In this document: positions 1-45,255 of the stretch, piece by piece
Numbering within the stretch: position 1 is the stretch's first letter
Layout: every line of letters begins with the position of its first letter
IMG/VR virus record: IMGVR_UViG_3300025127_007531
Span: 1 to 45,255 of that record
Origin: a virus
Direction: 5' to 3' (one strand)
DNA length: 45,255 nucleotides
Made by a program: the position numbers and the translations under genes
The notes under the pieces: generated by a model
Seen by the model: the letters and a program-made list of their open reading frames with translations, nothing else
Told to the model about the DNA's origin: nothing
Database searches by the model: none

Positions 1-698
1 ATGTCTGCGCCAGCAGCTAAACACTTAACAATATCACCCGCAGTTTTTATTCCCCCGTCTGCAATCAGATCTGCGTCTGCAGCATCTCTACAGTCAAATA
101 TGGATTGCAATGTGGGTACACCATGGCCAGTTTGCACTCTCGTAGAGCAAATTGAGCCGCCGCCGATGCCTACTCGAATTGAGTCCGCGCCCCAAACAGA
201 TAAATCATAAAAAGCCTCCGGGGTGGCAACGTTACCAGCAATAATTGTAACACTATCAGTAAAAGTGTCCCTAAGGGTCTTGATCGCCTTCTCTGCCAGA
301 GAATGATGGCCATGGGCTACATCAACACAAAATATCTTGACTCCACAGTTATACAAAAATTTTACACGCTTCTTAAAATTATCAGACGTACCTATGGCGG
401 CTGACACCTTGTTGATATTTTCATTATTTGTGTCCTCTAGGGCGCCTGAAACCTCTCTGACAATTTCACACTGTTCTTGGGAACTGTTATATCTATGTAT
501 AATTCCCAGGGCGCCCCTTCCAAACATAGACAATGCCATCGTAGATTCAGTCACCGTATCCATTGGGCTAGAAATTATTGGCAGACGAAACTTATGCCGC
601 CCTAAAGAAGTTGTCAAGTCAATTTCTTCTCTAGATTTTATATCACTAAACTGAGGAACAAGAAGAACGTCGTCGAAGCAAATTGTATCCCTAAACAT
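1..698 (-). CDS. guaB: IMP dehydrogenase/GMP reductase family protein, partial (C-terminus beyond window)
   Basis: The 232 visible residues form the front of a TIM-barrel IMPDH/GMPR enzyme, which acts in guanine nucleotide synthesis in the cytoplasm. Seen: an FDDVLLVP start (residues 8-15), the SSPMDTVTES strand-loop (43-52), the nucleotide-binding GNVAT (155-159), and the catalytic loop GIGGGSICSTR with Cys184, followed by IADGGI (212-217). No CBS pair lies between the second strand and the catalytic loop, so it is a CBS-less form. The N-terminal motifs look more like IMPDH than GMPR, but the missing C-terminal flap would be needed to decide. The ATG at 698 overlaps the stop of the zinc-ribbon gene by 8 bases, consistent with translational coupling. 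It groups with dUTPase, ThyX and RNR as nucleotide-pool genes. The catalytic loop has GGG where cellular enzymes usually have GPG. Confidence 0.85.
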   Translation of the reverse strand, partial: MFRDTICFDDVLLVPQFSDIKSREEIDLTTSLGRHKFRLPIISSPMDTVTESTMALSMFGRGALGIIHRYNSSQEQCEIVREVSGALEDTNNENINKVSAAIGTSDNFKKRVKFLYNCGVKIFCVDVAHGHHSLAEKAIKTLRDTFTDSVTIIAGNVATPEAFYDLSVWGADSIRVGIGGGSICSTRVQTGHGVPTLQSIFDCRDAADADLIADGGIKTAGDIVKCLAAGAD

Positions 699-936
699 CG
701 GCGTCTTCCTCTCCTGATCGTTGAGTGTAACATTCTGTGCAAATTAGGTTTATGTTATTAGACTCTTGGTCGATGTGCCAGTTGTCAATATTTTCTCCTT
801 CATGAGGTGGGCGGTCGCATGAAGTACACTTTACCTGTCGCTTAAAATGTTTCATTGATTTTTTAAAATCCTTCATAAATTGCTTTCTTGCGGCGACGAA
901 CTGCTTTCTCTTCATCTTTCTTGCAAAGCTTGCCAT
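691..936 (-). CDS. Small basic zinc-ribbon protein
   Basis: This is an 81-residue protein with a strongly basic N-terminal half (Lys/Arg/Phe-rich helix, about residues 1-35). A four-cysteine ribbon follows: CTSC near residue 37, then CTEC about 30 residues later, the spacing of a small zinc knuckle. I chose the ATG at 936 rather than an in-frame GTG at 939, because GGGAG lies 7 bases upstream and the ATG overlaps the dUTPase stop as TGATG. Its 3' end overlaps the IMPDH-family gene by 8 bases. The function is unknown. A basic helix plus zinc ribbon suggests nucleic-acid binding, but that is inference only. Confidence 0.75.
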   Translation of the reverse strand: MASFARKMKRKQFVAARKQFMKDFKKSMKHFKRQVKCTSCDRPPHEGENIDNWHIDQESNNINLICTECYTQRSGEEDADV

Positions 937-1397
937 CACACATCTCCCGTTGAGCCAAGAGCGCCGGTTCCGCGAGAAGTAACAGTTTCATATACATTAT
1001 CCTCTTCAATTTCTACGATTGCCGGCTTTTCAATACGAACGAAGACTCCCTGAGCTACTTTTTGTCCGGGATGTATTGTTTGGGGCTCTTTTCCTGCATT
1101 GTGAAGGTTTACAAAAACCTCCCCTGTGTACCCTTCATCCACAACACACGCTCCGACTAGAAGAGACCTCTTATAGGCGATACCTGATTTGTTCAGAATA
1201 TGCAGCATACAATTTTTTGGAACCTGTATTTTCAGTCCAGTTGGAAACAGCGCAGTGGTTGATGGCGGTAATGTTACACTAGTATCGTCACCGGGACAAT
1301 AAAACAAATCAAGGCCTGCATCTGTAGCGTGAGCGCGATGCGGTAATTTTGCGGTTGGTCTAGTTTTAAAAACTCTTACTTCTTCAAACAATGACAT
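936..1397 (-). CDS. dut: dUTP diphosphatase (dUTPase)
   Basis: Hydrolyses dUTP to dUMP and diphosphate, keeping uracil out of DNA and supplying dUMP to thymidylate synthase (ThyX lies about 8 kb away). At 153 residues it has the usual length of the homotrimeric family. All five motifs are present in order: ATDAGLDL (motif 1), KSGIAYKR (motif 2, a variant of the usual RSG), GVVD-type VVDEGYTGEV with the catalytic Asp (motif 3), PGQKVAQGV (motif 4) and the C-terminal arm RGTGALGSTG (motif 5). The ATG at 1397 is preceded by a purine-rich GGGGGAAAA. The gene overlaps its upstream neighbour by 14 bases and its downstream neighbour by one base, so it belongs to a tightly coupled operon. Confidence 0.95.
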   Translation of the reverse strand: MSLFEEVRVFKTRPTAKLPHRAHATDAGLDLFYCPGDDTSVTLPPSTTALFPTGLKIQVPKNCMLHILNKSGIAYKRSLLVGACVVDEGYTGEVFVNLHNAGKEPQTIHPGQKVAQGVFVRIEKPAIVEIEEDNVYETVTSRGTGALGSTGDV

Positions 1398-2043
1398 TGT
1401 TTTCCCCCATTCTCTCGATATCTAACTCATCAAGTAAAGTATAGGTAAAGCTGTTGCCCCACTTTGCAGCGGATATCCCACATGTTTCCATAAATTTATA
1501 AAAATCTTCAGAACTTTGAAAAACTTGGCATCCTGCTGAGACGCCTCCTGTGTTTACTCTTGCTGAGGATCCCCTGTGTTTGTGAATATTTATACCGAAC
1601 CATCCCTCTTCTTCAGGGCCATGGTAATCTGGGATTTTGTCTCGATTATTATCTCTCCAGACTCTCACCTTGTCGTTTCTCTGACACAGAGCCATGTGGC
1701 CACTAGTTTTATTGCCGTGCCAATCAATCTTGTAAGTACTCCTGTACTGGTCAGGGACCAAGATCGCAGTGCCCTTGTGCCTAACTTCCTTAATGGGCCT
1801 TTTCAGAATTGATGTTCCGGGTTCTGTAGTTACTGGATACACCTCACACACCCATTCAGATGCATCCTTATAAATTAAGATCATAAAATCGTCAAACTTG
1901 CTTGCATCACCTGATTTGTTTCTTACACCTATAATATTGAGATTATATTCTCCTTTTTCAAAGAATGCATAACCTTTATTCTCCAGTATTTTTTGGTACT
2001 TCTCTGCCATTAGTTTTGCAGACAATCCTTTTAATTTAGCCAT
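1384..2043 (-). CDS. L,D-transpeptidase-motif protein (conserved phage family)
   Basis: This 219-residue protein carries a GINIHKH segment followed about 12 residues later by VSAGCQVF, the His...Ser-x-Gly-Cys arrangement of YkuD-type L,D-transpeptidases, in which the Cys is the nucleophile. The rest (YNLNIIGVRN, KGTAILVPDQY, YTLLDE near the C-terminus) matches a family I recall from other phages, where no activity is established to my knowledge. There is no signal peptide or membrane segment, so reaching peptidoglycan would need lysis, a holin or a place in the virion. It sits between DnaE and dUTPase rather than with tail genes. A role in cell-wall modification or lysis is inference. Confidence is good for the gene and moderate for the fold. 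Confidence 0.75.
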   Translation of the reverse strand: MAKLKGLSAKLMAEKYQKILENKGYAFFEKGEYNLNIIGVRNKSGDASKFDDFMILIYKDASEWVCEVYPVTTEPGTSILKRPIKEVRHKGTAILVPDQYRSTYKIDWHGNKTSGHMALCQRNDKVRVWRDNNRDKIPDYHGPEEEGWFGINIHKHRGSSARVNTGGVSAGCQVFQSSEDFYKFMETCGISAAKWGNSFTYTLLDELDIERMGENNVIV

Positions 2044-2063
2044 TATATACTCCTTTTTTTACT

Positions 2064-5000
2064 TTAAGCTAATAATTTAAACGTTTTTCTCATACTAAAC
2101 GTTGAGAAACCCCACTGCTGATTGTAGTTTAGTTTTGCCATATATGGACGATTGAGTTGAACAATGTCCTTATCAGGATCGATACCCCAGCACCTGATAA
2201 CGGTGGTTTCGTTGTTGTCGTCAATAACCTTAACGACATAAAAATTCTTCCCATTCTTAGATTTCTTAAGCTTGCACTCGCGAGGTATAAACCAGGTTAC
2301 ACCCAACTCTGGGTCAAACTCTGAAATGGGTGGAACGTAAAGTTCATCTAGTTTTTGCCTCACCCGGGGTGTTACCACCGCGTTGATAGGGAACACACCA
2401 GTAAGATTTACTAAATATTCTAATTTCTCTTCCTCTGAGAAGTCTCCCTCTGGTGCATATAGTTCGATGTTCTCTATGAGATTTTTTTCTTTTCTTGGTC
2501 GCTTTTCAGAAATGGCGGTCCAAAAGTGTCGCAAGCCTGTGAACCGTTCGTCCATTAAAGCGTTCATTGCTTGAGATAGAGTCAGTGCATGTATCGACTT
2601 TTTATTCAATTTAGAATAAACAATGTCCGGATGAAACAAGAACTCCTCAATAGTATTGAATGGGCGATGCTCAATAATCTGCTCGATAGCTTTAATCCCA
2701 AGTCCCTTTATGGAAGACAGGGGCTGAATAAGGGTCTTCCCATCTTCACTGATCTCCCAATTGACCCCCGACGTATTGACGTTCAGTGGCTCAACATTAT
2801 AGCCCAAAGATTTGGCTGTTGCGATAGCCCTCTCTTTTCTAGTTTCTGGTTCCTTGTCTAGAAAAGCTGCCAACCACTCCGCAGGATAATAATTAAGAAG
2901 ATAAGCACACTGATAAGACAACACACAATAGGAAACAGCGTGAGACTTATTGAAACCATATCCAGAAAAATATTCAAAAGTTTCCCAAAGTTCTCTTGCT
3001 TCATATTCTTTCATTCCCTTTTCTATGCAGCCGCGCTTGAACTTGTCGAAGATCTTGTCTTTCTGCGCTTGGACTTCTCCAGTGCCCTTTTTAGTGAGAA
3101 GTTTTCTTAACTTATTGCCTTCATCTAGGGACAAGTCCTTACCTAACTTGTGGGCTAGCATTGCTATCTGTTCCTGAAAAATAAGGAACCCGTATGTTTC
3201 TTCTGTTACTTCGCGAACATACCTATTGGCATATTCTACGTCTTCTGGGTTTGACTTTGCTCCAATATATTTTCTATCAACTCCCGCGCCGAGTGGGCCC
3301 GGGCGATAGATCGAAGTAATAGCCGATAGGTCAATGATGTTATCCGGTTTGGCATTCTTACAAAATGATTGTGCTCCGGTTTCTGTAAACTGGAAGATAC
3401 CTGCCCACTTTCCCTTGTGGAATATGTTTTGCCAAACAGCCTTATCCTTTAGGTTTATCACCTCTGGATGTAAATTTTTATCGTAGTATTCTTTGATGTC
3501 TGCGAATGTTGGGTTGGCCACTCCGTGGTGACGGCGAAGAATACGTTCAATGGCACCTTCAAGCATCCGCAATGAAGCAAGACCCAAGATATCAAACTTG
3601 ATAAAGCCCATGGGCTCAAGATGACGCACGTTCTGGCCCTCGGACCATGGTGTTTGTCTAACTCCTCCTGAGTTGATTAGAGGCATCCACTGATCCAGGT
3701 TTTCACCTACAACAACACCACCTGCGTGACGAGAGGCAGAACGCGTCTGACCATACAGCTTCTCGATGTGAGTCTTGATACGCGGATACTTTACCAAGAA
3801 CTTCTGCAACGACTCTGAGAACTCCATCAGTTCTTCAAAAGTTGGAGCGTACACGCCTGCTGTAATTCCATGTTTCTTCTTTGCAAGCGGCGTGGCTTCG
3901 TAAACCATCTTGCTGGTCACATTGTTTACTTCAGTAAATTCAATACCATAAAATTTTGAGATGTCCTTGATCAGAGATCGGAGTTGTAGTGTGTTCCAGT
4001 TTGTAATTGGCACAACAGAATCATCACCCCACTCACCAATAAGCTCTTCCTTTAGGACCATAGGGTCTGACACATCATAGTCAATATCTGGATATCCTGA
4101 CCCGCCCTTAGTTAAGAATCTCTCAAACTGAAGACCATATTTAATAGGATCAACTTGTGTAATATTTAAAACATACGCAACAAGTGAACCAGCAGCAGAG
4201 CCTCGACCTGCGCCAACAAGCTGACGAGTGACCGCGACATCCGCAATAGCCTTCATTGTTAGAAAATATTTCGAGAACCCTCGATCTTCGATAACATTGA
4301 CCTCGTGTTTAAGCCTATCAACATAATCCTGTTTGTTGGCCAACCCGAGCGACCGTAGGCCTTCCACACAAAGGGCAGCCAAGGTCTGACCTGCAGTTGA
4401 CCCCTCCGGGACCACAAAGTCGGGCAAGCGAACTGTGTTGTCCGGAAGGAACGTTTCGATCCTCTCATGTGCAATTTGATACGTCCTCTTAATCGATTCG
4501 AGTACCAGTTTGTCATCGTATTCTGCTCCGCATTCTTTCGAGTACTTCTTGTACGATTCAAACATTTGATCTCCATTCTTTGGGTACAGTTCGTATCCAA
4601 CTTCCTCAACGGAAAGGGGAAGCTCGTCAGATAAATAATCTGGCTTGCCTTTGCCCAGCCATCCTAGGCGCTTATACAGTTCCCTATCCTTCCAAACATC
4701 GGCATTATAGTAGTGTGAGTCGGCCGTTGATATTAGTTCAATACCAAATTCATGATGCATCTGAATAATATATTGGTTTAGCTCGTGCTGCTCTGGTACG
4801 TTATTCCACTGTAACTCACCATACCAACGGTCTCCAAAAATTGCTTGCATATTCTGTGTTGTCTCTCTCATCGCGTGAAGAATAGCATCAGGGCCCGTGT
4901 CTCGGTTTTCCCAATAGTTGCCAGCATACACGCCGCCCAAGCAAGCCGAAGCAGCGATAACGCCTTCGTTGTGCTTTTGCAACATATCATAATCAACTCT

Positions 5001-5498
5001 GGGGTATCGATAAAAATTATCTCCTGAGTATGATTGCGAGATCATCTTGAAGATATTCTGGAGGCCAGTCTGGCTTGTGGCCAACAAAATGAGGTGTCTC
5101 CGGCGGTTCAAAATTGACTTAATCTTCTTCTTCGAAGCTCCCTCATCCTCTACCGTAGTTCCGGAATTATCAGCCTCATATTCTGACTTTTTCTTGGAAG
5201 CCGCCTTGATGTCTTCATATTCTTTCTTCCACTTTTTGACAGATGGGATAAAATATGCCTCACATCCGAAGATAGGCTTAAATTCTTTGCCAGCTTTTTG
5301 CATCTTCTTTGCGTGCAACACCTGCCAAGCCAGGCCGTTCATGTTGCCATGATCGGTCAGCGCCAGGGCATCCATTCCGTTCTCATATGCAAAGTCCATA
5401 TGATCTGGTGGATAACCAAGAGCATCGAATGGCGAGCCGGCGACAGAGTGGGCGTGGAGCCCAACAAATGGTATTGAACTTTCATTTCTAGAGTTCAT
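2064..5498 (-). CDS. dnaE: DNA polymerase III alpha subunit (family C, DnaE-type)
   Basis: At about 1144 residues this matches cellular DnaE. The N-terminal PHP domain keeps the metal-ligand pattern (HAHS near residue 16, TDHGN near 49, ADSHYY near 260), so PHP-type proofreading is possible. The palm carries PDIDYD (about residue 470), equivalent to the catalytic PDxDxD pair, and KFDILGL, equivalent to the third catalytic Asp. Helix-hairpin-helix segments and a C-terminal OB-like domain follow. It is the likely replicase. The ATG at 5498 is preceded by AAAGG 8 bases away; a TTG at 5501 is the alternative start. The start overlaps the preceding small gene. T4 itself uses a family-B polymerase, so this is a replacement relative to T4. 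No tau, beta clamp or epsilon gene is visible in the window. Confidence 0.95.
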   Translation of the reverse strand: MNSRNESSIPFVGLHAHSVAGSPFDALGYPPDHMDFAYENGMDALALTDHGNMNGLAWQVLHAKKMQKAGKEFKPIFGCEAYFIPSVKKWKKEYEDIKAASKKKSEYEADNSGTTVEDEGASKKKIKSILNRRRHLILLATSQTGLQNIFKMISQSYSGDNFYRYPRVDYDMLQKHNEGVIAASACLGGVYAGNYWENRDTGPDAILHAMRETTQNMQAIFGDRWYGELQWNNVPEQHELNQYIIQMHHEFGIELISTADSHYYNADVWKDRELYKRLGWLGKGKPDYLSDELPLSVEEVGYELYPKNGDQMFESYKKYSKECGAEYDDKLVLESIKRTYQIAHERIETFLPDNTVRLPDFVVPEGSTAGQTLAALCVEGLRSLGLANKQDYVDRLKHEVNVIEDRGFSKYFLTMKAIADVAVTRQLVGAGRGSAAGSLVAYVLNITQVDPIKYGLQFERFLTKGGSGYPDIDYDVSDPMVLKEELIGEWGDDSVVPITNWNTLQLRSLIKDISKFYGIEFTEVNNVTSKMVYEATPLAKKKHGITAGVYAPTFEELMEFSESLQKFLVKYPRIKTHIEKLYGQTRSASRHAGGVVVGENLDQWMPLINSGGVRQTPWSEGQNVRHLEPMGFIKFDILGLASLRMLEGAIERILRRHHGVANPTFADIKEYYDKNLHPEVINLKDKAVWQNIFHKGKWAGIFQFTETGAQSFCKNAKPDNIIDLSAITSIYRPGPLGAGVDRKYIGAKSNPEDVEYANRYVREVTEETYGFLIFQEQIAMLAHKLGKDLSLDEGNKLRKLLTKKGTGEVQAQKDKIFDKFKRGCIEKGMKEYEARELWETFEYFSGYGFNKSHAVSYCVLSYQCAYLLNYYPAEWLAAFLDKEPETRKERAIATAKSLGYNVEPLNVNTSGVNWEISEDGKTLIQPLSSIKGLGIKAIEQIIEHRPFNTIEEFLFHPDIVYSKLNKKSIHALTLSQAMNALMDERFTGLRHFWTAISEKRPRKEKNLIENIELYAPEGDFSEEEKLEYLVNLTGVFPINAVVTPRVRQKLDELYVPPISEFDPELGVTWFIPRECKLKKSKNGKNFYVVKVIDDNNETTVIRCWGIDPDKDIVQLNRPYMAKLNYNQQWGFSTFSMRKTFKLLA

Positions 5499-5691
5499 CA
5501 ATTAAGCCTTTCATTTCATCTACAGTTTCTAGCAGCGTTTCCTTTACTGCCTGTCTTTCATTTTCGAACAGTTCCATTATAAATTGTTCTTGGTCATTTG
5601 TCAAGAAAATATAAGCGTCTGGAAAGCCTACTATCTCTTTTATTTGGAATGGTATCTCATTGTAAATCATTTCTAGATGTTTTGTGTTCAT
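5488..5691 (-). CDS. Small acidic protein of unknown function
   Basis: This 67-residue acidic, probably all-helical protein sits between the nucleotidyltransferase-like gene and DnaE. Its ATG overlaps the upstream stop (TAATG), and its own stop lies inside the start of DnaE, an 11-base overlap. Such exact coupling supports a real gene. No cysteine motif, signal peptide or membrane segment is visible. Its position suggests a product made together with the polymerase, but no sequence feature indicates what it does. Confidence 0.65.
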   Translation of the reverse strand: MNTKHLEMIYNEIPFQIKEIVGFPDAYIFLTNDQEQFIMELFENERQAVKETLLETVDEMKGLIDEL

Positions 5692-6545
5692 TATTCATTG
5701 TCCTTTCTTTTGAAAATATATGGTTTCATAAACCATTTTCCTGGCTTTTTAATATCTAAATTAGAAGAGTAATATTCTCGAAGTGTACCCCAAGATTCAA
5801 GTTCATAATATTGCTCTATTTCAACCTTATTGTCAATTTGTACTGACTCAAGGTTGAAGATTTTTTTCAAACAAAAATCTTTACCAGACCACCTTTCTGA
5901 TGGTGGAATGCTTCTATCACCGCCCGTGCACTGCTTTTTTATGTTCCACTTAAATTTTGGCCAATCTTCAGGAAAAAATGTGAATCCTAAATATTTATTG
6001 CTTCGAACTGTTGAGCCTTTATGTGAAAAGTAAAACGACTCGGGTCCGCGAATAATAGATCTATGCTCCCTAGATAATAGGGGATCATAAATTCCATAAG
6101 GAAAGGATACGAAATACTTGCTTGGGCGAGTCCACTGACTCATACTGTCTGATATTAAAAACGCAGTCAGCGCTCCGTGGAGAGCAGACCAGCCCAATGA
6201 GTCGCGACGCCGGCGGTCTTTTTGCGCGATGGGCGTGTAATATATAGGCACCCATTTTTCGTGATAATCCTTTCTCTTTACAAATGCTTTTTCCTCAAAA
6301 AATCTAGGAGACATAACATAATCCCCTATTCGCTTCCTGACTATTGGCGACACATCATCGTTGCAAACGATCCAAATACTATCGCAACCAGCAACGGCAC
6401 ATTCATGAACTGACCTCTCTAAGGCCAAAAAATCTTCGCCAAGCGGCTGAAGATAATCTGGCCAGGGCAGATTAAGCGAATCTTTTCTACCAGAAAGGGG
6501 GATAATTCCTGCTAGGTTCCTACCTTTAGGTGGTGAATCTGTCAA
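5691..6545 (-). CDS. Nucleotidyltransferase-like (GT-A fold) protein
   Basis: The N-terminus (LAGIIPLSGR, then FLALERSVHECAVAGCD and IWIVCNDD) has the layout of sugar-phosphate nucleotidyltransferases: a first beta strand with a glycine/arginine nucleotide loop, a helix with ALERSV, then a strand ending in DD. The catalytic signature is not a classical GGxGxR, so substrate and activity are unassigned. The gene is about 284 residues long. No ATG lies near the conserved start. GGAG sits 7 bases before a TTG at 6545 and 4 bases before another TTG at 6548, so a TTG start is likely. The 5' end overlaps the preceding unknown gene by about 20 bases, suggesting the two proteins work together, perhaps on a nucleotide or surface sugar (inference). 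Confidence 0.6.
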   Translation of the reverse strand: MTDSPPKGRNLAGIIPLSGRKDSLNLPWPDYLQPLGEDFLALERSVHECAVAGCDSIWIVCNDDVSPIVRKRIGDYVMSPRFFEEKAFVKRKDYHEKWVPIYYTPIAQKDRRRRDSLGWSALHGALTAFLISDSMSQWTRPSKYFVSFPYGIYDPLLSREHRSIIRGPESFYFSHKGSTVRSNKYLGFTFFPEDWPKFKWNIKKQCTGGDRSIPPSERWSGKDFCLKKIFNLESVQIDNKVEIEQYYELESWGTLREYYSSNLDIKKPGKWFMKPYIFKRKDNE

Positions 6546-7302
6546 CAATATTCTCCAGACCTGTTGATAGGAACTTTACCTTTTCTGAGTCCTCATATTG
6601 AGTCCTCTCTTTTTTGACCACTATTCTTTTTCTATGGACCACCTTGGGTTTCCTATATTTTAACTTTCCGCTTTTATATCTTTTCATAATATTACCATGA
6701 ACACCAATGGATGTCAAGTGTCTCATAACAGAGAATCTAGTCATAGAATCCGAATATTCTACGTTTTGTAATTGCTCCCCTGAAAGGGTCGATTTTGCCA
6801 CACAGTCTGTTATATAGTCTGCTCCATCGACCCGATTTGATGTGTAGTAATGTATCTGACCAGCTAGCGGTAAACTACTAGTGTGCGGTTGCAGATATTT
6901 GTGTTTTCCGCCCAGGCTTGATAATTCAAAATCATCATAGACGTGATACTCTGGTGGCACCTGTTTAACTATTTTATTTTCTATTTGCAAACCTGTTGTA
7001 TCAAAAACTTCACAAACTCCAAAGCCGTAGCTAAACACTCCTAATTCAGACGCTACTTTTAGAGTACCCTCGCTGACCCTTACAGTTTTTAGGTTTTCGT
7101 AATTGAGCAGCCGACCAGACAGAGATAATATGATTTGCAATCTAGACCAAACAAAGTCCTTCCTGACTGTCTCTAGCTTTTCGTAAAAAATGGGTAGAGA
7201 CGAAGCTTGAGTCGATGGTAAATAATATGAATCAGAAGCTACTGCATATAAAGCTGATTCAACACAACTACCTATTACTAGCCTCTCCAGTTCTAATAGC
7301 AC
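6526..7302 (-). CDS. Unknown protein paired with the nucleotidyltransferase-like gene
   Basis: This 258-residue protein is not recognised. It is mixed alpha/beta in appearance with no signal peptide, and ends in a very basic stretch (Lys/Arg-rich, about residues 205-230) before an acidic C-terminus. A cluster with conserved character reads DDFELSSLGGKHKYL, and a second reads VMRHLTSIGVHG. The start codon is GTG at 7302, inside the last codons of the lipoprotein gene, with only a weak AGG upstream. The end overlaps the following nucleotidyltransferase-like gene by about 20 bases. The basic tail could bind nucleic acid, but nothing in the sequence proves it. Confidence 0.65.
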   Translation of the reverse strand: MLLELERLVIGSCVESALYAVASDSYYLPSTQASSLPIFYEKLETVRKDFVWSRLQIILSLSGRLLNYENLKTVRVSEGTLKVASELGVFSYGFGVCEVFDTTGLQIENKIVKQVPPEYHVYDDFELSSLGGKHKYLQPHTSSLPLAGQIHYYTSNRVDGADYITDCVAKSTLSGEQLQNVEYSDSMTRFSVMRHLTSIGVHGNIMKRYKSGKLKYRKPKVVHRKRIVVKKERTQYEDSEKVKFLSTGLENIVDRFTT

Positions 7303-9347
7303 AAGCCTATCTCGTGATCATATCTTGCCATATTAGACATAAACGAAGCGACCTCATAACCAAATAATGAAATGAATCTTGCTTGGCGATCTTGCTCGCG
7401 TGGAAGGCATGCTTCATCTATGATCGAAATGAGATCATTGTACATCTGATTGGCGTCTGATGTTAGTCTGAACCGCTGGCCGCGGCCAGCCAGTATTATA
7501 TCTTCCCAGCTATCCCCATCGCCGCCTTCATCAACAAAGCCATACAGTTTGAGACTGGCACTACTTCTTAGAGCATCCTCTAGTATTTGATCTGTGACGC
7601 CGGGAGATAAAAATGTCTGAGGTTCTTCATCTGTAAATATAATGACGATCCGATCGGCGCCCGGGCGCCAGCTAATTGAAAAATTTTCTTTCTCTGGAGA
7701 AGACCCAGTATTACTAATCCATTGCGCTGCAGGTATGTCATATTGGATACCTGGGGCGAGATTTCTAACCGCAAGAAGGAGCGCGTCTTTCAACATCTCA
7801 CTTCCTGTATCCATACCCTCAGCGCCGAGGGCAGCAAACTGGTTTAAAAAATCCTCAAAAGGAGATATGTCACTCACCTTCACTAAGAACTCTGGAGTAT
7901 TATAGCCTTCCTCAAATTCTTTTGGTCCTATGATGAGCCCCCAGTGTAATGCATCTTCCGCAGAAAACTGCTGAGCAAATTGATTCAGTGCGATCCGCAC
8001 TGCATTGATCTCGTCATCCATTGACCCTGACCAGTCTACAACAAAAAGAATATCTGTGTCTCTGATTTCTTCTCCAAAATCTACTTCTCCATCGCAGTCG
8101 TTGTCTGCTCCGTCGCAGATTTCTTGACTTGGTGTGACCTCCCCTGAGCAAAAACCAGGGGCGAACACTCCTTGTCTATCCGACCCCCATGAGCCCAGAT
8201 TGCAATATACTTGCCCAGGGCTGCACACACCCACTCCCAAAGTTTCAGGGTCTGCTGTATAGCATGCTTGGGTTAATTGCTCGTCTAGCTGGCCATCACA
8301 GTCTTCGTCAAAAGCGTTGCATTCTTCTCTTGCCAAGCGCATGCCGATAAAAGGGTCACACTCTTCTTGAGCGTCAGGGAAATAATGACAAAAAGCCAAA
8401 CAATCGGTCATTCTAAGTTCTGTGCAATTCTCATCTACGCAGTCGCACATCTTAAATCCCTGCCCACAACGTAGCGGGTTTTCTGTGCATGGTTGCAAAT
8501 TTCCAACGTCATCTACGTCGCAAAGACAGTTTAAAGCCTCGTCAACTTGACTATCGCAGTCATTATCGACACCGTCGCAAAACTCATCTACTGGCTGTGT
8601 TGCTGTGCAGGAAATCCAGTTTCCTGCCTCACATCTTTCAAGTCCCGCTTCGCACAAAGTCTCACAGGGCCTAATCAACTCCTCATCAACGGTGCCATCA
8701 CAGTCGTCATCAATATCGTTGCATGATTCTTCTGGTACGGGGCCGCAAGCGTCACATATATTTCTCTGCTCTTCGTCTACTAAGCCGTCGCAATCATCGT
8801 CACTATAATTGCAGCGTTCTTCGGAGGGAACACATGTAATACATTCTCCGTATTCGATGCTTCCTTTTGAACACAATATTCTTTGTGTTCCCTCAACACC
8901 TTCTATTTCGCACCTAACTGTGATTGTGATATCATTGTTTAGGTTCGGCGGACACTCTAAAATAGAACGGCATTCTCCTTGAGATATTATCTCTGGTGGG
9001 GGACAGTTAAAGTTCGCAGATCTGTCACAAGGAGTGTGGCTGTCGTCGCAAATATTCACTACAACATCTAGCGCATTAACGCCCAAACCAGAAGGCGGAC
9101 AATACCACTGCTGCACCTGACAACACTGAGGTTGGCACTCACAAAAGACTTCTTCTGAACTCGTCGCTGTCAGACACGGATCTACGTAAGCATCTGGAAA
9201 AATAAAATCAATGTATGTAACATCAGGGTGGGTGTCTACCTGAGCATCCTCTGAAAGCACTCTTGTTTGTAGCATATCACGTTGCGTACTTACTGTTGAG
9301 TCAGTACATGCTACAAACAACAAACATAGTAACAATCTCTTTTTCAT
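7293..9347 (-). CDS. Surface lipoprotein with MopE-type DxDxDG repeats and a von Willebrand factor A domain
   Basis: This 684-residue protein starts with a basic/hydrophobic signal ending in FVAC (Cys14), a plausible lipobox, so it is probably lipidated and exported. Residues 60-430 are very cysteine-rich and hold five calcium-loop-like repeats of the type C-x(3-4)-D-x-D-C-D-G-x-x-D-E (near residues 180, 210, 257, 343 and 411). This is the MopE-like putative metal-binding motif abundant in Myxococcota-type surface proteins. A VWA domain follows (about 431-650) with the MIDAS residues DWSGS (438-442), a downstream TGSE and TDEE. Its ATG overlaps the ThyX stop (ATGA). It looks host-derived, and its position inside a replication and nucleotide operon is odd. 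Possible roles are superinfection exclusion, cell adhesion or a virion surface protein (inference). Confidence 0.85.
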   Translation of the reverse strand: MKKRLLLCLLFVACTDSTVSTQRDMLQTRVLSEDAQVDTHPDVTYIDFIFPDAYVDPCLTATSSEEVFCECQPQCCQVQQWYCPPSGLGVNALDVVVNICDDSHTPCDRSANFNCPPPEIISQGECRSILECPPNLNNDITITVRCEIEGVEGTQRILCSKGSIEYGECITCVPSEERCNYSDDDCDGLVDEEQRNICDACGPVPEESCNDIDDDCDGTVDEELIRPCETLCEAGLERCEAGNWISCTATQPVDEFCDGVDNDCDSQVDEALNCLCDVDDVGNLQPCTENPLRCGQGFKMCDCVDENCTELRMTDCLAFCHYFPDAQEECDPFIGMRLAREECNAFDEDCDGQLDEQLTQACYTADPETLGVGVCSPGQVYCNLGSWGSDRQGVFAPGFCSGEVTPSQEICDGADNDCDGEVDFGEEIRDTDILFVVDWSGSMDDEINAVRIALNQFAQQFSAEDALHWGLIIGPKEFEEGYNTPEFLVKVSDISPFEDFLNQFAALGAEGMDTGSEMLKDALLLAVRNLAPGIQYDIPAAQWISNTGSSPEKENFSISWRPGADRIVIIFTDEEPQTFLSPGVTDQILEDALRSSASLKLYGFVDEGGDGDSWEDIILAGRGQRFRLTSDANQMYNDLISIIDEACLPREQDRQARFISLFGYEVASFMSNMARYDHEIGLCY

Positions 9348-10051
9348 GAAGGCCTCGCTTCAAGACCGCTTTCATATGCCTCAACAGAGTGAGGAAAGAA
9401 CTTTTTTGTAATTTTCAAACATGCTGCAGCAACCTGCTGAATTTCCCACTGGGCTCCCTCGTGGCTTCTTAATGAGATGAACTTTAGCAGGTTGTGTAAA
9501 TTAACTGTTCCATAATATTGAGTGTAAAGATTCTGAGGCAATACTCCTCGCGCTTGCTCTCTACAAACGCCAGATTCTAAAAGAGCATTATATAAACTAA
9601 CACTTCTTTGGTTGTGGGATTTAACAGCGGTGGCGGCGGTTTCAAAGCCAATTTGCAAATATGAAGAGTCCAGTACTGGGTTTATCAGTTTACTCTTACT
9701 TGCTTGTCTGTTATTTTCATGTTGTGTCCTAAATTCAGAAGGACTATAGAAATTCATGTCTACGGAAGTGTATCTTCTGCTTATCTCATTATAAGCCCAA
9801 GTTCTGTGTCTGTGGTGCTGGCTCCTAATAAATAAAGGAACGGTGAATCTCAATGTAACAGAACAATGCTCAAAAGGTGATGAGTGCTTATGTTTCATCA
9901 GGTAATTTATTAGTTTAATGTCTCTTTCTTCTATTGAAGACCTTGTCGACCCAAAGGAGACTCTTGCTGCGTTAACTACAGTCAGATCACTTCCAAGGTG
10001 GTCGACATACTCAACAGAGCCTATCCCATCCCCATAAAGATCAATCTTCAT
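9344..10051 (-). CDS. thyX: Flavin-dependent thymidylate synthase ThyX
   Basis: Converts dUMP to dTMP using FAD, NADPH and methylene-tetrahydrofolate. The 235-residue length fits the family. The ThyX signature RHRTWAYNEISRRY spans residues 81-94; the usual consensus is RHRxxSxNxxSxRY, so Ser is replaced by Ala at one position. The C-terminal region with SHEGAQWEIQ also matches the family's second conserved block. The start ATG at 10051 has AGGAGA upstream and overlaps the GroES-like gene by 11 bases. The gene sits downstream of the sigma70-like promoter near 10690 and works with dUTPase and RNR to make dTTP. Confidence 0.95.
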   Translation of the reverse strand: MKIDLYGDGIGSVEYVDHLGSDLTVVNAARVSFGSTRSSIEERDIKLINYLMKHKHSSPFEHCSVTLRFTVPLFIRSQHHRHRTWAYNEISRRYTSVDMNFYSPSEFRTQHENNRQASKSKLINPVLDSSYLQIGFETAATAVKSHNQRSVSLYNALLESGVCREQARGVLPQNLYTQYYGTVNLHNLLKFISLRSHEGAQWEIQQVAAACLKITKKFFPHSVEAYESGLEARPS

Positions 10052-10364
10052 TTATTCTCCTGACGATTCCTAGGACGTAATTTTCCAAAATAAGGTAGTG
10101 TGTTCTTTCAGAGATTTTTACTTCCAAAATCATCGATCTTTGAACTATGATTTTTTTTTCTAAGTCAATTGTTCCGTATCTTAAAGATGAAAACTGTTTT
10201 CCGCAGTCTTCCGCTACGTCGATGACAGTTGCCTCTACAAACTCATCTCTTTCTGGCTGATAGTCTTCTGGTAAAACCACCCCTGATTGAGTTTCATTTT
10301 TCTTAGTGTGAGGTAAAATTAAAAGATGTCGATTTACTGGCTTCAATCTTGTAAGGTTAACCAT
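10041..10364 (-). CDS. GroES-like co-chaperonin
   Basis: This 107-residue protein has the GroES layout. An N-terminal LKPVNRHLLILP strand corresponds to the cellular start RPLxDRVxV. A mobile-loop region (KKNETQSGVVLPE) holds the SGVVLP segment that contacts GroEL. A central barrel with VIDVAEDCG and a closing strand YLILENYVLGIVRR match the cellular ILxESDILAIV. T4 gp31 and RB49 CocO are known phage equivalents used to fold the gp23 capsid protein, and a gp23-like capsid gene is present here, so the same client is likely. It lies between the GapR-like gene and ThyX and overlaps ThyX by 11 bases. The assignment rests on pattern similarity without alignment. Confidence 0.8.
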   Translation of the reverse strand: MVNLTRLKPVNRHLLILPHTKKNETQSGVVLPEDYQPERDEFVEATVIDVAEDCGKQFSSLRYGTIDLEKKIIVQRSMILEVKISERTHYLILENYVLGIVRRINED

Positions 10365-10368
10365 CTTA

Positions 10369-10632
10369 CTACTGCCTTCCTACAGACCTCTTGCACTTTT
10401 TTACATAATCTGCAAGAATGTCCATATCTGTCTCTGATTTATAAAGCCTATAAGCTTTTACTGCTAGTCTCATCTCTTCTTTTGTTAGCCACCCATTCTC
10501 ATTGTAGGATTCTCTCAGATCTTTTCTCTGCTCTTTGAAGGGTTCCATTGCATCTTCGAGGGCCACAAAAGTTTTAATATAATTTGCTAGATGTTCTTCT
10601 CTAGACAACAAATTTTCATTTTTAGAACTCAT
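10369..10632 (-). CDS. Small helical protein, possibly GapR-like (DUF2312)
   Basis: An 87-residue charged, all-helical protein. The order of features (LANYIKTFVALEDA, a Lys-rich second helix with KDLRESYNENG, then a third helix with EEMRLAVKAYRLYK) resembles GapR, a small DNA-binding protein that clamps overtwisted DNA and occurs in alphaproteobacteria and many phages. The match is by layout and not by diagnostic residues, so it is tentative. It is the first gene after a strong sigma70-like promoter (TTGACA-17-TAAAGT) and has the ribosome site AAAGGA, so it should be expressed early and well. Confidence 0.7.
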   Translation of the reverse strand: MSSKNENLLSREEHLANYIKTFVALEDAMEPFKEQRKDLRESYNENGWLTKEEMRLAVKAYRLYKSETDMDILADYVKKCKRSVGRQ

Positions 10633-10663
10633 ATTTATTTCCTTTCTTTTGAGTTATGTTATA

Positions 10664-10692
10664 ACTTTACTATATTTTACCAGCTTTGTCAA
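10664..10692 (-). promoter_or_regulatory. Sigma70-like promoter upstream of the GapR-like/GroES/ThyX operon
   Basis: Read on the minus strand, a perfect -35 hexamer TTGACA (10692-10687) is followed by a 17-base spacer and the -10 hexamer TAAAGT (10669-10664, four of six consensus bases). It lies in the only gap between the RNR stop and the GapR-like start, about 32 bases before the start codon. It probably drives the genes from 10632 downward using host RNA polymerase. Confidence 0.75.
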
Positions 10693-10698
10693 CCCATT

Positions 10699-12561
10699 TT
10701 AAACAAATTTAACTTCGCAGGCTCCGCCGGCGCAGGCGAGTTCCCCTTTGAGGTCTGTATTATCTTCTTCTTCCACCACAAGGGTCAGATCTACGTCTCC
10801 GAGGGCCGACATCATCGCTTCATAGGTTTCTTTTGAACAATCTTCAAACGGAGCCTGGGTATATGTCCCTCCGTCATAAGGCAGGACAGATAAGCCATTA
10901 TAACTGCTTCTGTTTTCCCACATCCACTCCCCTACATCAGTCCACTCAGCCTCCTTTATGGAGACAGTTGCAGAAATATTGTGTGTATTTTGGCCCTTGC
11001 GGAAACCGGGCCTAACCCAACCGTCTGTCACATGTTTGACGCGCTTTAAAAGCTGAAGTGCAGATTCACTTCTTAAGGTCGACCCATCAGGGGCTTTTTG
11101 TGGTATAGAAATTACAGCAGTCGTATGCGGGCTGAAATACTCATCCTCTACAAGATCCGGATGATTAGTCGCCAAATAAGAATAGATAGGTTCATTCTTG
11201 CCAACCCTAATTCTTCGAATATAATAATCATTATGCCACGCGTGAATACCGGAAGAAGTGCCCAGTGTAAGAGAAGTGGTGCCCGCGGGCTTTACGCAAG
11301 TGGTTCGGGCCGCCTTGTTGATACCCAACAGGGCAGCAACCCTCTCATTCTCATTCTTAACTTCCACTGCTGCAGCTTTCATATCTAGCTTCAAAACCGC
11401 GCCGGACGCGATGCCTGTCATCGACACTCCAATTAAAGCGTCCTTTTCTGTTGTTCGGCGCCAAATGTCACGAAGGTAGTGAAAATCTGTATAGCTAGCT
11501 TGAAGTGTACCTATAAATGTGGCAGCTTTCACCCTCTCGTTAAGATCTTCTTGAGATTCCACGTTAGATACATTAACTTCTGTCAAATTACAAAACTGAT
11601 AAGGTCGTAAACCAATCTCGCAACAAGGGTTTGTGCCCCAATCTTTATCATTTGAAAAATAAAAACCTGGTTCCCCTGCTCCAGATGCTTTAACTCTATC
11701 CCACAAATTCATAAAATAATCTTTATCAATCTTGTGGCGCAAAAGTACCACAGAGTTATTTGCTCTACCTCGTTGCGGATTGGTTTCCCACCAATTACCG
11801 GTTTTTGCAGCAATCATATCTTCATCATCAGCCGAGAACAATGAGATAAGGGCAGCCCTACGGATACCGCCTGCCAGCACAGCGTCAGCTATATGACAGA
11901 TCATATCGTGCACTTCGATCGGCGTTAGTTTATCTCCATTTTCCTTCTGCGAGAGCATTCCCTCTAGTTTGACCAGGCACTCACGGAGTGGTTGTGGTCC
12001 TGGGGCCTTGCCTCCAGAAGTAATGAGAGCAGCACCTTTCGGGCGTATATCTGTGTAATCAAAGCGAAGCCTTGAGCCTCCTTTGAAGTAAGAGTTAACT
12101 AGAGTTTTAACTGCATCTGCCCAACCCTCGATTGAATCGTTGACTAGGAACCTTCGAGTTCTGTTCATGTTTGGTCTAGTTATTTCTGGTAATTTCTCAA
12201 CGTGATGCTTCTGTACCGAGTATCCTACTCCTGTTCCACCGAGCAATAAAAACATTGCCTCTCCAAAGCATCTCCAATCATCAGCAGGCATAAACGCGCA
12301 ATTAAAAATTCGATTCGGCGCGACTTCAATTGGCTTGCCCCCGAACTGCATAGATCTCATTGAAGGCAGAACTTTCTTACTGTATACCATCTTATATGCT
12401 TTCCTTATCTGAAGTTCTAGTTCTGGAAATTTCTTAATGTGCATATTCATGTTCCTAGTCACCAATTCATCCCAGGACTCTCTCCTCTTAAGGTCTGGCA
12501 GATACCTTGCATACTTCATATGCACCGTAATTTCTGATAATATTTCATTTGATAGTTCCAT
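10699..12561 (-). CDS. nrdJ: Adenosylcobalamin-dependent (class II) ribonucleoside-triphosphate reductase
   Basis: Reduces ribonucleotides to deoxyribonucleotides using a cobalamin-generated thiyl radical, with no need for oxygen or a second subunit. Key cysteines align with the Lactobacillus RTPR set: Cys88 in NCAF, Cys313 in NPCCEI (thiyl radical position), Cys324 in FCNL 11 residues later, and the C-terminal redox pair Cys610/Cys615 (CAGGAC). NPCCEI carries an extra Cys where Gly is usual. At 620 residues it is shorter than the about 740-residue cellular RTPR. The start ATG has AGGAGG-type sequence upstream and follows the helicase gene directly. The enzyme depends on B12 from the host or environment. 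Confidence 0.93.
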   Translation of the reverse strand: MELSNEILSEITVHMKYARYLPDLKRRESWDELVTRNMNMHIKKFPELELQIRKAYKMVYSKKVLPSMRSMQFGGKPIEVAPNRIFNCAFMPADDWRCFGEAMFLLLGGTGVGYSVQKHHVEKLPEITRPNMNRTRRFLVNDSIEGWADAVKTLVNSYFKGGSRLRFDYTDIRPKGAALITSGGKAPGPQPLRECLVKLEGMLSQKENGDKLTPIEVHDMICHIADAVLAGGIRRAALISLFSADDEDMIAAKTGNWWETNPQRGRANNSVVLLRHKIDKDYFMNLWDRVKASGAGEPGFYFSNDKDWGTNPCCEIGLRPYQFCNLTEVNVSNVESQEDLNERVKAATFIGTLQASYTDFHYLRDIWRRTTEKDALIGVSMTGIASGAVLKLDMKAAAVEVKNENERVAALLGINKAARTTCVKPAGTTSLTLGTSSGIHAWHNDYYIRRIRVGKNEPIYSYLATNHPDLVEDEYFSPHTTAVISIPQKAPDGSTLRSESALQLLKRVKHVTDGWVRPGFRKGQNTHNISATVSIKEAEWTDVGEWMWENRSSYNGLSVLPYDGGTYTQAPFEDCSKETYEAMMSALGDVDLTLVVEEEDNTDLKGELACAGGACEVKFV

Positions 12562-13938
12562 TTATTTCTTTCCTCCTTCTCTTTTAAAGACCGCATACTT
12601 CTCCTTCAGGTTCTGTAACCTCTCAGCAGAAGATTTTTGGATAATATCATTCGCCGTTTCGCCAGTTTTTGGCAAAACCTTAATCTTAACATTGCTAGTA
12701 TCCATAAAAATTGGATACACCAGTCCATCTGGGCCGTTGCGGTTTTTTGCCACGAAGATTCGACCCTGATTTGTGTTTTTATCTTCTACAGTTCTTGACA
12801 CTGTAAAAATAAAATCTGCTACAAAACATTTGTTGAATGCTTCGGAAATTGATTCCATTGTGATCACTTCAGCATTCAACCCAGACCTGTTAGTTTGCGA
12901 CGCTGTCCAGAGTGGACACTCACAGATTTGAGCTATTCCTCTAAGCTCTTCGTAAATAGTTTCTAATTGGTGCCTTTTCTCATCTTTTCTGCTATTTTCT
13001 GGTCGAATTAGGTCTCCATAGTCTACGATGATCATGTCCGGACTAAAATTTCGCCGTTTTAGCTTCTCTACGTGATTTTTAATGGTTTGGATACTTGCAC
13101 TTCTGGTTGGATATTCTTTTATAATAAGCTTACCTTGTATATCTTTAATCTCATCATATATTTTTTCTTTAAAGATAGTTAAGTTTTTAAGTTCCACGCC
13201 AGTAATAGCAGAGTCATAACGATTTGCGACAACAGTGTCAGCAAGCTCCAAAGTATAATGGAGGACATTTTTACCTTCTTTAAGAGCTTGAGCACCGAGA
13301 TGGACCAAAACCATAGACTTACCTGCGCCAGTAGGAGCAACCACGACACCCAATTCACCTTTTCCTAAGCCTCCTTTTGCAATTTCGTCAATGTCTTTCC
13401 ATCCCGTAGTTACAGGGTCTCTTGCTTTTTTAACAAACCGCGCCTCGAAATCTGCTAAGTAGTCATAGCCCAAAGTGTTATCAGAGCCAAGTTTCAATGC
13501 ATTGTCTATGACTTTAGATACTTCGTCAAAGGAGGAAGACTTAATTAAGTCGACCGACTTAATAAGCGCTTCTTTAAGTTTTTGTTTTTTACAAAAATCC
13601 AGCGCAGTATCCTTGATAAAATCAGCACTATCCGGTATGTCTCCGTTCGCGAGCACTCTCGCATAATATTCTCGTATTCTGACTTTGACTGATTCTGCTT
13701 CCCCATCCAAACCTGTTCGTATGATGGACAGCATAATGTTAGATGTAGGGTGGACTCCATATTTTTTTCGATACTCCTTAACTTTTCCAATGAAAACCCT
13801 GAGGTGCTTCAACTCTAAAAAATTTAAATCTAAAACTTCAAAGATTTGATCTGCAAAACTTCGATCGTTGAGTATTAAATGACACAAATCTTCTTGAAAG
13901 TTCTTGCCAAATTTTGAAAAACTCTTGTCTTGTTCCAT
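12562..13938 (-). CDS. Replicative DNA helicase, DnaB/T4 gp41 type
   Basis: This 458-residue hexameric-helicase-type protein unwinds DNA at the fork. An N-terminal helical domain (about residues 1-110) and a linker precede the RecA-like motor, with Walker A APTGAGKS at 201-208, Walker B IIVDYGDLI near residue 310 and the DnaB motif SQTNRSG near 355. The start ATG at 13938 has AGGAAG upstream. It directly precedes RNR with no gap and follows the flap-nuclease gene after 38 bases that contain a TATAAT box. No primase was recognised in the window, and this protein has no primase domain. Confidence 0.92.
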   Translation of the reverse strand: MEQDKSFSKFGKNFQEDLCHLILNDRSFADQIFEVLDLNFLELKHLRVFIGKVKEYRKKYGVHPTSNIMLSIIRTGLDGEAESVKVRIREYYARVLANGDIPDSADFIKDTALDFCKKQKLKEALIKSVDLIKSSSFDEVSKVIDNALKLGSDNTLGYDYLADFEARFVKKARDPVTTGWKDIDEIAKGGLGKGELGVVVAPTGAGKSMVLVHLGAQALKEGKNVLHYTLELADTVVANRYDSAITGVELKNLTIFKEKIYDEIKDIQGKLIIKEYPTRSASIQTIKNHVEKLKRRNFSPDMIIVDYGDLIRPENSRKDEKRHQLETIYEELRGIAQICECPLWTASQTNRSGLNAEVITMESISEAFNKCFVADFIFTVSRTVEDKNTNQGRIFVAKNRNGPDGLVYPIFMDTSNVKIKVLPKTGETANDIIQKSSAERLQNLKEKYAVFKREGGKK

Positions 13939-13957
13939 TAATCTTCCTTTTATTTAG

Positions 13958-13980
13958 ATTATACTACCACGTTTTATCAA
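13958..13980 (-). promoter_or_regulatory. Possible promoter (TATAAT box) before the helicase gene
   Basis: In the 38-base gap before the helicase start, the minus strand carries a perfect TATAAT (13963-13958). A TTGATA occurs only 11 bases upstream, too close for a normal -35, and the sequence at the right spacing (CTTTTC) is poor. The -10 box is convincing but the promoter is uncertain. Confidence 0.3.
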
Positions 13981-14936
13981 GAAAAGGAAGTAATAATATT
14001 GTTAAATCTTTGTTCCAGATCAGTTGTAGATACTGTAAGCACTCCATCTTGGAGCATAAGCTTTCTTATTTCCGTTTGATTATAGTGGGGCTTATATTGC
14101 TCAAACGTATCGTCAATCCCTTGTTTGGCTTGAATAGATAGCATGGGCGAAGATAACTGCATAATATCATAATTGTTTTCTATTAACTCCTCATTGTCTA
14201 AAATATTTGTATACACTTTTTGCTTGTTTTCAGATTTTTCACATTCAGTGATAACATCAGATAAATAGTATGCTTTCTCCTCTTTTAGAAAAGAAAATCG
14301 CTTTGAAACAGTTTCCAGGCCAACACGAGGGACACCTGGAAGGTTATCCGAAGAATCTCCTACAATAGCTCTAGCCAACGCAAAGTTGAGAGGATGAATA
14401 CCAAATTTTTCCACTATACTGTTTTTGTTTAGATATTCTTTTTGTATAGGCCTATGTAAGATGGTCTTATCATCAAGAAGTTGAATAAAATCTTTGTCCG
14501 CGGATACAATTACTTTTTGCCATTCTGAAAACATTGAACTACTCTTCACATAAGAGATTACATCATCTGCCTCTACTAGAGGCTCCATAAACTGAATTAC
14601 TGGAGTTTGGTTAAAATATTCAATCACTCTCATTTGTTGCCAAACTTTGTTGTCAACAATATCAGCCTCATCCATACCCACTTGTGACCAGTTTGTCCTA
14701 GGGGGCCTTCTGCCACCTTTATAGGACTTATTCATGGAACGGCGCTTTTTGCTTCCACCTTTACCATCCCAAACTAAAACCATAAGATCAGGCTTTATCT
14801 CTCTTGTAAGCTTGTTCAAGATGTTGATAAACGTCCTCATTCCACCGATAGGAGAGCCGTTTGGGTTCTTGCTAGGGTCTACTATATATCCGCGGATAAA
14901 CTGGTTATACGCGTCTACTATCATCATTCTTTTCAT
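13977..14936 (-). CDS. 5'-3' exonuclease / flap endonuclease (T4 RNase H-like)
   Basis: Removes RNA primers and 5' flaps during lagging-strand maturation. The 319-residue protein has the FEN/Pol I 5'-nuclease order: an N-terminal MIVDAYN (metal Asp), VWDGKG with an Arg/Lys-rich helical arch (residues 55-80), EADDVISY and SADKDFIQLL acidic clusters, then GDSSDNLPGVPRVG, the helix-3-turn-helix segment. The ATG at 14936 overlaps the HNH gene stop (ATGA). Its ribosome site AGAGGA lies inside the last codons of the HNH gene. With the separate polymerase at 18927-20069 this reconstitutes the two active parts of Pol I as split genes. Confidence 0.93.
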   Translation of the reverse strand: MKRMMIVDAYNQFIRGYIVDPSKNPNGSPIGGMRTFINILNKLTREIKPDLMVLVWDGKGGSKKRRSMNKSYKGGRRPPRTNWSQVGMDEADIVDNKVWQQMRVIEYFNQTPVIQFMEPLVEADDVISYVKSSSMFSEWQKVIVSADKDFIQLLDDKTILHRPIQKEYLNKNSIVEKFGIHPLNFALARAIVGDSSDNLPGVPRVGLETVSKRFSFLKEEKAYYLSDVITECEKSENKQKVYTNILDNEELIENNYDIMQLSSPMLSIQAKQGIDDTFEQYKPHYNQTEIRKLMLQDGVLTVSTTDLEQRFNNIITSFS

Positions 14937-15454
14937 TGTTTGTCCTCTGGAAAATTTAGGTGAGCAAACTCTCCATACATCTGTTTTGCTTTTTTGTCAT
15001 ATGCTTTAGCAGCCTCTTCTGGACTATCATAGGTACCCAATCCAATATTTCTTTTTTTTGTTGCTGGGGTTTCGGGGTCTGCGATATACGCTCTCCAACG
15101 GTTACCAGCTTTGGCGACACCTTTGTAGCCGGATTGACTATCCGATCTAGTTTTTTTATTACAACTATTTTGCGAATATGTACAAACTCGCAAATTTTCC
15201 TTTCTGTTATCCAGTGCGTTGCCATTTATGTGATCGACTACCATTCCTTTGGGTGGATCCATTACCACTCTGTGTACAGAGATGCGGCGGTCGCCACTTA
15301 CAGCATAATACGATGTGGCGCCTGGTGGCCTGTGTGCATACCATTTTGCGCGTTGACTGATTGACTTTATCACTTTAATATAATCCTCATCATCGACAAT
15401 GCACACTTTGTCTGATTTTGTGCCTCTGTTTTCCCATAGTTGAATTGTTTTCAT
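14933..15454 (-). CDS. HNH homing endonuclease with AP2 DNA-binding domain
   Basis: This 173-residue protein has an HNH core (VHRVV, VVDHINGNALDNRKENLRVCT; His-Asn-Asn/His type, about residues 70-105). A C-terminal AP2 domain follows (YKGVAKAGNRW, then GTYDSPEEAAKAYD, about 120-172), the usual layout of free-standing phage homing endonucleases. I chose the ATG at 15454 because GGAGAAATTA lies just upstream; an upstream in-frame ATG at 15493 would overlap the terminator stem. The gene sits between UvsX and the flap nuclease and its last bases form the flap-nuclease start, so it looks inserted with its own ribosome site. The terminator just upstream may keep it weakly expressed. Confidence 0.9.
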   Translation of the reverse strand: MKTIQLWENRGTKSDKVCIVDDEDYIKVIKSISQRAKWYAHRPPGATSYYAVSGDRRISVHRVVMDPPKGMVVDHINGNALDNRKENLRVCTYSQNSCNKKTRSDSQSGYKGVAKAGNRWRAYIADPETPATKKRNIGLGTYDSPEEAAKAYDKKAKQMYGEFAHLNFPEDKQ

Positions 15455-15467
15455 TAATTTCTCCAGT

Positions 15468-15491
15468 AAAAAGCCCGGCAAAGAGCCGGGC
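15468..15491 (-). terminator. Factor-independent terminator after uvsX
   Basis: On the minus strand GCCCGGC pairs with GCCGGGC across a five-base loop (TCTTT) and is followed by TTTTT. It lies 12 bases after the UvsX stop, before the HNH gene. It should end much of the SSB-UvsX transcript, so genes below depend on read-through or other promoters. Confidence 0.85.
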
Positions 15492-15502
15492 AATCATAGT
15501 GA

Positions 15503-16636
15503 CTATTCTGGTGCCGGAGCATCGTCCGGGTCGTAAAAGTCGTCTGCTTTGCCTTCTCTATTCTTGAACTTCATAATAACATCTTCTTCAATAATAGTCA
15601 AGACACTTTCTCTGAATTTTTCACTCTCCAGTTTAGTGACCCATTGTTTACGCTGGAACTTTTCCTTAGACCCATCATTGTGGATTAGTGTAAACCACGC
15701 ACCAGACTGTTCAAGTCTTTCAGAGATTTGGATTGCATCGAACCAGCTTTCTTCATCTTGAACACCAACGGCATCATCCCCCCACAGGATCTTGAAGTTA
15801 CAGGTTCGGCCGTGAGTCCCGAAACGAGACTTTTCCAATTTTACCTTCACCTCAGACCCAATGCGGAAACCATTGTCATCAACGATGAAGCTGGCCTTAG
15901 CTTTTCTTGCAGTGAGCCACACACGAAGGGAATAAGCATAGATCATAGCCTTTCCACCTGGAGTGGTATACGGCTCAGTCATAGCCTGGGCCGGTGTTCT
16001 TGCTCCTAAGTTAGTTTTTAACTGATTCAGGACCAGAAAGGTAGCGTTTGCATCAGCGATAGGGATAGTTAGCTTAGACATTCCCTTAGCCAAAATTCTA
16101 GGCTTTACTGCCATAGAGGACTGGGGATTGAAATCTCCTTCAACATCGGAAATCGATGGCGTTAGCGCCAAAGAGTCCCAAATAAAAAGCCATTTATTGC
16201 CAGTAGCTAGCAATTCTTCGATGGTTTCGAGTACAAACTCGACAGATGCAGCCTGAACATACATGAGTCTTTCCAAGTCGCAACCTGCGCGTTCCATGAA
16301 TGAAGGATCAATCGCAGACTCTGAATCGAAGTACACGACATCAATTCCCATCTTTTGAGCGTTACCAGCGATTTGTGCCGCAAGGAACGACTTTCCAGTC
16401 CCAGGGAGGCCTGCGATCTCAGATATTTTTCCGACGGGGATACCTGCAGGTCGACCTTTACAGATAATTGCATCGAGCCACTTCGAACCAGTTGGGATCC
16501 ACTCATTTACTTCTGTTGGATTGTTACTCTGAAGTGAATGTGCGACTTCTCTACCTGCTTTTTTATTGATAATACCCCTAATAGAGTCAATATCCAGGGC
16601 GCCCTTTTTTAGTTTGGTTACTTTAGCTTTAGGCAT
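15503..16636 (-). CDS. uvsX: RecA/UvsX-type recombinase
   Basis: This 377-residue ATP-dependent strand-exchange protein acts in recombination-dependent replication and repair. The Walker A is GLPGTGKS (residues 76-83), followed by YFDSESAID and a Walker-B-like WLFIWDSLAL. A later GARTPAQAMTEPYTTPGG segment includes DNA-binding loop 2-like sequence and the GGKA motif. The C-terminus is acidic, as in many recombinases. The start ATG follows the SSB gene by 12 bases with AGGGGG as ribosome site, so SSB and recombinase are made from one transcript, matching the T4 gp32/UvsX partnership. A terminator follows it. Confidence 0.93.
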   Translation of the reverse strand: MPKAKVTKLKKGALDIDSIRGIINKKAGREVAHSLQSNNPTEVNEWIPTGSKWLDAIICKGRPAGIPVGKISEIAGLPGTGKSFLAAQIAGNAQKMGIDVVYFDSESAIDPSFMERAGCDLERLMYVQAASVEFVLETIEELLATGNKWLFIWDSLALTPSISDVEGDFNPQSSMAVKPRILAKGMSKLTIPIADANATFLVLNQLKTNLGARTPAQAMTEPYTTPGGKAMIYAYSLRVWLTARKAKASFIVDDNGFRIGSEVKVKLEKSRFGTHGRTCNFKILWGDDAVGVQDEESWFDAIQISERLEQSGAWFTLIHNDGSKEKFQRKQWVTKLESEKFRESVLTIIEEDVIMKFKNREGKADDFYDPDDAPAPE

Positions 16637-16648
16637 ATATTGTGCCCC

Positions 16649-17404
16649 CTATTGACTTAGGAGATCGCTAAACGCGGCCTCGACACTATCTACTGAAGAG
16701 TCTACAGTGGAACTTCCGAACTTTTCTACCTCTGAATTGCCCGTATTGGCTGATAAATGCTGATCCATGATTGACTGAACTTCTTCTGTTGTTTTTCTTT
16801 CAAAGATTTCATCAAAGTTTGGGATCGTCTCTAAAAGTTCTGCGCATCGTTCGTCGCCGCCGACTGCATCATCGCAGAGAACAGTCTTTCGAGGACGTGG
16901 TCGAATATCAGTTCGGGGAAAACTTGCCCCAGGCAACTTGCCATACATAAGCTTGAGATCGTTTCCAGTTTCAGGGTCCGTAATGTCTCCATAGTCTGGA
17001 TCAAGAACAATAGTCAAAAGCTTCTCATAGGCCATTTTACCATATCCCCAAACGCGGATGCCCTCTGATTCCTCTCCTCGGACCAAGACTGGTGAGAAAA
17101 ATCTTTGCTTTGCAAACATCTCTTTTGCCTGCTTTTTGCTCTCTTCAGTCCCCTCATTCCATAATTGATTTGCAAAATTGCATGCTGGACAGTCATCTCC
17201 AAAATTCCTCTTTGGACAAAGAAAAGATTGCCCTCCAATTCCATAATGGAAATACCTCTCCTTAAACGGGTCACCATCAGGTGTAGATACAATGCGAACA
17301 TTGTTTTCCCCTTCTTCTGGTCTCCAGAAGTTTTTCTTTCCTCCGTCGCCCTTTCCATTGAGTTTATCTAACTTCGCTTTCATCGCGTCTAAATTAAGTG
17401 CCAT
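16649..17404 (-). CDS. Single-stranded DNA-binding protein, T4 gp32-like
   Basis: A 251-residue protein with the gp32 plan. It has a basic N-terminal tail (Lys-rich, 9-25) for cooperative binding. A core with aromatic residues carries a zinc site His53, Cys63, Cys72, Cys75 (HYGIGGQSFLC then CPAC), the H-C-C-C pattern of T4 gp32. An acidic/serine C-terminal tail ends AAFSDLLSQ, for partner recruitment. It coats single-stranded DNA at forks and loads recombinase. The ATG has AGGAGG upstream. Its roughly 80-base leader starts at a good sigma70-like promoter and contains a stable hairpin, a possible site for translational self-control as known for T4 gene 32 (inference). Confidence 0.88.
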   Translation of the reverse strand: MALNLDAMKAKLDKLNGKGDGGKKNFWRPEEGENNVRIVSTPDGDPFKERYFHYGIGGQSFLCPKRNFGDDCPACNFANQLWNEGTEESKKQAKEMFAKQRFFSPVLVRGEESEGIRVWGYGKMAYEKLLTIVLDPDYGDITDPETGNDLKLMYGKLPGASFPRTDIRPRPRKTVLCDDAVGGDERCAELLETIPNFDEIFERKTTEEVQSIMDQHLSANTGNSEVEKFGSSTVDSSVDSVEAAFSDLLSQ

Positions 17405-17457
17405 TTTTAATACCTCCTATTGGTTTGTTGTTTTTTTGCACACTCTCGGCTATAGCA

Positions 17458-17477
17458 GGTCGGCAAATTTCCCGACC
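17458..17477 (-). promoter_or_regulatory. Leader hairpin before the SSB gene
   Basis: On the minus strand GGTCGG pairs with CCGACC across the loop GAAATTTG. No T-run follows, so it is not a terminator. It sits at the start of the SSB mRNA leader, about 55 bases before the ATG. T4 gp32 represses its own translation by binding an mRNA pseudoknot, so an operator role is plausible but unproven. Confidence 0.5.
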
Positions 17478-17487
17478 AACTGTTTAT

Positions 17488-17516
17488 ATAATATCTTATT
17501 CTGATAATTAAGTCAA
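17488..17516 (-). promoter_or_regulatory. Sigma70-like promoter for SSB-uvsX
   Basis: On the minus strand the -35 TTGACT (17516-17511) and -10 TATTAT (17493-17488) are separated by exactly 17 bases; each differs from consensus at one position. The -35 overlaps the stop of the preceding nuclease-like gene. Transcription would start near 17481, giving a leader of about 75-80 bases. Confidence 0.8.
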
Positions 17517-18088
17517 GCGTTTTTTGCTATTTTTCTTAAATCGGTGGGTGATGTAATTTTTGTACCATTCTGCTCTACATAAGACCATGGTATTTTGGGG
17601 TCATTGAGAGCTACGCCCTTGTGAGAGAATGCATACTCTAACTTTTCCAAAACTAAAGAATTTATTCCCGATTCTAATAATATGTTTTTCGCTTGGCGCC
17701 AATCATCTAGACCGGCGAGTTTTTTTGATCCCTTGTTTAATTTCTGCTCACAAGTTTTAAAAAAGGCCTCCATCTGCCGAGTTGTTAAAACATAGTGCTC
17801 GCCGGTGAGGATATTGTTTTCGTGTTTTGAAAATACCCATAAGTGCACCTTTCTCCACTCGTTTAGTTTGGAAACGTTTACGCCTCTAGCTGTTGAGACT
17901 TGGTTCTTGCCAGATAGAGCGTTGCAAGTCTTAAGCTCAACATCAAGCGTTTTACCCGGCAAGGAAAGTGACGCGTCAGGCAAATACCGATTAGACCTAC
18001 CTTGTGTCAATGTCAGGCCGAAGCATTTTGCTTGAGATACTTCGCGAATGTCATCTTGTATTGTTCTTAGGATTTGTTTTTTAGTCAT
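17513..18088 (-). CDS. Possible PD-(D/E)XK-type nuclease
   Basis: This 191-residue protein of unknown family has Asp38 in a LPDASL strand, then LDVELKTC with Glu51 and Lys53. This D...(D/E)xK spacing within a beta-hairpin is typical of restriction-endonuclease-like nucleases. The following QVSTARGVNVSKLNEWRKVHLWVFSKH resembles the helix and central strand that close such a core. There is no signal peptide. It lies between the FtsZ-like gene (ATGA overlap) and SSB. It could process DNA ends, resolve junctions or degrade host DNA (inference). The motif is short, so the fold needs structural confirmation. Confidence 0.6.
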   Translation of the reverse strand: MTKKQILRTIQDDIREVSQAKCFGLTLTQGRSNRYLPDASLSLPGKTLDVELKTCNALSGKNQVSTARGVNVSKLNEWRKVHLWVFSKHENNILTGEHYVLTTRQMEAFFKTCEQKLNKGSKKLAGLDDWRQAKNILLESGINSLVLEKLEYAFSHKGVALNDPKIPWSYVEQNGTKITSPTDLRKIAKNA

Positions 18089-18930
18089 TCTTGAACCTTT
18101 GGTGTATAATATTCTGTATATACATAATCATTCTCGTATTGGGTTGGGAATATGCCAAAACTAGCTTTGACATTTTCTGTTATTTTACTTTTTACCTTAT
18201 TTGCTATTTGTCTGAATAGGTTTTCTTCTGTTCTTAATTTTTCTTCGTTTATACAGTAATAATACACTATCTCTACTGTATTTTCAAGGGGAAAAAACAA
18301 TTTATCACCTTCTTCTTCCTGTAGGGAACCTAGACCTATTGTTGCAATCCTACAAGATTCTTTCTGACCTTTGAAAGTGGAGGCGATTGGATTTGAATTT
18401 TTAAAAACATCTATCATGTAATAGCTACTTGTAAAAACGTTGTTGATTTGACTGTAATATTCGTATACATTTGTTGGACCCGCCATGCTCTCAAGACTTA
18501 AGTTTGAAACTAGCGTCATATTCTGAAAAAGGCCTGAGCGTGCGAACTGCTGCAATATACCTCTGCATGACCTTTCGTGCAAAAATTTGTTTTCTGATAA
18601 AACCTCAACTTCCGGCAAAAAGTAGACTATATTAATTTTTACCCCGGCTTGGTGTAATTTTTCAAGAAATCTCAAAGCTATCGCTGATGAATCATTTGCA
18701 CCCGTTAAAAATACTGTACAATTATTTTTAATCTTTGATGCCCAACGATGAAGCTTAGACATATCCATGTTTTCATAATCTTCTGGAGATTCAAGAAGTG
18801 GTAAAGAAAATCTGTACTTTGTTGTTTTCTTTTCTTTGTTATTTATATAATATGCACTGTATTGGGGATATTCTGATAGCTGCTTTACGACATTTGTGCC
18901 GCAGGCGCCAATACCTAATATGTTTTTCAA
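18085..18930 (-). CDS. Divergent FtsZ/tubulin-like protein
   Basis: A 281-residue protein whose first half follows FtsZ/tubulin order. GIGACGTN (residues 6-13) matches the T1 loop GxGGxGxN. A strand ends YYINN, like AVNTD. Then comes VFLTGANDSSAIALRFLEKLHQAG with the next strand IVYFLPE, where FtsZ has VFVTAGMGGGTGTGAAP and VVTxPF. A helix and the strand MTLVSNLSLE correspond to LIVIPNDRL. The tubulin signature GGGTGT/SG is not kept (GANDSSA at 77-83), so GTP binding may be altered or lost. The start is TTG at 18930 with AAAGGAGA upstream, overlapping the polymerase stop as TTGA. The alternative is another Rossmann-type protein. Confidence 0.6.
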   Translation of the reverse strand: MKNILGIGACGTNVVKQLSEYPQYSAYYINNKEKKTTKYRFSLPLLESPEDYENMDMSKLHRWASKIKNNCTVFLTGANDSSAIALRFLEKLHQAGVKINIVYFLPEVEVLSENKFLHERSCRGILQQFARSGLFQNMTLVSNLSLESMAGPTNVYEYYSQINNVFTSSYYMIDVFKNSNPIASTFKGQKESCRIATIGLGSLQEEEGDKLFFPLENTVEIVYYYCINEEKLRTEENLFRQIANKVKSKITENVKASFGIFPTQYENDYVYTEYYTPKVQE

Positions 18931-20069
18931 ATTTTTATCTCCTTTAAGTTTCCAAAATCTTTGCCAATTTTACAAGTGCTAGAAAATATGCCAAGCCTTG
19001 TTTTCTCGAAAAAAGACTTAATTTCTTTTAACTCTTTAGCTTCTTCTCTAGGCATGTCAAGGACTATAGAGTCATGAAGAGTAAAGGCTATTTTTGTTTT
19101 TTTGCCTTCTAATATTTTCTGTATTTTGTAAGCGTTTTCAATAACCAGATCTGAAGTCGTAGACTGCAAAAGATAATTTTGAGCTTTTCTCTCTGGCACC
19201 AACAGTCTGCGGCCGAACGGGGTTGTTAAAATGCTTGTATTTTCATCGAAAAAGTTCTTAAAAGTGTCGCGGGAAAAGTAAGAATCAAAGTTTCGGTTAA
19301 CTGAACTCGGATTGTATAACCAGGCAAAAAGTTTTTCCTTAAAACTTGAACGTGACATGGCGGTAGAAGGGAAAATCTCATTTTGAAGGTGTTGATGTAT
19401 ATCTCCCTTTGGCAGGTCGTGGCCACCGAGGGCCATCAATGTTCTGACCTCTGCTGCGTTCATATCTATTTCAACAAATGCTCCGTTTGTCGGCTTTAAA
19501 AGCGACCGGTCTTCTTTCTTCATTGTCAGAATTGGGACAGAATCTTTTTTTGTTGTCAACCGGCCGGTTGCTGACCCAAAAATATTATATTTGATGTGCC
19601 GGGTTTGTCCTGCAAAACTTACTTTTTGCTTAGATATATTTTCTGTTAAAACATGGCCTTTATGAAGAATATCATAACAATCAGGCTTTCGAAAACCATT
19701 ACATAAATTGTGTAATGCCTCGTGCCTAACTGAGAGCCAGTTCATTAATTGATGTTTTGGTAGCGCATCAAAAAAACAAAAATCTTCTATCTCGATTTTT
19801 GCTTGTGACATTGCTTTTCTTTGAGCCTGCAAAGTGTTGTGTGATTTTTTGAAAAAATCTGTATTACTGCTATAGTCAGACAGAGATCTGTCTCCTAATG
19901 CAACAAAAAGATATGTATAGTTCTCGTCATCTTTAAACAAGGGAGTATGCTTCCATGCAAAAGCCTTGCCGCCGGTCGATGGTAAAGATTGAGGCTCTAG
20001 TTTTAGGCTGTTTCCATCATATATTCCTTGGCAAAAGTTTTCTATATCAAGGGCTTGTAATATTAACAT
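18927..20069 (-). CDS. Family-A DNA polymerase, short form without intact exonuclease domains
   Basis: About 380 residues with the Pol I polymerase signatures: SATGRLTT (167-174, like TATGRLSS), motif A EIDMNAAEVRTL with Asp202 and Glu207, the O-helix R240-x3-K244-x3-F248-x3-Y252, TPFGRRL (283-289) and motif C LHDS (331-334, catalytic Asp333; usually HDE). The N-terminal 150 residues begin LQALDIENF, like a decayed 3'-5' exonuclease start, but are too short for a full domain. It may fill gaps with the separate flap nuclease while DnaE replicates. I prefer the ATG at 20069; one at 20093 is possible. The start overlaps the preceding gene by 23 bases. Confidence 0.9.
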   Translation of the reverse strand: MLILQALDIENFCQGIYDGNSLKLEPQSLPSTGGKAFAWKHTPLFKDDENYTYLFVALGDRSLSDYSSNTDFFKKSHNTLQAQRKAMSQAKIEIEDFCFFDALPKHQLMNWLSVRHEALHNLCNGFRKPDCYDILHKGHVLTENISKQKVSFAGQTRHIKYNIFGSATGRLTTKKDSVPILTMKKEDRSLLKPTNGAFVEIDMNAAEVRTLMALGGHDLPKGDIHQHLQNEIFPSTAMSRSSFKEKLFAWLYNPSSVNRNFDSYFSRDTFKNFFDENTSILTTPFGRRLLVPERKAQNYLLQSTTSDLVIENAYKIQKILEGKKTKIAFTLHDSIVLDMPREEAKELKEIKSFFEKTRLGIFSSTCKIGKDFGNLKEIKI

Positions 20070-21417
20070 AGTTTGTTCCAGATATTGACACATTTGTGTC
20101 AGTTCTGTTTCTTTCGTTTTCGTTGTAAGATATCTGTGCTTTTATTATAATGTCTTTTAAAAACCTACAACACCTAGATTCAATAAATCCTAAAGCGCCG
20201 CATGGGCCATTGAGGCCAAATAAGTTTCCCTCTCCAGGATTTGTAAAATCAAATGTTACTTCCCTATTATACCTTGTTACAGCCCCATTTGTCAAGTCTC
20301 TTACCAGCTTTTGCGCTCTTGTTAGATTATTTGGATCTTGCGGCAGGTTATAATCTTGAGAATTGTACATGCCTATCTCCCTAAGCCTACATAAAACATA
20401 AAATTCAATCCATTGAGATTCTGGTACCATTCTAAGTATATTGTTGAGGTCTAACCTTCTGGATTCTTCTTCTGTTTCGGGATCTAAATTTTGATTTCTC
20501 ACCTCTTCTGCATAATCTAGATATATTCTTTGCAAAAACTCTTTAATTTGCCAATAATCTCCCAGGCCAACTTTTATTAATTTTTGATCAGAATAAAAAT
20601 CATGAAATTGCAGTAATGTTCTGTCTGTCTGTTCTATGTTTAATATGTTTTCTTTTACTTTTCTAGAATCCAAATTTAAAATTAACCTCCATGGGCAATT
20701 GCTGTCTACAAAAAATCCATATTCCCATGCCTTCTCAATATAGCACTTAAAATCTTTGTTTTCTAGAAATTCTTGTTTTTTTTCATCAATCTGTACGTCT
20801 AATGTTTGTGCTAGGTCTATATACAGCCCTGTGTGATGAACAGACGACCGATTAGATATTAAAAATCCAGATTTAGTCATAGTGTGTATGCCCGAGAAGG
20901 TTGAAAAATCTTCTGAAAACATAAAATTTTTAACTTCTTCCAAAAAGTCACTGAAATTCAATAAGTCTGGAGTAACTGGAGGGTTTCTTTCCAGCACGTA
21001 TGATAAGACCTCGCCCCCTACAAATGTCTCATAATCTTCAAAATCATTATCTAGATCCTCAAAGCATCTGGACGGGATCATTAAAGAAATATCTTGCGGA
21101 AGTGTTAGTCCTGTTTTATCCATCAAATCTAAATAATAGTCTCTAAATTCATTGAACATTTCTACAACAAAGTTTATGCCTTGAACTGCTGCAGCATAAT
21201 CTCCAAACATAATTACATGCTCGTCTTCAAGAGACGCGTTTGGTTGAACTGTGTGGTAATTTTCATCGAGAAATCCATACAGTCGTCTCGAACGCACAGT
21301 ATCCAAAAGAGGGTAATCACCAGAGTACTCTGATACTAGGTCCTGATACCTTGAACGCTCTGTGTATTCCTGTGAAATGTTTCCTGTCTGGCCACCGCGA
21401 AGAGGAGTATTTGTCAT
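20047..21417 (-). CDS. Unknown protein at the end of the tail operon
   Basis: This 456-residue acidic protein is not recognised. It has many aromatic and acidic residues (a DLDNDFEDYE stretch near residue 125), two adjacent cysteines in ESRCC near the C-terminus, and no signal peptide or membrane helix. The start is set by ATGA overlap with the hub-like gene (ATG at 21417). A longer frame upstream reads a low-complexity Arg/Cys-rich stretch that is the antisense-like shadow of the neighbour's Ala-rich tail, so I reject it. Co-translation with tail genes suggests a virion or tail-assembly role (inference). It also overlaps the polymerase gene, joining the structural and replication blocks without a gap. 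Confidence 0.75.
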   Translation of the reverse strand: MTNTPLRGGQTGNISQEYTERSRYQDLVSEYSGDYPLLDTVRSRRLYGFLDENYHTVQPNASLEDEHVIMFGDYAAAVQGINFVVEMFNEFRDYYLDLMDKTGLTLPQDISLMIPSRCFEDLDNDFEDYETFVGGEVLSYVLERNPPVTPDLLNFSDFLEEVKNFMFSEDFSTFSGIHTMTKSGFLISNRSSVHHTGLYIDLAQTLDVQIDEKKQEFLENKDFKCYIEKAWEYGFFVDSNCPWRLILNLDSRKVKENILNIEQTDRTLLQFHDFYSDQKLIKVGLGDYWQIKEFLQRIYLDYAEEVRNQNLDPETEEESRRLDLNNILRMVPESQWIEFYVLCRLREIGMYNSQDYNLPQDPNNLTRAQKLVRDLTNGAVTRYNREVTFDFTNPGEGNLFGLNGPCGALGFIESRCCRFLKDIIIKAQISYNENERNRTDTNVSISGTNYVNITSP

Positions 21418-23810
21418 GGTTGCGCCCCAATTGTCGCGGCTGCTCGGGACATGGTTGCTGCGGCGCGGGCATCGGCAGCTTTGGCGCTGGCTGAGTTTAT
21501 TCCTTTGCCCTTCTTTGCGGCCGGCCCGAAATAGGCACAATTCAAGCTTGTATTTAAGGTTCCGTTAGAAGAGAAAGAGTGGGCAACCGTCAGGATCGTA
21601 TAGTAACCCCCGATGCCAAGACGCGTTGCGGGAGAGTCCAAATCTCTGGGGTCTCCAAAGCCGATAGAAGAAGGATTAATAAAAACATTCATTCCTGGAT
21701 AAAACAGATTATTTCCATACATCTCTACTGTTGCATTTGTCGGTAATCTCAACTCGTCAAAAAGGTCCCCGTCCTTTGCGACGTGGTACTCTTTTTTGCC
21801 AGATATAGGGATTTGTGAAAAGTTTATGGACTTAACTAAACCCCTGTCCTGAGAAAGATTGAGGTGTAAAATTCCCTTTCTTACATCAGCCTTCATCGTG
21901 CCGGCGCCGAGAGAATTAGATCTTACACTGGCACTCTGACAAAAGATGTAATAAGTCATATTATTTTTTATGGAAGCCTTGTTTCTTTTGATGTGCTGGG
22001 TGTTTACTGACGAAGATTTAGAAGAAATTGTTGGGCCCTGAGTCTGAATAAGTTTTACCGAAGATGTTTCCAAAAGATTAATTCCGGATCTGCCGTGTAA
22101 CGCGTTGTTGATGACTGCTAAACAAAACTTATTGATAAGCTCAGACAAGTCATATTCAGTTGAACGTTGATTGTTCACTTCTCTGTAAAAAGTCGTACAA
22201 ATCTGGCTTATAGAAATTGGAATATCTGCAATGTTTACCAATTCCGTTTTGGCGCCCTCCATCAGTGTAAGATTAATATTTGCAGTTAAAATATACTTCT
22301 GTGTTAGAGAGGCTAGCATTTCTGGGTATTGTGTCTTCGCCAGTTCAAGTGCTTCTAATTCAGAATTCTGTTCGGCCGTTCGAGGTTTCGTACTTTTGAG
22401 TGTATTGATTGCGGTGGTAATAGCTTTAGACTTTAATTCTCCTATTTCCTGAACGGAAGCCATGGCTGCGCCGACGAAATCGCCGAAGTAAACATAGTTT
22501 ACAAATCTTCTTTTATTTATTATTTCTTTTCGATAATCTGCAATTTCTTTTGTAAAACCAAATGCATCTAAGTATTTCTTAGGCGGTGGCTTTGGCGGCT
22601 TCAGAGCGCTGCCGCCCTGTTGTGGACTTGTAGATGGTGTGCCCGATGACTTGTTTATGTAAGTGTCCAGCACTGGTTCACCCGTAGTGGTGTCTAGCAC
22701 TTTTACCATATCGTTTCTGTACAATGAGTCGATTGTTTTTTGAAAAACTAAATTTTTATTAAAAAAATCTACCTGGTCCGCAGGCACGGGTGGTGGCTTT
22801 TTAGACTTTGCCGCTTGAGAAGTGTTGATTTTTGGAGTAGAAACCCTGGTTCCTTGGCCAGCCAATAATGTCGCCCGGTTCCGTGCGGCCGCGACGGAAG
22901 AGCTAATCCCCTTTGCAAGATCAAATCTCTGATCGTTCTTTGTCGAACCCAAAAAGCCGTTATAACTAACACTTATCCTAGCTGAGCCGTCCTCTTGTAT
23001 CGAAATGTTATGCTCTCCTCCGTAAAACAAATTTACCACCAACATAGATGAAGTTATCGCATCTAATTCGTCAGCAGAAAATATTCCTGATTGACTGTCT
23101 GCGGAATATCTCAATGTTGCAACCACTTGAAGGCTGGTTCCAGAACTTAGAGCATTTCCCGCAGAAGGCCGGGCGGCGCCTTGGAGTTGGCGACTGGCAG
23201 AATTTCTAATCATAAACAAGTCGACTAAAGCTGCAAAACCTGGTGGCTGACCCTCAAAAAGAACCGAAAGATTGTCGACTGTTATAACCAAATTTGCATC
23301 TAATTGTTTCGTACCTATCTCAAAAAGATTGTTTCCCTTTAGTGTGATTGAAAATTGATCTATAGTTGCTGCTTGAGATGTAAATGGCGACTGGGATCCG
23401 TCGACTCCAAGCTTGTTCGTGATGCGACCAGAGGCATCCTCGATGTTATAATCAGTTGAAACTGGAAAGTAAAAAGGAATCACTGTTTTAGGGTCCCTAG
23501 GGTCAACAAGGTACAGGCGCACTTCTGGAACTAGTGCTGAGATTTTATGATTTTCTATATTTAGAAAATTTTTATACGCGTTGATTGCTTGTTTCGGTGT
23601 AAAGGAAAGCATATTATTAATCAACATAGGCTCGTGGGTTGCAGGATCTATCTTATATACTTTTATCTTATTTTTACCGGAATTAATCTTGTGGGTCGCT
23701 TTGAGATCTGATCTTTTCACTGTGGTAGTTGCATTAGATGAGAGTGACTGCATTAGATCGTGAAGTAATATATCTTGCTGAGAGTATGGTCTTGTATTTT
23801 TCGTTGCCAT
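21414..23810 (-). CDS. Putative baseplate hub-like structural protein
   Basis: A 798-residue protein placed after the LysM baseplate gene. Its middle contains a Pro/Lys-rich linker (about 395-415). The C-terminal region (LHLNLSQDRG, then VEMYGNNLFYPGMNVFINP and GGYYTILTVAHSFSSNG) has the pattern of gp27/gpD-type hub domains, in which a final barrel reads NP.L.PGM.V...GYY.V....H.F...G.. The end is Ala/Lys-rich and low in complexity. Start ATG at 23810, 2 bases after the LysM gene stop. A hub role fits the gene order tape measure - tube initiator - LysM - hub, but homology is inferred from layout only. Confidence 0.65.
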   Translation of the reverse strand: MATKNTRPYSQQDILLHDLMQSLSSNATTTVKRSDLKATHKINSGKNKIKVYKIDPATHEPMLINNMLSFTPKQAINAYKNFLNIENHKISALVPEVRLYLVDPRDPKTVIPFYFPVSTDYNIEDASGRITNKLGVDGSQSPFTSQAATIDQFSITLKGNNLFEIGTKQLDANLVITVDNLSVLFEGQPPGFAALVDLFMIRNSASRQLQGAARPSAGNALSSGTSLQVVATLRYSADSQSGIFSADELDAITSSMLVVNLFYGGEHNISIQEDGSARISVSYNGFLGSTKNDQRFDLAKGISSSVAAARNRATLLAGQGTRVSTPKINTSQAAKSKKPPPVPADQVDFFNKNLVFQKTIDSLYRNDMVKVLDTTTGEPVLDTYINKSSGTPSTSPQQGGSALKPPKPPPKKYLDAFGFTKEIADYRKEIINKRRFVNYVYFGDFVGAAMASVQEIGELKSKAITTAINTLKSTKPRTAEQNSELEALELAKTQYPEMLASLTQKYILTANINLTLMEGAKTELVNIADIPISISQICTTFYREVNNQRSTEYDLSELINKFCLAVINNALHGRSGINLLETSSVKLIQTQGPTISSKSSSVNTQHIKRNKASIKNNMTYYIFCQSASVRSNSLGAGTMKADVRKGILHLNLSQDRGLVKSINFSQIPISGKKEYHVAKDGDLFDELRLPTNATVEMYGNNLFYPGMNVFINPSSIGFGDPRDLDSPATRLGIGGYYTILTVAHSFSSNGTLNTSLNCAYFGPAAKKGKGINSASAKAADARAAATMSRAAATIGAQP

Positions 23811-23812
23811 AA

Positions 23813-24163
23813 TTAAACCTCCACCATATTAAAAAATGCCTCTCTAACTTCCGGCAGTGGAACTGGAACTTTAATGATATCTCCAATTTTACAGTGAAAA
23901 TCTGTAGGTTTTATGTTGAACCACGCGATTAAGTACCAAAGTCTTGGGTCTCCATAATATTTATAAGCAATTTTGCTCAGTGTATCACCAACCTCATACA
24001 TGTGCTGATGGTAGGTAATGTTGTCTAAAAACTGTCTAGATCTTGGATCTCCAAAAGGTATAAACTCATGATGCATAACGGATTCGGCGCCGATTCTATT
24101 TAAAAAATCTCTATAGATTCCATCATCATTTATTACTTTGAATGCAAATTTATCCCACGACAT
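23813..24163 (-). CDS. LysM-containing baseplate wedge protein, gp53-like
   Basis: This 116-residue protein has a single LysM-type fold: YEVGDTLSKIAYKYYGDPRLWYLIAWFN then DIIKVP, residues 55-105. In T4, gp53 combines a short N-terminal segment with a LysM-like domain and joins baseplate wedges; small LysM proteins of this kind are a standard baseplate component in contractile phages. The N-terminus (about 1-50) has HHEFIPFGDPRSRQFL. The start ATG has AAAGGA upstream after a 79-base gap in which I see no promoter motif. Confidence 0.85.
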   Translation of the reverse strand: MSWDKFAFKVINDDGIYRDFLNRIGAESVMHHEFIPFGDPRSRQFLDNITYHQHMYEVGDTLSKIAYKYYGDPRLWYLIAWFNIKPTDFHCKIGDIIKVPVPLPEVREAFFNMVEV

Positions 24164-24242
24164 TTATTACTTTCCTTTTTAATATAATTTTTTGTTTTTT
24201 CCAGTAATCATACATTATAATTATCTTCTATTTAACATTTTT

Positions 24243-24860
24243 TTAAGTTACTCCCTTTATTGTTCCCGCTCCATAAGGAAAAGAATCATTCAATAGTCCA
24301 CCTGCAGTATAGCCAATTGGACTTTCATGTAAGGGCTGAAACTGAAGGGAAACTGAGTATGCGATAGGCAACAAATTATATTGCGGGGTTACGTAGTGGC
24401 CCACTTCGAATTTAGGTTGAAACGTTAGACCTTGAATGCAACCCAAAAGACCTTCATCGTTTGTTGGGGAGTGAATATAATTCGCATATTTTATTCTCCA
24501 AAGAGGGGGAGCATTTATAGTTCTTGCCTTATTTGCGAAAGCGAGTTCTTCGGAATAAACAGGGTATAGCATAGTTATCAAAAGTTCAAAATTTTCAAAA
24601 TTTTCTTTTGCATCTTCTTCTGATTCTGATAAAATGTCAAACCCAAGTGTTATCTGCCTGGAGGTAGATTGATAATTTTTTACTGGATCTATTCTACCAA
24701 AAACTTGGCTTCCGCCCCAACCAACATTATAATTATCAGAAAACTGGGTTATAAAAGCTGGAAATTTTATTGCTTTTTGAATTGCTGTTGCGGACTTGAA
24801 TACAATTTCTCCCGCATGGCTGTAGCTTTTTGTTATGTCTTTCCATTTTTGTATTGTCAT
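24243..24860 (-). CDS. Baseplate / tail-tube-initiator-like structural protein
   Basis: This 205-residue protein has the sequence style of tube-fold baseplate proteins: FGRIDPVKNYQSTSRQITLGFDI (a beta-hairpin with DP..Y..T.R), a helix with EEDAKENFENFELLITMLYP, then a GLLGCIQGLTFQPKFEVG hairpin and a final strand VSLQFQPLHE. Its place between tape measure and LysM protein is where tail-tube initiators (T4 gp48/gp54 role) lie. The identity of the exact homologue is uncertain. The start ATG at 24860 has AGGAGA upstream and follows the tape measure by 20 bases. Confidence 0.7.
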   Translation of the reverse strand: MTIQKWKDITKSYSHAGEIVFKSATAIQKAIKFPAFITQFSDNYNVGWGGSQVFGRIDPVKNYQSTSRQITLGFDILSESEEDAKENFENFELLITMLYPVYSEELAFANKARTINAPPLWRIKYANYIHSPTNDEGLLGCIQGLTFQPKFEVGHYVTPQYNLLPIAYSVSLQFQPLHESPIGYTAGGLLNDSFPYGAGTIKGVT

Positions 24861-24880
24861 TTTTTAATGTTCTCCTTTTA

Positions 24881-27028
24881 TTAGACCACTACGCTCCCAA
24901 GCGGTGAGCCGCCAAGGGCCGCTTCTAGTTCTTGCAGCTTCTGTTGATCGACACTTAATGTCCCGATCTTGCCGGTCCCGTCAAGAGAGATCTTAAACCC
25001 ACCAGACCTAAAAAATGCGAACATGGCAGGTACCCAAACTGGAGTACTCTGTGGCGGTGCCGGTGGTGTTCTAATACTGCTAAAGCCCCCGCCACCACCA
25101 CTGCCGCCGCCGGCCGGTGGTACGGGTGGCGCATTAAATGGCTGAGTGTTTGAGCCGCCAGTCGGTAGGGCATTTGGGGTGCCGGCGTCTCTGCCTTCAC
25201 CCACTCTCGTGCGAGCCTCGTCGCGCTTCGTGGTCGCGTTTTGACCGCTCGCGCCGTAACTGCGGCCCAAATCTTGGCGTATTTTTATCTTTTCTGTATC
25301 CGTAAGTGCATTGAAAAAGCTCATTCCAGGGATTATCGACTGGTCAGTACTGATGTCGGTGCCAATTAATGCGGACGCGTCTTCGAGAGTGTTATCCTCA
25401 CTCTCTCTAAAGAACCTCAAAAGATCTCTTTGAAGTCCGAAATTTTTAGTTGCTTGGCCAACTTTTCTTACAAAAGAGAACTCTATAGGGGAAACATTCC
25501 TATCTACGTCCCTGAATGCCACTCCTTCGACCACGTCTGTTCTAAGTTGAGCAATTTTTCTTTGAATGCTAGGCATATCAGGGTTCCCTGAAGTAAGGTC
25601 TCCGATGATTTCCATAAGGCGCGTTTGAAGGACTCCGCGGCTTCGGTCAGGCAAGGTCTGCAATGTTTGAAGCATTTGGCCAACAAAAGGCGACATCAAA
25701 ACAGATTGAGCAATTTGATTTTGACTTGGGGCGTTGCGGCCTCCTCCGAAAAGTGTTGTGTCAAATCCCGTACCCATATCTATTACCAAGCCGGCTTTGG
25801 CGTAATCTATTGCGGCTTGGTTTGGCAACCCTTGCTGGTCTAGTACACCTCCAAAAGTAAAGTTTCTTCTCTCAAAAAGGCCTGCTTGTACTAGGCGGCC
25901 GCCGAGAGCGTTAGTTGCCAAAAAGTCAGAATTTGCTTTAATTTGTTGCACGAGGGTTGTGATACCTGTTCCCAATTGAACTAAGCCGTCTTGAACCCCT
26001 GCAGCAGTTGCAGTATCAAAAAGCTGACCAGTTTTCTTTCCTATTTGCCCCTTCATTGAGTCGCCTCTTGGCCCTTGGCCTGCTGTGCCAGCCTCGCCAT
26101 ATAATATAAAACGTCGGGCTGTCTCTCTATCATAGCCCGTCAGGCCGCGGATAGTGTCAAGTGCGAAAACACCCAACTTACCGCCGGCTTTAATCTCACT
26201 ATATATTGGATGAGTCTGTATTGCATTTCGAACAGCCATCATTCTTTCACTTTCTGACATCATCAAAACCTCATTGGGGCTAAACACCACTCTTCCCATT
26301 ATAGCATTAAATTTACCTGCAAAAGATGAGGCGCCAGACAAGGTGTCCAGATTTTGGCCGAAACCGCTCATTAGTGAACCGACTGACACTCCTGTTTGTG
26401 CTGAAAGTTTTTGAATTTTTTGAAATTCGTTTTGAATCATTGGTGCATTGTATGCCATGGCTTTAGCGACAAGCTGGAAGTTTTGAGAAACTACACTTGG
26501 CAGCATCTTTACCTCTTTCGCAAAGTCGACCAACCCTTGATTCAAGCGGGCGACTTGGTTAGCATTCATGTCTAAAGTATAGGTTGCAAGTTCCTGGTTC
26601 TTTATAAAGTCAGAATAGCTTAACCCCATCTCTTTTAATGTTGATGCCAGGGCGATCATTTTGTCAGAATAGTTGGAAATGCCTCCTATATCAGTTTCGG
26701 CGATTTGGCCGAAGGACTGCATTCCCATAGTTAAAGCCTCAAATGCCTTTACTGCAGGCTTTGTAGAGCCCAAAAGTTTGTTCGTTAATTGACTAGCATT
26801 GTTCAGGCTTGCTTCGAGCTTTCCACCTTTTGCAAATAGTGCACCACGCGTTAGTACTCCAGATAATGCATCGTCGATACTTTTTAGATCTTTTCGGAAA
26901 GACAACATAGCGTCGTTGGCGCCGTATTCTTCTACATCCAAATAAGATTTAGTTTCAAGATCGTTGAGCTTTTTCTCAAGCTGTTTTATCCGATTGGTAA
27001 GCTCCCTTATTCTATTCGCATTATTCAT
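24881..27028 (-). CDS. Tail tape measure protein
   Basis: A 715-residue protein. The N-terminal 30 residues form a charged coiled coil (RELTNRIKQLEKKLNDLE), followed by a long helical, Ala/Gln/Leu-rich region (40-300) typical of tape measures. From about 600 there is a Gly/Pro/Ser-rich linker with a run of glycines, then a short C-terminal domain. No clear transmembrane helix is visible. Gene order supports the call: tube, gp26-like/small chaperone candidate, then this gene, then baseplate. A TCTATTTAT copy of the late motif lies 34 bases before its ATG. Confidence 0.8.
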   Translation of the reverse strand: MNNANRIRELTNRIKQLEKKLNDLETKSYLDVEEYGANDAMLSFRKDLKSIDDALSGVLTRGALFAKGGKLEASLNNASQLTNKLLGSTKPAVKAFEALTMGMQSFGQIAETDIGGISNYSDKMIALASTLKEMGLSYSDFIKNQELATYTLDMNANQVARLNQGLVDFAKEVKMLPSVVSQNFQLVAKAMAYNAPMIQNEFQKIQKLSAQTGVSVGSLMSGFGQNLDTLSGASSFAGKFNAIMGRVVFSPNEVLMMSESERMMAVRNAIQTHPIYSEIKAGGKLGVFALDTIRGLTGYDRETARRFILYGEAGTAGQGPRGDSMKGQIGKKTGQLFDTATAAGVQDGLVQLGTGITTLVQQIKANSDFLATNALGGRLVQAGLFERRNFTFGGVLDQQGLPNQAAIDYAKAGLVIDMGTGFDTTLFGGGRNAPSQNQIAQSVLMSPFVGQMLQTLQTLPDRSRGVLQTRLMEIIGDLTSGNPDMPSIQRKIAQLRTDVVEGVAFRDVDRNVSPIEFSFVRKVGQATKNFGLQRDLLRFFRESEDNTLEDASALIGTDISTDQSIIPGMSFFNALTDTEKIKIRQDLGRSYGASGQNATTKRDEARTRVGEGRDAGTPNALPTGGSNTQPFNAPPVPPAGGGSGGGGGFSSIRTPPAPPQSTPVWVPAMFAFFRSGGFKISLDGTGKIGTLSVDQQKLQELEAALGGSPLGSVVV

Positions 27029-27061
27029 AGTGCTAGATCCATTTTAAATCTTCCCCTGTAC

Positions 27062-27070
27062 ATAAATAGA
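27062..27070 (-). promoter_or_regulatory. Candidate late promoter element (tape measure)
   Basis: The minus strand reads TCTATTTAT 34 bases before the tape-measure ATG, the most divergent of seven copies of the CTATTTAT motif. Confidence 0.45.
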
Positions 27071-27100
27071 AAATTTAAAAATTTATGACTATAACTTGTG

Positions 27101-27238
27101 CTATTCGTCTTCTTGTGGGTTATTGTATTCTCTAGTTTTCTTTACAAACCATTTTCTTAGCCCTACTGGAAGATTGTAGGCTTCTGTAAAAGAAAAATTA
27201 TTCTCTTTCATCAGGTAGAATATCTCCTCGTATGCCAT
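27101..27238 (-). CDS. Small protein after gp26-like gene (gp51-like or tail-assembly-chaperone extension)
   Basis: A 45-residue product from ATG 27238 (MAYEEIFYLMKENNF...VGLRKWFVKKTREYNN). Its frame stays open far upstream, to 27391 inside the gp26-like gene, overlapping it by 140 bases in the +1 frame. Only a weak ribosome site (AAAGAA) precedes the ATG, 13 bases after the gp26-like stop. In T4, gene 51 follows gene 26. In many other phages the two frames at this spot, between tube and tape measure, encode a tail-assembly chaperone and its frameshifted extension. Either separate translation or a +1/-2 frameshift is possible. Confidence 0.6.
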   Translation of the reverse strand: MAYEEIFYLMKENNFSFTEAYNLPVGLRKWFVKKTREYNNPQEDE

Positions 27239-27251
27239 TTTTTGGTATTCT

Positions 27252-28211
27252 TTATAAGTCAGTTCGAAACAACGCCCACGAAAGGGGCGCCTCTCTTTCA
27301 GAGGTGGTACCACACTCACTACAGGTGACCTCTTGCATGGTTGACATATTTGGATAACAGTCGTTATAAAAGTCTTTAAGATAGGATGCATCTGCAGCGG
27401 GCAGAACTTGCAGCAATTGCCTTATGAGATTGGGGTCTGAAACCCCGTTTGCAGTCATTATAATATTCTCCAAGTACGAAAGGGTGTAATTAAAATTAAG
27501 ATTGTGTTTGTTTTTTTGTCTTCTCTCTTTTTCAATATTATCCATAATATCTCTTGTCAAATTAATTAATTCTAACCGTATATCAGAAACAGGCAAGGTG
27601 CAAACAAAACTGTTTGTTTGGGGGTTAAAATATATTACATCTTTGTTTTCTTCTGAATCTTCTGCCTCTATTTCTGTTGTTAATACTATTTCTTTTTTTG
27701 GCTTATTAGTTGTTTTTTTCGATAAATCAAACTTATGGACTGTTTGATCATTACAATTTTGACAGAAAACTTTTGTAGTATAATGAGGTCCGTAACCTGT
27801 AACGCGAGCAGTCAACAAAACCGCCATTTTGTCTTCTTCTAAAAAATCTTCAGGATTTATTTCTTTATCTACAAGTAAGCTTCTCAACAATTTGTTAAAT
27901 ACACTATTGGCACCAGACTCTCCAGCGCCGGAGGATAAGACATCCTCGTCTTTTGCTGTCATATGCCTTATTTCTATTTTACTCTTCTGAAACAGAGAAC
28001 TACCCTCTGCATAGTATCTTGCCTCTGAAGGGAGACTTACGTACTCCGTAGGAACCACAAAAGATAGTCCAAATGGATTTTCTTTTGTGACGTTTTGTTG
28101 GCGCGGCGGTGGTTTTGGATCTGCAGTCGGTGGCTGATTTTTTGAACCACCTTCACCACCATTATAGTTAGGGTTCTCGTTTCCTCTAAGTTTATTAGAG
28201 TTTCTAGACAT
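27252..28211 (-). CDS. T4 gp26-like baseplate hub / tail assembly protein
   Basis: A 319-residue protein. After a Pro/Asn-rich N-terminal 40 residues it has VPTEYVSLPSEARYYAEGSSLF, then IEIRHMTAKDEDVLSS and LLRSLLVD, a pattern I associate with the T4 gp26-type baseplate family. Two CxxC pairs (CQNC about residue 168 and CSEC near 297) form a likely zinc ribbon. T4 gp26 helps assemble the hub. Its location between tube and tape measure also suggests a chaperone for the tape measure (inference). The end overlaps an open reading frame in +1. The ATG at 28211 has AAAGAGAG upstream. Confidence 0.8.
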   Translation of the reverse strand: MSRNSNKLRGNENPNYNGGEGGSKNQPPTADPKPPPRQQNVTKENPFGLSFVVPTEYVSLPSEARYYAEGSSLFQKSKIEIRHMTAKDEDVLSSGAGESGANSVFNKLLRSLLVDKEINPEDFLEEDKMAVLLTARVTGYGPHYTTKVFCQNCNDQTVHKFDLSKKTTNKPKKEIVLTTEIEAEDSEENKDVIYFNPQTNSFVCTLPVSDIRLELINLTRDIMDNIEKERRQKNKHNLNFNYTLSYLENIIMTANGVSDPNLIRQLLQVLPAADASYLKDFYNDCYPNMSTMQEVTCSECGTTSEREAPLSWALFRTDL

Positions 28212-28277
28212 AAAAATCTCTCTTTCTTTTTTTTAGACTTTTCTATTTTAACATTATTTTTATAAAAAATAAAGCTT

Positions 28278-28862
28278 TTAAGTTGTTGTTTCTGGTGTAA
28301 ACAAGTTCCACCCTGATATATCACGATCTCCGTCAGGGTTCAAAACTGCCCAGTCATATTTTACGCCAATTTGAATATTCAGTGCTTCGTCAGAAGAGTA
28401 GTCAAGCCCGTCAAAATTAACTGAAGTAATTTGAGGATTATTCAAAATCCAAGTTTCTATAACCTGGTTTGAGGCTTTACCTTCTGCATTAATTTGCTGA
28501 ATTTTAAATTCCCCTAAGGATCCGACCATTTTTTGCTTTGAAATGGTTTTATACCCCGCATCTGCTTGTCCTATAACGTCAGGAGGTAGAATATAGCCAG
28601 AATTCTTAAGAATATTATAAAGAGCCTGGGTTGCATCAGGATTGACTGGGTCTACCAACGTAAGGTTAACATCTTGCCAGGTAACTCTTCCAGGAAAATG
28701 AAAAGTGTGCTGCAGAAACTGATGGTTAGTGCTTTGAACCTGAAATGAAGGCTTCGTAACTGACTTTATTATAAACTGTGGTGCTCCTGCAAAATAGAGC
28801 ATCCACCTAAACTTTCTTTTTGGCTCAAGTTTTGCATCGTTCCAAAATGTGTTTCCACTCAT
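28278..28862 (-). CDS. Tail tube protein, gp19-like
   Basis: A 194-residue protein, slightly longer than T4 gp19 (163). The diagnostic segments are FRWMLYFAGAPQFIIKSVTKPSF, HTFHFPGRVTWQDVNLTLVDPV and a C-terminal QIGVKYDWAVL strand, the usual tube-fold order of beta-hairpins around one helix. It stacks in hexameric rings to form the inner tail tube. It follows the sheath gene by 69 bases with a strong AAGGAGA ribosome site 10 bases upstream. No CTATTTAT motif is seen in that gap, so it is probably read from the sheath transcript. Confidence 0.92.
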   Translation of the reverse strand: MSGNTFWNDAKLEPKRKFRWMLYFAGAPQFIIKSVTKPSFQVQSTNHQFLQHTFHFPGRVTWQDVNLTLVDPVNPDATQALYNILKNSGYILPPDVIGQADAGYKTISKQKMVGSLGEFKIQQINAEGKASNQVIETWILNNPQITSVNFDGLDYSSDEALNIQIGVKYDWAVLNPDGDRDISGWNLFTPETTT

Positions 28863-28931
28863 GATTACATATCTCCTTATAATACATAGGTATTAAATTA
28901 AAAGTTTTACCTTGATGATTTCATTTTTTCG

Positions 28932-31895
28932 TTAATCATCAAACTCAGCACCAGTGTTTGTTATGATAAAGTCCACCGCGATGAATTCTATTGCCCTTGC
29001 AGGCTTTAAAAATATCTTTGCGTACATTATGTTCCTATCTACAAGATCTGGTGTTGTAGTTGTGTCATCTAACACAACCTTAAAATCAGACAACCCGAAC
29101 CTTACCTTAACGCTTTCAAGGAAAGGCACTACACGACTAGTAAATCTACTCCAAGTTGCTTGAACATTTTGTTCAAAAAGCAACGTATTGCATATTCTTG
29201 ACACTTCTTTCTTAATAAAGATCATCAATCTTCTCACATTAATACGGTCAAGTGCTGATTTTGTTGATTGTAAAGTTTTCTGGCCAAAAATTACAATACC
29301 TTCCGAAACAAAAGAAGCTATTGGGTTAATATTGGCCTCATATAGCGTATCTCTATCTTTAGACATCAAGTGCTCTGATACTTGCAAGACCGGGACTCCG
29401 GCCGTGCCCTGATTTAAGCCACCGCGGTTGAAGCCGGCGGGCGCAAACCAAACTTCTGCCGTTCTTTCTGTGTATGCCATAGCTCCTAGGGCAACAACAG
29501 AAGGTGGAACCCAGACGTCACGAGAATTCAGATTATCTCTTATCTTTACCCATGGGTAATATGTAGTTCCGTAAGAGGAGTTTATCTGCCTGCGAACAAG
29601 GTTGTTGGCAGAGCGCTCGGGATCTGTACCGTCTGTTCTATCTCTAAAGTCAGTGCAAGAATTTTCAGATGGCGGCACATAAACATCCGGCAGGTCAATA
29701 ATCGCTAAAGTGTCTGCGCGTGATTCACACGTTTTTACAAGCTTGCCGGTTAAAGACTCGTTTGTTATACCAGGCATGGCGGCAAGATTGTGTTCTACTA
29801 CCTCTGGATCACTGATAAGGTCTATGGCTCTATTGATAGAGGCGTAAGCGTACGATGTTCGGGTGGACGCATTTTTTGTTACATTGTTGTTGAATGCGTT
29901 AGCTTCAATTATATTAAGCCCATCTGATCCCCCAACAAGAGGCATATGAAACCCTTTCACAACATCAAGCAATGGCCGCAACTGATGGGACCCTGAGGCG
30001 ACTCTAGCAGCCAAGGCGGCGAAGGATGCGCCTGCCGACTCTGCGGATGATACGCTTGAGGTTGGGGTTGACTTGTTTTTTGAACCTGGTTCATAATACG
30101 CCTCTGATATATCCGTGGGTCTTGTTATGGATAGCACAGAATTAAGCTCTGAATCTTCGACTAGCTTCAGGACAACATCGTCTAGACTAAATGCAAAAGA
30201 GTGCTGAGAATACGTGCCGTCGGCCGTGCCGTCATCTTGATCTCTTGTGAGATTCGTCAAGGTCCCAAGTCTCCTAACCAAATCAACATAGCCGGGGTTC
30301 ATTTCTGATGTCTGCTCTCTTTGTCCATACGCTGATCCTGTCTTGTATTGTTGTAAAAATGGTGTGGCTCCCATGAAAAAATCATCTTCTGCAGAGGCAG
30401 AATTAACCAAAGGAAAGTCAGGCCACTGTATCTTCATGTTTTGTCCGCCAAAAGAGCCGGTATTTATAGTAATTGCTCCTGTGACCCATGAGTCACCAAT
30501 TGTATTGTTACCGGTGCTTCCACTCATAGCAACCTTAGTTGTTTTAGGTCTAACTGGACCTAAGAAACCAAAGGGCACTAGACCTGGAGAACTTGGGCCT
30601 GAATCTCTAACCGACGAGTCTAGTTCTACTCTAATATACTCTGATATATTTAAGTTAGACTCTCTGACCCTATTTCTCTTTTCAGTTGAAGACCACTCCA
30701 GATATTGATCACCGATTTGTCTCGAAATGAAATTATCAGATGAAGGATCTAGGCTACAATTATCAAATCTTTCTAGCTCTTCTAGCCTTCCTGTGCCGTA
30801 TATTATTCTCTTAACTACGACACTAAAGGTTCCATATGGATCGAAGGCGCCTTCGCGGGGGATCCTGATGTCTTCGATAGATACCATTATATTCCTGCTA
30901 GCTTCTGTGCCTTCATGTAGAGCTATAAATCTGAATAACTTCTCAGACTTTAAAGCGTCGAAATCTTTAACATTGCTATCAGTATCTTGCGCTATTACCC
31001 ACCCGGTTCGGGCCGAGATTAGCTCATGTTTGGCTCCTCGAAAATCATCCATTCCATCCTTGAGTGGCAATATCATCGCAGCTTTATATGCTGTAGCTGA
31101 TGTGACTGATGCATCAAGCTTTCTTTGGACTGATTCAAATGACTCCCCAAGCCAATATTTTGATGCCATAGAACTGGCAGGAGGTGACATAATTCTATTA
31201 TTAGTCATCACAGGATTAGTATTAAAATCTTGTCTAATTTCTGACAATAAAGTGTGTACTTGTCTAGTCAGGCCTGCGCTGGAAGACAATTGTATTGTTA
31301 GCCTATCTGAATTATTGAAATATGATGCTGAGCCATGGCCCATGACTATGCGGTCGTCCGACCGAGACGGTGGTCCGTTTGGCTTGATTGGGGTACCTAC
31401 GAGATTGATTGAGAACTTTTCGGCAGACTCTGCAGCATAGAATACTGCTGCAAGCGAAGCAGTTGGGGCGATACTGCTGCCACTGTCGTACGACATAACA
31501 AACAGACCATACGCGTTGTCTACAATCCACCCAGGCTCAGCGTCCGAATCAGCTATTGCATTATCGCCTGTTATTCCCGCAAGACGAACAACAGTAACAG
31601 GTGTATCTTCACCTGCTAAAAAGTGTGCTCGTGCGGCATAAGGAACGTACGACTCTGCTAAAAGGTGTGTGCCGTCTCTCCAAGGATCCAAACCTTCATT
31701 ACCAGGCATGGGAACACCAAAAACTCTTTGGAATTCTTCTAAATCTTTTACTTTATAAGGTTTCATCGCTGGGCCTTGCCTGGTTCTACCGATGAGGACA
31801 GGGCCGATACCTGGGGCTTGGCCCGGTAATTGGGATAAGTCAATTTCCTTCAGGAAAACTCCAGGGGAAACAAATCTAAATTTTCTTGTTGCCAT
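28932..31895 (-). CDS. Contractile tail sheath protein, gp18-like
   Basis: A 987-residue protein, far longer than T4 gp18 (659). The N-terminus has the sheath signature SPGVFLKEIDLS and GIGPVLIGRTRQGPA, then a V(K)DLEEFQRVFG linker. The C-terminal third carries the conserved assembly fold: GVPVLQVSEHLMSKDRDTLYEANINPI, IFGQKTL, INVRRLMIFIKKEV, FEQNVQATWSRF and the final AIEFIAVDFIITNTGAEF strand. The extra length lies in the middle (about 130-760), where sheath proteins place surface domains. It drives DNA injection by contraction. A late-motif copy sits 47 bases upstream and AAGGAGA 8 bases before the ATG. Confidence 0.95.
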   Translation of the reverse strand: MATRKFRFVSPGVFLKEIDLSQLPGQAPGIGPVLIGRTRQGPAMKPYKVKDLEEFQRVFGVPMPGNEGLDPWRDGTHLLAESYVPYAARAHFLAGEDTPVTVVRLAGITGDNAIADSDAEPGWIVDNAYGLFVMSYDSGSSIAPTASLAAVFYAAESAEKFSINLVGTPIKPNGPPSRSDDRIVMGHGSASYFNNSDRLTIQLSSSAGLTRQVHTLLSEIRQDFNTNPVMTNNRIMSPPASSMASKYWLGESFESVQRKLDASVTSATAYKAAMILPLKDGMDDFRGAKHELISARTGWVIAQDTDSNVKDFDALKSEKLFRFIALHEGTEASRNIMVSIEDIRIPREGAFDPYGTFSVVVKRIIYGTGRLEELERFDNCSLDPSSDNFISRQIGDQYLEWSSTEKRNRVRESNLNISEYIRVELDSSVRDSGPSSPGLVPFGFLGPVRPKTTKVAMSGSTGNNTIGDSWVTGAITINTGSFGGQNMKIQWPDFPLVNSASAEDDFFMGATPFLQQYKTGSAYGQREQTSEMNPGYVDLVRRLGTLTNLTRDQDDGTADGTYSQHSFAFSLDDVVLKLVEDSELNSVLSITRPTDISEAYYEPGSKNKSTPTSSVSSAESAGASFAALAARVASGSHQLRPLLDVVKGFHMPLVGGSDGLNIIEANAFNNNVTKNASTRTSYAYASINRAIDLISDPEVVEHNLAAMPGITNESLTGKLVKTCESRADTLAIIDLPDVYVPPSENSCTDFRDRTDGTDPERSANNLVRRQINSSYGTTYYPWVKIRDNLNSRDVWVPPSVVALGAMAYTERTAEVWFAPAGFNRGGLNQGTAGVPVLQVSEHLMSKDRDTLYEANINPIASFVSEGIVIFGQKTLQSTKSALDRINVRRLMIFIKKEVSRICNTLLFEQNVQATWSRFTSRVVPFLESVKVRFGLSDFKVVLDDTTTTPDLVDRNIMYAKIFLKPARAIEFIAVDFIITNTGAEFDD

Positions 31896-31941
31896 TCTTA
31901 ATATCTCCTTGTGAGGGACAAAATAATTATTATTTTACTTA

Positions 31942-31950
31942 ATAAATAGT
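31942..31950 (-). promoter_or_regulatory. Candidate late promoter element (sheath)
   Basis: The minus strand reads ACTATTTAT 47 bases before the sheath ATG, just after the terminator of the tail-fibre gene, which is where a new transcript would be expected to start. Confidence 0.6.
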
Positions 31951-31974
31951 TTTACCTTTTCGCAAAGGAAATAA

Positions 31975-32005
31975 GAAAAAGAAAAGCCCGCCAAAAAGGC
32001 GGGCT
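31975..32005 (-). terminator. Factor-independent terminator after the tail-fibre gene
   Basis: On the minus strand AGCCCGCC pairs with GGCGGGCT across TTTTT and is followed by TTTCTTTTTCTT. It lies 26 bases after the tail-fibre stop and before the sheath late motif. Confidence 0.85.
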
Positions 32006-32030
32006 GAGGTAGGATTTAATGGTAGGTTAA

Positions 32031-35000
32031 TTATTTTTTGACGTAGTGTATTACAATCGCGTCGTCTTCTTCTGGCTCGATTCCAAAAACAACCATCTGG
32101 TTTGTTCCGGAGCCGTCTTCTAGTTTATAGTCCCAAGTGCTAGCACCTAGACCAGAAGCCGCATACTTAGTCTGAAGCATACCATTCAAGTAAACCTGAA
32201 GAGAGTCCACAACAGGCTCTTCTGCCAAAGAAGCACTCACGTAGGCGCCATGAGTGTTCTGTAGCGCAAGGGAACCTGAGAAGGTTGAGACAACTGGGTC
32301 GACGGTGATAAGACCGTCATTTCCAATTTGAAGACCATCGCCCTTCAGTGACTGCAGAAAAGCGTTCAAACTCTGAACCTTTAATTGATCATCGGTTGCA
32401 TCTTTGAAGACAATGAAATCATCGATACCGTCGCCGGTGACGTCGATATCCGCGGTGGCGCTGGCGAAGTCACTAGCATCTACAGCATCAAGGTGAGCAA
32501 CACCATTAATGTAAAGATCGTTGAATTGCCGTCCAGATGCACCGAGGTTAACAGCAGCATAATTGTCCAAAGGAAAAATATCACCTTGTACTGTTAATGA
32601 TGATGCAAAGGTTGCAGCGCCGGAGCCAGATACTGTTCCAGCAGACAAAGCGGTTATCGTGATTCCGTCAATTGTGCCGCCTTCAACCTTATCGCCAGAG
32701 ATCGCGTCATCATCAAGAGTCAAAGTCTGACCAGTCATGTCAACGTCGGAAGTGGCAACTGTTACACCATCGATGTTACCGCTGTCGATGTTGATATCTG
32801 TGATTATCTGACTATTAGCATCAAGTGCCTGACCAAGCTGATCAATGTGAGCTTCAACAACGTGTGCTTGAGCGTAACGCTTGGCTGCAGCACCGAGGTC
32901 AGAGGCATTATCACTTGAAGGAAGGAAGTCTCCAGCCGAGGTCACGTTTCCGCCAAACTGAGCCGTGGACGAACCAGAGACCGTTGCTCCTTGCAGTGCG
33001 GTGATGGTGATTGCGTCAATCGTACCACCCTCAACCTTGTCACCAGAGATCTGGTCGGCTGCAAGGGTTAGGGTACCAGCGGAAACATCAAGTTCTTTGG
33101 TTGCCCCTACGGTGATATCAGAGGTTGCAATTGTTACACCATCGATAGTACCGCTGTCGATGTTGGCGTTTGAGATTATCACGCTATTAGCATCAAGTGC
33201 TTGACCCAACTGATCAATGTGAGCTTCGGCAATGTGTGCTTCAGAATAGCGCTTCGTGCCGCTACCTAGGGCCATTTCGTCGTCAGCGTCTGGTATAATT
33301 CCAGCGTCGTGCAATGATACGAAAACAGAACTATCAAGTGATAGGTCAAATCCGCCTGCGCCACTGTTGAGACTGTCACTATAGGCAATCGAAGCGACAT
33401 CGTCACTGGCGGCAGAGCCACCAAACTGTATGGCTGCACCGTCGGCGCCTGCATCGTTTGCTCCAGCAGCAGCAATGATTACCTTGTCTGCAATCTCTAA
33501 AGTCTCCTCAGTTTGCACAACAGAGTTGAGAGTAACAACGTCCAAGTTGGTGATTCTTGCGTGAGATGCAGTTAATTGTGGCAATGCTGAGATTGTGGAT
33601 CCAGCAAAGCTATAAGTTCCAGCGTCGAACGTTCCTGCTCCAACTTTGTCTGCACCGACCTGACCTGCGTCAAGCGTAAGGGTCTGGCCTGAAACATCAA
33701 CGTCAGAAGTAGCAATTGTTACACCATCGATAGTACCGCCGTCAATGTCAGCAGTGAGAGCGACCAAAGCATCAATGTTGGCAGTGCCGTCAAGGTGAAG
33801 GTTCCTGAACTGCTTGCTAGATGAACCCAAGTCAGACACATCATCGCTTGAAGGAAGAATATTGCCATTTACTGTTAGTGGGCCTTCGAACTGGGCTGCA
33901 CCAGAGCCAGAAACGTCACCCAAAGTTAGGTCTGTTATTGTGATTTCAGCAATTGTACCACCCTCAACCTTGTCACCAGAGATCTGGTCATTGTCAAGTG
34001 TGAGTGTTTGACCAGAGACATCAACGTCAGTTCCTGAAATGTCACCGCTGTCGATGTTGACACTGGTCATAGCCTGGCTAGCAAAGTTAATTGCACCAGC
34101 GGCCTCAAAAGCTCCGAGCTTGGTCGCTGTAAGAGTATCGCTTTGTGGATTCCATTTAACCCCATCAACGTCTGTTGCTAATTTTCCAGAGCCGGTTGAG
34201 TGAGTAAAAACAAGTTGATAGTCTTCACTGTTTCCATCTACTGCCTCAACGTCTACGCTTGAGAAGAAATTCTGCAATGCGTCAACGGTTACAGCCTTTG
34301 CTGCCTGTCCACTGCGCTGAATTAACATCTCATCCCCGGTTAACACATCGCCCGAAAGATTTGCAGAACCTGAAAGGTCCACAGCTTTCGCCAATGCTTT
34401 GTTTACTGATTTAAACTTTTCTAACTGTCTATTATTTAGTTTTGTAATTGCCATGTTAGATCCTCCTACGGCTTGGTATTGACTAAAACTGGTTGTACTG
34501 ATCGTAACTGTTCCTCCGGAACAACTCCAAAATTCTTGAGGCAATTCATACCATGGGCCTGAAGCTGCTGCTCTCTTGTAAATTTTGAGATTTGCAGGAC
34601 ATGATCCTGCTGCTGTTCCCGTTAAATCAAACTGAATGGTTACTGCCTGATCAAAGTTCTGACCATGAGGTGTCGCAGTGATTACTGGTGAATACTGAGA
34701 CATATCAGGATTTCCGGCTGCAGCCATTATTCCCTGATGTGCAGCATCTGCATCAGCAGTCTTGTTCAAACCTATTGTTTGGTCTGAAGATAACGCCGAT
34801 GCGGGCACCGTAAGGCTAGCCCCTGAAATAGATACACTTCCTCCTGATGAACCTATTGATTCTGATGCTTCGTCAGTAGAAGAAGATTCATCCTGAAACT
34901 TTGGTGTTGCTGTTGAGCCATCTCCAACTGAAAAATTTGCTTTATTAAGCCGTGGATCAAAAAGTCCGTTGCTTAAACCAGAAATAGAAAGCCAATCATC

Positions 35001-36764
35001 GGCTGTAGGTGTCCCTGAGTATGTGAAAGTTATTTGCAACTGATCTTCGTAAATGGTATATCCAGATGGTTTTGTACTAGAACCATGATTCATAGTCCCA
35101 TCTGGCATGTGAAAAGTTACCCCACTATACTCACTAAACGTATGTTCGTGAGAACTTCCAGCGCCGCCGGCGTCGGCGACATCTAGATAAACTGGGTACC
35201 ACCAACCTGTTGCGCCTGAGTAATTTCCAGTATTATCCGTTCCGTATACTGCTAGGGCTCCGGAATCATCTGAAGTTTGATATGAAAAACTAGCGCTAGC
35301 AACAGATAAGCTACCAGTAAGTGGAGAAGATCCGTAATTATTACTACCGTCAATTCGATATGCTGTAATCTGACTGAAGTCAGACATCACCACATCTCTT
35401 AGGTCAGAGAAGCTCGATGGCGAATAGCTATCTGAGGCCCACATTCTCTCTTCGTAGTCTATCGTAACCGTTCCAGTTCCCGAAGAGTTAACAAGTGTAA
35501 CTGTCGGTGTACTAGTGGTTGTATCTATTTCATTATCAGACACATCAAATGCTGACCATGATGAGAAACTTCCGCCACTTGAATCATAACCTCCATTGTA
35601 AGTTATGTCTAAGCGCCGCATTTCATCGCTCAAAGCAAATCCATACGATCCATCAAATTGAACCTGTGCATAACTTCCATACCCAAATTCACTGGAAGGG
35701 TTCCAGTATTGACCGGAAATTGAAGCGGATGATGCTGCCGCGGCGAGGTACTTCGATGAGCCATAGCCTCCGTAGTTGTCATCATTGTGGAATATACTAC
35801 TAAGAACAACACTACCAGTTGCACCGGCAGCGACGCCATCGATATATTTCCACGAACTTCCATCTTCACCCTCACCTTCATCAACTTGTATATAAAAGTG
35901 AGCGGTACTGGAATCATCATTGTAGACATTGAAAGTTCTATTAAAATAAGATCTTCCAGATCCTCCAGTGGCTGGCCAGGTTAGATCCCCACTTGAAAAG
36001 TTACTGTAACTAGGCGATGACGCCTGGTTACCATACTGATCATAAACACTCCCGTAAGACAAAGTAAAACTTACTGTATCACCATCTTCAACATTTCCGT
36101 CGTAAGACACACCTATAGTAACGGTATCATCAGTTGAAGTAGTCGTGCTATAAGTTACACTATCAATACCTATATTCTTTACACTGCTATTACTAGAAGT
36201 CCAAGTTAATGTTGGTATGGTAGAAGTAGTCCATTCGTTACCGGATGAGTCTCCAACTTTTTCACCGAACACCATCTTTATCTCGCTATTTGTAGAACCA
36301 GGAAAAGTGACTGTAAAATCATCAGTACTTGGTCCCGAAACGTCTAAAAGATTATCTCCGGAGTCGTAATGAGTCCAGGTTCCCTGCCAGTTTGATGCGG
36401 AAGCGTGTGTCTCAGGGTGCGTAATATTTAAAAAATATGTTTGTTGTACAGAGCTAGAAACCGGTGCTGGAGTGTTTCCTCCACTATTCGGACCGTAAAT
36501 GCCTTGTTCATAACCATCGAAATCAGAAAAGATCGTAGCGCTATTTAAAGTCACTGGTGACGCGTTGTGAAACAAACTATATGATGAGTAGGAATTCAGA
36601 AGATCTGAACTAAACTCTGACGAGACTGCAGATCCACTAAGATCCGCAGAGCCTACAAATATATAATCCGAGCCCGAGTCACCCTGGTCACTATCGACTT
36701 GTTGATAATAATATTTTTTAGCCGATGTAAGGTTTAAAACTCTTAATTTTAGGTTTATTGCCAT
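32031..36764 (-). CDS. Giant tail-fibre/adhesin-like protein, probable fusion or two-product gene
   Basis: An open frame of 1577 residues with no cysteine-rich or membrane region. Residues 1-640 are Ser/Thr/Tyr/Gly-rich beta structure; 641-770 resemble a ZU5 domain. From Met771 a second unit begins (MAITKLNNRQLEKF) with a helical start, then repeats of the type HIDQLGQALDANS-I...NIDSG-IDGVTIATSD and SDLGSSSKQFRNLHLDGTA, common in phage tail fibres and appendages. The last 100 residues form a distinct C-terminal domain ending VIHYVKK. At codon 771 a perfect AGGAGGA lies 6 bases before ATG, so an 807-residue protein could be made separately. The start at 36764 has AAGGAGG upstream. It precedes the sheath gene. 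Confidence 0.85.
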   Translation of the reverse strand: MAINLKLRVLNLTSAKKYYYQQVDSDQGDSGSDYIFVGSADLSGSAVSSEFSSDLLNSYSSYSLFHNASPVTLNSATIFSDFDGYEQGIYGPNSGGNTPAPVSSSVQQTYFLNITHPETHASASNWQGTWTHYDSGDNLLDVSGPSTDDFTVTFPGSTNSEIKMVFGEKVGDSSGNEWTTSTIPTLTWTSSNSSVKNIGIDSVTYSTTTSTDDTVTIGVSYDGNVEDGDTVSFTLSYGSVYDQYGNQASSPSYSNFSSGDLTWPATGGSGRSYFNRTFNVYNDDSSTAHFYIQVDEGEGEDGSSWKYIDGVAAGATGSVVLSSIFHNDDNYGGYGSSKYLAAAASSASISGQYWNPSSEFGYGSYAQVQFDGSYGFALSDEMRRLDITYNGGYDSSGGSFSSWSAFDVSDNEIDTTTSTPTVTLVNSSGTGTVTIDYEERMWASDSYSPSSFSDLRDVVMSDFSQITAYRIDGSNNYGSSPLTGSLSVASASFSYQTSDDSGALAVYGTDNTGNYSGATGWWYPVYLDVADAGGAGSSHEHTFSEYSGVTFHMPDGTMNHGSSTKPSGYTIYEDQLQITFTYSGTPTADDWLSISGLSNGLFDPRLNKANFSVGDGSTATPKFQDESSSTDEASESIGSSGGSVSISGASLTVPASALSSDQTIGLNKTADADAAHQGIMAAAGNPDMSQYSPVITATPHGQNFDQAVTIQFDLTGTAAGSCPANLKIYKRAAASGPWYELPQEFWSCSGGTVTISTTSFSQYQAVGGSNMAITKLNNRQLEKFKSVNKALAKAVDLSGSANLSGDVLTGDEMLIQRSGQAAKAVTVDALQNFFSSVDVEAVDGNSEDYQLVFTHSTGSGKLATDVDGVKWNPQSDTLTATKLGAFEAAGAINFASQAMTSVNIDSGDISGTDVDVSGQTLTLDNDQISGDKVEGGTIAEITITDLTLGDVSGSGAAQFEGPLTVNGNILPSSDDVSDLGSSSKQFRNLHLDGTANIDALVALTADIDGGTIDGVTIATSDVDVSGQTLTLDAGQVGADKVGAGTFDAGTYSFAGSTISALPQLTASHARITNLDVVTLNSVVQTEETLEIADKVIIAAAGANDAGADGAAIQFGGSAASDDVASIAYSDSLNSGAGGFDLSLDSSVFVSLHDAGIIPDADDEMALGSGTKRYSEAHIAEAHIDQLGQALDANSVIISNANIDSGTIDGVTIATSDITVGATKELDVSAGTLTLAADQISGDKVEGGTIDAITITALQGATVSGSSTAQFGGNVTSAGDFLPSSDNASDLGAAAKRYAQAHVVEAHIDQLGQALDANSQIITDINIDSGNIDGVTVATSDVDMTGQTLTLDDDAISGDKVEGGTIDGITITALSAGTVSGSGAATFASSLTVQGDIFPLDNYAAVNLGASGRQFNDLYINGVAHLDAVDASDFASATADIDVTGDGIDDFIVFKDATDDQLKVQSLNAFLQSLKGDGLQIGNDGLITVDPVVSTFSGSLALQNTHGAYVSASLAEEPVVDSLQVYLNGMLQTKYAASGLGASTWDYKLEDGSGTNQMVVFGIEPEEDDAIVIHYVKK
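32761..33254 (-). repeat. Intragenic direct repeats in the tail-fibre gene
   Basis: Two copies of a roughly 122-base unit, 32761-32882 and 33133-33254, are highly similar (372-base period), with a partial third copy near 33718. They encode the IDSG-IDGVTIATSD and HIDQLGQALDANS modules. Such repeats in fibre genes usually allow length change by recombination. Confidence 0.75.
34452..34467 (-). promoter_or_regulatory. Perfect internal ribosome binding site and ATG within the tail-fibre frame
   Basis: On the minus strand AGGAGGA (34467-34461), six bases, then ATG (34454-34452), in frame with the large protein. This matches the real start sites of other genes here, and the protein N-terminus that follows (MAITKLNN) resembles that of the full-length product (MAINLKLR). 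It predicts a second, shorter product. Confidence 0.7.
34455..34844 (-). other. ZU5-like domain coding segment in the tail-fibre gene
   Basis: About 130 residues just before the internal start: GGSVSISGASLTVPASAL, then YSPVITATPHG-NFDQAVTIQFDL and a final TISTTSFSQYQAVGG strand. GGSVS..G..LTVP..AL and SPV...PHG..F..PVTI are the recognisable ZU5 pattern, seen in some bacterial surface proteins, where it often sits near a chain end. Confidence 0.55.
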
Positions 36765-36947
36765 AAATTATTTCCTCCTTTTTTTTTTATAATTATTGAC
36801 TTTTAAATTGAGGAATAAATTTCTTTTATTCAACAAAAAATACATTAATTCTATTAAAAAAAATAAGAAAATTTTTATGAGGTGAGATTAAAAAATTGCT
36901 TTAAAGGATTTAAAACAAACGAACACTATAAATAGTTTTTTGTACAC
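36765..36947 (-). promoter_or_regulatory. Long AT-rich leader of the tail-fibre gene with late motif
   Basis: The largest non-coding gap, 183 bases. The minus strand holds ACTATTTATA at 36936-36927 and then a leader of about 150 bases, over 80% A+T by eye, ending in AAGGAGG before the ATG. Apart from homopolymer-like A and T runs, I see no stable hairpin, tRNA or coding frame. Confidence 0.5.
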
Positions 36948-37160
36948 TTAAGAGAATAATATTTTCTTCAAATTTCTGACGTTGTTATCAAACTTACAAA
37001 AATCAGAGTCTAAAAATTCCAATGACAAGGAAGGGCATAGCGATTCTGGATCTTCAAAGCAAAAGTGAAATTTTCCAGACTCTAATCTTTTGCACTCTTT
37101 AAGTTTTAGTCCCTTTAATTGCAAATAGGCTGCTATACCTATATCACTTGTAGTATACAT
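36948..37160 (-). CDS. DUF5659-like small protein
   Basis: This 70-residue protein begins MYTTSDIGIAAYLQLKGLKLKE, continues through HFCFEDPESLCPSLSLEFL and ends NVRNLKKILFS. This matches the plan I recall for DUF5659 (YTTxDxxLAAYLxxKGxxL..., FxFED, ...LRNLKxLL), a small domain frequent in phages and bacteria with no assigned function. It has its own late-motif copy 41 bases upstream, so it is expressed with virion genes. It may be a virion or assembly factor, but nothing in the sequence shows which. Confidence 0.7.
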   Translation of the reverse strand: MYTTSDIGIAAYLQLKGLKLKECKRLESGKFHFCFEDPESLCPSLSLEFLDSDFCKFDNNVRNLKKILFS

Positions 37161-37200
37161 AGTAAAATTTATCCTGCTTGTTGTTAAATGTTTATCAAAG

Positions 37201-37209
37201 ATAAATAGT
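37201..37209 (-). promoter_or_regulatory. Candidate late promoter element (DUF5659-like gene)
   Basis: The minus strand reads ACTATTTAT 41 bases before the ATG at 37160, in the short gap after the preceding gene's stop. Confidence 0.55.
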
Positions 37210-37212
37210 ATT

Positions 37213-37581
37213 CTATTGATCTTCTTTCCTGATGAAATAAGATTTTTCTCCCTCGTTCTGGGGTAATTTTAATTCGTAGGTTATTTCTGGAGAGATATTG
37301 TAACTTTCTCGTAAGGAGTTTGCCCTTACGTAGATTGCAGACTCAAGCTCGTTAATTCTTGACAACAATGTTGCCTTATTTTTCTCGCATTCTAGAAGAT
37401 ACCATGATAGCTGTTTTTCAGACCCCTTTAAGGCTGTCCTCAATTGGAACAAGTCTTCTGCATGTTCCCAACTCACCTCCACGACCTCATCAGTCTTTAG
37501 TGGCTCTGGCTCTGGATGGTCATCACTAGACACTTCAATTTCCTGGGGGCTTTCTTCTGTTTCTTCTTTTTTGTTGCTCAT
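37213..37581 (-). CDS. Small acidic coiled-coil protein
   Basis: This 122-residue protein is unrecognised. Its first 35 residues are Glu/Pro/Asp-rich and probably disordered. Residues about 38-90 form a heptad-like helix (AEDLFQLRTALKGSEKQLSW... through ELESAIYVRANSL), and a short basic/acidic tail ends in KEDQ. It lies between gp15-like and DUF5659-like genes with AAAGGAG as ribosome site. Coiled-coil proteins of this size often act in assembly, but no specific role is evident. Confidence 0.7.
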   Translation of the reverse strand: MSNKKEETEESPQEIEVSSDDHPEPEPLKTDEVVEVSWEHAEDLFQLRTALKGSEKQLSWYLLECEKNKATLLSRINELESAIYVRANSLRESYNISPEITYELKLPQNEGEKSYFIRKEDQ

Positions 37582-37651
37582 TTTGCGCTCCTTTCAAAAA
37601 GTAAATTATATGAGATTGTTTTATTATATACTAAAGAGAGGCATTTTTAAA

Positions 37652-38473
37652 TTATAAATTATATTTTTCCATCTCCTCAGGAGATAGCATTGTTCTTTCT
37701 CTGGGGAGCTTAAGTTCTACAATATTTTCTCGCACTGTTACGTACGGTCTCTTTCTGGAGGTGTCATGTCCCACCAAATACCCCACAACCCTAAGAGATA
37801 TTTTTGTTTCAAATTTTCTCTCTTCATTTTCAAAAGAAGTAAGATTGTCTTGCGACTGATATTGATTATCGAAAAAACCTTCATATTTGTGATCTCCTGA
37901 GCGTAACAATACCGCCCTAACTGTCCCTGGGGATGTTATAAATGGAAATATTAAATCATTAATTTGTTGTTGAAAGTCTGTTCTTATTGTTATTTCATAA
38001 GTTACTTCAATATTAACTGGGACTGGCATCGTTATTATCTTTAGGATCCTTTTTTTGTTGCTTCTTGGGTAGTTTTCCTGTCCTGTTATTTTTTTTGCGT
38101 CTGCATTTGCAAATTTAGAAGTTTTCGCTTGGTTCAATATCTTTGATATCTCAAACGCACCACCTTTATAGTCTGGGACCTCTAGTACATTTCCCACAAA
38201 AACACCAGGAGATGACTGAGGCTTTGTTATTGCGTTTCTTTTTATAGAAATTGCTGGAAATATTAATGCACCTTGCTGATCTCTTTCGTCCTGAGACTTT
38301 TTACTAAGAAATGCTCTTTCTGATGTTCCCCACAATACAGGTACTGGTATAGAGCCTTTGTTTGTCTCAACTTGTAAGTTCAAGTTCTTTATATATTCAT
38401 GCACAGACCGGTCAATTGTCTCTAAAGTTGAAGGTTCGAAATATAACCTCTCTATATTTTTTTCTTCAGACAT
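37652..38473 (-). CDS. Tail sheath stabiliser / tail completion protein, gp15-like
   Basis: A 273-residue protein, almost the same length as T4 gp15 (272). It shares the gp15 order: an N-terminal helix, VPVLWGTSERAFLS (compare VPITYAS), a strand with FPAISIKRNAI, then VPVNIEVTYEITIRTDFQQQINDLIFPFI (compare the gp15 YELSIFTRYEDDM...QILPYF) and a late ETKISLRVVGYLVG strand. gp15 caps the tail tube and sheath and joins them to the head neck. The start overlaps the gp14-like gene by 8 bases. Confidence 0.82.
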   Translation of the reverse strand: MSEEKNIERLYFEPSTLETIDRSVHEYIKNLNLQVETNKGSIPVPVLWGTSERAFLSKKSQDERDQQGALIFPAISIKRNAITKPQSSPGVFVGNVLEVPDYKGGAFEISKILNQAKTSKFANADAKKITGQENYPRSNKKRILKIITMPVPVNIEVTYEITIRTDFQQQINDLIFPFITSPGTVRAVLLRSGDHKYEGFFDNQYQSQDNLTSFENEERKFETKISLRVVGYLVGHDTSRKRPYVTVRENIVELKLPRERTMLSPEEMEKYNL

Positions 38474-38954
38474 TAAACAGGCCCTCTCTCGCCCTTACAC
38501 AAGTTGCGGCGATCTCAAAACTAGATTCTACTTGTCCGAAGAGCCACTTAGGCTCCTCTAGGGTTAAAATTTCATAAAAGTTGGTGCCATACTGGATGAA
38601 GTCACCTTCTCGAACAAACAAGTCCTGATCTTCTGTTAAGCGACGCTTGTGGAAGGCGATATTTATTCTTTCGATTCTGTCTACACCCATTGGGGTCACT
38701 GTGGTTGATTGAGACACGTATTTAACCATAGCATAAACCCTTACTGGGTCTAAAAAAATTTTATTTATGGCTTCCCCGTAAAGGTCGTGGTAGTTTGTAT
38801 GTTCTAGGCTTACAGGATAATAGACAATAGTCTGACCTACCACCCTTTCTATAACTTCATCGTTGACCTGCTTGACTAGATCCTTCTCTTTTTCTCCCAC
38901 AAAAAGCGGAGGAGGCGGGCTATCGGGCTGGGACCACTTATTATCATCTGACAT
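38466..38954 (-). CDS. Neck protein, gp14-like
   Basis: A 162-residue protein, shorter than T4 gp14 (256). Recognisable blocks are VGQTIVYYPVS, YGEAINKIFLDPVRVYAMV, INIAFHKRRLTEDQDLFVREGDFIQYGTNFYEILTLEEP and FGQVESSFEIAATCV, which follow the gp14-type order (YYYPR..., DP.S..., RPQEGDLIYFP...FEI...). The protein forms part of the portal-tail neck. It lies 9 bases downstream of the gp13-like gene and overlaps gp15-like, the same order as T4 13-14-15. The N-terminal 20 residues are Pro-rich and probably flexible. Confidence 0.8.
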   Translation of the reverse strand: MSDDNKWSQPDSPPPPLFVGEKEKDLVKQVNDEVIERVVGQTIVYYPVSLEHTNYHDLYGEAINKIFLDPVRVYAMVKYVSQSTTVTPMGVDRIERINIAFHKRRLTEDQDLFVREGDFIQYGTNFYEILTLEEPKWLFGQVESSFEIAATCVRAREGLFNV

Positions 38955-38962
38955 TCTTTATT

Positions 38963-40222
38963 CTACCCCACAAAAATATAATTCGGCACCTTATCCAGCA
39001 CCTTCTCAGTGTTGTCAAGCAATTGAGCATCCTGTTCTGCCATCTTTGCATAAGTAAGCTCAGAGAGTGTTTGCTTGAGTTCATCTCTTAACTTGTTTTG
39101 TTCTTCTTTGCCTTCTGATATTAGCGCAGTACCGTTTAGAGTCACTGACTCTCCGGGGATCGGGACGGAATTAAACTTAGACCTTACTTGGCCAAGAGTC
39201 TCTTTACACAATGCTAAAGCAAAACGTCTGATCCACTGTTTTCCTATTGAGTTTATGTTCTCAAATGGAAGGTTCCCCATAGGCAAAGTGTTCAAATTGT
39301 TTACTCCGTCAACCGTCTTATCTTTATAATCCCACACATCCGTAGGAATTGAAAATTCAACCCACATTATTCTTGGGCCACCTGTGTACGGAATAGGAAA
39401 CAGCCTAAGCTTATTGTTTTTTAACTCATAAGAAAAATGAGACATTCTGGTATATATTGCGTCCTCAAAAGCCAATGCCTGTGCTTTGTTTTGCCATGTT
39501 GGTATTAGTTGAAAGGTTGAATCGTCCGAAAATTGACCATAGTTGTGAAGATTACCTACAACATTTAGGCCTCCATAATACCCATAAAACCTCCACATTG
39601 CTTGCGGTGTTTTATAAAAAACTTTTTTAATCAAAATTCTTTTTCCGGCTATGGAGCCGGAAAAGTTGGCAGAATTTTCTAAAATTGACTGTAGATCATA
39701 TTCTTGAACTTGTGGAACAATATCAAAAGATGCTGAATATTGTATTGATGAGTTTAGTCCTATTTCTGAGCCTACTCCTTCTCCGATTCGACGGGTCATA
39801 CTATAGTCAAACTTAGGATACTTTAAGGCGACATGTGTTCCACCCAAAGATGAAGATAAGGCTCCAGCTTGCAGGTTCCCTTTTGAATCAAAAGATCCCG
39901 TAGTGTTACCTAGGGCATCCGAAAGGACATTTGTTGCCTGATGTATATTTATTAAATATGAGTATTCTAAAACTGCCTCCTCATATGCTGCATAAATGTT
40001 CCCCTCTGTAAGTTCTATATCTAAAACATCTCCTCCGAGTTTTTTATAGACGTAAGAGACTTGGTCTTTTGCTCCATTTAAAAATTCAGATGAATACATC
40101 GTAGAGGATTCTTCAGAATATATTTTATATGGAACGGCCGCATTAACATTTGCGGTGTCTCCGGTTGAAGGCAAAACAATTGCTGATGTTTTGCTCACTG
40201 GTGTTAAAGTAGGTGCCGACAT
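38963..40222 (-). CDS. Neck / head completion protein, gp13-like
   Basis: A 419-residue protein, longer than T4 gp13 (309). The gp13-type features are GGDVLDIELTEGNIYAAYEEAVLEYSYLIN near residue 65, a middle section with VFYKTPQAMWRFYGYYGGL, and a C-terminal helical stretch FALALCKETLGQVRSKFNSVPIPGESVTLNG followed by EGKEEQNKLRDELKQTL. The Ser/Thr/Asn-rich N-terminal 40 residues are likely flexible. A late-motif copy lies 33 bases before the ATG. The gene contains a perfect inverted repeat at 39641-39664. Confidence 0.82.
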   Translation of the reverse strand: MSAPTLTPVSKTSAIVLPSTGDTANVNAAVPYKIYSEESSTMYSSEFLNGAKDQVSYVYKKLGGDVLDIELTEGNIYAAYEEAVLEYSYLINIHQATNVLSDALGNTTGSFDSKGNLQAGALSSSLGGTHVALKYPKFDYSMTRRIGEGVGSEIGLNSSIQYSASFDIVPQVQEYDLQSILENSANFSGSIAGKRILIKKVFYKTPQAMWRFYGYYGGLNVVGNLHNYGQFSDDSTFQLIPTWQNKAQALAFEDAIYTRMSHFSYELKNNKLRLFPIPYTGGPRIMWVEFSIPTDVWDYKDKTVDGVNNLNTLPMGNLPFENINSIGKQWIRRFALALCKETLGQVRSKFNSVPIPGESVTLNGTALISEGKEEQNKLRDELKQTLSELTYAKMAEQDAQLLDNTEKVLDKVPNYIFVG

Positions 40223-40254
40223 TTTTGTCCCTCTCTATTTTGCCATTTATCAAT

Positions 40255-40263
40255 ATAAATAGT
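40255..40263 (-). promoter_or_regulatory. Candidate late promoter element (gp13-like neck gene)
   Basis: The minus strand reads ACTATTTAT followed by ATTG, 33 bases before the ATG at 40222. The same extended sequence occurs before the gene at 41528. Confidence 0.6.
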
Positions 40264-40282
40264 TAGTGAGGCAGACAAAAAC

Positions 40283-40600
40283 CTAGGCGTTCTGCTTTGT
40301 TTCTACTGATGTGGTCTTCTTTCGACGAGATGTGGTGGTTGATGTTGTCTTTTTATTTGTCGATTTTGAATTTGAAGCGCGGGGTTTTCTTGTGGTTTTT
40401 CTTTTTGAGGTTTTTGTTTTTAATTCTACCTTAGGCTCTTCTTTTGTATTTTCTTCAATATTATTATTTTCATCAAGATCTTCAGATAAGGTTAAGAAGC
40501 CCCTAACCTTATCCAGAAGTCTTGCATACTTTCTCTCCCATTTCTTGGGAATCTTGCCTCGTATTTTATATTGAAAAAAAAGTCTTTTTTTTCTTCCCAT
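40283..40600 (-). CDS. Small Lys/Thr-rich basic protein, related N-terminally to the next gene
   Basis: A 105-residue protein of unknown function. It starts MGRKKRLFFQYKIRGKIPKKWERKYARLLDKV, an N-terminus resembling the neighbouring 303-residue protein (MGKKKRYILN...KYFKVLDKMDG). An acidic linker follows, then a long Lys/Arg/Thr/Ser-rich tail (about 65-105) of very low complexity. It could bind DNA inside the head or act as a virion-associated basic protein (inference). It follows the 303-residue gene by 16 bases with AAAGGAAAT as ribosome site. Confidence 0.75.
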   Translation of the reverse strand: MGRKKRLFFQYKIRGKIPKKWERKYARLLDKVRGFLTLSEDLDENNNIEENTKEEPKVELKTKTSKRKTTRKPRASNSKSTNKKTTSTTTSRRKKTTSVETKQNA

Positions 40601-40616
40601 TTTATTTCCTTTCTTT

Positions 40617-41528
40617 TTAAGTCACAGTGAGAACATGAGATACTGCCTGGTCTGCAGACTGATCTCCGTTCACATCTAATGGAACATAAGTTAGAGTAAC
40701 GCTTTGCGCGTCCAGTGCTGCGACGCTGCCGCTCGCGAGCAAAACAACTAGGCCCTTGTTCGCATGTCCGTTGGACGCACCAGTATGTGCCAATGAAATA
40801 CTTCCAGTAAGAGATCCACTAGCTGAAATAGCATAACCATGGGCAGATCCAGATGGAGAGTAAACTGCAGAAGACCCAACTGATGATCCGGAACCATGTT
40901 GAACACCGGTGCCGTTCATTTGTGCTAAATCGAGACTCATGTCAAGAGTACCATCAAAATTTCCTCCAACGGCTCCTGATAGCGCGCTACCAAGTTGCGT
41001 AGAGCTTAAGCCAATAGGTGCGGAAGAGACGTTAACAGAAGCGAAAGCGTGAGCTAGTAAGTTCTTATCCTCAACTGACCAAAAGCCTGGGGCATTTTGG
41101 TTACTAATCGTAGATTTTACCGTAAGGCGACCAGCCGGAAATATTGCTGGCTTCCCTCCCTTTACAAGGGCTGGGCCTGCAGAAGCAAAAGTATATCCCT
41201 TCGAGCCAGAGGCGCTTATAACTATTAGTTCTCCCCCATACTCTGGTGAGGCATTATTAGAGATTGCGTTCACACCCCCAGAAACATGGAAAAAGTAGCC
41301 CATTTTGTGTGTTCCCTCGTGGCTTCCGGCTGATGCAGAACCGAAAAGTTGAGCAGTTAACTTCACCGTCCTGTCTCCGAAATCAGTGAGAGTTAGCTTT
41401 CTTATGCTAGTATCTACTAGCTTACTGCTTATTTGATTGTCTACAGTTCCGTCCATCTTGTCCAGAACTTTAAAATATTTTTTACCGAACTTTTTTGTAT
41501 TAAGTATATATCTCTTTTTTTTGCCCAT
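40617..41528 (-). CDS. Virion-associated protein with basic N-terminus, candidate decoration protein
   Basis: A 303-residue protein. The N-terminal 25 residues are Lys-rich. The remainder is rich in Ser, Gly and Ala and has strand-like alternation (SSKLVDTSIRKLTLTDFG, FFHVSGGVNAISN, GYTFASAGPALVKGG), ending in a V(T)LTYVPLDVNGDQSADQAV strand that resembles an Ig-like edge. Directly downstream of the major capsid gene and with its own late-motif copy 33 bases before the ATG, it is a plausible capsid decoration or structural protein, but no homologue is recognised. Ribosome site AAGGAGG. Confidence 0.7.
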   Translation of the reverse strand: MGKKKRYILNTKKFGKKYFKVLDKMDGTVDNQISSKLVDTSIRKLTLTDFGDRTVKLTAQLFGSASAGSHEGTHKMGYFFHVSGGVNAISNNASPEYGGELIVISASGSKGYTFASAGPALVKGGKPAIFPAGRLTVKSTISNQNAPGFWSVEDKNLLAHAFASVNVSSAPIGLSSTQLGSALSGAVGGNFDGTLDMSLDLAQMNGTGVQHGSGSSVGSSAVYSPSGSAHGYAISASGSLTGSISLAHTGASNGHANKGLVVLLASGSVAALDAQSVTLTYVPLDVNGDQSADQAVSHVLTVT

Positions 41529-41560
41529 TTAATGGATCCTCCTTCGCAAGGTTATACAAT

Positions 41561-41569
41561 ATAAATAGT
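41561..41569 (-). promoter_or_regulatory. Candidate late promoter element (gene downstream of capsid)
   Basis: The minus strand reads ACTATTTAT then ATTG, 33 bases before the ATG at 41528, directly after the capsid-gene terminator. Confidence 0.6.
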
Positions 41570-41589
41570 GCAATAATTCTCCAATAGAA

Positions 41590-41622
41590 AAAGAAAAGCC
41601 CTGCTAACTTAATAGCAGGGCT
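41590..41622 (-). terminator. Factor-independent terminator after the capsid gene
   Basis: On the minus strand AGCCCTGCTA pairs with TAGCAGGGCT across a six-base loop (TTAAGT) and is followed by TTTCTTTTTC. It lies about 31 bases after the major capsid stop. Confidence 0.88.
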
Positions 41623-41652
41623 TCGCTTTAGTCTCTTATTGGAATTTGGCTA

Positions 41653-43458
41653 TTAGCTGCCAGATTCTCCTAGGAGTCCGCGGACGACTACGAGGCCGTA
41701 CATATCAGGTCGCACCATCTTCTTGGCGTAACGGGTCATAACACCCTTACGAGGCACGAAGTCCTCTGTGCCGAAGATAGTTGGCGTCACCTGGAGTGGT
41801 ACGTATGGTGCGTACACAAATCCGCTTTCAAGGAAAGAACTTCCCTTTCGGCCGACGAGAACCACGTTTCTTAAGAAATATGGATCAACATAAACGTCAA
41901 ACTTCTTGCTTAAACTACCAGCTTTGACAGCACCGATGGTGCCGCGATCCTGGTCAGCAGTAACGCTAGCGCGGAAGCCACTGGTAAATTCAAGAACGTT
42001 AGCCACTTCTGGAGAACAAACAACAAAGTTTGCTCCGCCGCGGAGCGTCTTTCTGTGGATCTGAGCGGAAACGTCGTTGATTGTCTCAACAAGCGTCTCA
42101 TACCATTCACTCACAGTACCGGTGAAGTCAGGAGCAACTGTTTCCTGTCCAATCTGGTTTCCGTTGGCATCAACGAAAAGACCAGGTGCACGGCTCCAGT
42201 AGCGAGTTCCAGCAGTTGCGCCGTTAACAAGCTCCCCGAGAAGTTCACGGTCGATTTCCAAAGCAATCTGCTCTGAAAGAATACCCGTAAGCTCAACCTC
42301 AGCATCCAAGTTGTGATAAGCGTTGAGGTCCTGACCTAACTCAGGTGTCCACTTAGCCTTCAACTTCTTGGTTTGTGCGGTAACAGCAATCGAGTCGACC
42401 TTGATGTCGATTTCAGGAATGTCCTGCATGGTTCCACCTTCGCCGCTAGCCTTTGCATTACCTGCACCATTTGGTCCGCCGAGCGATCGTGATGGCTCTT
42501 CAAGTCCCCATGGGGCCACACCAGCAACTGCACCAGCCGCAAGGCCAGTAGTTGTGAAAGCGTCAGCTAATGGAATCTGGATAGCAATTGGCGCTGCCCC
42601 GTCGAGGTCGGCGACTGTAGCAGCGTTCGGTGCCCCATCGTCTGATGCATCATGAAGTACAACAATCAAACGATCATCAATAATTCTGGTTAATCTTCGA
42701 ATGACCTGTCCAGTACCAACCGGGTTGATGACGACTGCTGAAAGCTTTCCTCGATCCAAGTTAGGCGCTCCGGCAGTAACCGTTGTAGTCGATTCATAAA
42801 CACCTAGCTGGCCGCCGGTGGCAAGAAGATCAGCATCGAAACGAATAGCTTTCTTCATTGCATCAGTAAACGTATCGGCAGACATGTCCTGGTCAGTAAC
42901 TGCTGCACCACCAAGTGCGGCAAGTCGAGCACCGGAAATGGCCTGGAACTGAAAAGATGCTGATCCAGTTGGAGCAGAGAGGCCATGGCCCAAGTTATAG
43001 TGGCCGCCGGCACCTGCATCATCATCAGCCTGATCGCCAAGATCAACACCTCCGACAAGCTCAGCACCAACCACGTTTCCACCATACACGGAATCAGTGG
43101 CCTTGGCACCGAGTCGGTCCTGTGCGTGGGTAAAATCGAGGAAGAAAATGAGACCGGATGGCAAGCTCATTGGCTGAACCGACACGAGATCATTTGCTAT
43201 AAGTCCACCGAATACACGACGAACGATTGGGAAAGCAACTGCTGCGAAACCTTCGACATCGCCAGCAGCCATAGACGAGGCTTCTCGAAGAAGTTCCTTC
43301 GCCTGGTTTTCGAGAAGTACCGCCATTCCCTGCTTTGCTTGGCCGTCATTAAGACCTTCAAGCAAGCCAGTAGCTTCCCATTTGTTAAGTAGGGCTTGTC
43401 CTTCAGCTTGCATATCGCGAGACTGAACGCCCTCTGTTAGTTTTTGTAAAACAGACAT
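41653..43458 (-). CDS. Major capsid protein, gp23-like
   Basis: A 601-residue HK97-fold capsid protein of the T4 type. Seen: an N-terminal helical delta region (1-59), FPIVRRVFGGLIANDLVSVQPM near 77-98, LPSGLIFFLDF, a middle section with MQDIPEIDIKVDSIAVTAQTKKLKAKWTPELGQDL, LSEQIALEIDRELL, and a C-terminal FVYAPYVPLQVTPT. A site L57-R-E|A60 fits the T4 prohead protease consensus (hydrophobic-x-Glu|Ala/Gly/Ser). The ATG has AAAGGAGGTGAT, the strongest ribosome site in the window, as expected for the most abundant virion protein. Upstream is the scaffold gene. The GroES-like gene may assist its folding. Confidence 0.96.
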   Translation of the reverse strand: MSVLQKLTEGVQSRDMQAEGQALLNKWEATGLLEGLNDGQAKQGMAVLLENQAKELLREASSMAAGDVEGFAAVAFPIVRRVFGGLIANDLVSVQPMSLPSGLIFFLDFTHAQDRLGAKATDSVYGGNVVGAELVGGVDLGDQADDDAGAGGHYNLGHGLSAPTGSASFQFQAISGARLAALGGAAVTDQDMSADTFTDAMKKAIRFDADLLATGGQLGVYESTTTVTAGAPNLDRGKLSAVVINPVGTGQVIRRLTRIIDDRLIVVLHDASDDGAPNAATVADLDGAAPIAIQIPLADAFTTTGLAAGAVAGVAPWGLEEPSRSLGGPNGAGNAKASGEGGTMQDIPEIDIKVDSIAVTAQTKKLKAKWTPELGQDLNAYHNLDAEVELTGILSEQIALEIDRELLGELVNGATAGTRYWSRAPGLFVDANGNQIGQETVAPDFTGTVSEWYETLVETINDVSAQIHRKTLRGGANFVVCSPEVANVLEFTSGFRASVTADQDRGTIGAVKAGSLSKKFDVYVDPYFLRNVVLVGRKGSSFLESGFVYAPYVPLQVTPTIFGTEDFVPRKGVMTRYAKKMVRPDMYGLVVVRGLLGESGS

Positions 43459-43485
43459 TATAAAATCACCTCCTTTTCTATAGAT

Positions 43486-44682
43486 TTATTTTGTCTTTAT
43501 TCCTGCCAATTTTTGCATTCTATTATACAAAGGATTGGCATCCTTATTTGTTTGCTCATGACGAGCCGCGACAAGTAGTGAAGATTTACGTGATACTACT
43601 TCGTTTAAGGTTGAGTCTTTCTTCACGTCTGAAGTAGTACTAACCGCATCACTCATTGTATCAAATATTATCTTTGCTTCTTGTACTGTTTCGGCTTTCG
43701 AAATGGCTTCGACAATTTTTCTTTTTTGTCGCTCATTCAAGGAGGCATTTTCTAGAGCCTGGTTAATATACAGCAACTTTGCGTTCGAAACATTCATGGT
43801 CTCCAACTTTTCTTGCAATGTGTTAAATGCTGTTTCATATTTTTTGTTTTGTTTTTGCAGCTTACTAGCCGCAGAAACTATAGTCTTATTTTCTTGCTTA
43901 AGATTCTTAACAGCTTTGCGAAGTTTTTCGTTCTTTTCTTTAACTTCGCTATCTTGCTCTCTAGCTAGGAGCATAGCTTCATATTCTCTCATAATCATTT
44001 CTGGTGTTCCTGCCCATCCGGATTTTTGGGGATCGAAGTCGACTCGAACGGCCTCTATAATATCTTCTAAATCGACCTCTTCTTCGCTGATACCCAAATC
44101 TCTCAAAGCTTCCTTTACCATATCACTTGTTATATCAATGTCAACTGGCCCTGATGGGGTTTCCGCATTTACTTCCGCTTCTGGGTCTTCTTCTGAGTCT
44201 GAAAAGTCAATATCATCCAGAATATCTATCCCTATTTCATCTTCGGAATATTCATCATCTCCTCCAAAAACACCATTTTCGTCATCTGGAGTGTCTGCTT
44301 CTAATGAATCAAGTTTAATATTTATTATTTCGTCATCGCCCGAACTGAATGCGTCTGGTAAGTCTGCCAACAAAGAGTCAACATCTATTGGAGTTTCCGA
44401 ATCTTCTTCGGCATTTTGGCCTTCCGGGGCTTGAGAGTCTGCCCCTAACGGGTCGAGGTCAGAAAACGAAGGATCGGCAGCCATAGGGTCTGCTCCTCCG
44501 AGGGGATCAGTATCTCCAAATCCCATGTCCATTCCGGCTCCGAGGTCCTGTTCTAACAAATGATCAACGGCTTCTCTGACTTCTTCAGAGTATTTTTCTA
44601 TGACCAACTGTTCGGCATTTCTTAGTGCAGCTTCTTTGAGTGCTTTGGCATCGATTACAGCCTGTTCAAGTAGTTTTGACAT
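43486..44682 (-). CDS. Prohead core scaffold protein, gp22-like
   Basis: This 398-residue protein is strongly acidic in residues 40-180 (repeated Asp/Glu/Pro/Gly/Leu runs). A long coiled coil follows, about 235-330 (REQDSEVKEKNEKLRKAVKNLK and following heptads), and a basic C-terminus ending NRMQKLAGIKTK. The N-terminal amphipathic helix (EQAVIDAKALKEAALRNAEQ) and gene order, just before gp23, match T4-type internal scaffold gp22, which is cleaved by the prohead protease. No prohead protease (gp21) is seen in the window; upstream of this gene only one other gene begins before the edge. A late motif lies 57 bases before the ATG. Confidence 0.82.
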   Translation of the reverse strand: MSKLLEQAVIDAKALKEAALRNAEQLVIEKYSEEVREAVDHLLEQDLGAGMDMGFGDTDPLGGADPMAADPSFSDLDPLGADSQAPEGQNAEEDSETPIDVDSLLADLPDAFSSGDDEIINIKLDSLEADTPDDENGVFGGDDEYSEDEIGIDILDDIDFSDSEEDPEAEVNAETPSGPVDIDITSDMVKEALRDLGISEEEVDLEDIIEAVRVDFDPQKSGWAGTPEMIMREYEAMLLAREQDSEVKEKNEKLRKAVKNLKQENKTIVSAASKLQKQNKKYETAFNTLQEKLETMNVSNAKLLYINQALENASLNERQKRKIVEAISKAETVQEAKIIFDTMSDAVSTTSDVKKDSTLNEVVSRKSSLLVAARHEQTNKDANPLYNRMQKLAGIKTK

Positions 44683-44738
44683 CCTTTAAACTCCTAGCGA
44701 TTTAAATACTTATACATAACAAATAAATTTGTCTCTTA

Positions 44739-44747
44739 ATAAATAGT
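44739..44747 (-). promoter_or_regulatory. Candidate late promoter element (scaffold-capsid)
   Basis: The minus strand reads ACTATTTAT 57 bases before the scaffold ATG at 44682, in the gap after the partial gene at the window end. It would serve the scaffold and capsid genes together. Confidence 0.58.
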
Positions 44748-44775
44748 ATTCTAATGTTTTAAAGGGATGGAAAAA

Positions 44776-45255
44776 TTATCGAGACGGAATAGTGTTGGCT
44801 GCAGCCATGAGTTTTGTATCTGGATTCAGTGCCGGGTCGGCCGCGGCGATTGTGCGGTCGGTCCTGAAGGCGACTCTATCCACTCCGGCTATATCTACAG
44901 GGTTGCCTCCTGTAAAGGTAGATACGGCGGCGGTGGCGTCTAGAGTTATTGTAACTTCAGTGCCGGTTGAATCTAAAAGTTCGAACCATTCACCGAATGC
45001 GTGGACATATCCCCATACCGAAATTATTACTCCACCGTCGTCGGCATGGCTTTGGGGCGCATACAGGTAAAGGTATCTTTGGTTTTCTGTCGCATGGCCA
45101 CTAGTGGCGGTGAAAGCAGCCGCGTCTTCGGCCACTACGGTTACTCCTCGTTCATGAGCGCCCGCTAAATTCTTTGCTTGCCTGGTTCTACCCCAACTAG
45201 TTGGGTTTCTAAATTCTGTGTTTGGTGTGGTTCTTGTAAAACCCTTTCCTGTTGC
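44776..45255 (-). CDS. Unidentified structural-region protein, partial (N-terminus beyond window)
   Basis: The frame is open from the window edge to the stop at 44776, giving 159 visible residues. A GTG at 45135 is only an internal codon: the upstream sequence codes for TPNTEFRNPTSWGRTRQAKNLAGAHERG with no stop. The remainder is Ala/Thr/Asp-rich with strand-like segments (YLYLYAPQS, VIISVWGYVHAFGEWFELLDSTG, VAFRTDRT). No cysteines are visible. It lies just upstream of the scaffold and capsid genes, so a head or virion role is likely, but no family is recognised. Confidence 0.7.
   Translation of the reverse strand, partial: ATGKGFTRTTPNTEFRNPTSWGRTRQAKNLAGAHERGVTVVAEDAAAFTATSGHATENQRYLYLYAPQSHADDGGVIISVWGYVHAFGEWFELLDSTGTEVTITLDATAAVSTFTGGNPVDIAGVDRVAFRTDRTIAAADPALNPDTKLMAAANTIPSR

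Follow-up and report, generated by a model that had tools for sequence, protein, structure and literature searches.

A predicted lipoprotein with MopE repeats and a VWA domain, encoded in the replication operon of marine phages and exchanged among them as allele types: a candidate for superinfection exclusion

What use has a phage, within an operon for nucleotide synthesis and DNA replication, for a large protein with a lipoprotein signal, MopE-type repeats and a VWA domain? The question is raised by virus record IMGVR_UViG_3300025127_007531, the 45,255 bases of which were analysed as a whole (hereafter the window) and represent a contractile-tailed phage with a T4-like major capsid protein, tail sheath, tail tube and baseplate hub. 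Our preferred answer, to which we assign a probability of roughly 40%, is that the protein is anchored in the envelope and binds a host partner in a metal-dependent manner, most likely in the service of superinfection exclusion.

The replication genes of the window comprise a DnaE-type DNA polymerase, a DnaB helicase, a UvsX-like recombinase and SSB, supplemented by genes for a phage ribonucleotide reductase (RNR), ThyX, a GroES-like protein and dUTPase. Among phage records, the capsid protein has relatives in, e.g., Flavobacterium phage immuto and Rhodothermus phage RM378, a kinship that corresponds to the far-T4 neighbourhood (PMC4360716); no phage record contained a DnaE more than 60% identical to that of the window. 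The MopE/VWA gene is embedded in the nucleotide/replication operon (ThyX, GroES, RNR, DnaE), in agreement with its earlier placement among nucleotide genes, and apart from the tail genes clustered at 27-38 kb. Besides the DnaE-type polymerase (2064-5501, minus strand), the window encodes a 388-aa protein (18927-20093, minus strand) that resembles the C-terminal portion of a different family of phage DNA polymerases (phrog_17). A 1577-aa protein is encoded between the tail sheath and capsid genes (32031-36764, minus strand), with a sub-threshold match to ZU5 as its sole match, and an HNH endonuclease gene (14933-15493, minus strand), missing from the close relative L002, is likely a mobile insertion.

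The open reading frame spans exactly the positions given in the original prediction, which had named no strand, and lies on the minus strand. Its features, and the evidence for each, are the following:

7293..9347, minus strand: gene for the 684-aa MopE-repeat/VWA lipoprotein (ORF, Pfam, syntenic relatives)
9344..9347, minus strand: 4-nt overlap (ATGA) with thyX (9344-10051)
9306..9347, minus strand: signal peptide and lipobox, residues 1-14 (MKKRLLLCLLFVAC), with Cys14 as predicted lipidation site (sequence, homologue alignments)
9192..9305, minus strand: predicted flexible acidic tether, residues 15-52 (AlphaFold2 pLDDT < 50)
8823..9191, minus strand: cysteine-rich beta domain of no known family, residues 53-175 (strands at 76-170 in the model)
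8775..8813, minus strand: MopE motif 1, residues 179-191 (CNYSDDDCDGLVD; PF11617)
8685..8723, minus strand: MopE motif 2, residues 209-221 (CNDIDDDCDGTVD; PF11617)
8541..8579, minus strand: MopE motif 3, residues 257-269 (CDGVDNDCDSQVD; PF11617)
8283..8321, minus strand: MopE motif 4, residues 343-355 (CNAFDEDCDGQLD; PF11617)
8079..8117, minus strand: MopE motif 5, residues 411-423 (CDGADNDCDGEVD; PF11617)
7407..8060, minus strand: VWA domain, residues 430-647 (PF00092; AlphaFold2 pLDDT about 80-94; Foldseek)
8022..8036, minus strand: MIDAS loop 1, D438-W-S-G-S442 (invariant in alignments A2 and A3)
7785..7799, minus strand: putative MIDAS loop 2, E517...D521, with Glu replacing the usual Thr as judged from motif spacing (E517 and D521 invariant)
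7629..7631, minus strand: MIDAS loop 3, D573 within FTDEEPQ (invariant in alignments A2 and A3)
7293..7406, minus strand: C-terminal tail, residues 648-684, with a conserved Cys683 near the end (alignment; low pLDDT)
7293..7302, minus strand: start of g1, the gene downstream (6526-7302), overlapped by 10 nt

The lipobox reads LLFVAC, and its Cys14, which had been singled out from the letters of the window, is invariant in both an 8-member and a 23-member alignment. The protein is very acidic (135 D+E versus 38 K+R), and conserved cysteines of the beta domain include residues 58, 69, 71, 75, 76, 83 and 100. Five motifs of the form C-x(3)-D-x-D-C-D start at residues 179, 209, 257, 343 and 411, and the Pfam family Cu-binding_MopE (PF11617) matches in five stretches with an E-value of 4e-12 (46.6 bits; gathering cut-off, 27); the predicted five DxDxDG loops with paired cysteines are thus present as MopE motifs, except that the third reads DNDCDS. 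The VWA family (PF00092) is matched with an E-value of 1e-4, at 23.1 bits against a cut-off of 23.8 and therefore 0.7 bits below threshold by sequence.

Translational coupling to ThyX had also been proposed. The ATGA overlap is present in the window, but close spacing is not general: the distance from the end of the ThyX gene to the start is at most about 50 nt in 21 of 37 related loci, and 400-880 nt in the remainder. The overlap of the stop with g1, in contrast, is exactly 10 nt in most of these 37 loci and is a conserved overlap.

The VWA assignment was confirmed at the level of the fold. In an AlphaFold2 model built on 23 related sequences, the VWA domain was predicted with confidence (pLDDT about 80-94) and the rest less well (mean pLDDT 73.7, pTM 0.42), and Foldseek returned 204 PDB matches at E <= 0.001. 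Integrin beta headpieces made up most of the best ones (E about 1e-7 to 1e-6), with further VWA entries also among the top matches listed, and the only sequence-profile matches in the PDB (hmmsearch) were to integrin beta-8 (E 0.002-0.02), for which no single stretch passes alone. The loop-2 ligand of a MIDAS is usually Thr, and Glu in integrin beta subunits. In the family studied here, D438-x-S440-x-S442 and D573 are invariant and no loop-2 Thr is conserved, its region containing the invariant E517 and D521 instead; from the motif spacing, Glu517 may take the part of the integrin-beta Glu at the predicted metal site. The description of the MIDAS as complete therefore holds for the DxSxS motif and D573; with no conserved Thr in loop 2, it is correct as a whole only on the condition that Glu serves as the fifth ligand, which is the arrangement of integrin beta subunits. 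Both the fold search and the sequence profile point to an integrin-beta-like VWA domain, which has in common with the beta I-like domain the DxSxS, putative Glu and Asp pattern of the metal site and a 'WR..A.R...V..D' stretch, and differs from it in its phage origin. A direct comparison with integrin beta-3 by hhalign, using an approximate beta-3 sequence, was weak (45 columns, 4.9% probability, first loop only), and we therefore claim no homology beyond the general VWA superfamily. Other phage proteins in BFVD share the VWA fold (A0A516KYY5; crAss-like cr106_1; Streptomyces phage Jay2Jay), with 28% identity to A0A516KYY5 (E 4.5e-19) and mainly fold-level similarity for the other phage VWA matches.

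Such a protein had been considered untypical of phages, and this view was not borne out. A single-sequence search of IMG/VR yielded 7 relatives, profile A1 yielded at least 448 loci with a relative, some of which may match by virtue of nothing but the MopE repeats, and a profile of just the VWA domain yielded 223; no match was found among the 50,697 records of INPHARED with three family members as queries. Every one of the 74 distinct full-length members has a DxSGSM-type motif plus between five and eight MopE motifs, and 66 of them have a lipobox by simple sequence rules applied strictly, most of the other eight being similar by eye; Asp occupies the +2 position in only 2 of the 66. The same architecture in the same slot recurs in dozens of independent contigs, which rules out both chance and a bacterial gene joined to the window by a contig chimera, the latter having been considered unlikely from the outset. 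Around DnaE, 80 loci were compared and only those covering the slot were counted: with a DnaE at least 74% identical, every such locus has the gene between ThyX/GroES and g1; with a DnaE at most 68% identical, the gene is found in no locus, though the flanking genes are present. The MopE/VWA gene is therefore a core gene in the window's far-T4-like, DnaE-carrying clade. It also occurs in other phage backgrounds (L187, L191, L209, L212, L234, L254-L261, L004, L006, L007), and dN/dS ratios of 0.03-0.12, where synonymous divergence is unsaturated, indicate purifying selection.

On one phage contig, two different VWA-MopE gene types lie in tandem (L191; G268:C1:125952-130578). Several sister phages that lack the VWA gene encode in its slot a small protein with a conventional signal peptide, in many cases ...PVFA and then ...YKIKIDRDEN (L125:6850-7173, L129:6626-6958, L123:1317-1637, L136:3073-3441, L135:4686-4937, L132:683-1372).

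The identities of the protein do not track the phage backbone. Across 38 non-redundant loci, the pairwise identities of DnaB, DnaE, g1 and g2 agree with one another (Spearman 0.76-0.93); for the same loci, VWA identities correlate with those of DnaB, RNR, GroES, g1, g2 and DnaE at 0.20-0.31 and with those of the neighbouring ThyX at 0.55, and in 13 long contigs their correlation with the median of 57 core families is 0.02. Among these 13 contigs the VWA identities fall into two or more well-populated types, with about 75% or more within and about 48% between types. Type A, for example, unites four divergent phages (G260-G263) with VWA identities of 75-84% against a median core identity of 0.42-0.48; no protein other than VWA is conspicuous in each of the four contigs, and almost nothing else reaches that identity. 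Individual pairs illustrate both directions: L185 and L241 are 97% identical in DnaE but 49% in VWA, and L203 and L238 are 83% identical in VWA but 21% in g1. In the VWA tree, phages of the DnaE clade are interleaved with unrelated ones; well-supported branches force at least six label changes, and parsimony counts 9, compared with 19.3 in shuffles. Judged by these comparisons, the MopE/VWA protein is a swappable allele, independent of the phage backbone. Individual contigs can be chimeric, yet the allele pattern spans many contigs from different samples and holds. Locus L218, with upstream genes like those of L215, and VWA and downstream genes like those of L239, appears to be a recombinant or a chimeric contig with a break near the ThyX-VWA junction. 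No co-variation of VWA type with tail genes was found in the type A contigs; for type B the comparison is uninformative, since the backbone, too, is largely common to three of the four contigs.

Cellular homologues match almost only over the MopE repeats and derive mostly from Myxococcota and 'Deltaproteobacteria' MAGs, in which PF11617 proteins with the same Cys-paired DxDxDG repeats are numerous (25-49% identity over the repeat region); in keeping with the original prediction, the nearest homologues are not phage tail proteins. Some bacterial proteins (L026, L031) also join MopE-like motifs to a VWA-like motif, but none with an N-terminal Cys domain, MopE repeats and the phage-type VWA domain was found within the range searched by profiles, i.e. 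the Myxococcota phylum (a name inferred from the GenBank titles of the member genomes) and a few other MopE-rich genomes. In 237 Myxococcota-phylum genomes, eight weak matches to the VWA profile were obtained, only one of which combines MopE repeats with a phage-type VWA domain; the VWA profile in 18 genomes and the full profile in 20 MopE-rich genomes gave only MopE-region or weak partial VWA matches. The sole full-architecture match (L179, L180) lies on a contig of 34,863 bp with many small, mostly co-directional ORFs (G225:C1), which is probably large-phage DNA binned into a Myxococcota-phylum genome.

A tmRNA gene is frequent in related phages: seven long contigs from the clade to which the window belongs have one, with tags of the form AN[DN]D[VI]E..., e.g. 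ANDDVENFEDYALAA (L277:721-1028, L310:9680-9989, L382:16487-16797, L325:19437-19738, L343:7498-7785, L347:508-815, L327:9641-9927), two of them confirmed by Rfam RF00023. Tags of the form AND/ANN-x-[VIM]E were found in 13 of about 35 Myxococcota-phylum tmRNAs and in 0 of 20 from a phylum taken as control (Bacteroidota by title); G007 was rejected as a second phylum for this comparison, as it belongs to the same phylum as G001. When tmRNA DNA similarity was used as a host clue, only the universal 3' end matched, and the best match of the phage RNR in Myxococcota genomes, at 43% identity, gave no host support. The MopE repeats, the tmRNA tags and the MAG-binned phage contig weakly suggest Myxococcota-like hosts. 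The expectation that the gene points to the host thus stands to the extent of these hints, but the cellular homologues are nearly all MopE-only and the sole full-architecture match is phage-like.

A role at the surface of the infected cell, as first proposed, appears to be the best reading. The lipoprotein would be exported early in infection, alongside ThyX, RNR and the replication proteins, cleaved and lipidated at Cys14 and retained in the host envelope, where the flexible tether and a disulphide- and Ca-stabilised stack of MopE repeats would carry the integrin-beta-like VWA domain; surface exposure beyond the outer membrane was predicted by none of the tools used. The metal site of this domain may bind an acidic group of a host envelope partner, and a surface structure blocked or masked in this way would keep competing phages out of the infected cell. 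Since different versions are swapped among related phages, the protein probably binds something on the host, and the discrete allele types, each common to unrelated phages, might represent different host partners or exclusion groups. A precedent is Llp of phage T5, an early-expressed lipoprotein that blocks FhuA (PMC9586334) and acts in the manner proposed here. Llp, and likewise Cor of T1-like phages, resemble the predicted protein as phage lipoproteins in the host envelope. They are small and contain neither VWA domain nor repeats, whereas the MopE/VWA protein has about 700 aa. The Llp gene adjoins a receptor-binding gene, unlike the MopE/VWA gene with its place in the replication/nucleotide operon.

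The invariant lipobox cysteine, the presence of DxSGSM and MopE motifs in all 74 members, the integrin-beta-like fold matches, the fixed slot, the low dN/dS and the allele exchange would all fit an exclusion protein or binder, as does the finding of another signal-peptide protein in the slot of some sister phages. The type A VWA, on the other hand, is without the tail-gene partner that receptor-matched exclusion might have shown, and the size of the protein, the operon position and a family without cultured member would likewise count against exclusion. Because allele type follows neither the backbone nor, among the type A contigs, the tail genes, a partner determined by the host or by rival phages is favoured; for the same reason a role in adhesion or aggregation stays a serious rival, though we consider it doubtful. 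Infected cells would then be made to stick, or not to stick, to other cells or particles, with altered contact, predation and spread of progeny, and allele types would match host lineages. An integrin-like VWA domain on a repeat stalk is an adhesin-like architecture, allele types common to unrelated phages are expected for host-specific partners, and the weak hints at Myxococcota hosts agree; a position in the replication operon is by itself no advantage for such a function. A more far-reaching version appears rather improbable to us, namely that these proteins form a phage-specific family of integrin-like adhesins of the envelope, passed as allele types between unrelated ocean phages whose Myxococcota-like hosts are social or predatory, and that they rewire the contact of the infected cell with other cells or surfaces (kin recognition, aggregation, prey contact) rather than simply block a receptor.

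The protein could also bind, inhibit or replace a periplasmic or surface protein of the host (protease, secretion or repair factor) and so keep the envelope intact, and not be aimed at other phages. The strong purifying selection agrees with this, and the other secreted proteins in the slot of some sister phages imply that envelope control may be the general function of the slot; such a role alone does not account for the discrete alleles and for their exchange, and we regard it as unlikely. Capture of a host protein for the acquisition of copper or calcium is suggested by the Pfam name 'Cu-binding_MopE' and the acidity of the protein, but is very unlikely. The copper site of MopE* in Methylococcus consists of two histidines and a kynurenine formed from Trp (PMC3423442); the protein of the window (P0001) contains five His, none is invariant in 23 homologues, and the DxDxDG-type loops suggest Ca over Cu. 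VWA and repeat domains occur on structural proteins generally, which would allow for a receptor-binding or adhesion protein of the virion or tail. This assignment was rejected as exceedingly improbable in view of the lipobox in nearly all members and the position in the replication operon, far from the tail cluster; the protein also had no match to a PHROG tail family.

The gene is common in large marine phages and apparently undescribed; a limited, partial literature search on phage VWA/MopE lipoproteins returned no relevant paper. The fixed slot, the near-universal lipobox and the backbone-independent alleles make it a testable candidate for the alteration of the host envelope, and for competition, by lytic ocean phages, and the allele type may serve as a marker of shared hosts among phages that lack named hosts.

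Follow-up and report, generated by a model that had tools for sequence, protein, structure and literature searches.

The late promoter of bacteriophage T4 consists of an 8-bp -10 box, TATAAATA, which works together with gp55, gp33 and the sliding clamp gp45; the bacterial sigma70 promoter is made of TTGACA and TATAAT separated by 16 to 18 bp. The Far-T4 phages form an aquatic lineage known mostly from metagenomes. How they express their virion genes had been an open question, because the T4 transcription-regulation core genes were not detected in the paper on this uncultivated group (PMC4360716). A -35 element is absent from T4 late promoters, and the late promoter of the Aeromonas phage Aeh1 carries a/gC at -13/-12 in place of TA (PMC2988020). 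The T4 structure shows gp55 flipping three bases, at -12, -9 and -8: the first, A(-12), is stacked against Y97, the -9 pocket is lined by N13 and H95, and A(-8) is held through a bond with T99 (PMC7892883).

The stretch of DNA analysed here (45,255 nt, called the window below) comes from a phage with a contractile tail whose head and tail genes are distantly T4-like. Its structural genes include those for a major capsid protein of the T4 gp23 type (41653..43458, minus strand; phrog_138, E = 4e-72), a tail sheath (28932..31895, minus strand; phrog_23, E = 1e-67), a tail tube and a baseplate hub, and DnaE-type polymerase, DnaB, UvsX and SSB are among the genes of the replication block. Judged by capsid and sheath, the named records nearest to it are the uncultured phage LR756508, Flavobacterium phage immuto, Microcystis phage Mel-JY01 and Rhodothermus phage RM378, and the phage therefore belongs to the Far-T4 group. 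Three other genes, all on the minus strand, were noticed: 17513-18088, in the recombination block next to SSB, has a PvuII-like restriction endonuclease domain (Pfam E = 2e-8); 7293-9347, with thymidylate synthase and GroES genes as neighbours, codes for a protein of 684 aa that combines five MopE-type metal-binding repeats with a VWA-like domain; and 14933-15493, between UvsX and an exonuclease gene, codes for an HNH endonuclease, possibly a homing endonuclease.

The motif in the window

A scan of the window with the pattern WCTATTTAT gave eight matches on the minus (coding) strand and none on the plus strand. In dinucleotide shuffles of the window the mean was 1.4 and the maximum 4, so that none of 100 shuffles equalled the observed count. 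An earlier note had listed seven coding-strand copies, located in gaps that precede structural genes; all seven exist at exactly the positions given, and an eighth exact copy, at 14261-14269, had been overlooked. The latter lies within ORF 13977-14936 (exonuclease) and is probably a chance occurrence, because it scores below 7 bits on the family matrix, which was trained on 293 sites, all from contigs other than the window. With this matrix, only the seven sites were above 9 bits (range 10.2 to 19.8); the next-best score, 8.4 bits, was inside a gene, and nothing on the opposite strand reached 9 bits. The gaps of the replication block contain no copy of the motif, as the note had also observed.

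The seven sites, all on the minus strand, are presented here as predicted -10 elements of late promoters, in the order in which the genes are read; the distances from motif end to start codon agree with those reported earlier. The site at 44739..44747 (exact match to ACTATTTAT, 17.9 bits) is 56 nt before ORF 43486-44682, which stands directly before the capsid gene, in the place of T4 gene 22; the ortholog of this ORF is preceded by a site in all four near-complete relatives (see below), and the capsid gene would be read through from this predicted promoter. The next two are also exact ACTATTTAT matches with a spacing of 32 nt: 41561..41569 (14.8 bits) precedes ORF 40617-41528, and 40255..40263 (16.3 bits) precedes the head-completion ORF 38963-40222, the ortholog of which has a site in three of the four relatives. 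They are followed by 37201..37209 (ACTATTTAT, exact, 14.3 bits), 40 nt before ORF 36948-37160, and by 36928..36936 (ACTATTTAT, exact, 14.6 bits), 163 nt before ORF 32031-36764. Given its long leader, the 36928 site is the least certain of the ACTATTTAT sites; the gene behind it, which had been called a tail-fibre gene, is present (1577 aa) and gave no family match. The highest score (19.8 bits) was that of 31942..31950 (ACTATTTAT, exact), predicted to control the tail sheath gene from 46 nt upstream; the sheath gene has a site in four relatives out of four. The weakest of the seven (10.2 bits), 27062..27070, is an exact match to TCTATTTAT located 33 nt before ORF 24881-27028, whose ortholog has a site in one relative (G028). 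Two sites, 31942 and 41561, had been described as lying directly 3' of terminators, and each indeed follows a hairpin-plus-T-run.

None of the seven sites fits the TTGACA - 16 to 18 bp - TATAAT arrangement. The sigma70-like pairs of the window are all apart from them, below 20300. Two are perfect, both on the minus strand and among replication genes: TTGACA-17-TATAAT at 5604 (first base of TTGACA), before the DnaE-type polymerase gene, and TTGACA-18-TATAAT at 20295 (same convention), before a polymerase-exonuclease gene. In four near-complete relatives, CTTGACA, i.e. the -35 element of sigma70 promoters, was found as a second strand-biased word, and their intergenic TTGACA/TATAAT pairs are strand-biased and often in stretches other than those of the late sites. 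This distribution fits early promoters that would be read by the host sigma, alongside a separate late class.

Distribution and anatomy of the site in relatives

The distribution of the motif was determined in 932 kb of sequence, made up of 80 contigs in which a relative of the capsid protein is encoded. ACTATTTAT occurred 124 times in the sense and once in the antisense orientation; the intergenic strand bias in relatives was 119:0. Most matches fell between genes, and a start codon typically followed 15-60 nt downstream. Among 15 long relatives, most of them picked for encoding a gp55-family sigma, ACTATTTAT was almost wholly one-stranded in each (e.g. 0/11, 0/10, 0/12 and 7/0). With a threshold of 12 bits, the four near-complete relatives (185-195 kb) have 93 sense sites against 2 antisense, which stand before the genes for pre-capsid, head-completion, sheath, tube, baseplate-wedge and PhoH proteins; a site was present at 19 of 68 late genes versus none of 50 early or replication genes (p = 1.4e-5). 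This is the bias expected of a T4-type late promoter, towards virion and not replication genes, with the reservation that it is a genomic proxy and not a measure of timing.

Two further observations were made in these genomes. In each of the four near-complete relatives (G001:97753, G029:137132, G025:62009 and G028:751; 0-based, sense-oriented genomes), a late site of 16-20 bits falls within the terminal part of a called gene, 170-220 nt upstream of the gp21 protease gene; a small gene missed in the calling may be what it serves. A conserved non-coding element, AATTTTTGAGATTTT, is embedded in about 50 nt of conserved sequence after the terminator 3' of the capsid gene in L069:7602, L053:12683, L030:4925 and 16 other capsid-locus relatives. 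It was not found in the window and had no credible Rfam match in the four loci searched. In IMG/VR, 74 of 77 copies of AAATTTTTGAGATTTTCG have a WCTANTTA late site within 60 nt downstream.

Alignment of 109 non-redundant sites revealed a bipartite structure, GGnnTTT - 13 bp - ACTA(T/A/C)TTA - about 5 nt - purine: a GG-n-n-T-T-T box stands at a fixed distance, 13 bp upstream of the motif, and G/A peaks 13-14 positions past the first A of the motif. The upstream box carries modest information per position; its match rate shows a sharp maximum at one offset, and it was found separately at the pre-capsid, sheath, post-capsid and head-completion gene sites. In the window the upstream boxes are mostly partial, the sole full GGnnTTT match being GGTTTTT at 40277..40283 (minus strand), the upstream box of the 40255 promoter by comparison with the family logo. 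Since 80 of the 293 sites are directly 3' of a terminator-like hairpin, the box could have been an artefact of terminator T-runs; this was rejected, as it persists in the 213 hairpin-free sites and in the separate gene classes. The importance of the spacing is seen in IMG/VR, which was scanned with the bipartite pattern so as to compare the composition of matches having the right spacing with that of matches whose spacing was off by 4 bp. Among the 123 matches listed for the right spacing, 114 were intergenic, in 95 a start codon followed after 10-80 nt, and 101 were on stretches encoding late-protein relatives; the corresponding figures among the 120 matches listed for the wrong spacing were 71, 23 and 37.

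Simple rules emerge for the -10 box when single-base variants in gaps are compared between sense and antisense strands. A change is tolerated at indices 0, 4 and 8 only; C1, T2, A3, T5, T6 and A7 are required and index 4 is free, with T first, then A or C. The consensus is accordingly ACTANTTAN. If the purine peak is taken as +1, ACTANTTA would occupy -13 to -6, i.e. the T4 register, with an uncertainty of one position.

The site thus shares with the T4 late promoter a short A+T-rich -10 box, its register and its position before late genes, as well as a gp55-family sigma within the phage lineage. It differs in having AC at -13/-12, a free -9 and a T at -8 (ACTANTTAN instead of TATAAATA), and in having a GGnnTTT box at fixed spacing upstream, where T4 has none (PMC2988020). 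Aeh1, with its a/gC at -13/-12, resembles it there (AC here), but keeps AA at -9/-8 against n, T here, and no upstream box is mentioned in its description (PMC2988020). Like the sigma70 promoter, the site pairs two boxes with a start site; neither of the boxes nor the spacing is that of sigma70. Closer counterparts are found in the named relatives: [AC]TATTTAT precedes late genes in the immuto late region (22:0 in gaps), ATATTTAT does so in the first 50 kb of Mel-JY01 (11:0), and TATTTAA in RM378, where the strand bias is weaker. Immuto and Mel-JY01 also encode a gp55-like protein; RM378 has a sigma of another family, phrog_1740. In contrast to the sites described above, no clear GGnnTTT box was seen in the few sites inspected in these three phages.

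A gp55-like sigma and the bases it may read

The earlier note had suggested looking for a gp55-like sigma elsewhere in the genome: one is present in near-complete relatives and absent from the 45-kb fragment. The window has no sigma gene, as may happen in a fragment; the PvuII-like ORF 17513-18088 was rejected as a candidate, as was ORF 18085-18930, for which there was no credible match. T4 gp55 falls in phrog_234, which matches a gene of the 185-kb relative G001 (E = 2e-5) and, weakly, immuto KNV73_gp118. A profile built from these two proteins matches Mel-JY01 158791-159483 (E = 5e-36) and hundreds of IMG/VR loci. All 37 gp55-like members examined match phrog_234, the T4 late-sigma family, and hhalign against eight T4-type gp55 proteins gave a probability of 95.7% (E = 1e-8) over residues 21-129, i.e. 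sigma region 2, so that homology to gp55 extends across this region. Two genes annotated as coding for hypothetical proteins are therefore likely to be gp55-type late sigma genes, namely immuto NC_055915.1 78174-78872 and Mel-JY01 PP395634.1 158791-159483. Other searches gave little: Pfam Sigma70_r2 matched RM378 alone among the relatives, and phrog_12791 found nothing. In two relatives, a helix-turn-helix resembling sigma region 4 is present in proteins of about 85 aa (L096:1363-1614 and L097:1369-1632), possible partners of the late sigma.

The predicted structure of the gp55-like protein is all helical (pLDDT 82.7), and its nearest viral structural matches are largely sigma factors, T4-type late ones included; against the PDB, sequence search of the family gave no matches and fold searches weak ones only. 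The gp55 late sigmas are characterised by a C-terminal sliding-clamp-binding motif; in this protein the C-terminal 70 residues, to which nothing in T4 gp55 corresponds, are instead predicted to fold into a domain of three helices (pLDDT 88). The PDB matches of this domain are weak, none being significant, with many winged-helix and homeodomain folds among them.

With the register proposed above, the box agrees with that of T4 in T(-11), A(-10), T(-7) and A(-6), and the three bases that gp55 flips are C, n and T (-12, -9 and -8) instead of A, A and A. In the 37 gp55-like proteins, Y97 is retained; N13 is replaced by T in 36, R57 by T in 35 and T99 by S in all 37. H95 is also replaced, by F, in 37 of 37, but F is found as well in five of eight T4-type proteins. 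The tolerant -9 and the switched -8 coincide with the replaced contacts, and this coincidence argues for a pairing of sigma and box; it is our strongest argument that the sigma reads the box. The pocket changes are consistent within one lineage and hence are not independent events. The link between sigma and promoter runs through the relatives, and the pairing that we infer is, at the level of sequence comparison, well supported.

Late transcription in the Far-T4 phages

The proposal of a candidate new phage late promoter, made in the earlier note, receives strong support on genomic grounds from strand purity, spacing, anatomy and late-gene bias. We consider it probable that in this Far-T4 phage the seven sites serve as -10 elements of late promoters read in the sense direction, of an altered T4 type. 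The note had left two options, that the consensus differs from that of T4, which holds, or that antisense late promoters exist. Under the second option, T4-type promoters with their TATAAATA on the non-coding strand would be directed away from the gene and yield antisense RNA. This option, which we reject and regard as extremely improbable, stems from the fact that TATTTATA, correctly reported in three of the window copies, is the exact reverse complement of TATAAATA. However, TATTTATA is not the conserved word, because the base after TTA is a T in only about half of the 293 sites. The pattern of required bases around a free index 4 is unlike the information pattern of a reversed TATAAATA, the upstream box, purine peak and start-codon distance are all sense-directed, and TATAAATA shows no sense-strand enrichment in the gaps of the four relatives. 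A chance recurrence of an A+T-rich word in gaps that are themselves A+T-rich has a negligible probability: it is refuted by the 124:1 and 119:0 counts in the relatives, and the shuffles never reached the observed number.

That the motif is nearly always sense and near start codons would also suit an element acting in RNA, for instance a processing or stability site in the leader. We hold this to be highly unlikely in view of the rigid 13-bp spacing to the upstream box, the purine peak about 5 nt past the motif, the many sites just after terminators (80/293), their lack at replication genes, and a -10-like composition in the T4 late-promoter register. Somewhat less improbable, though still unlikely, is that these late promoters are read by the host's own sigma or by a phage activator that is not gp55-like: the window fragment is without a sigma gene, RM378 has its different sigma family near a similar word, and the small region-4-like proteins exist in two relatives. 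Against it stand the gp55-family gene in near-complete relatives and the dissimilarity of the boxes to TTGACA/TATAAT, which the same phages carry elsewhere. Moreover, the core word is common to immuto and Mel-JY01, whose hosts are in different phyla, Bacteroidota and Cyanobacteria, so that a host factor is unlikely to be its common reader.

What was computed for the preferred reading, that of sense-strand late promoters of altered T4 type, comprises the motif with its strand purity and spacing, its bias towards late genes, the sigma family and the changes in residues; we infer that the sigma recognizes the motif, where transcription starts and what the C-terminal domain does. The core of the host RNA polymerase would carry the phage-encoded gp55-family sigma in place of the host sigma and would open the DNA at ACTA(T/A/C)TTA, at about -13 to -6. 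Transcription would begin at the purine about 5 nt downstream of the -10 box, giving leaders of mostly 10-55 nt for the head and tail operons. The second box, GGnnTTT, would be at -33 to -27, 13 bp upstream, where we hypothesize that it is probably read by the extra, helix-turn-helix-like C-terminal domain of the sigma. A domain search for the gp45 clamp found none in eight relatives, the T4 control being positive, although a divergent clamp could escape it. Far-T4 late transcription might rely on a two-domain gp55, in which region 2 is joined by a DNA-reading C-terminal domain, acting on -35/-10 promoters without a sliding-clamp activator of the T4 type, a tentative idea that we would sooner doubt than assert.

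To conclude, CTATTTAT very probably is the switch for virion-building genes in a large, uncultivated branch of the T4-like phages; among the top-ranked results in the open-licence literature, we found no paper presenting CTATTTAT or TATTTATA as a phage promoter. The consensus can be used to annotate late operons in metagenomes, and a candidate for the missing Far-T4 sigma can be named in hundreds of contigs. That the flipped bases changed jointly with the residues holding them amounts to a natural experiment in sigma specificity. If the two-domain gp55 proved true, the clamp-dependent system of T4, without a -35 element, would be the derived one, gp55 having lost its upstream reader.
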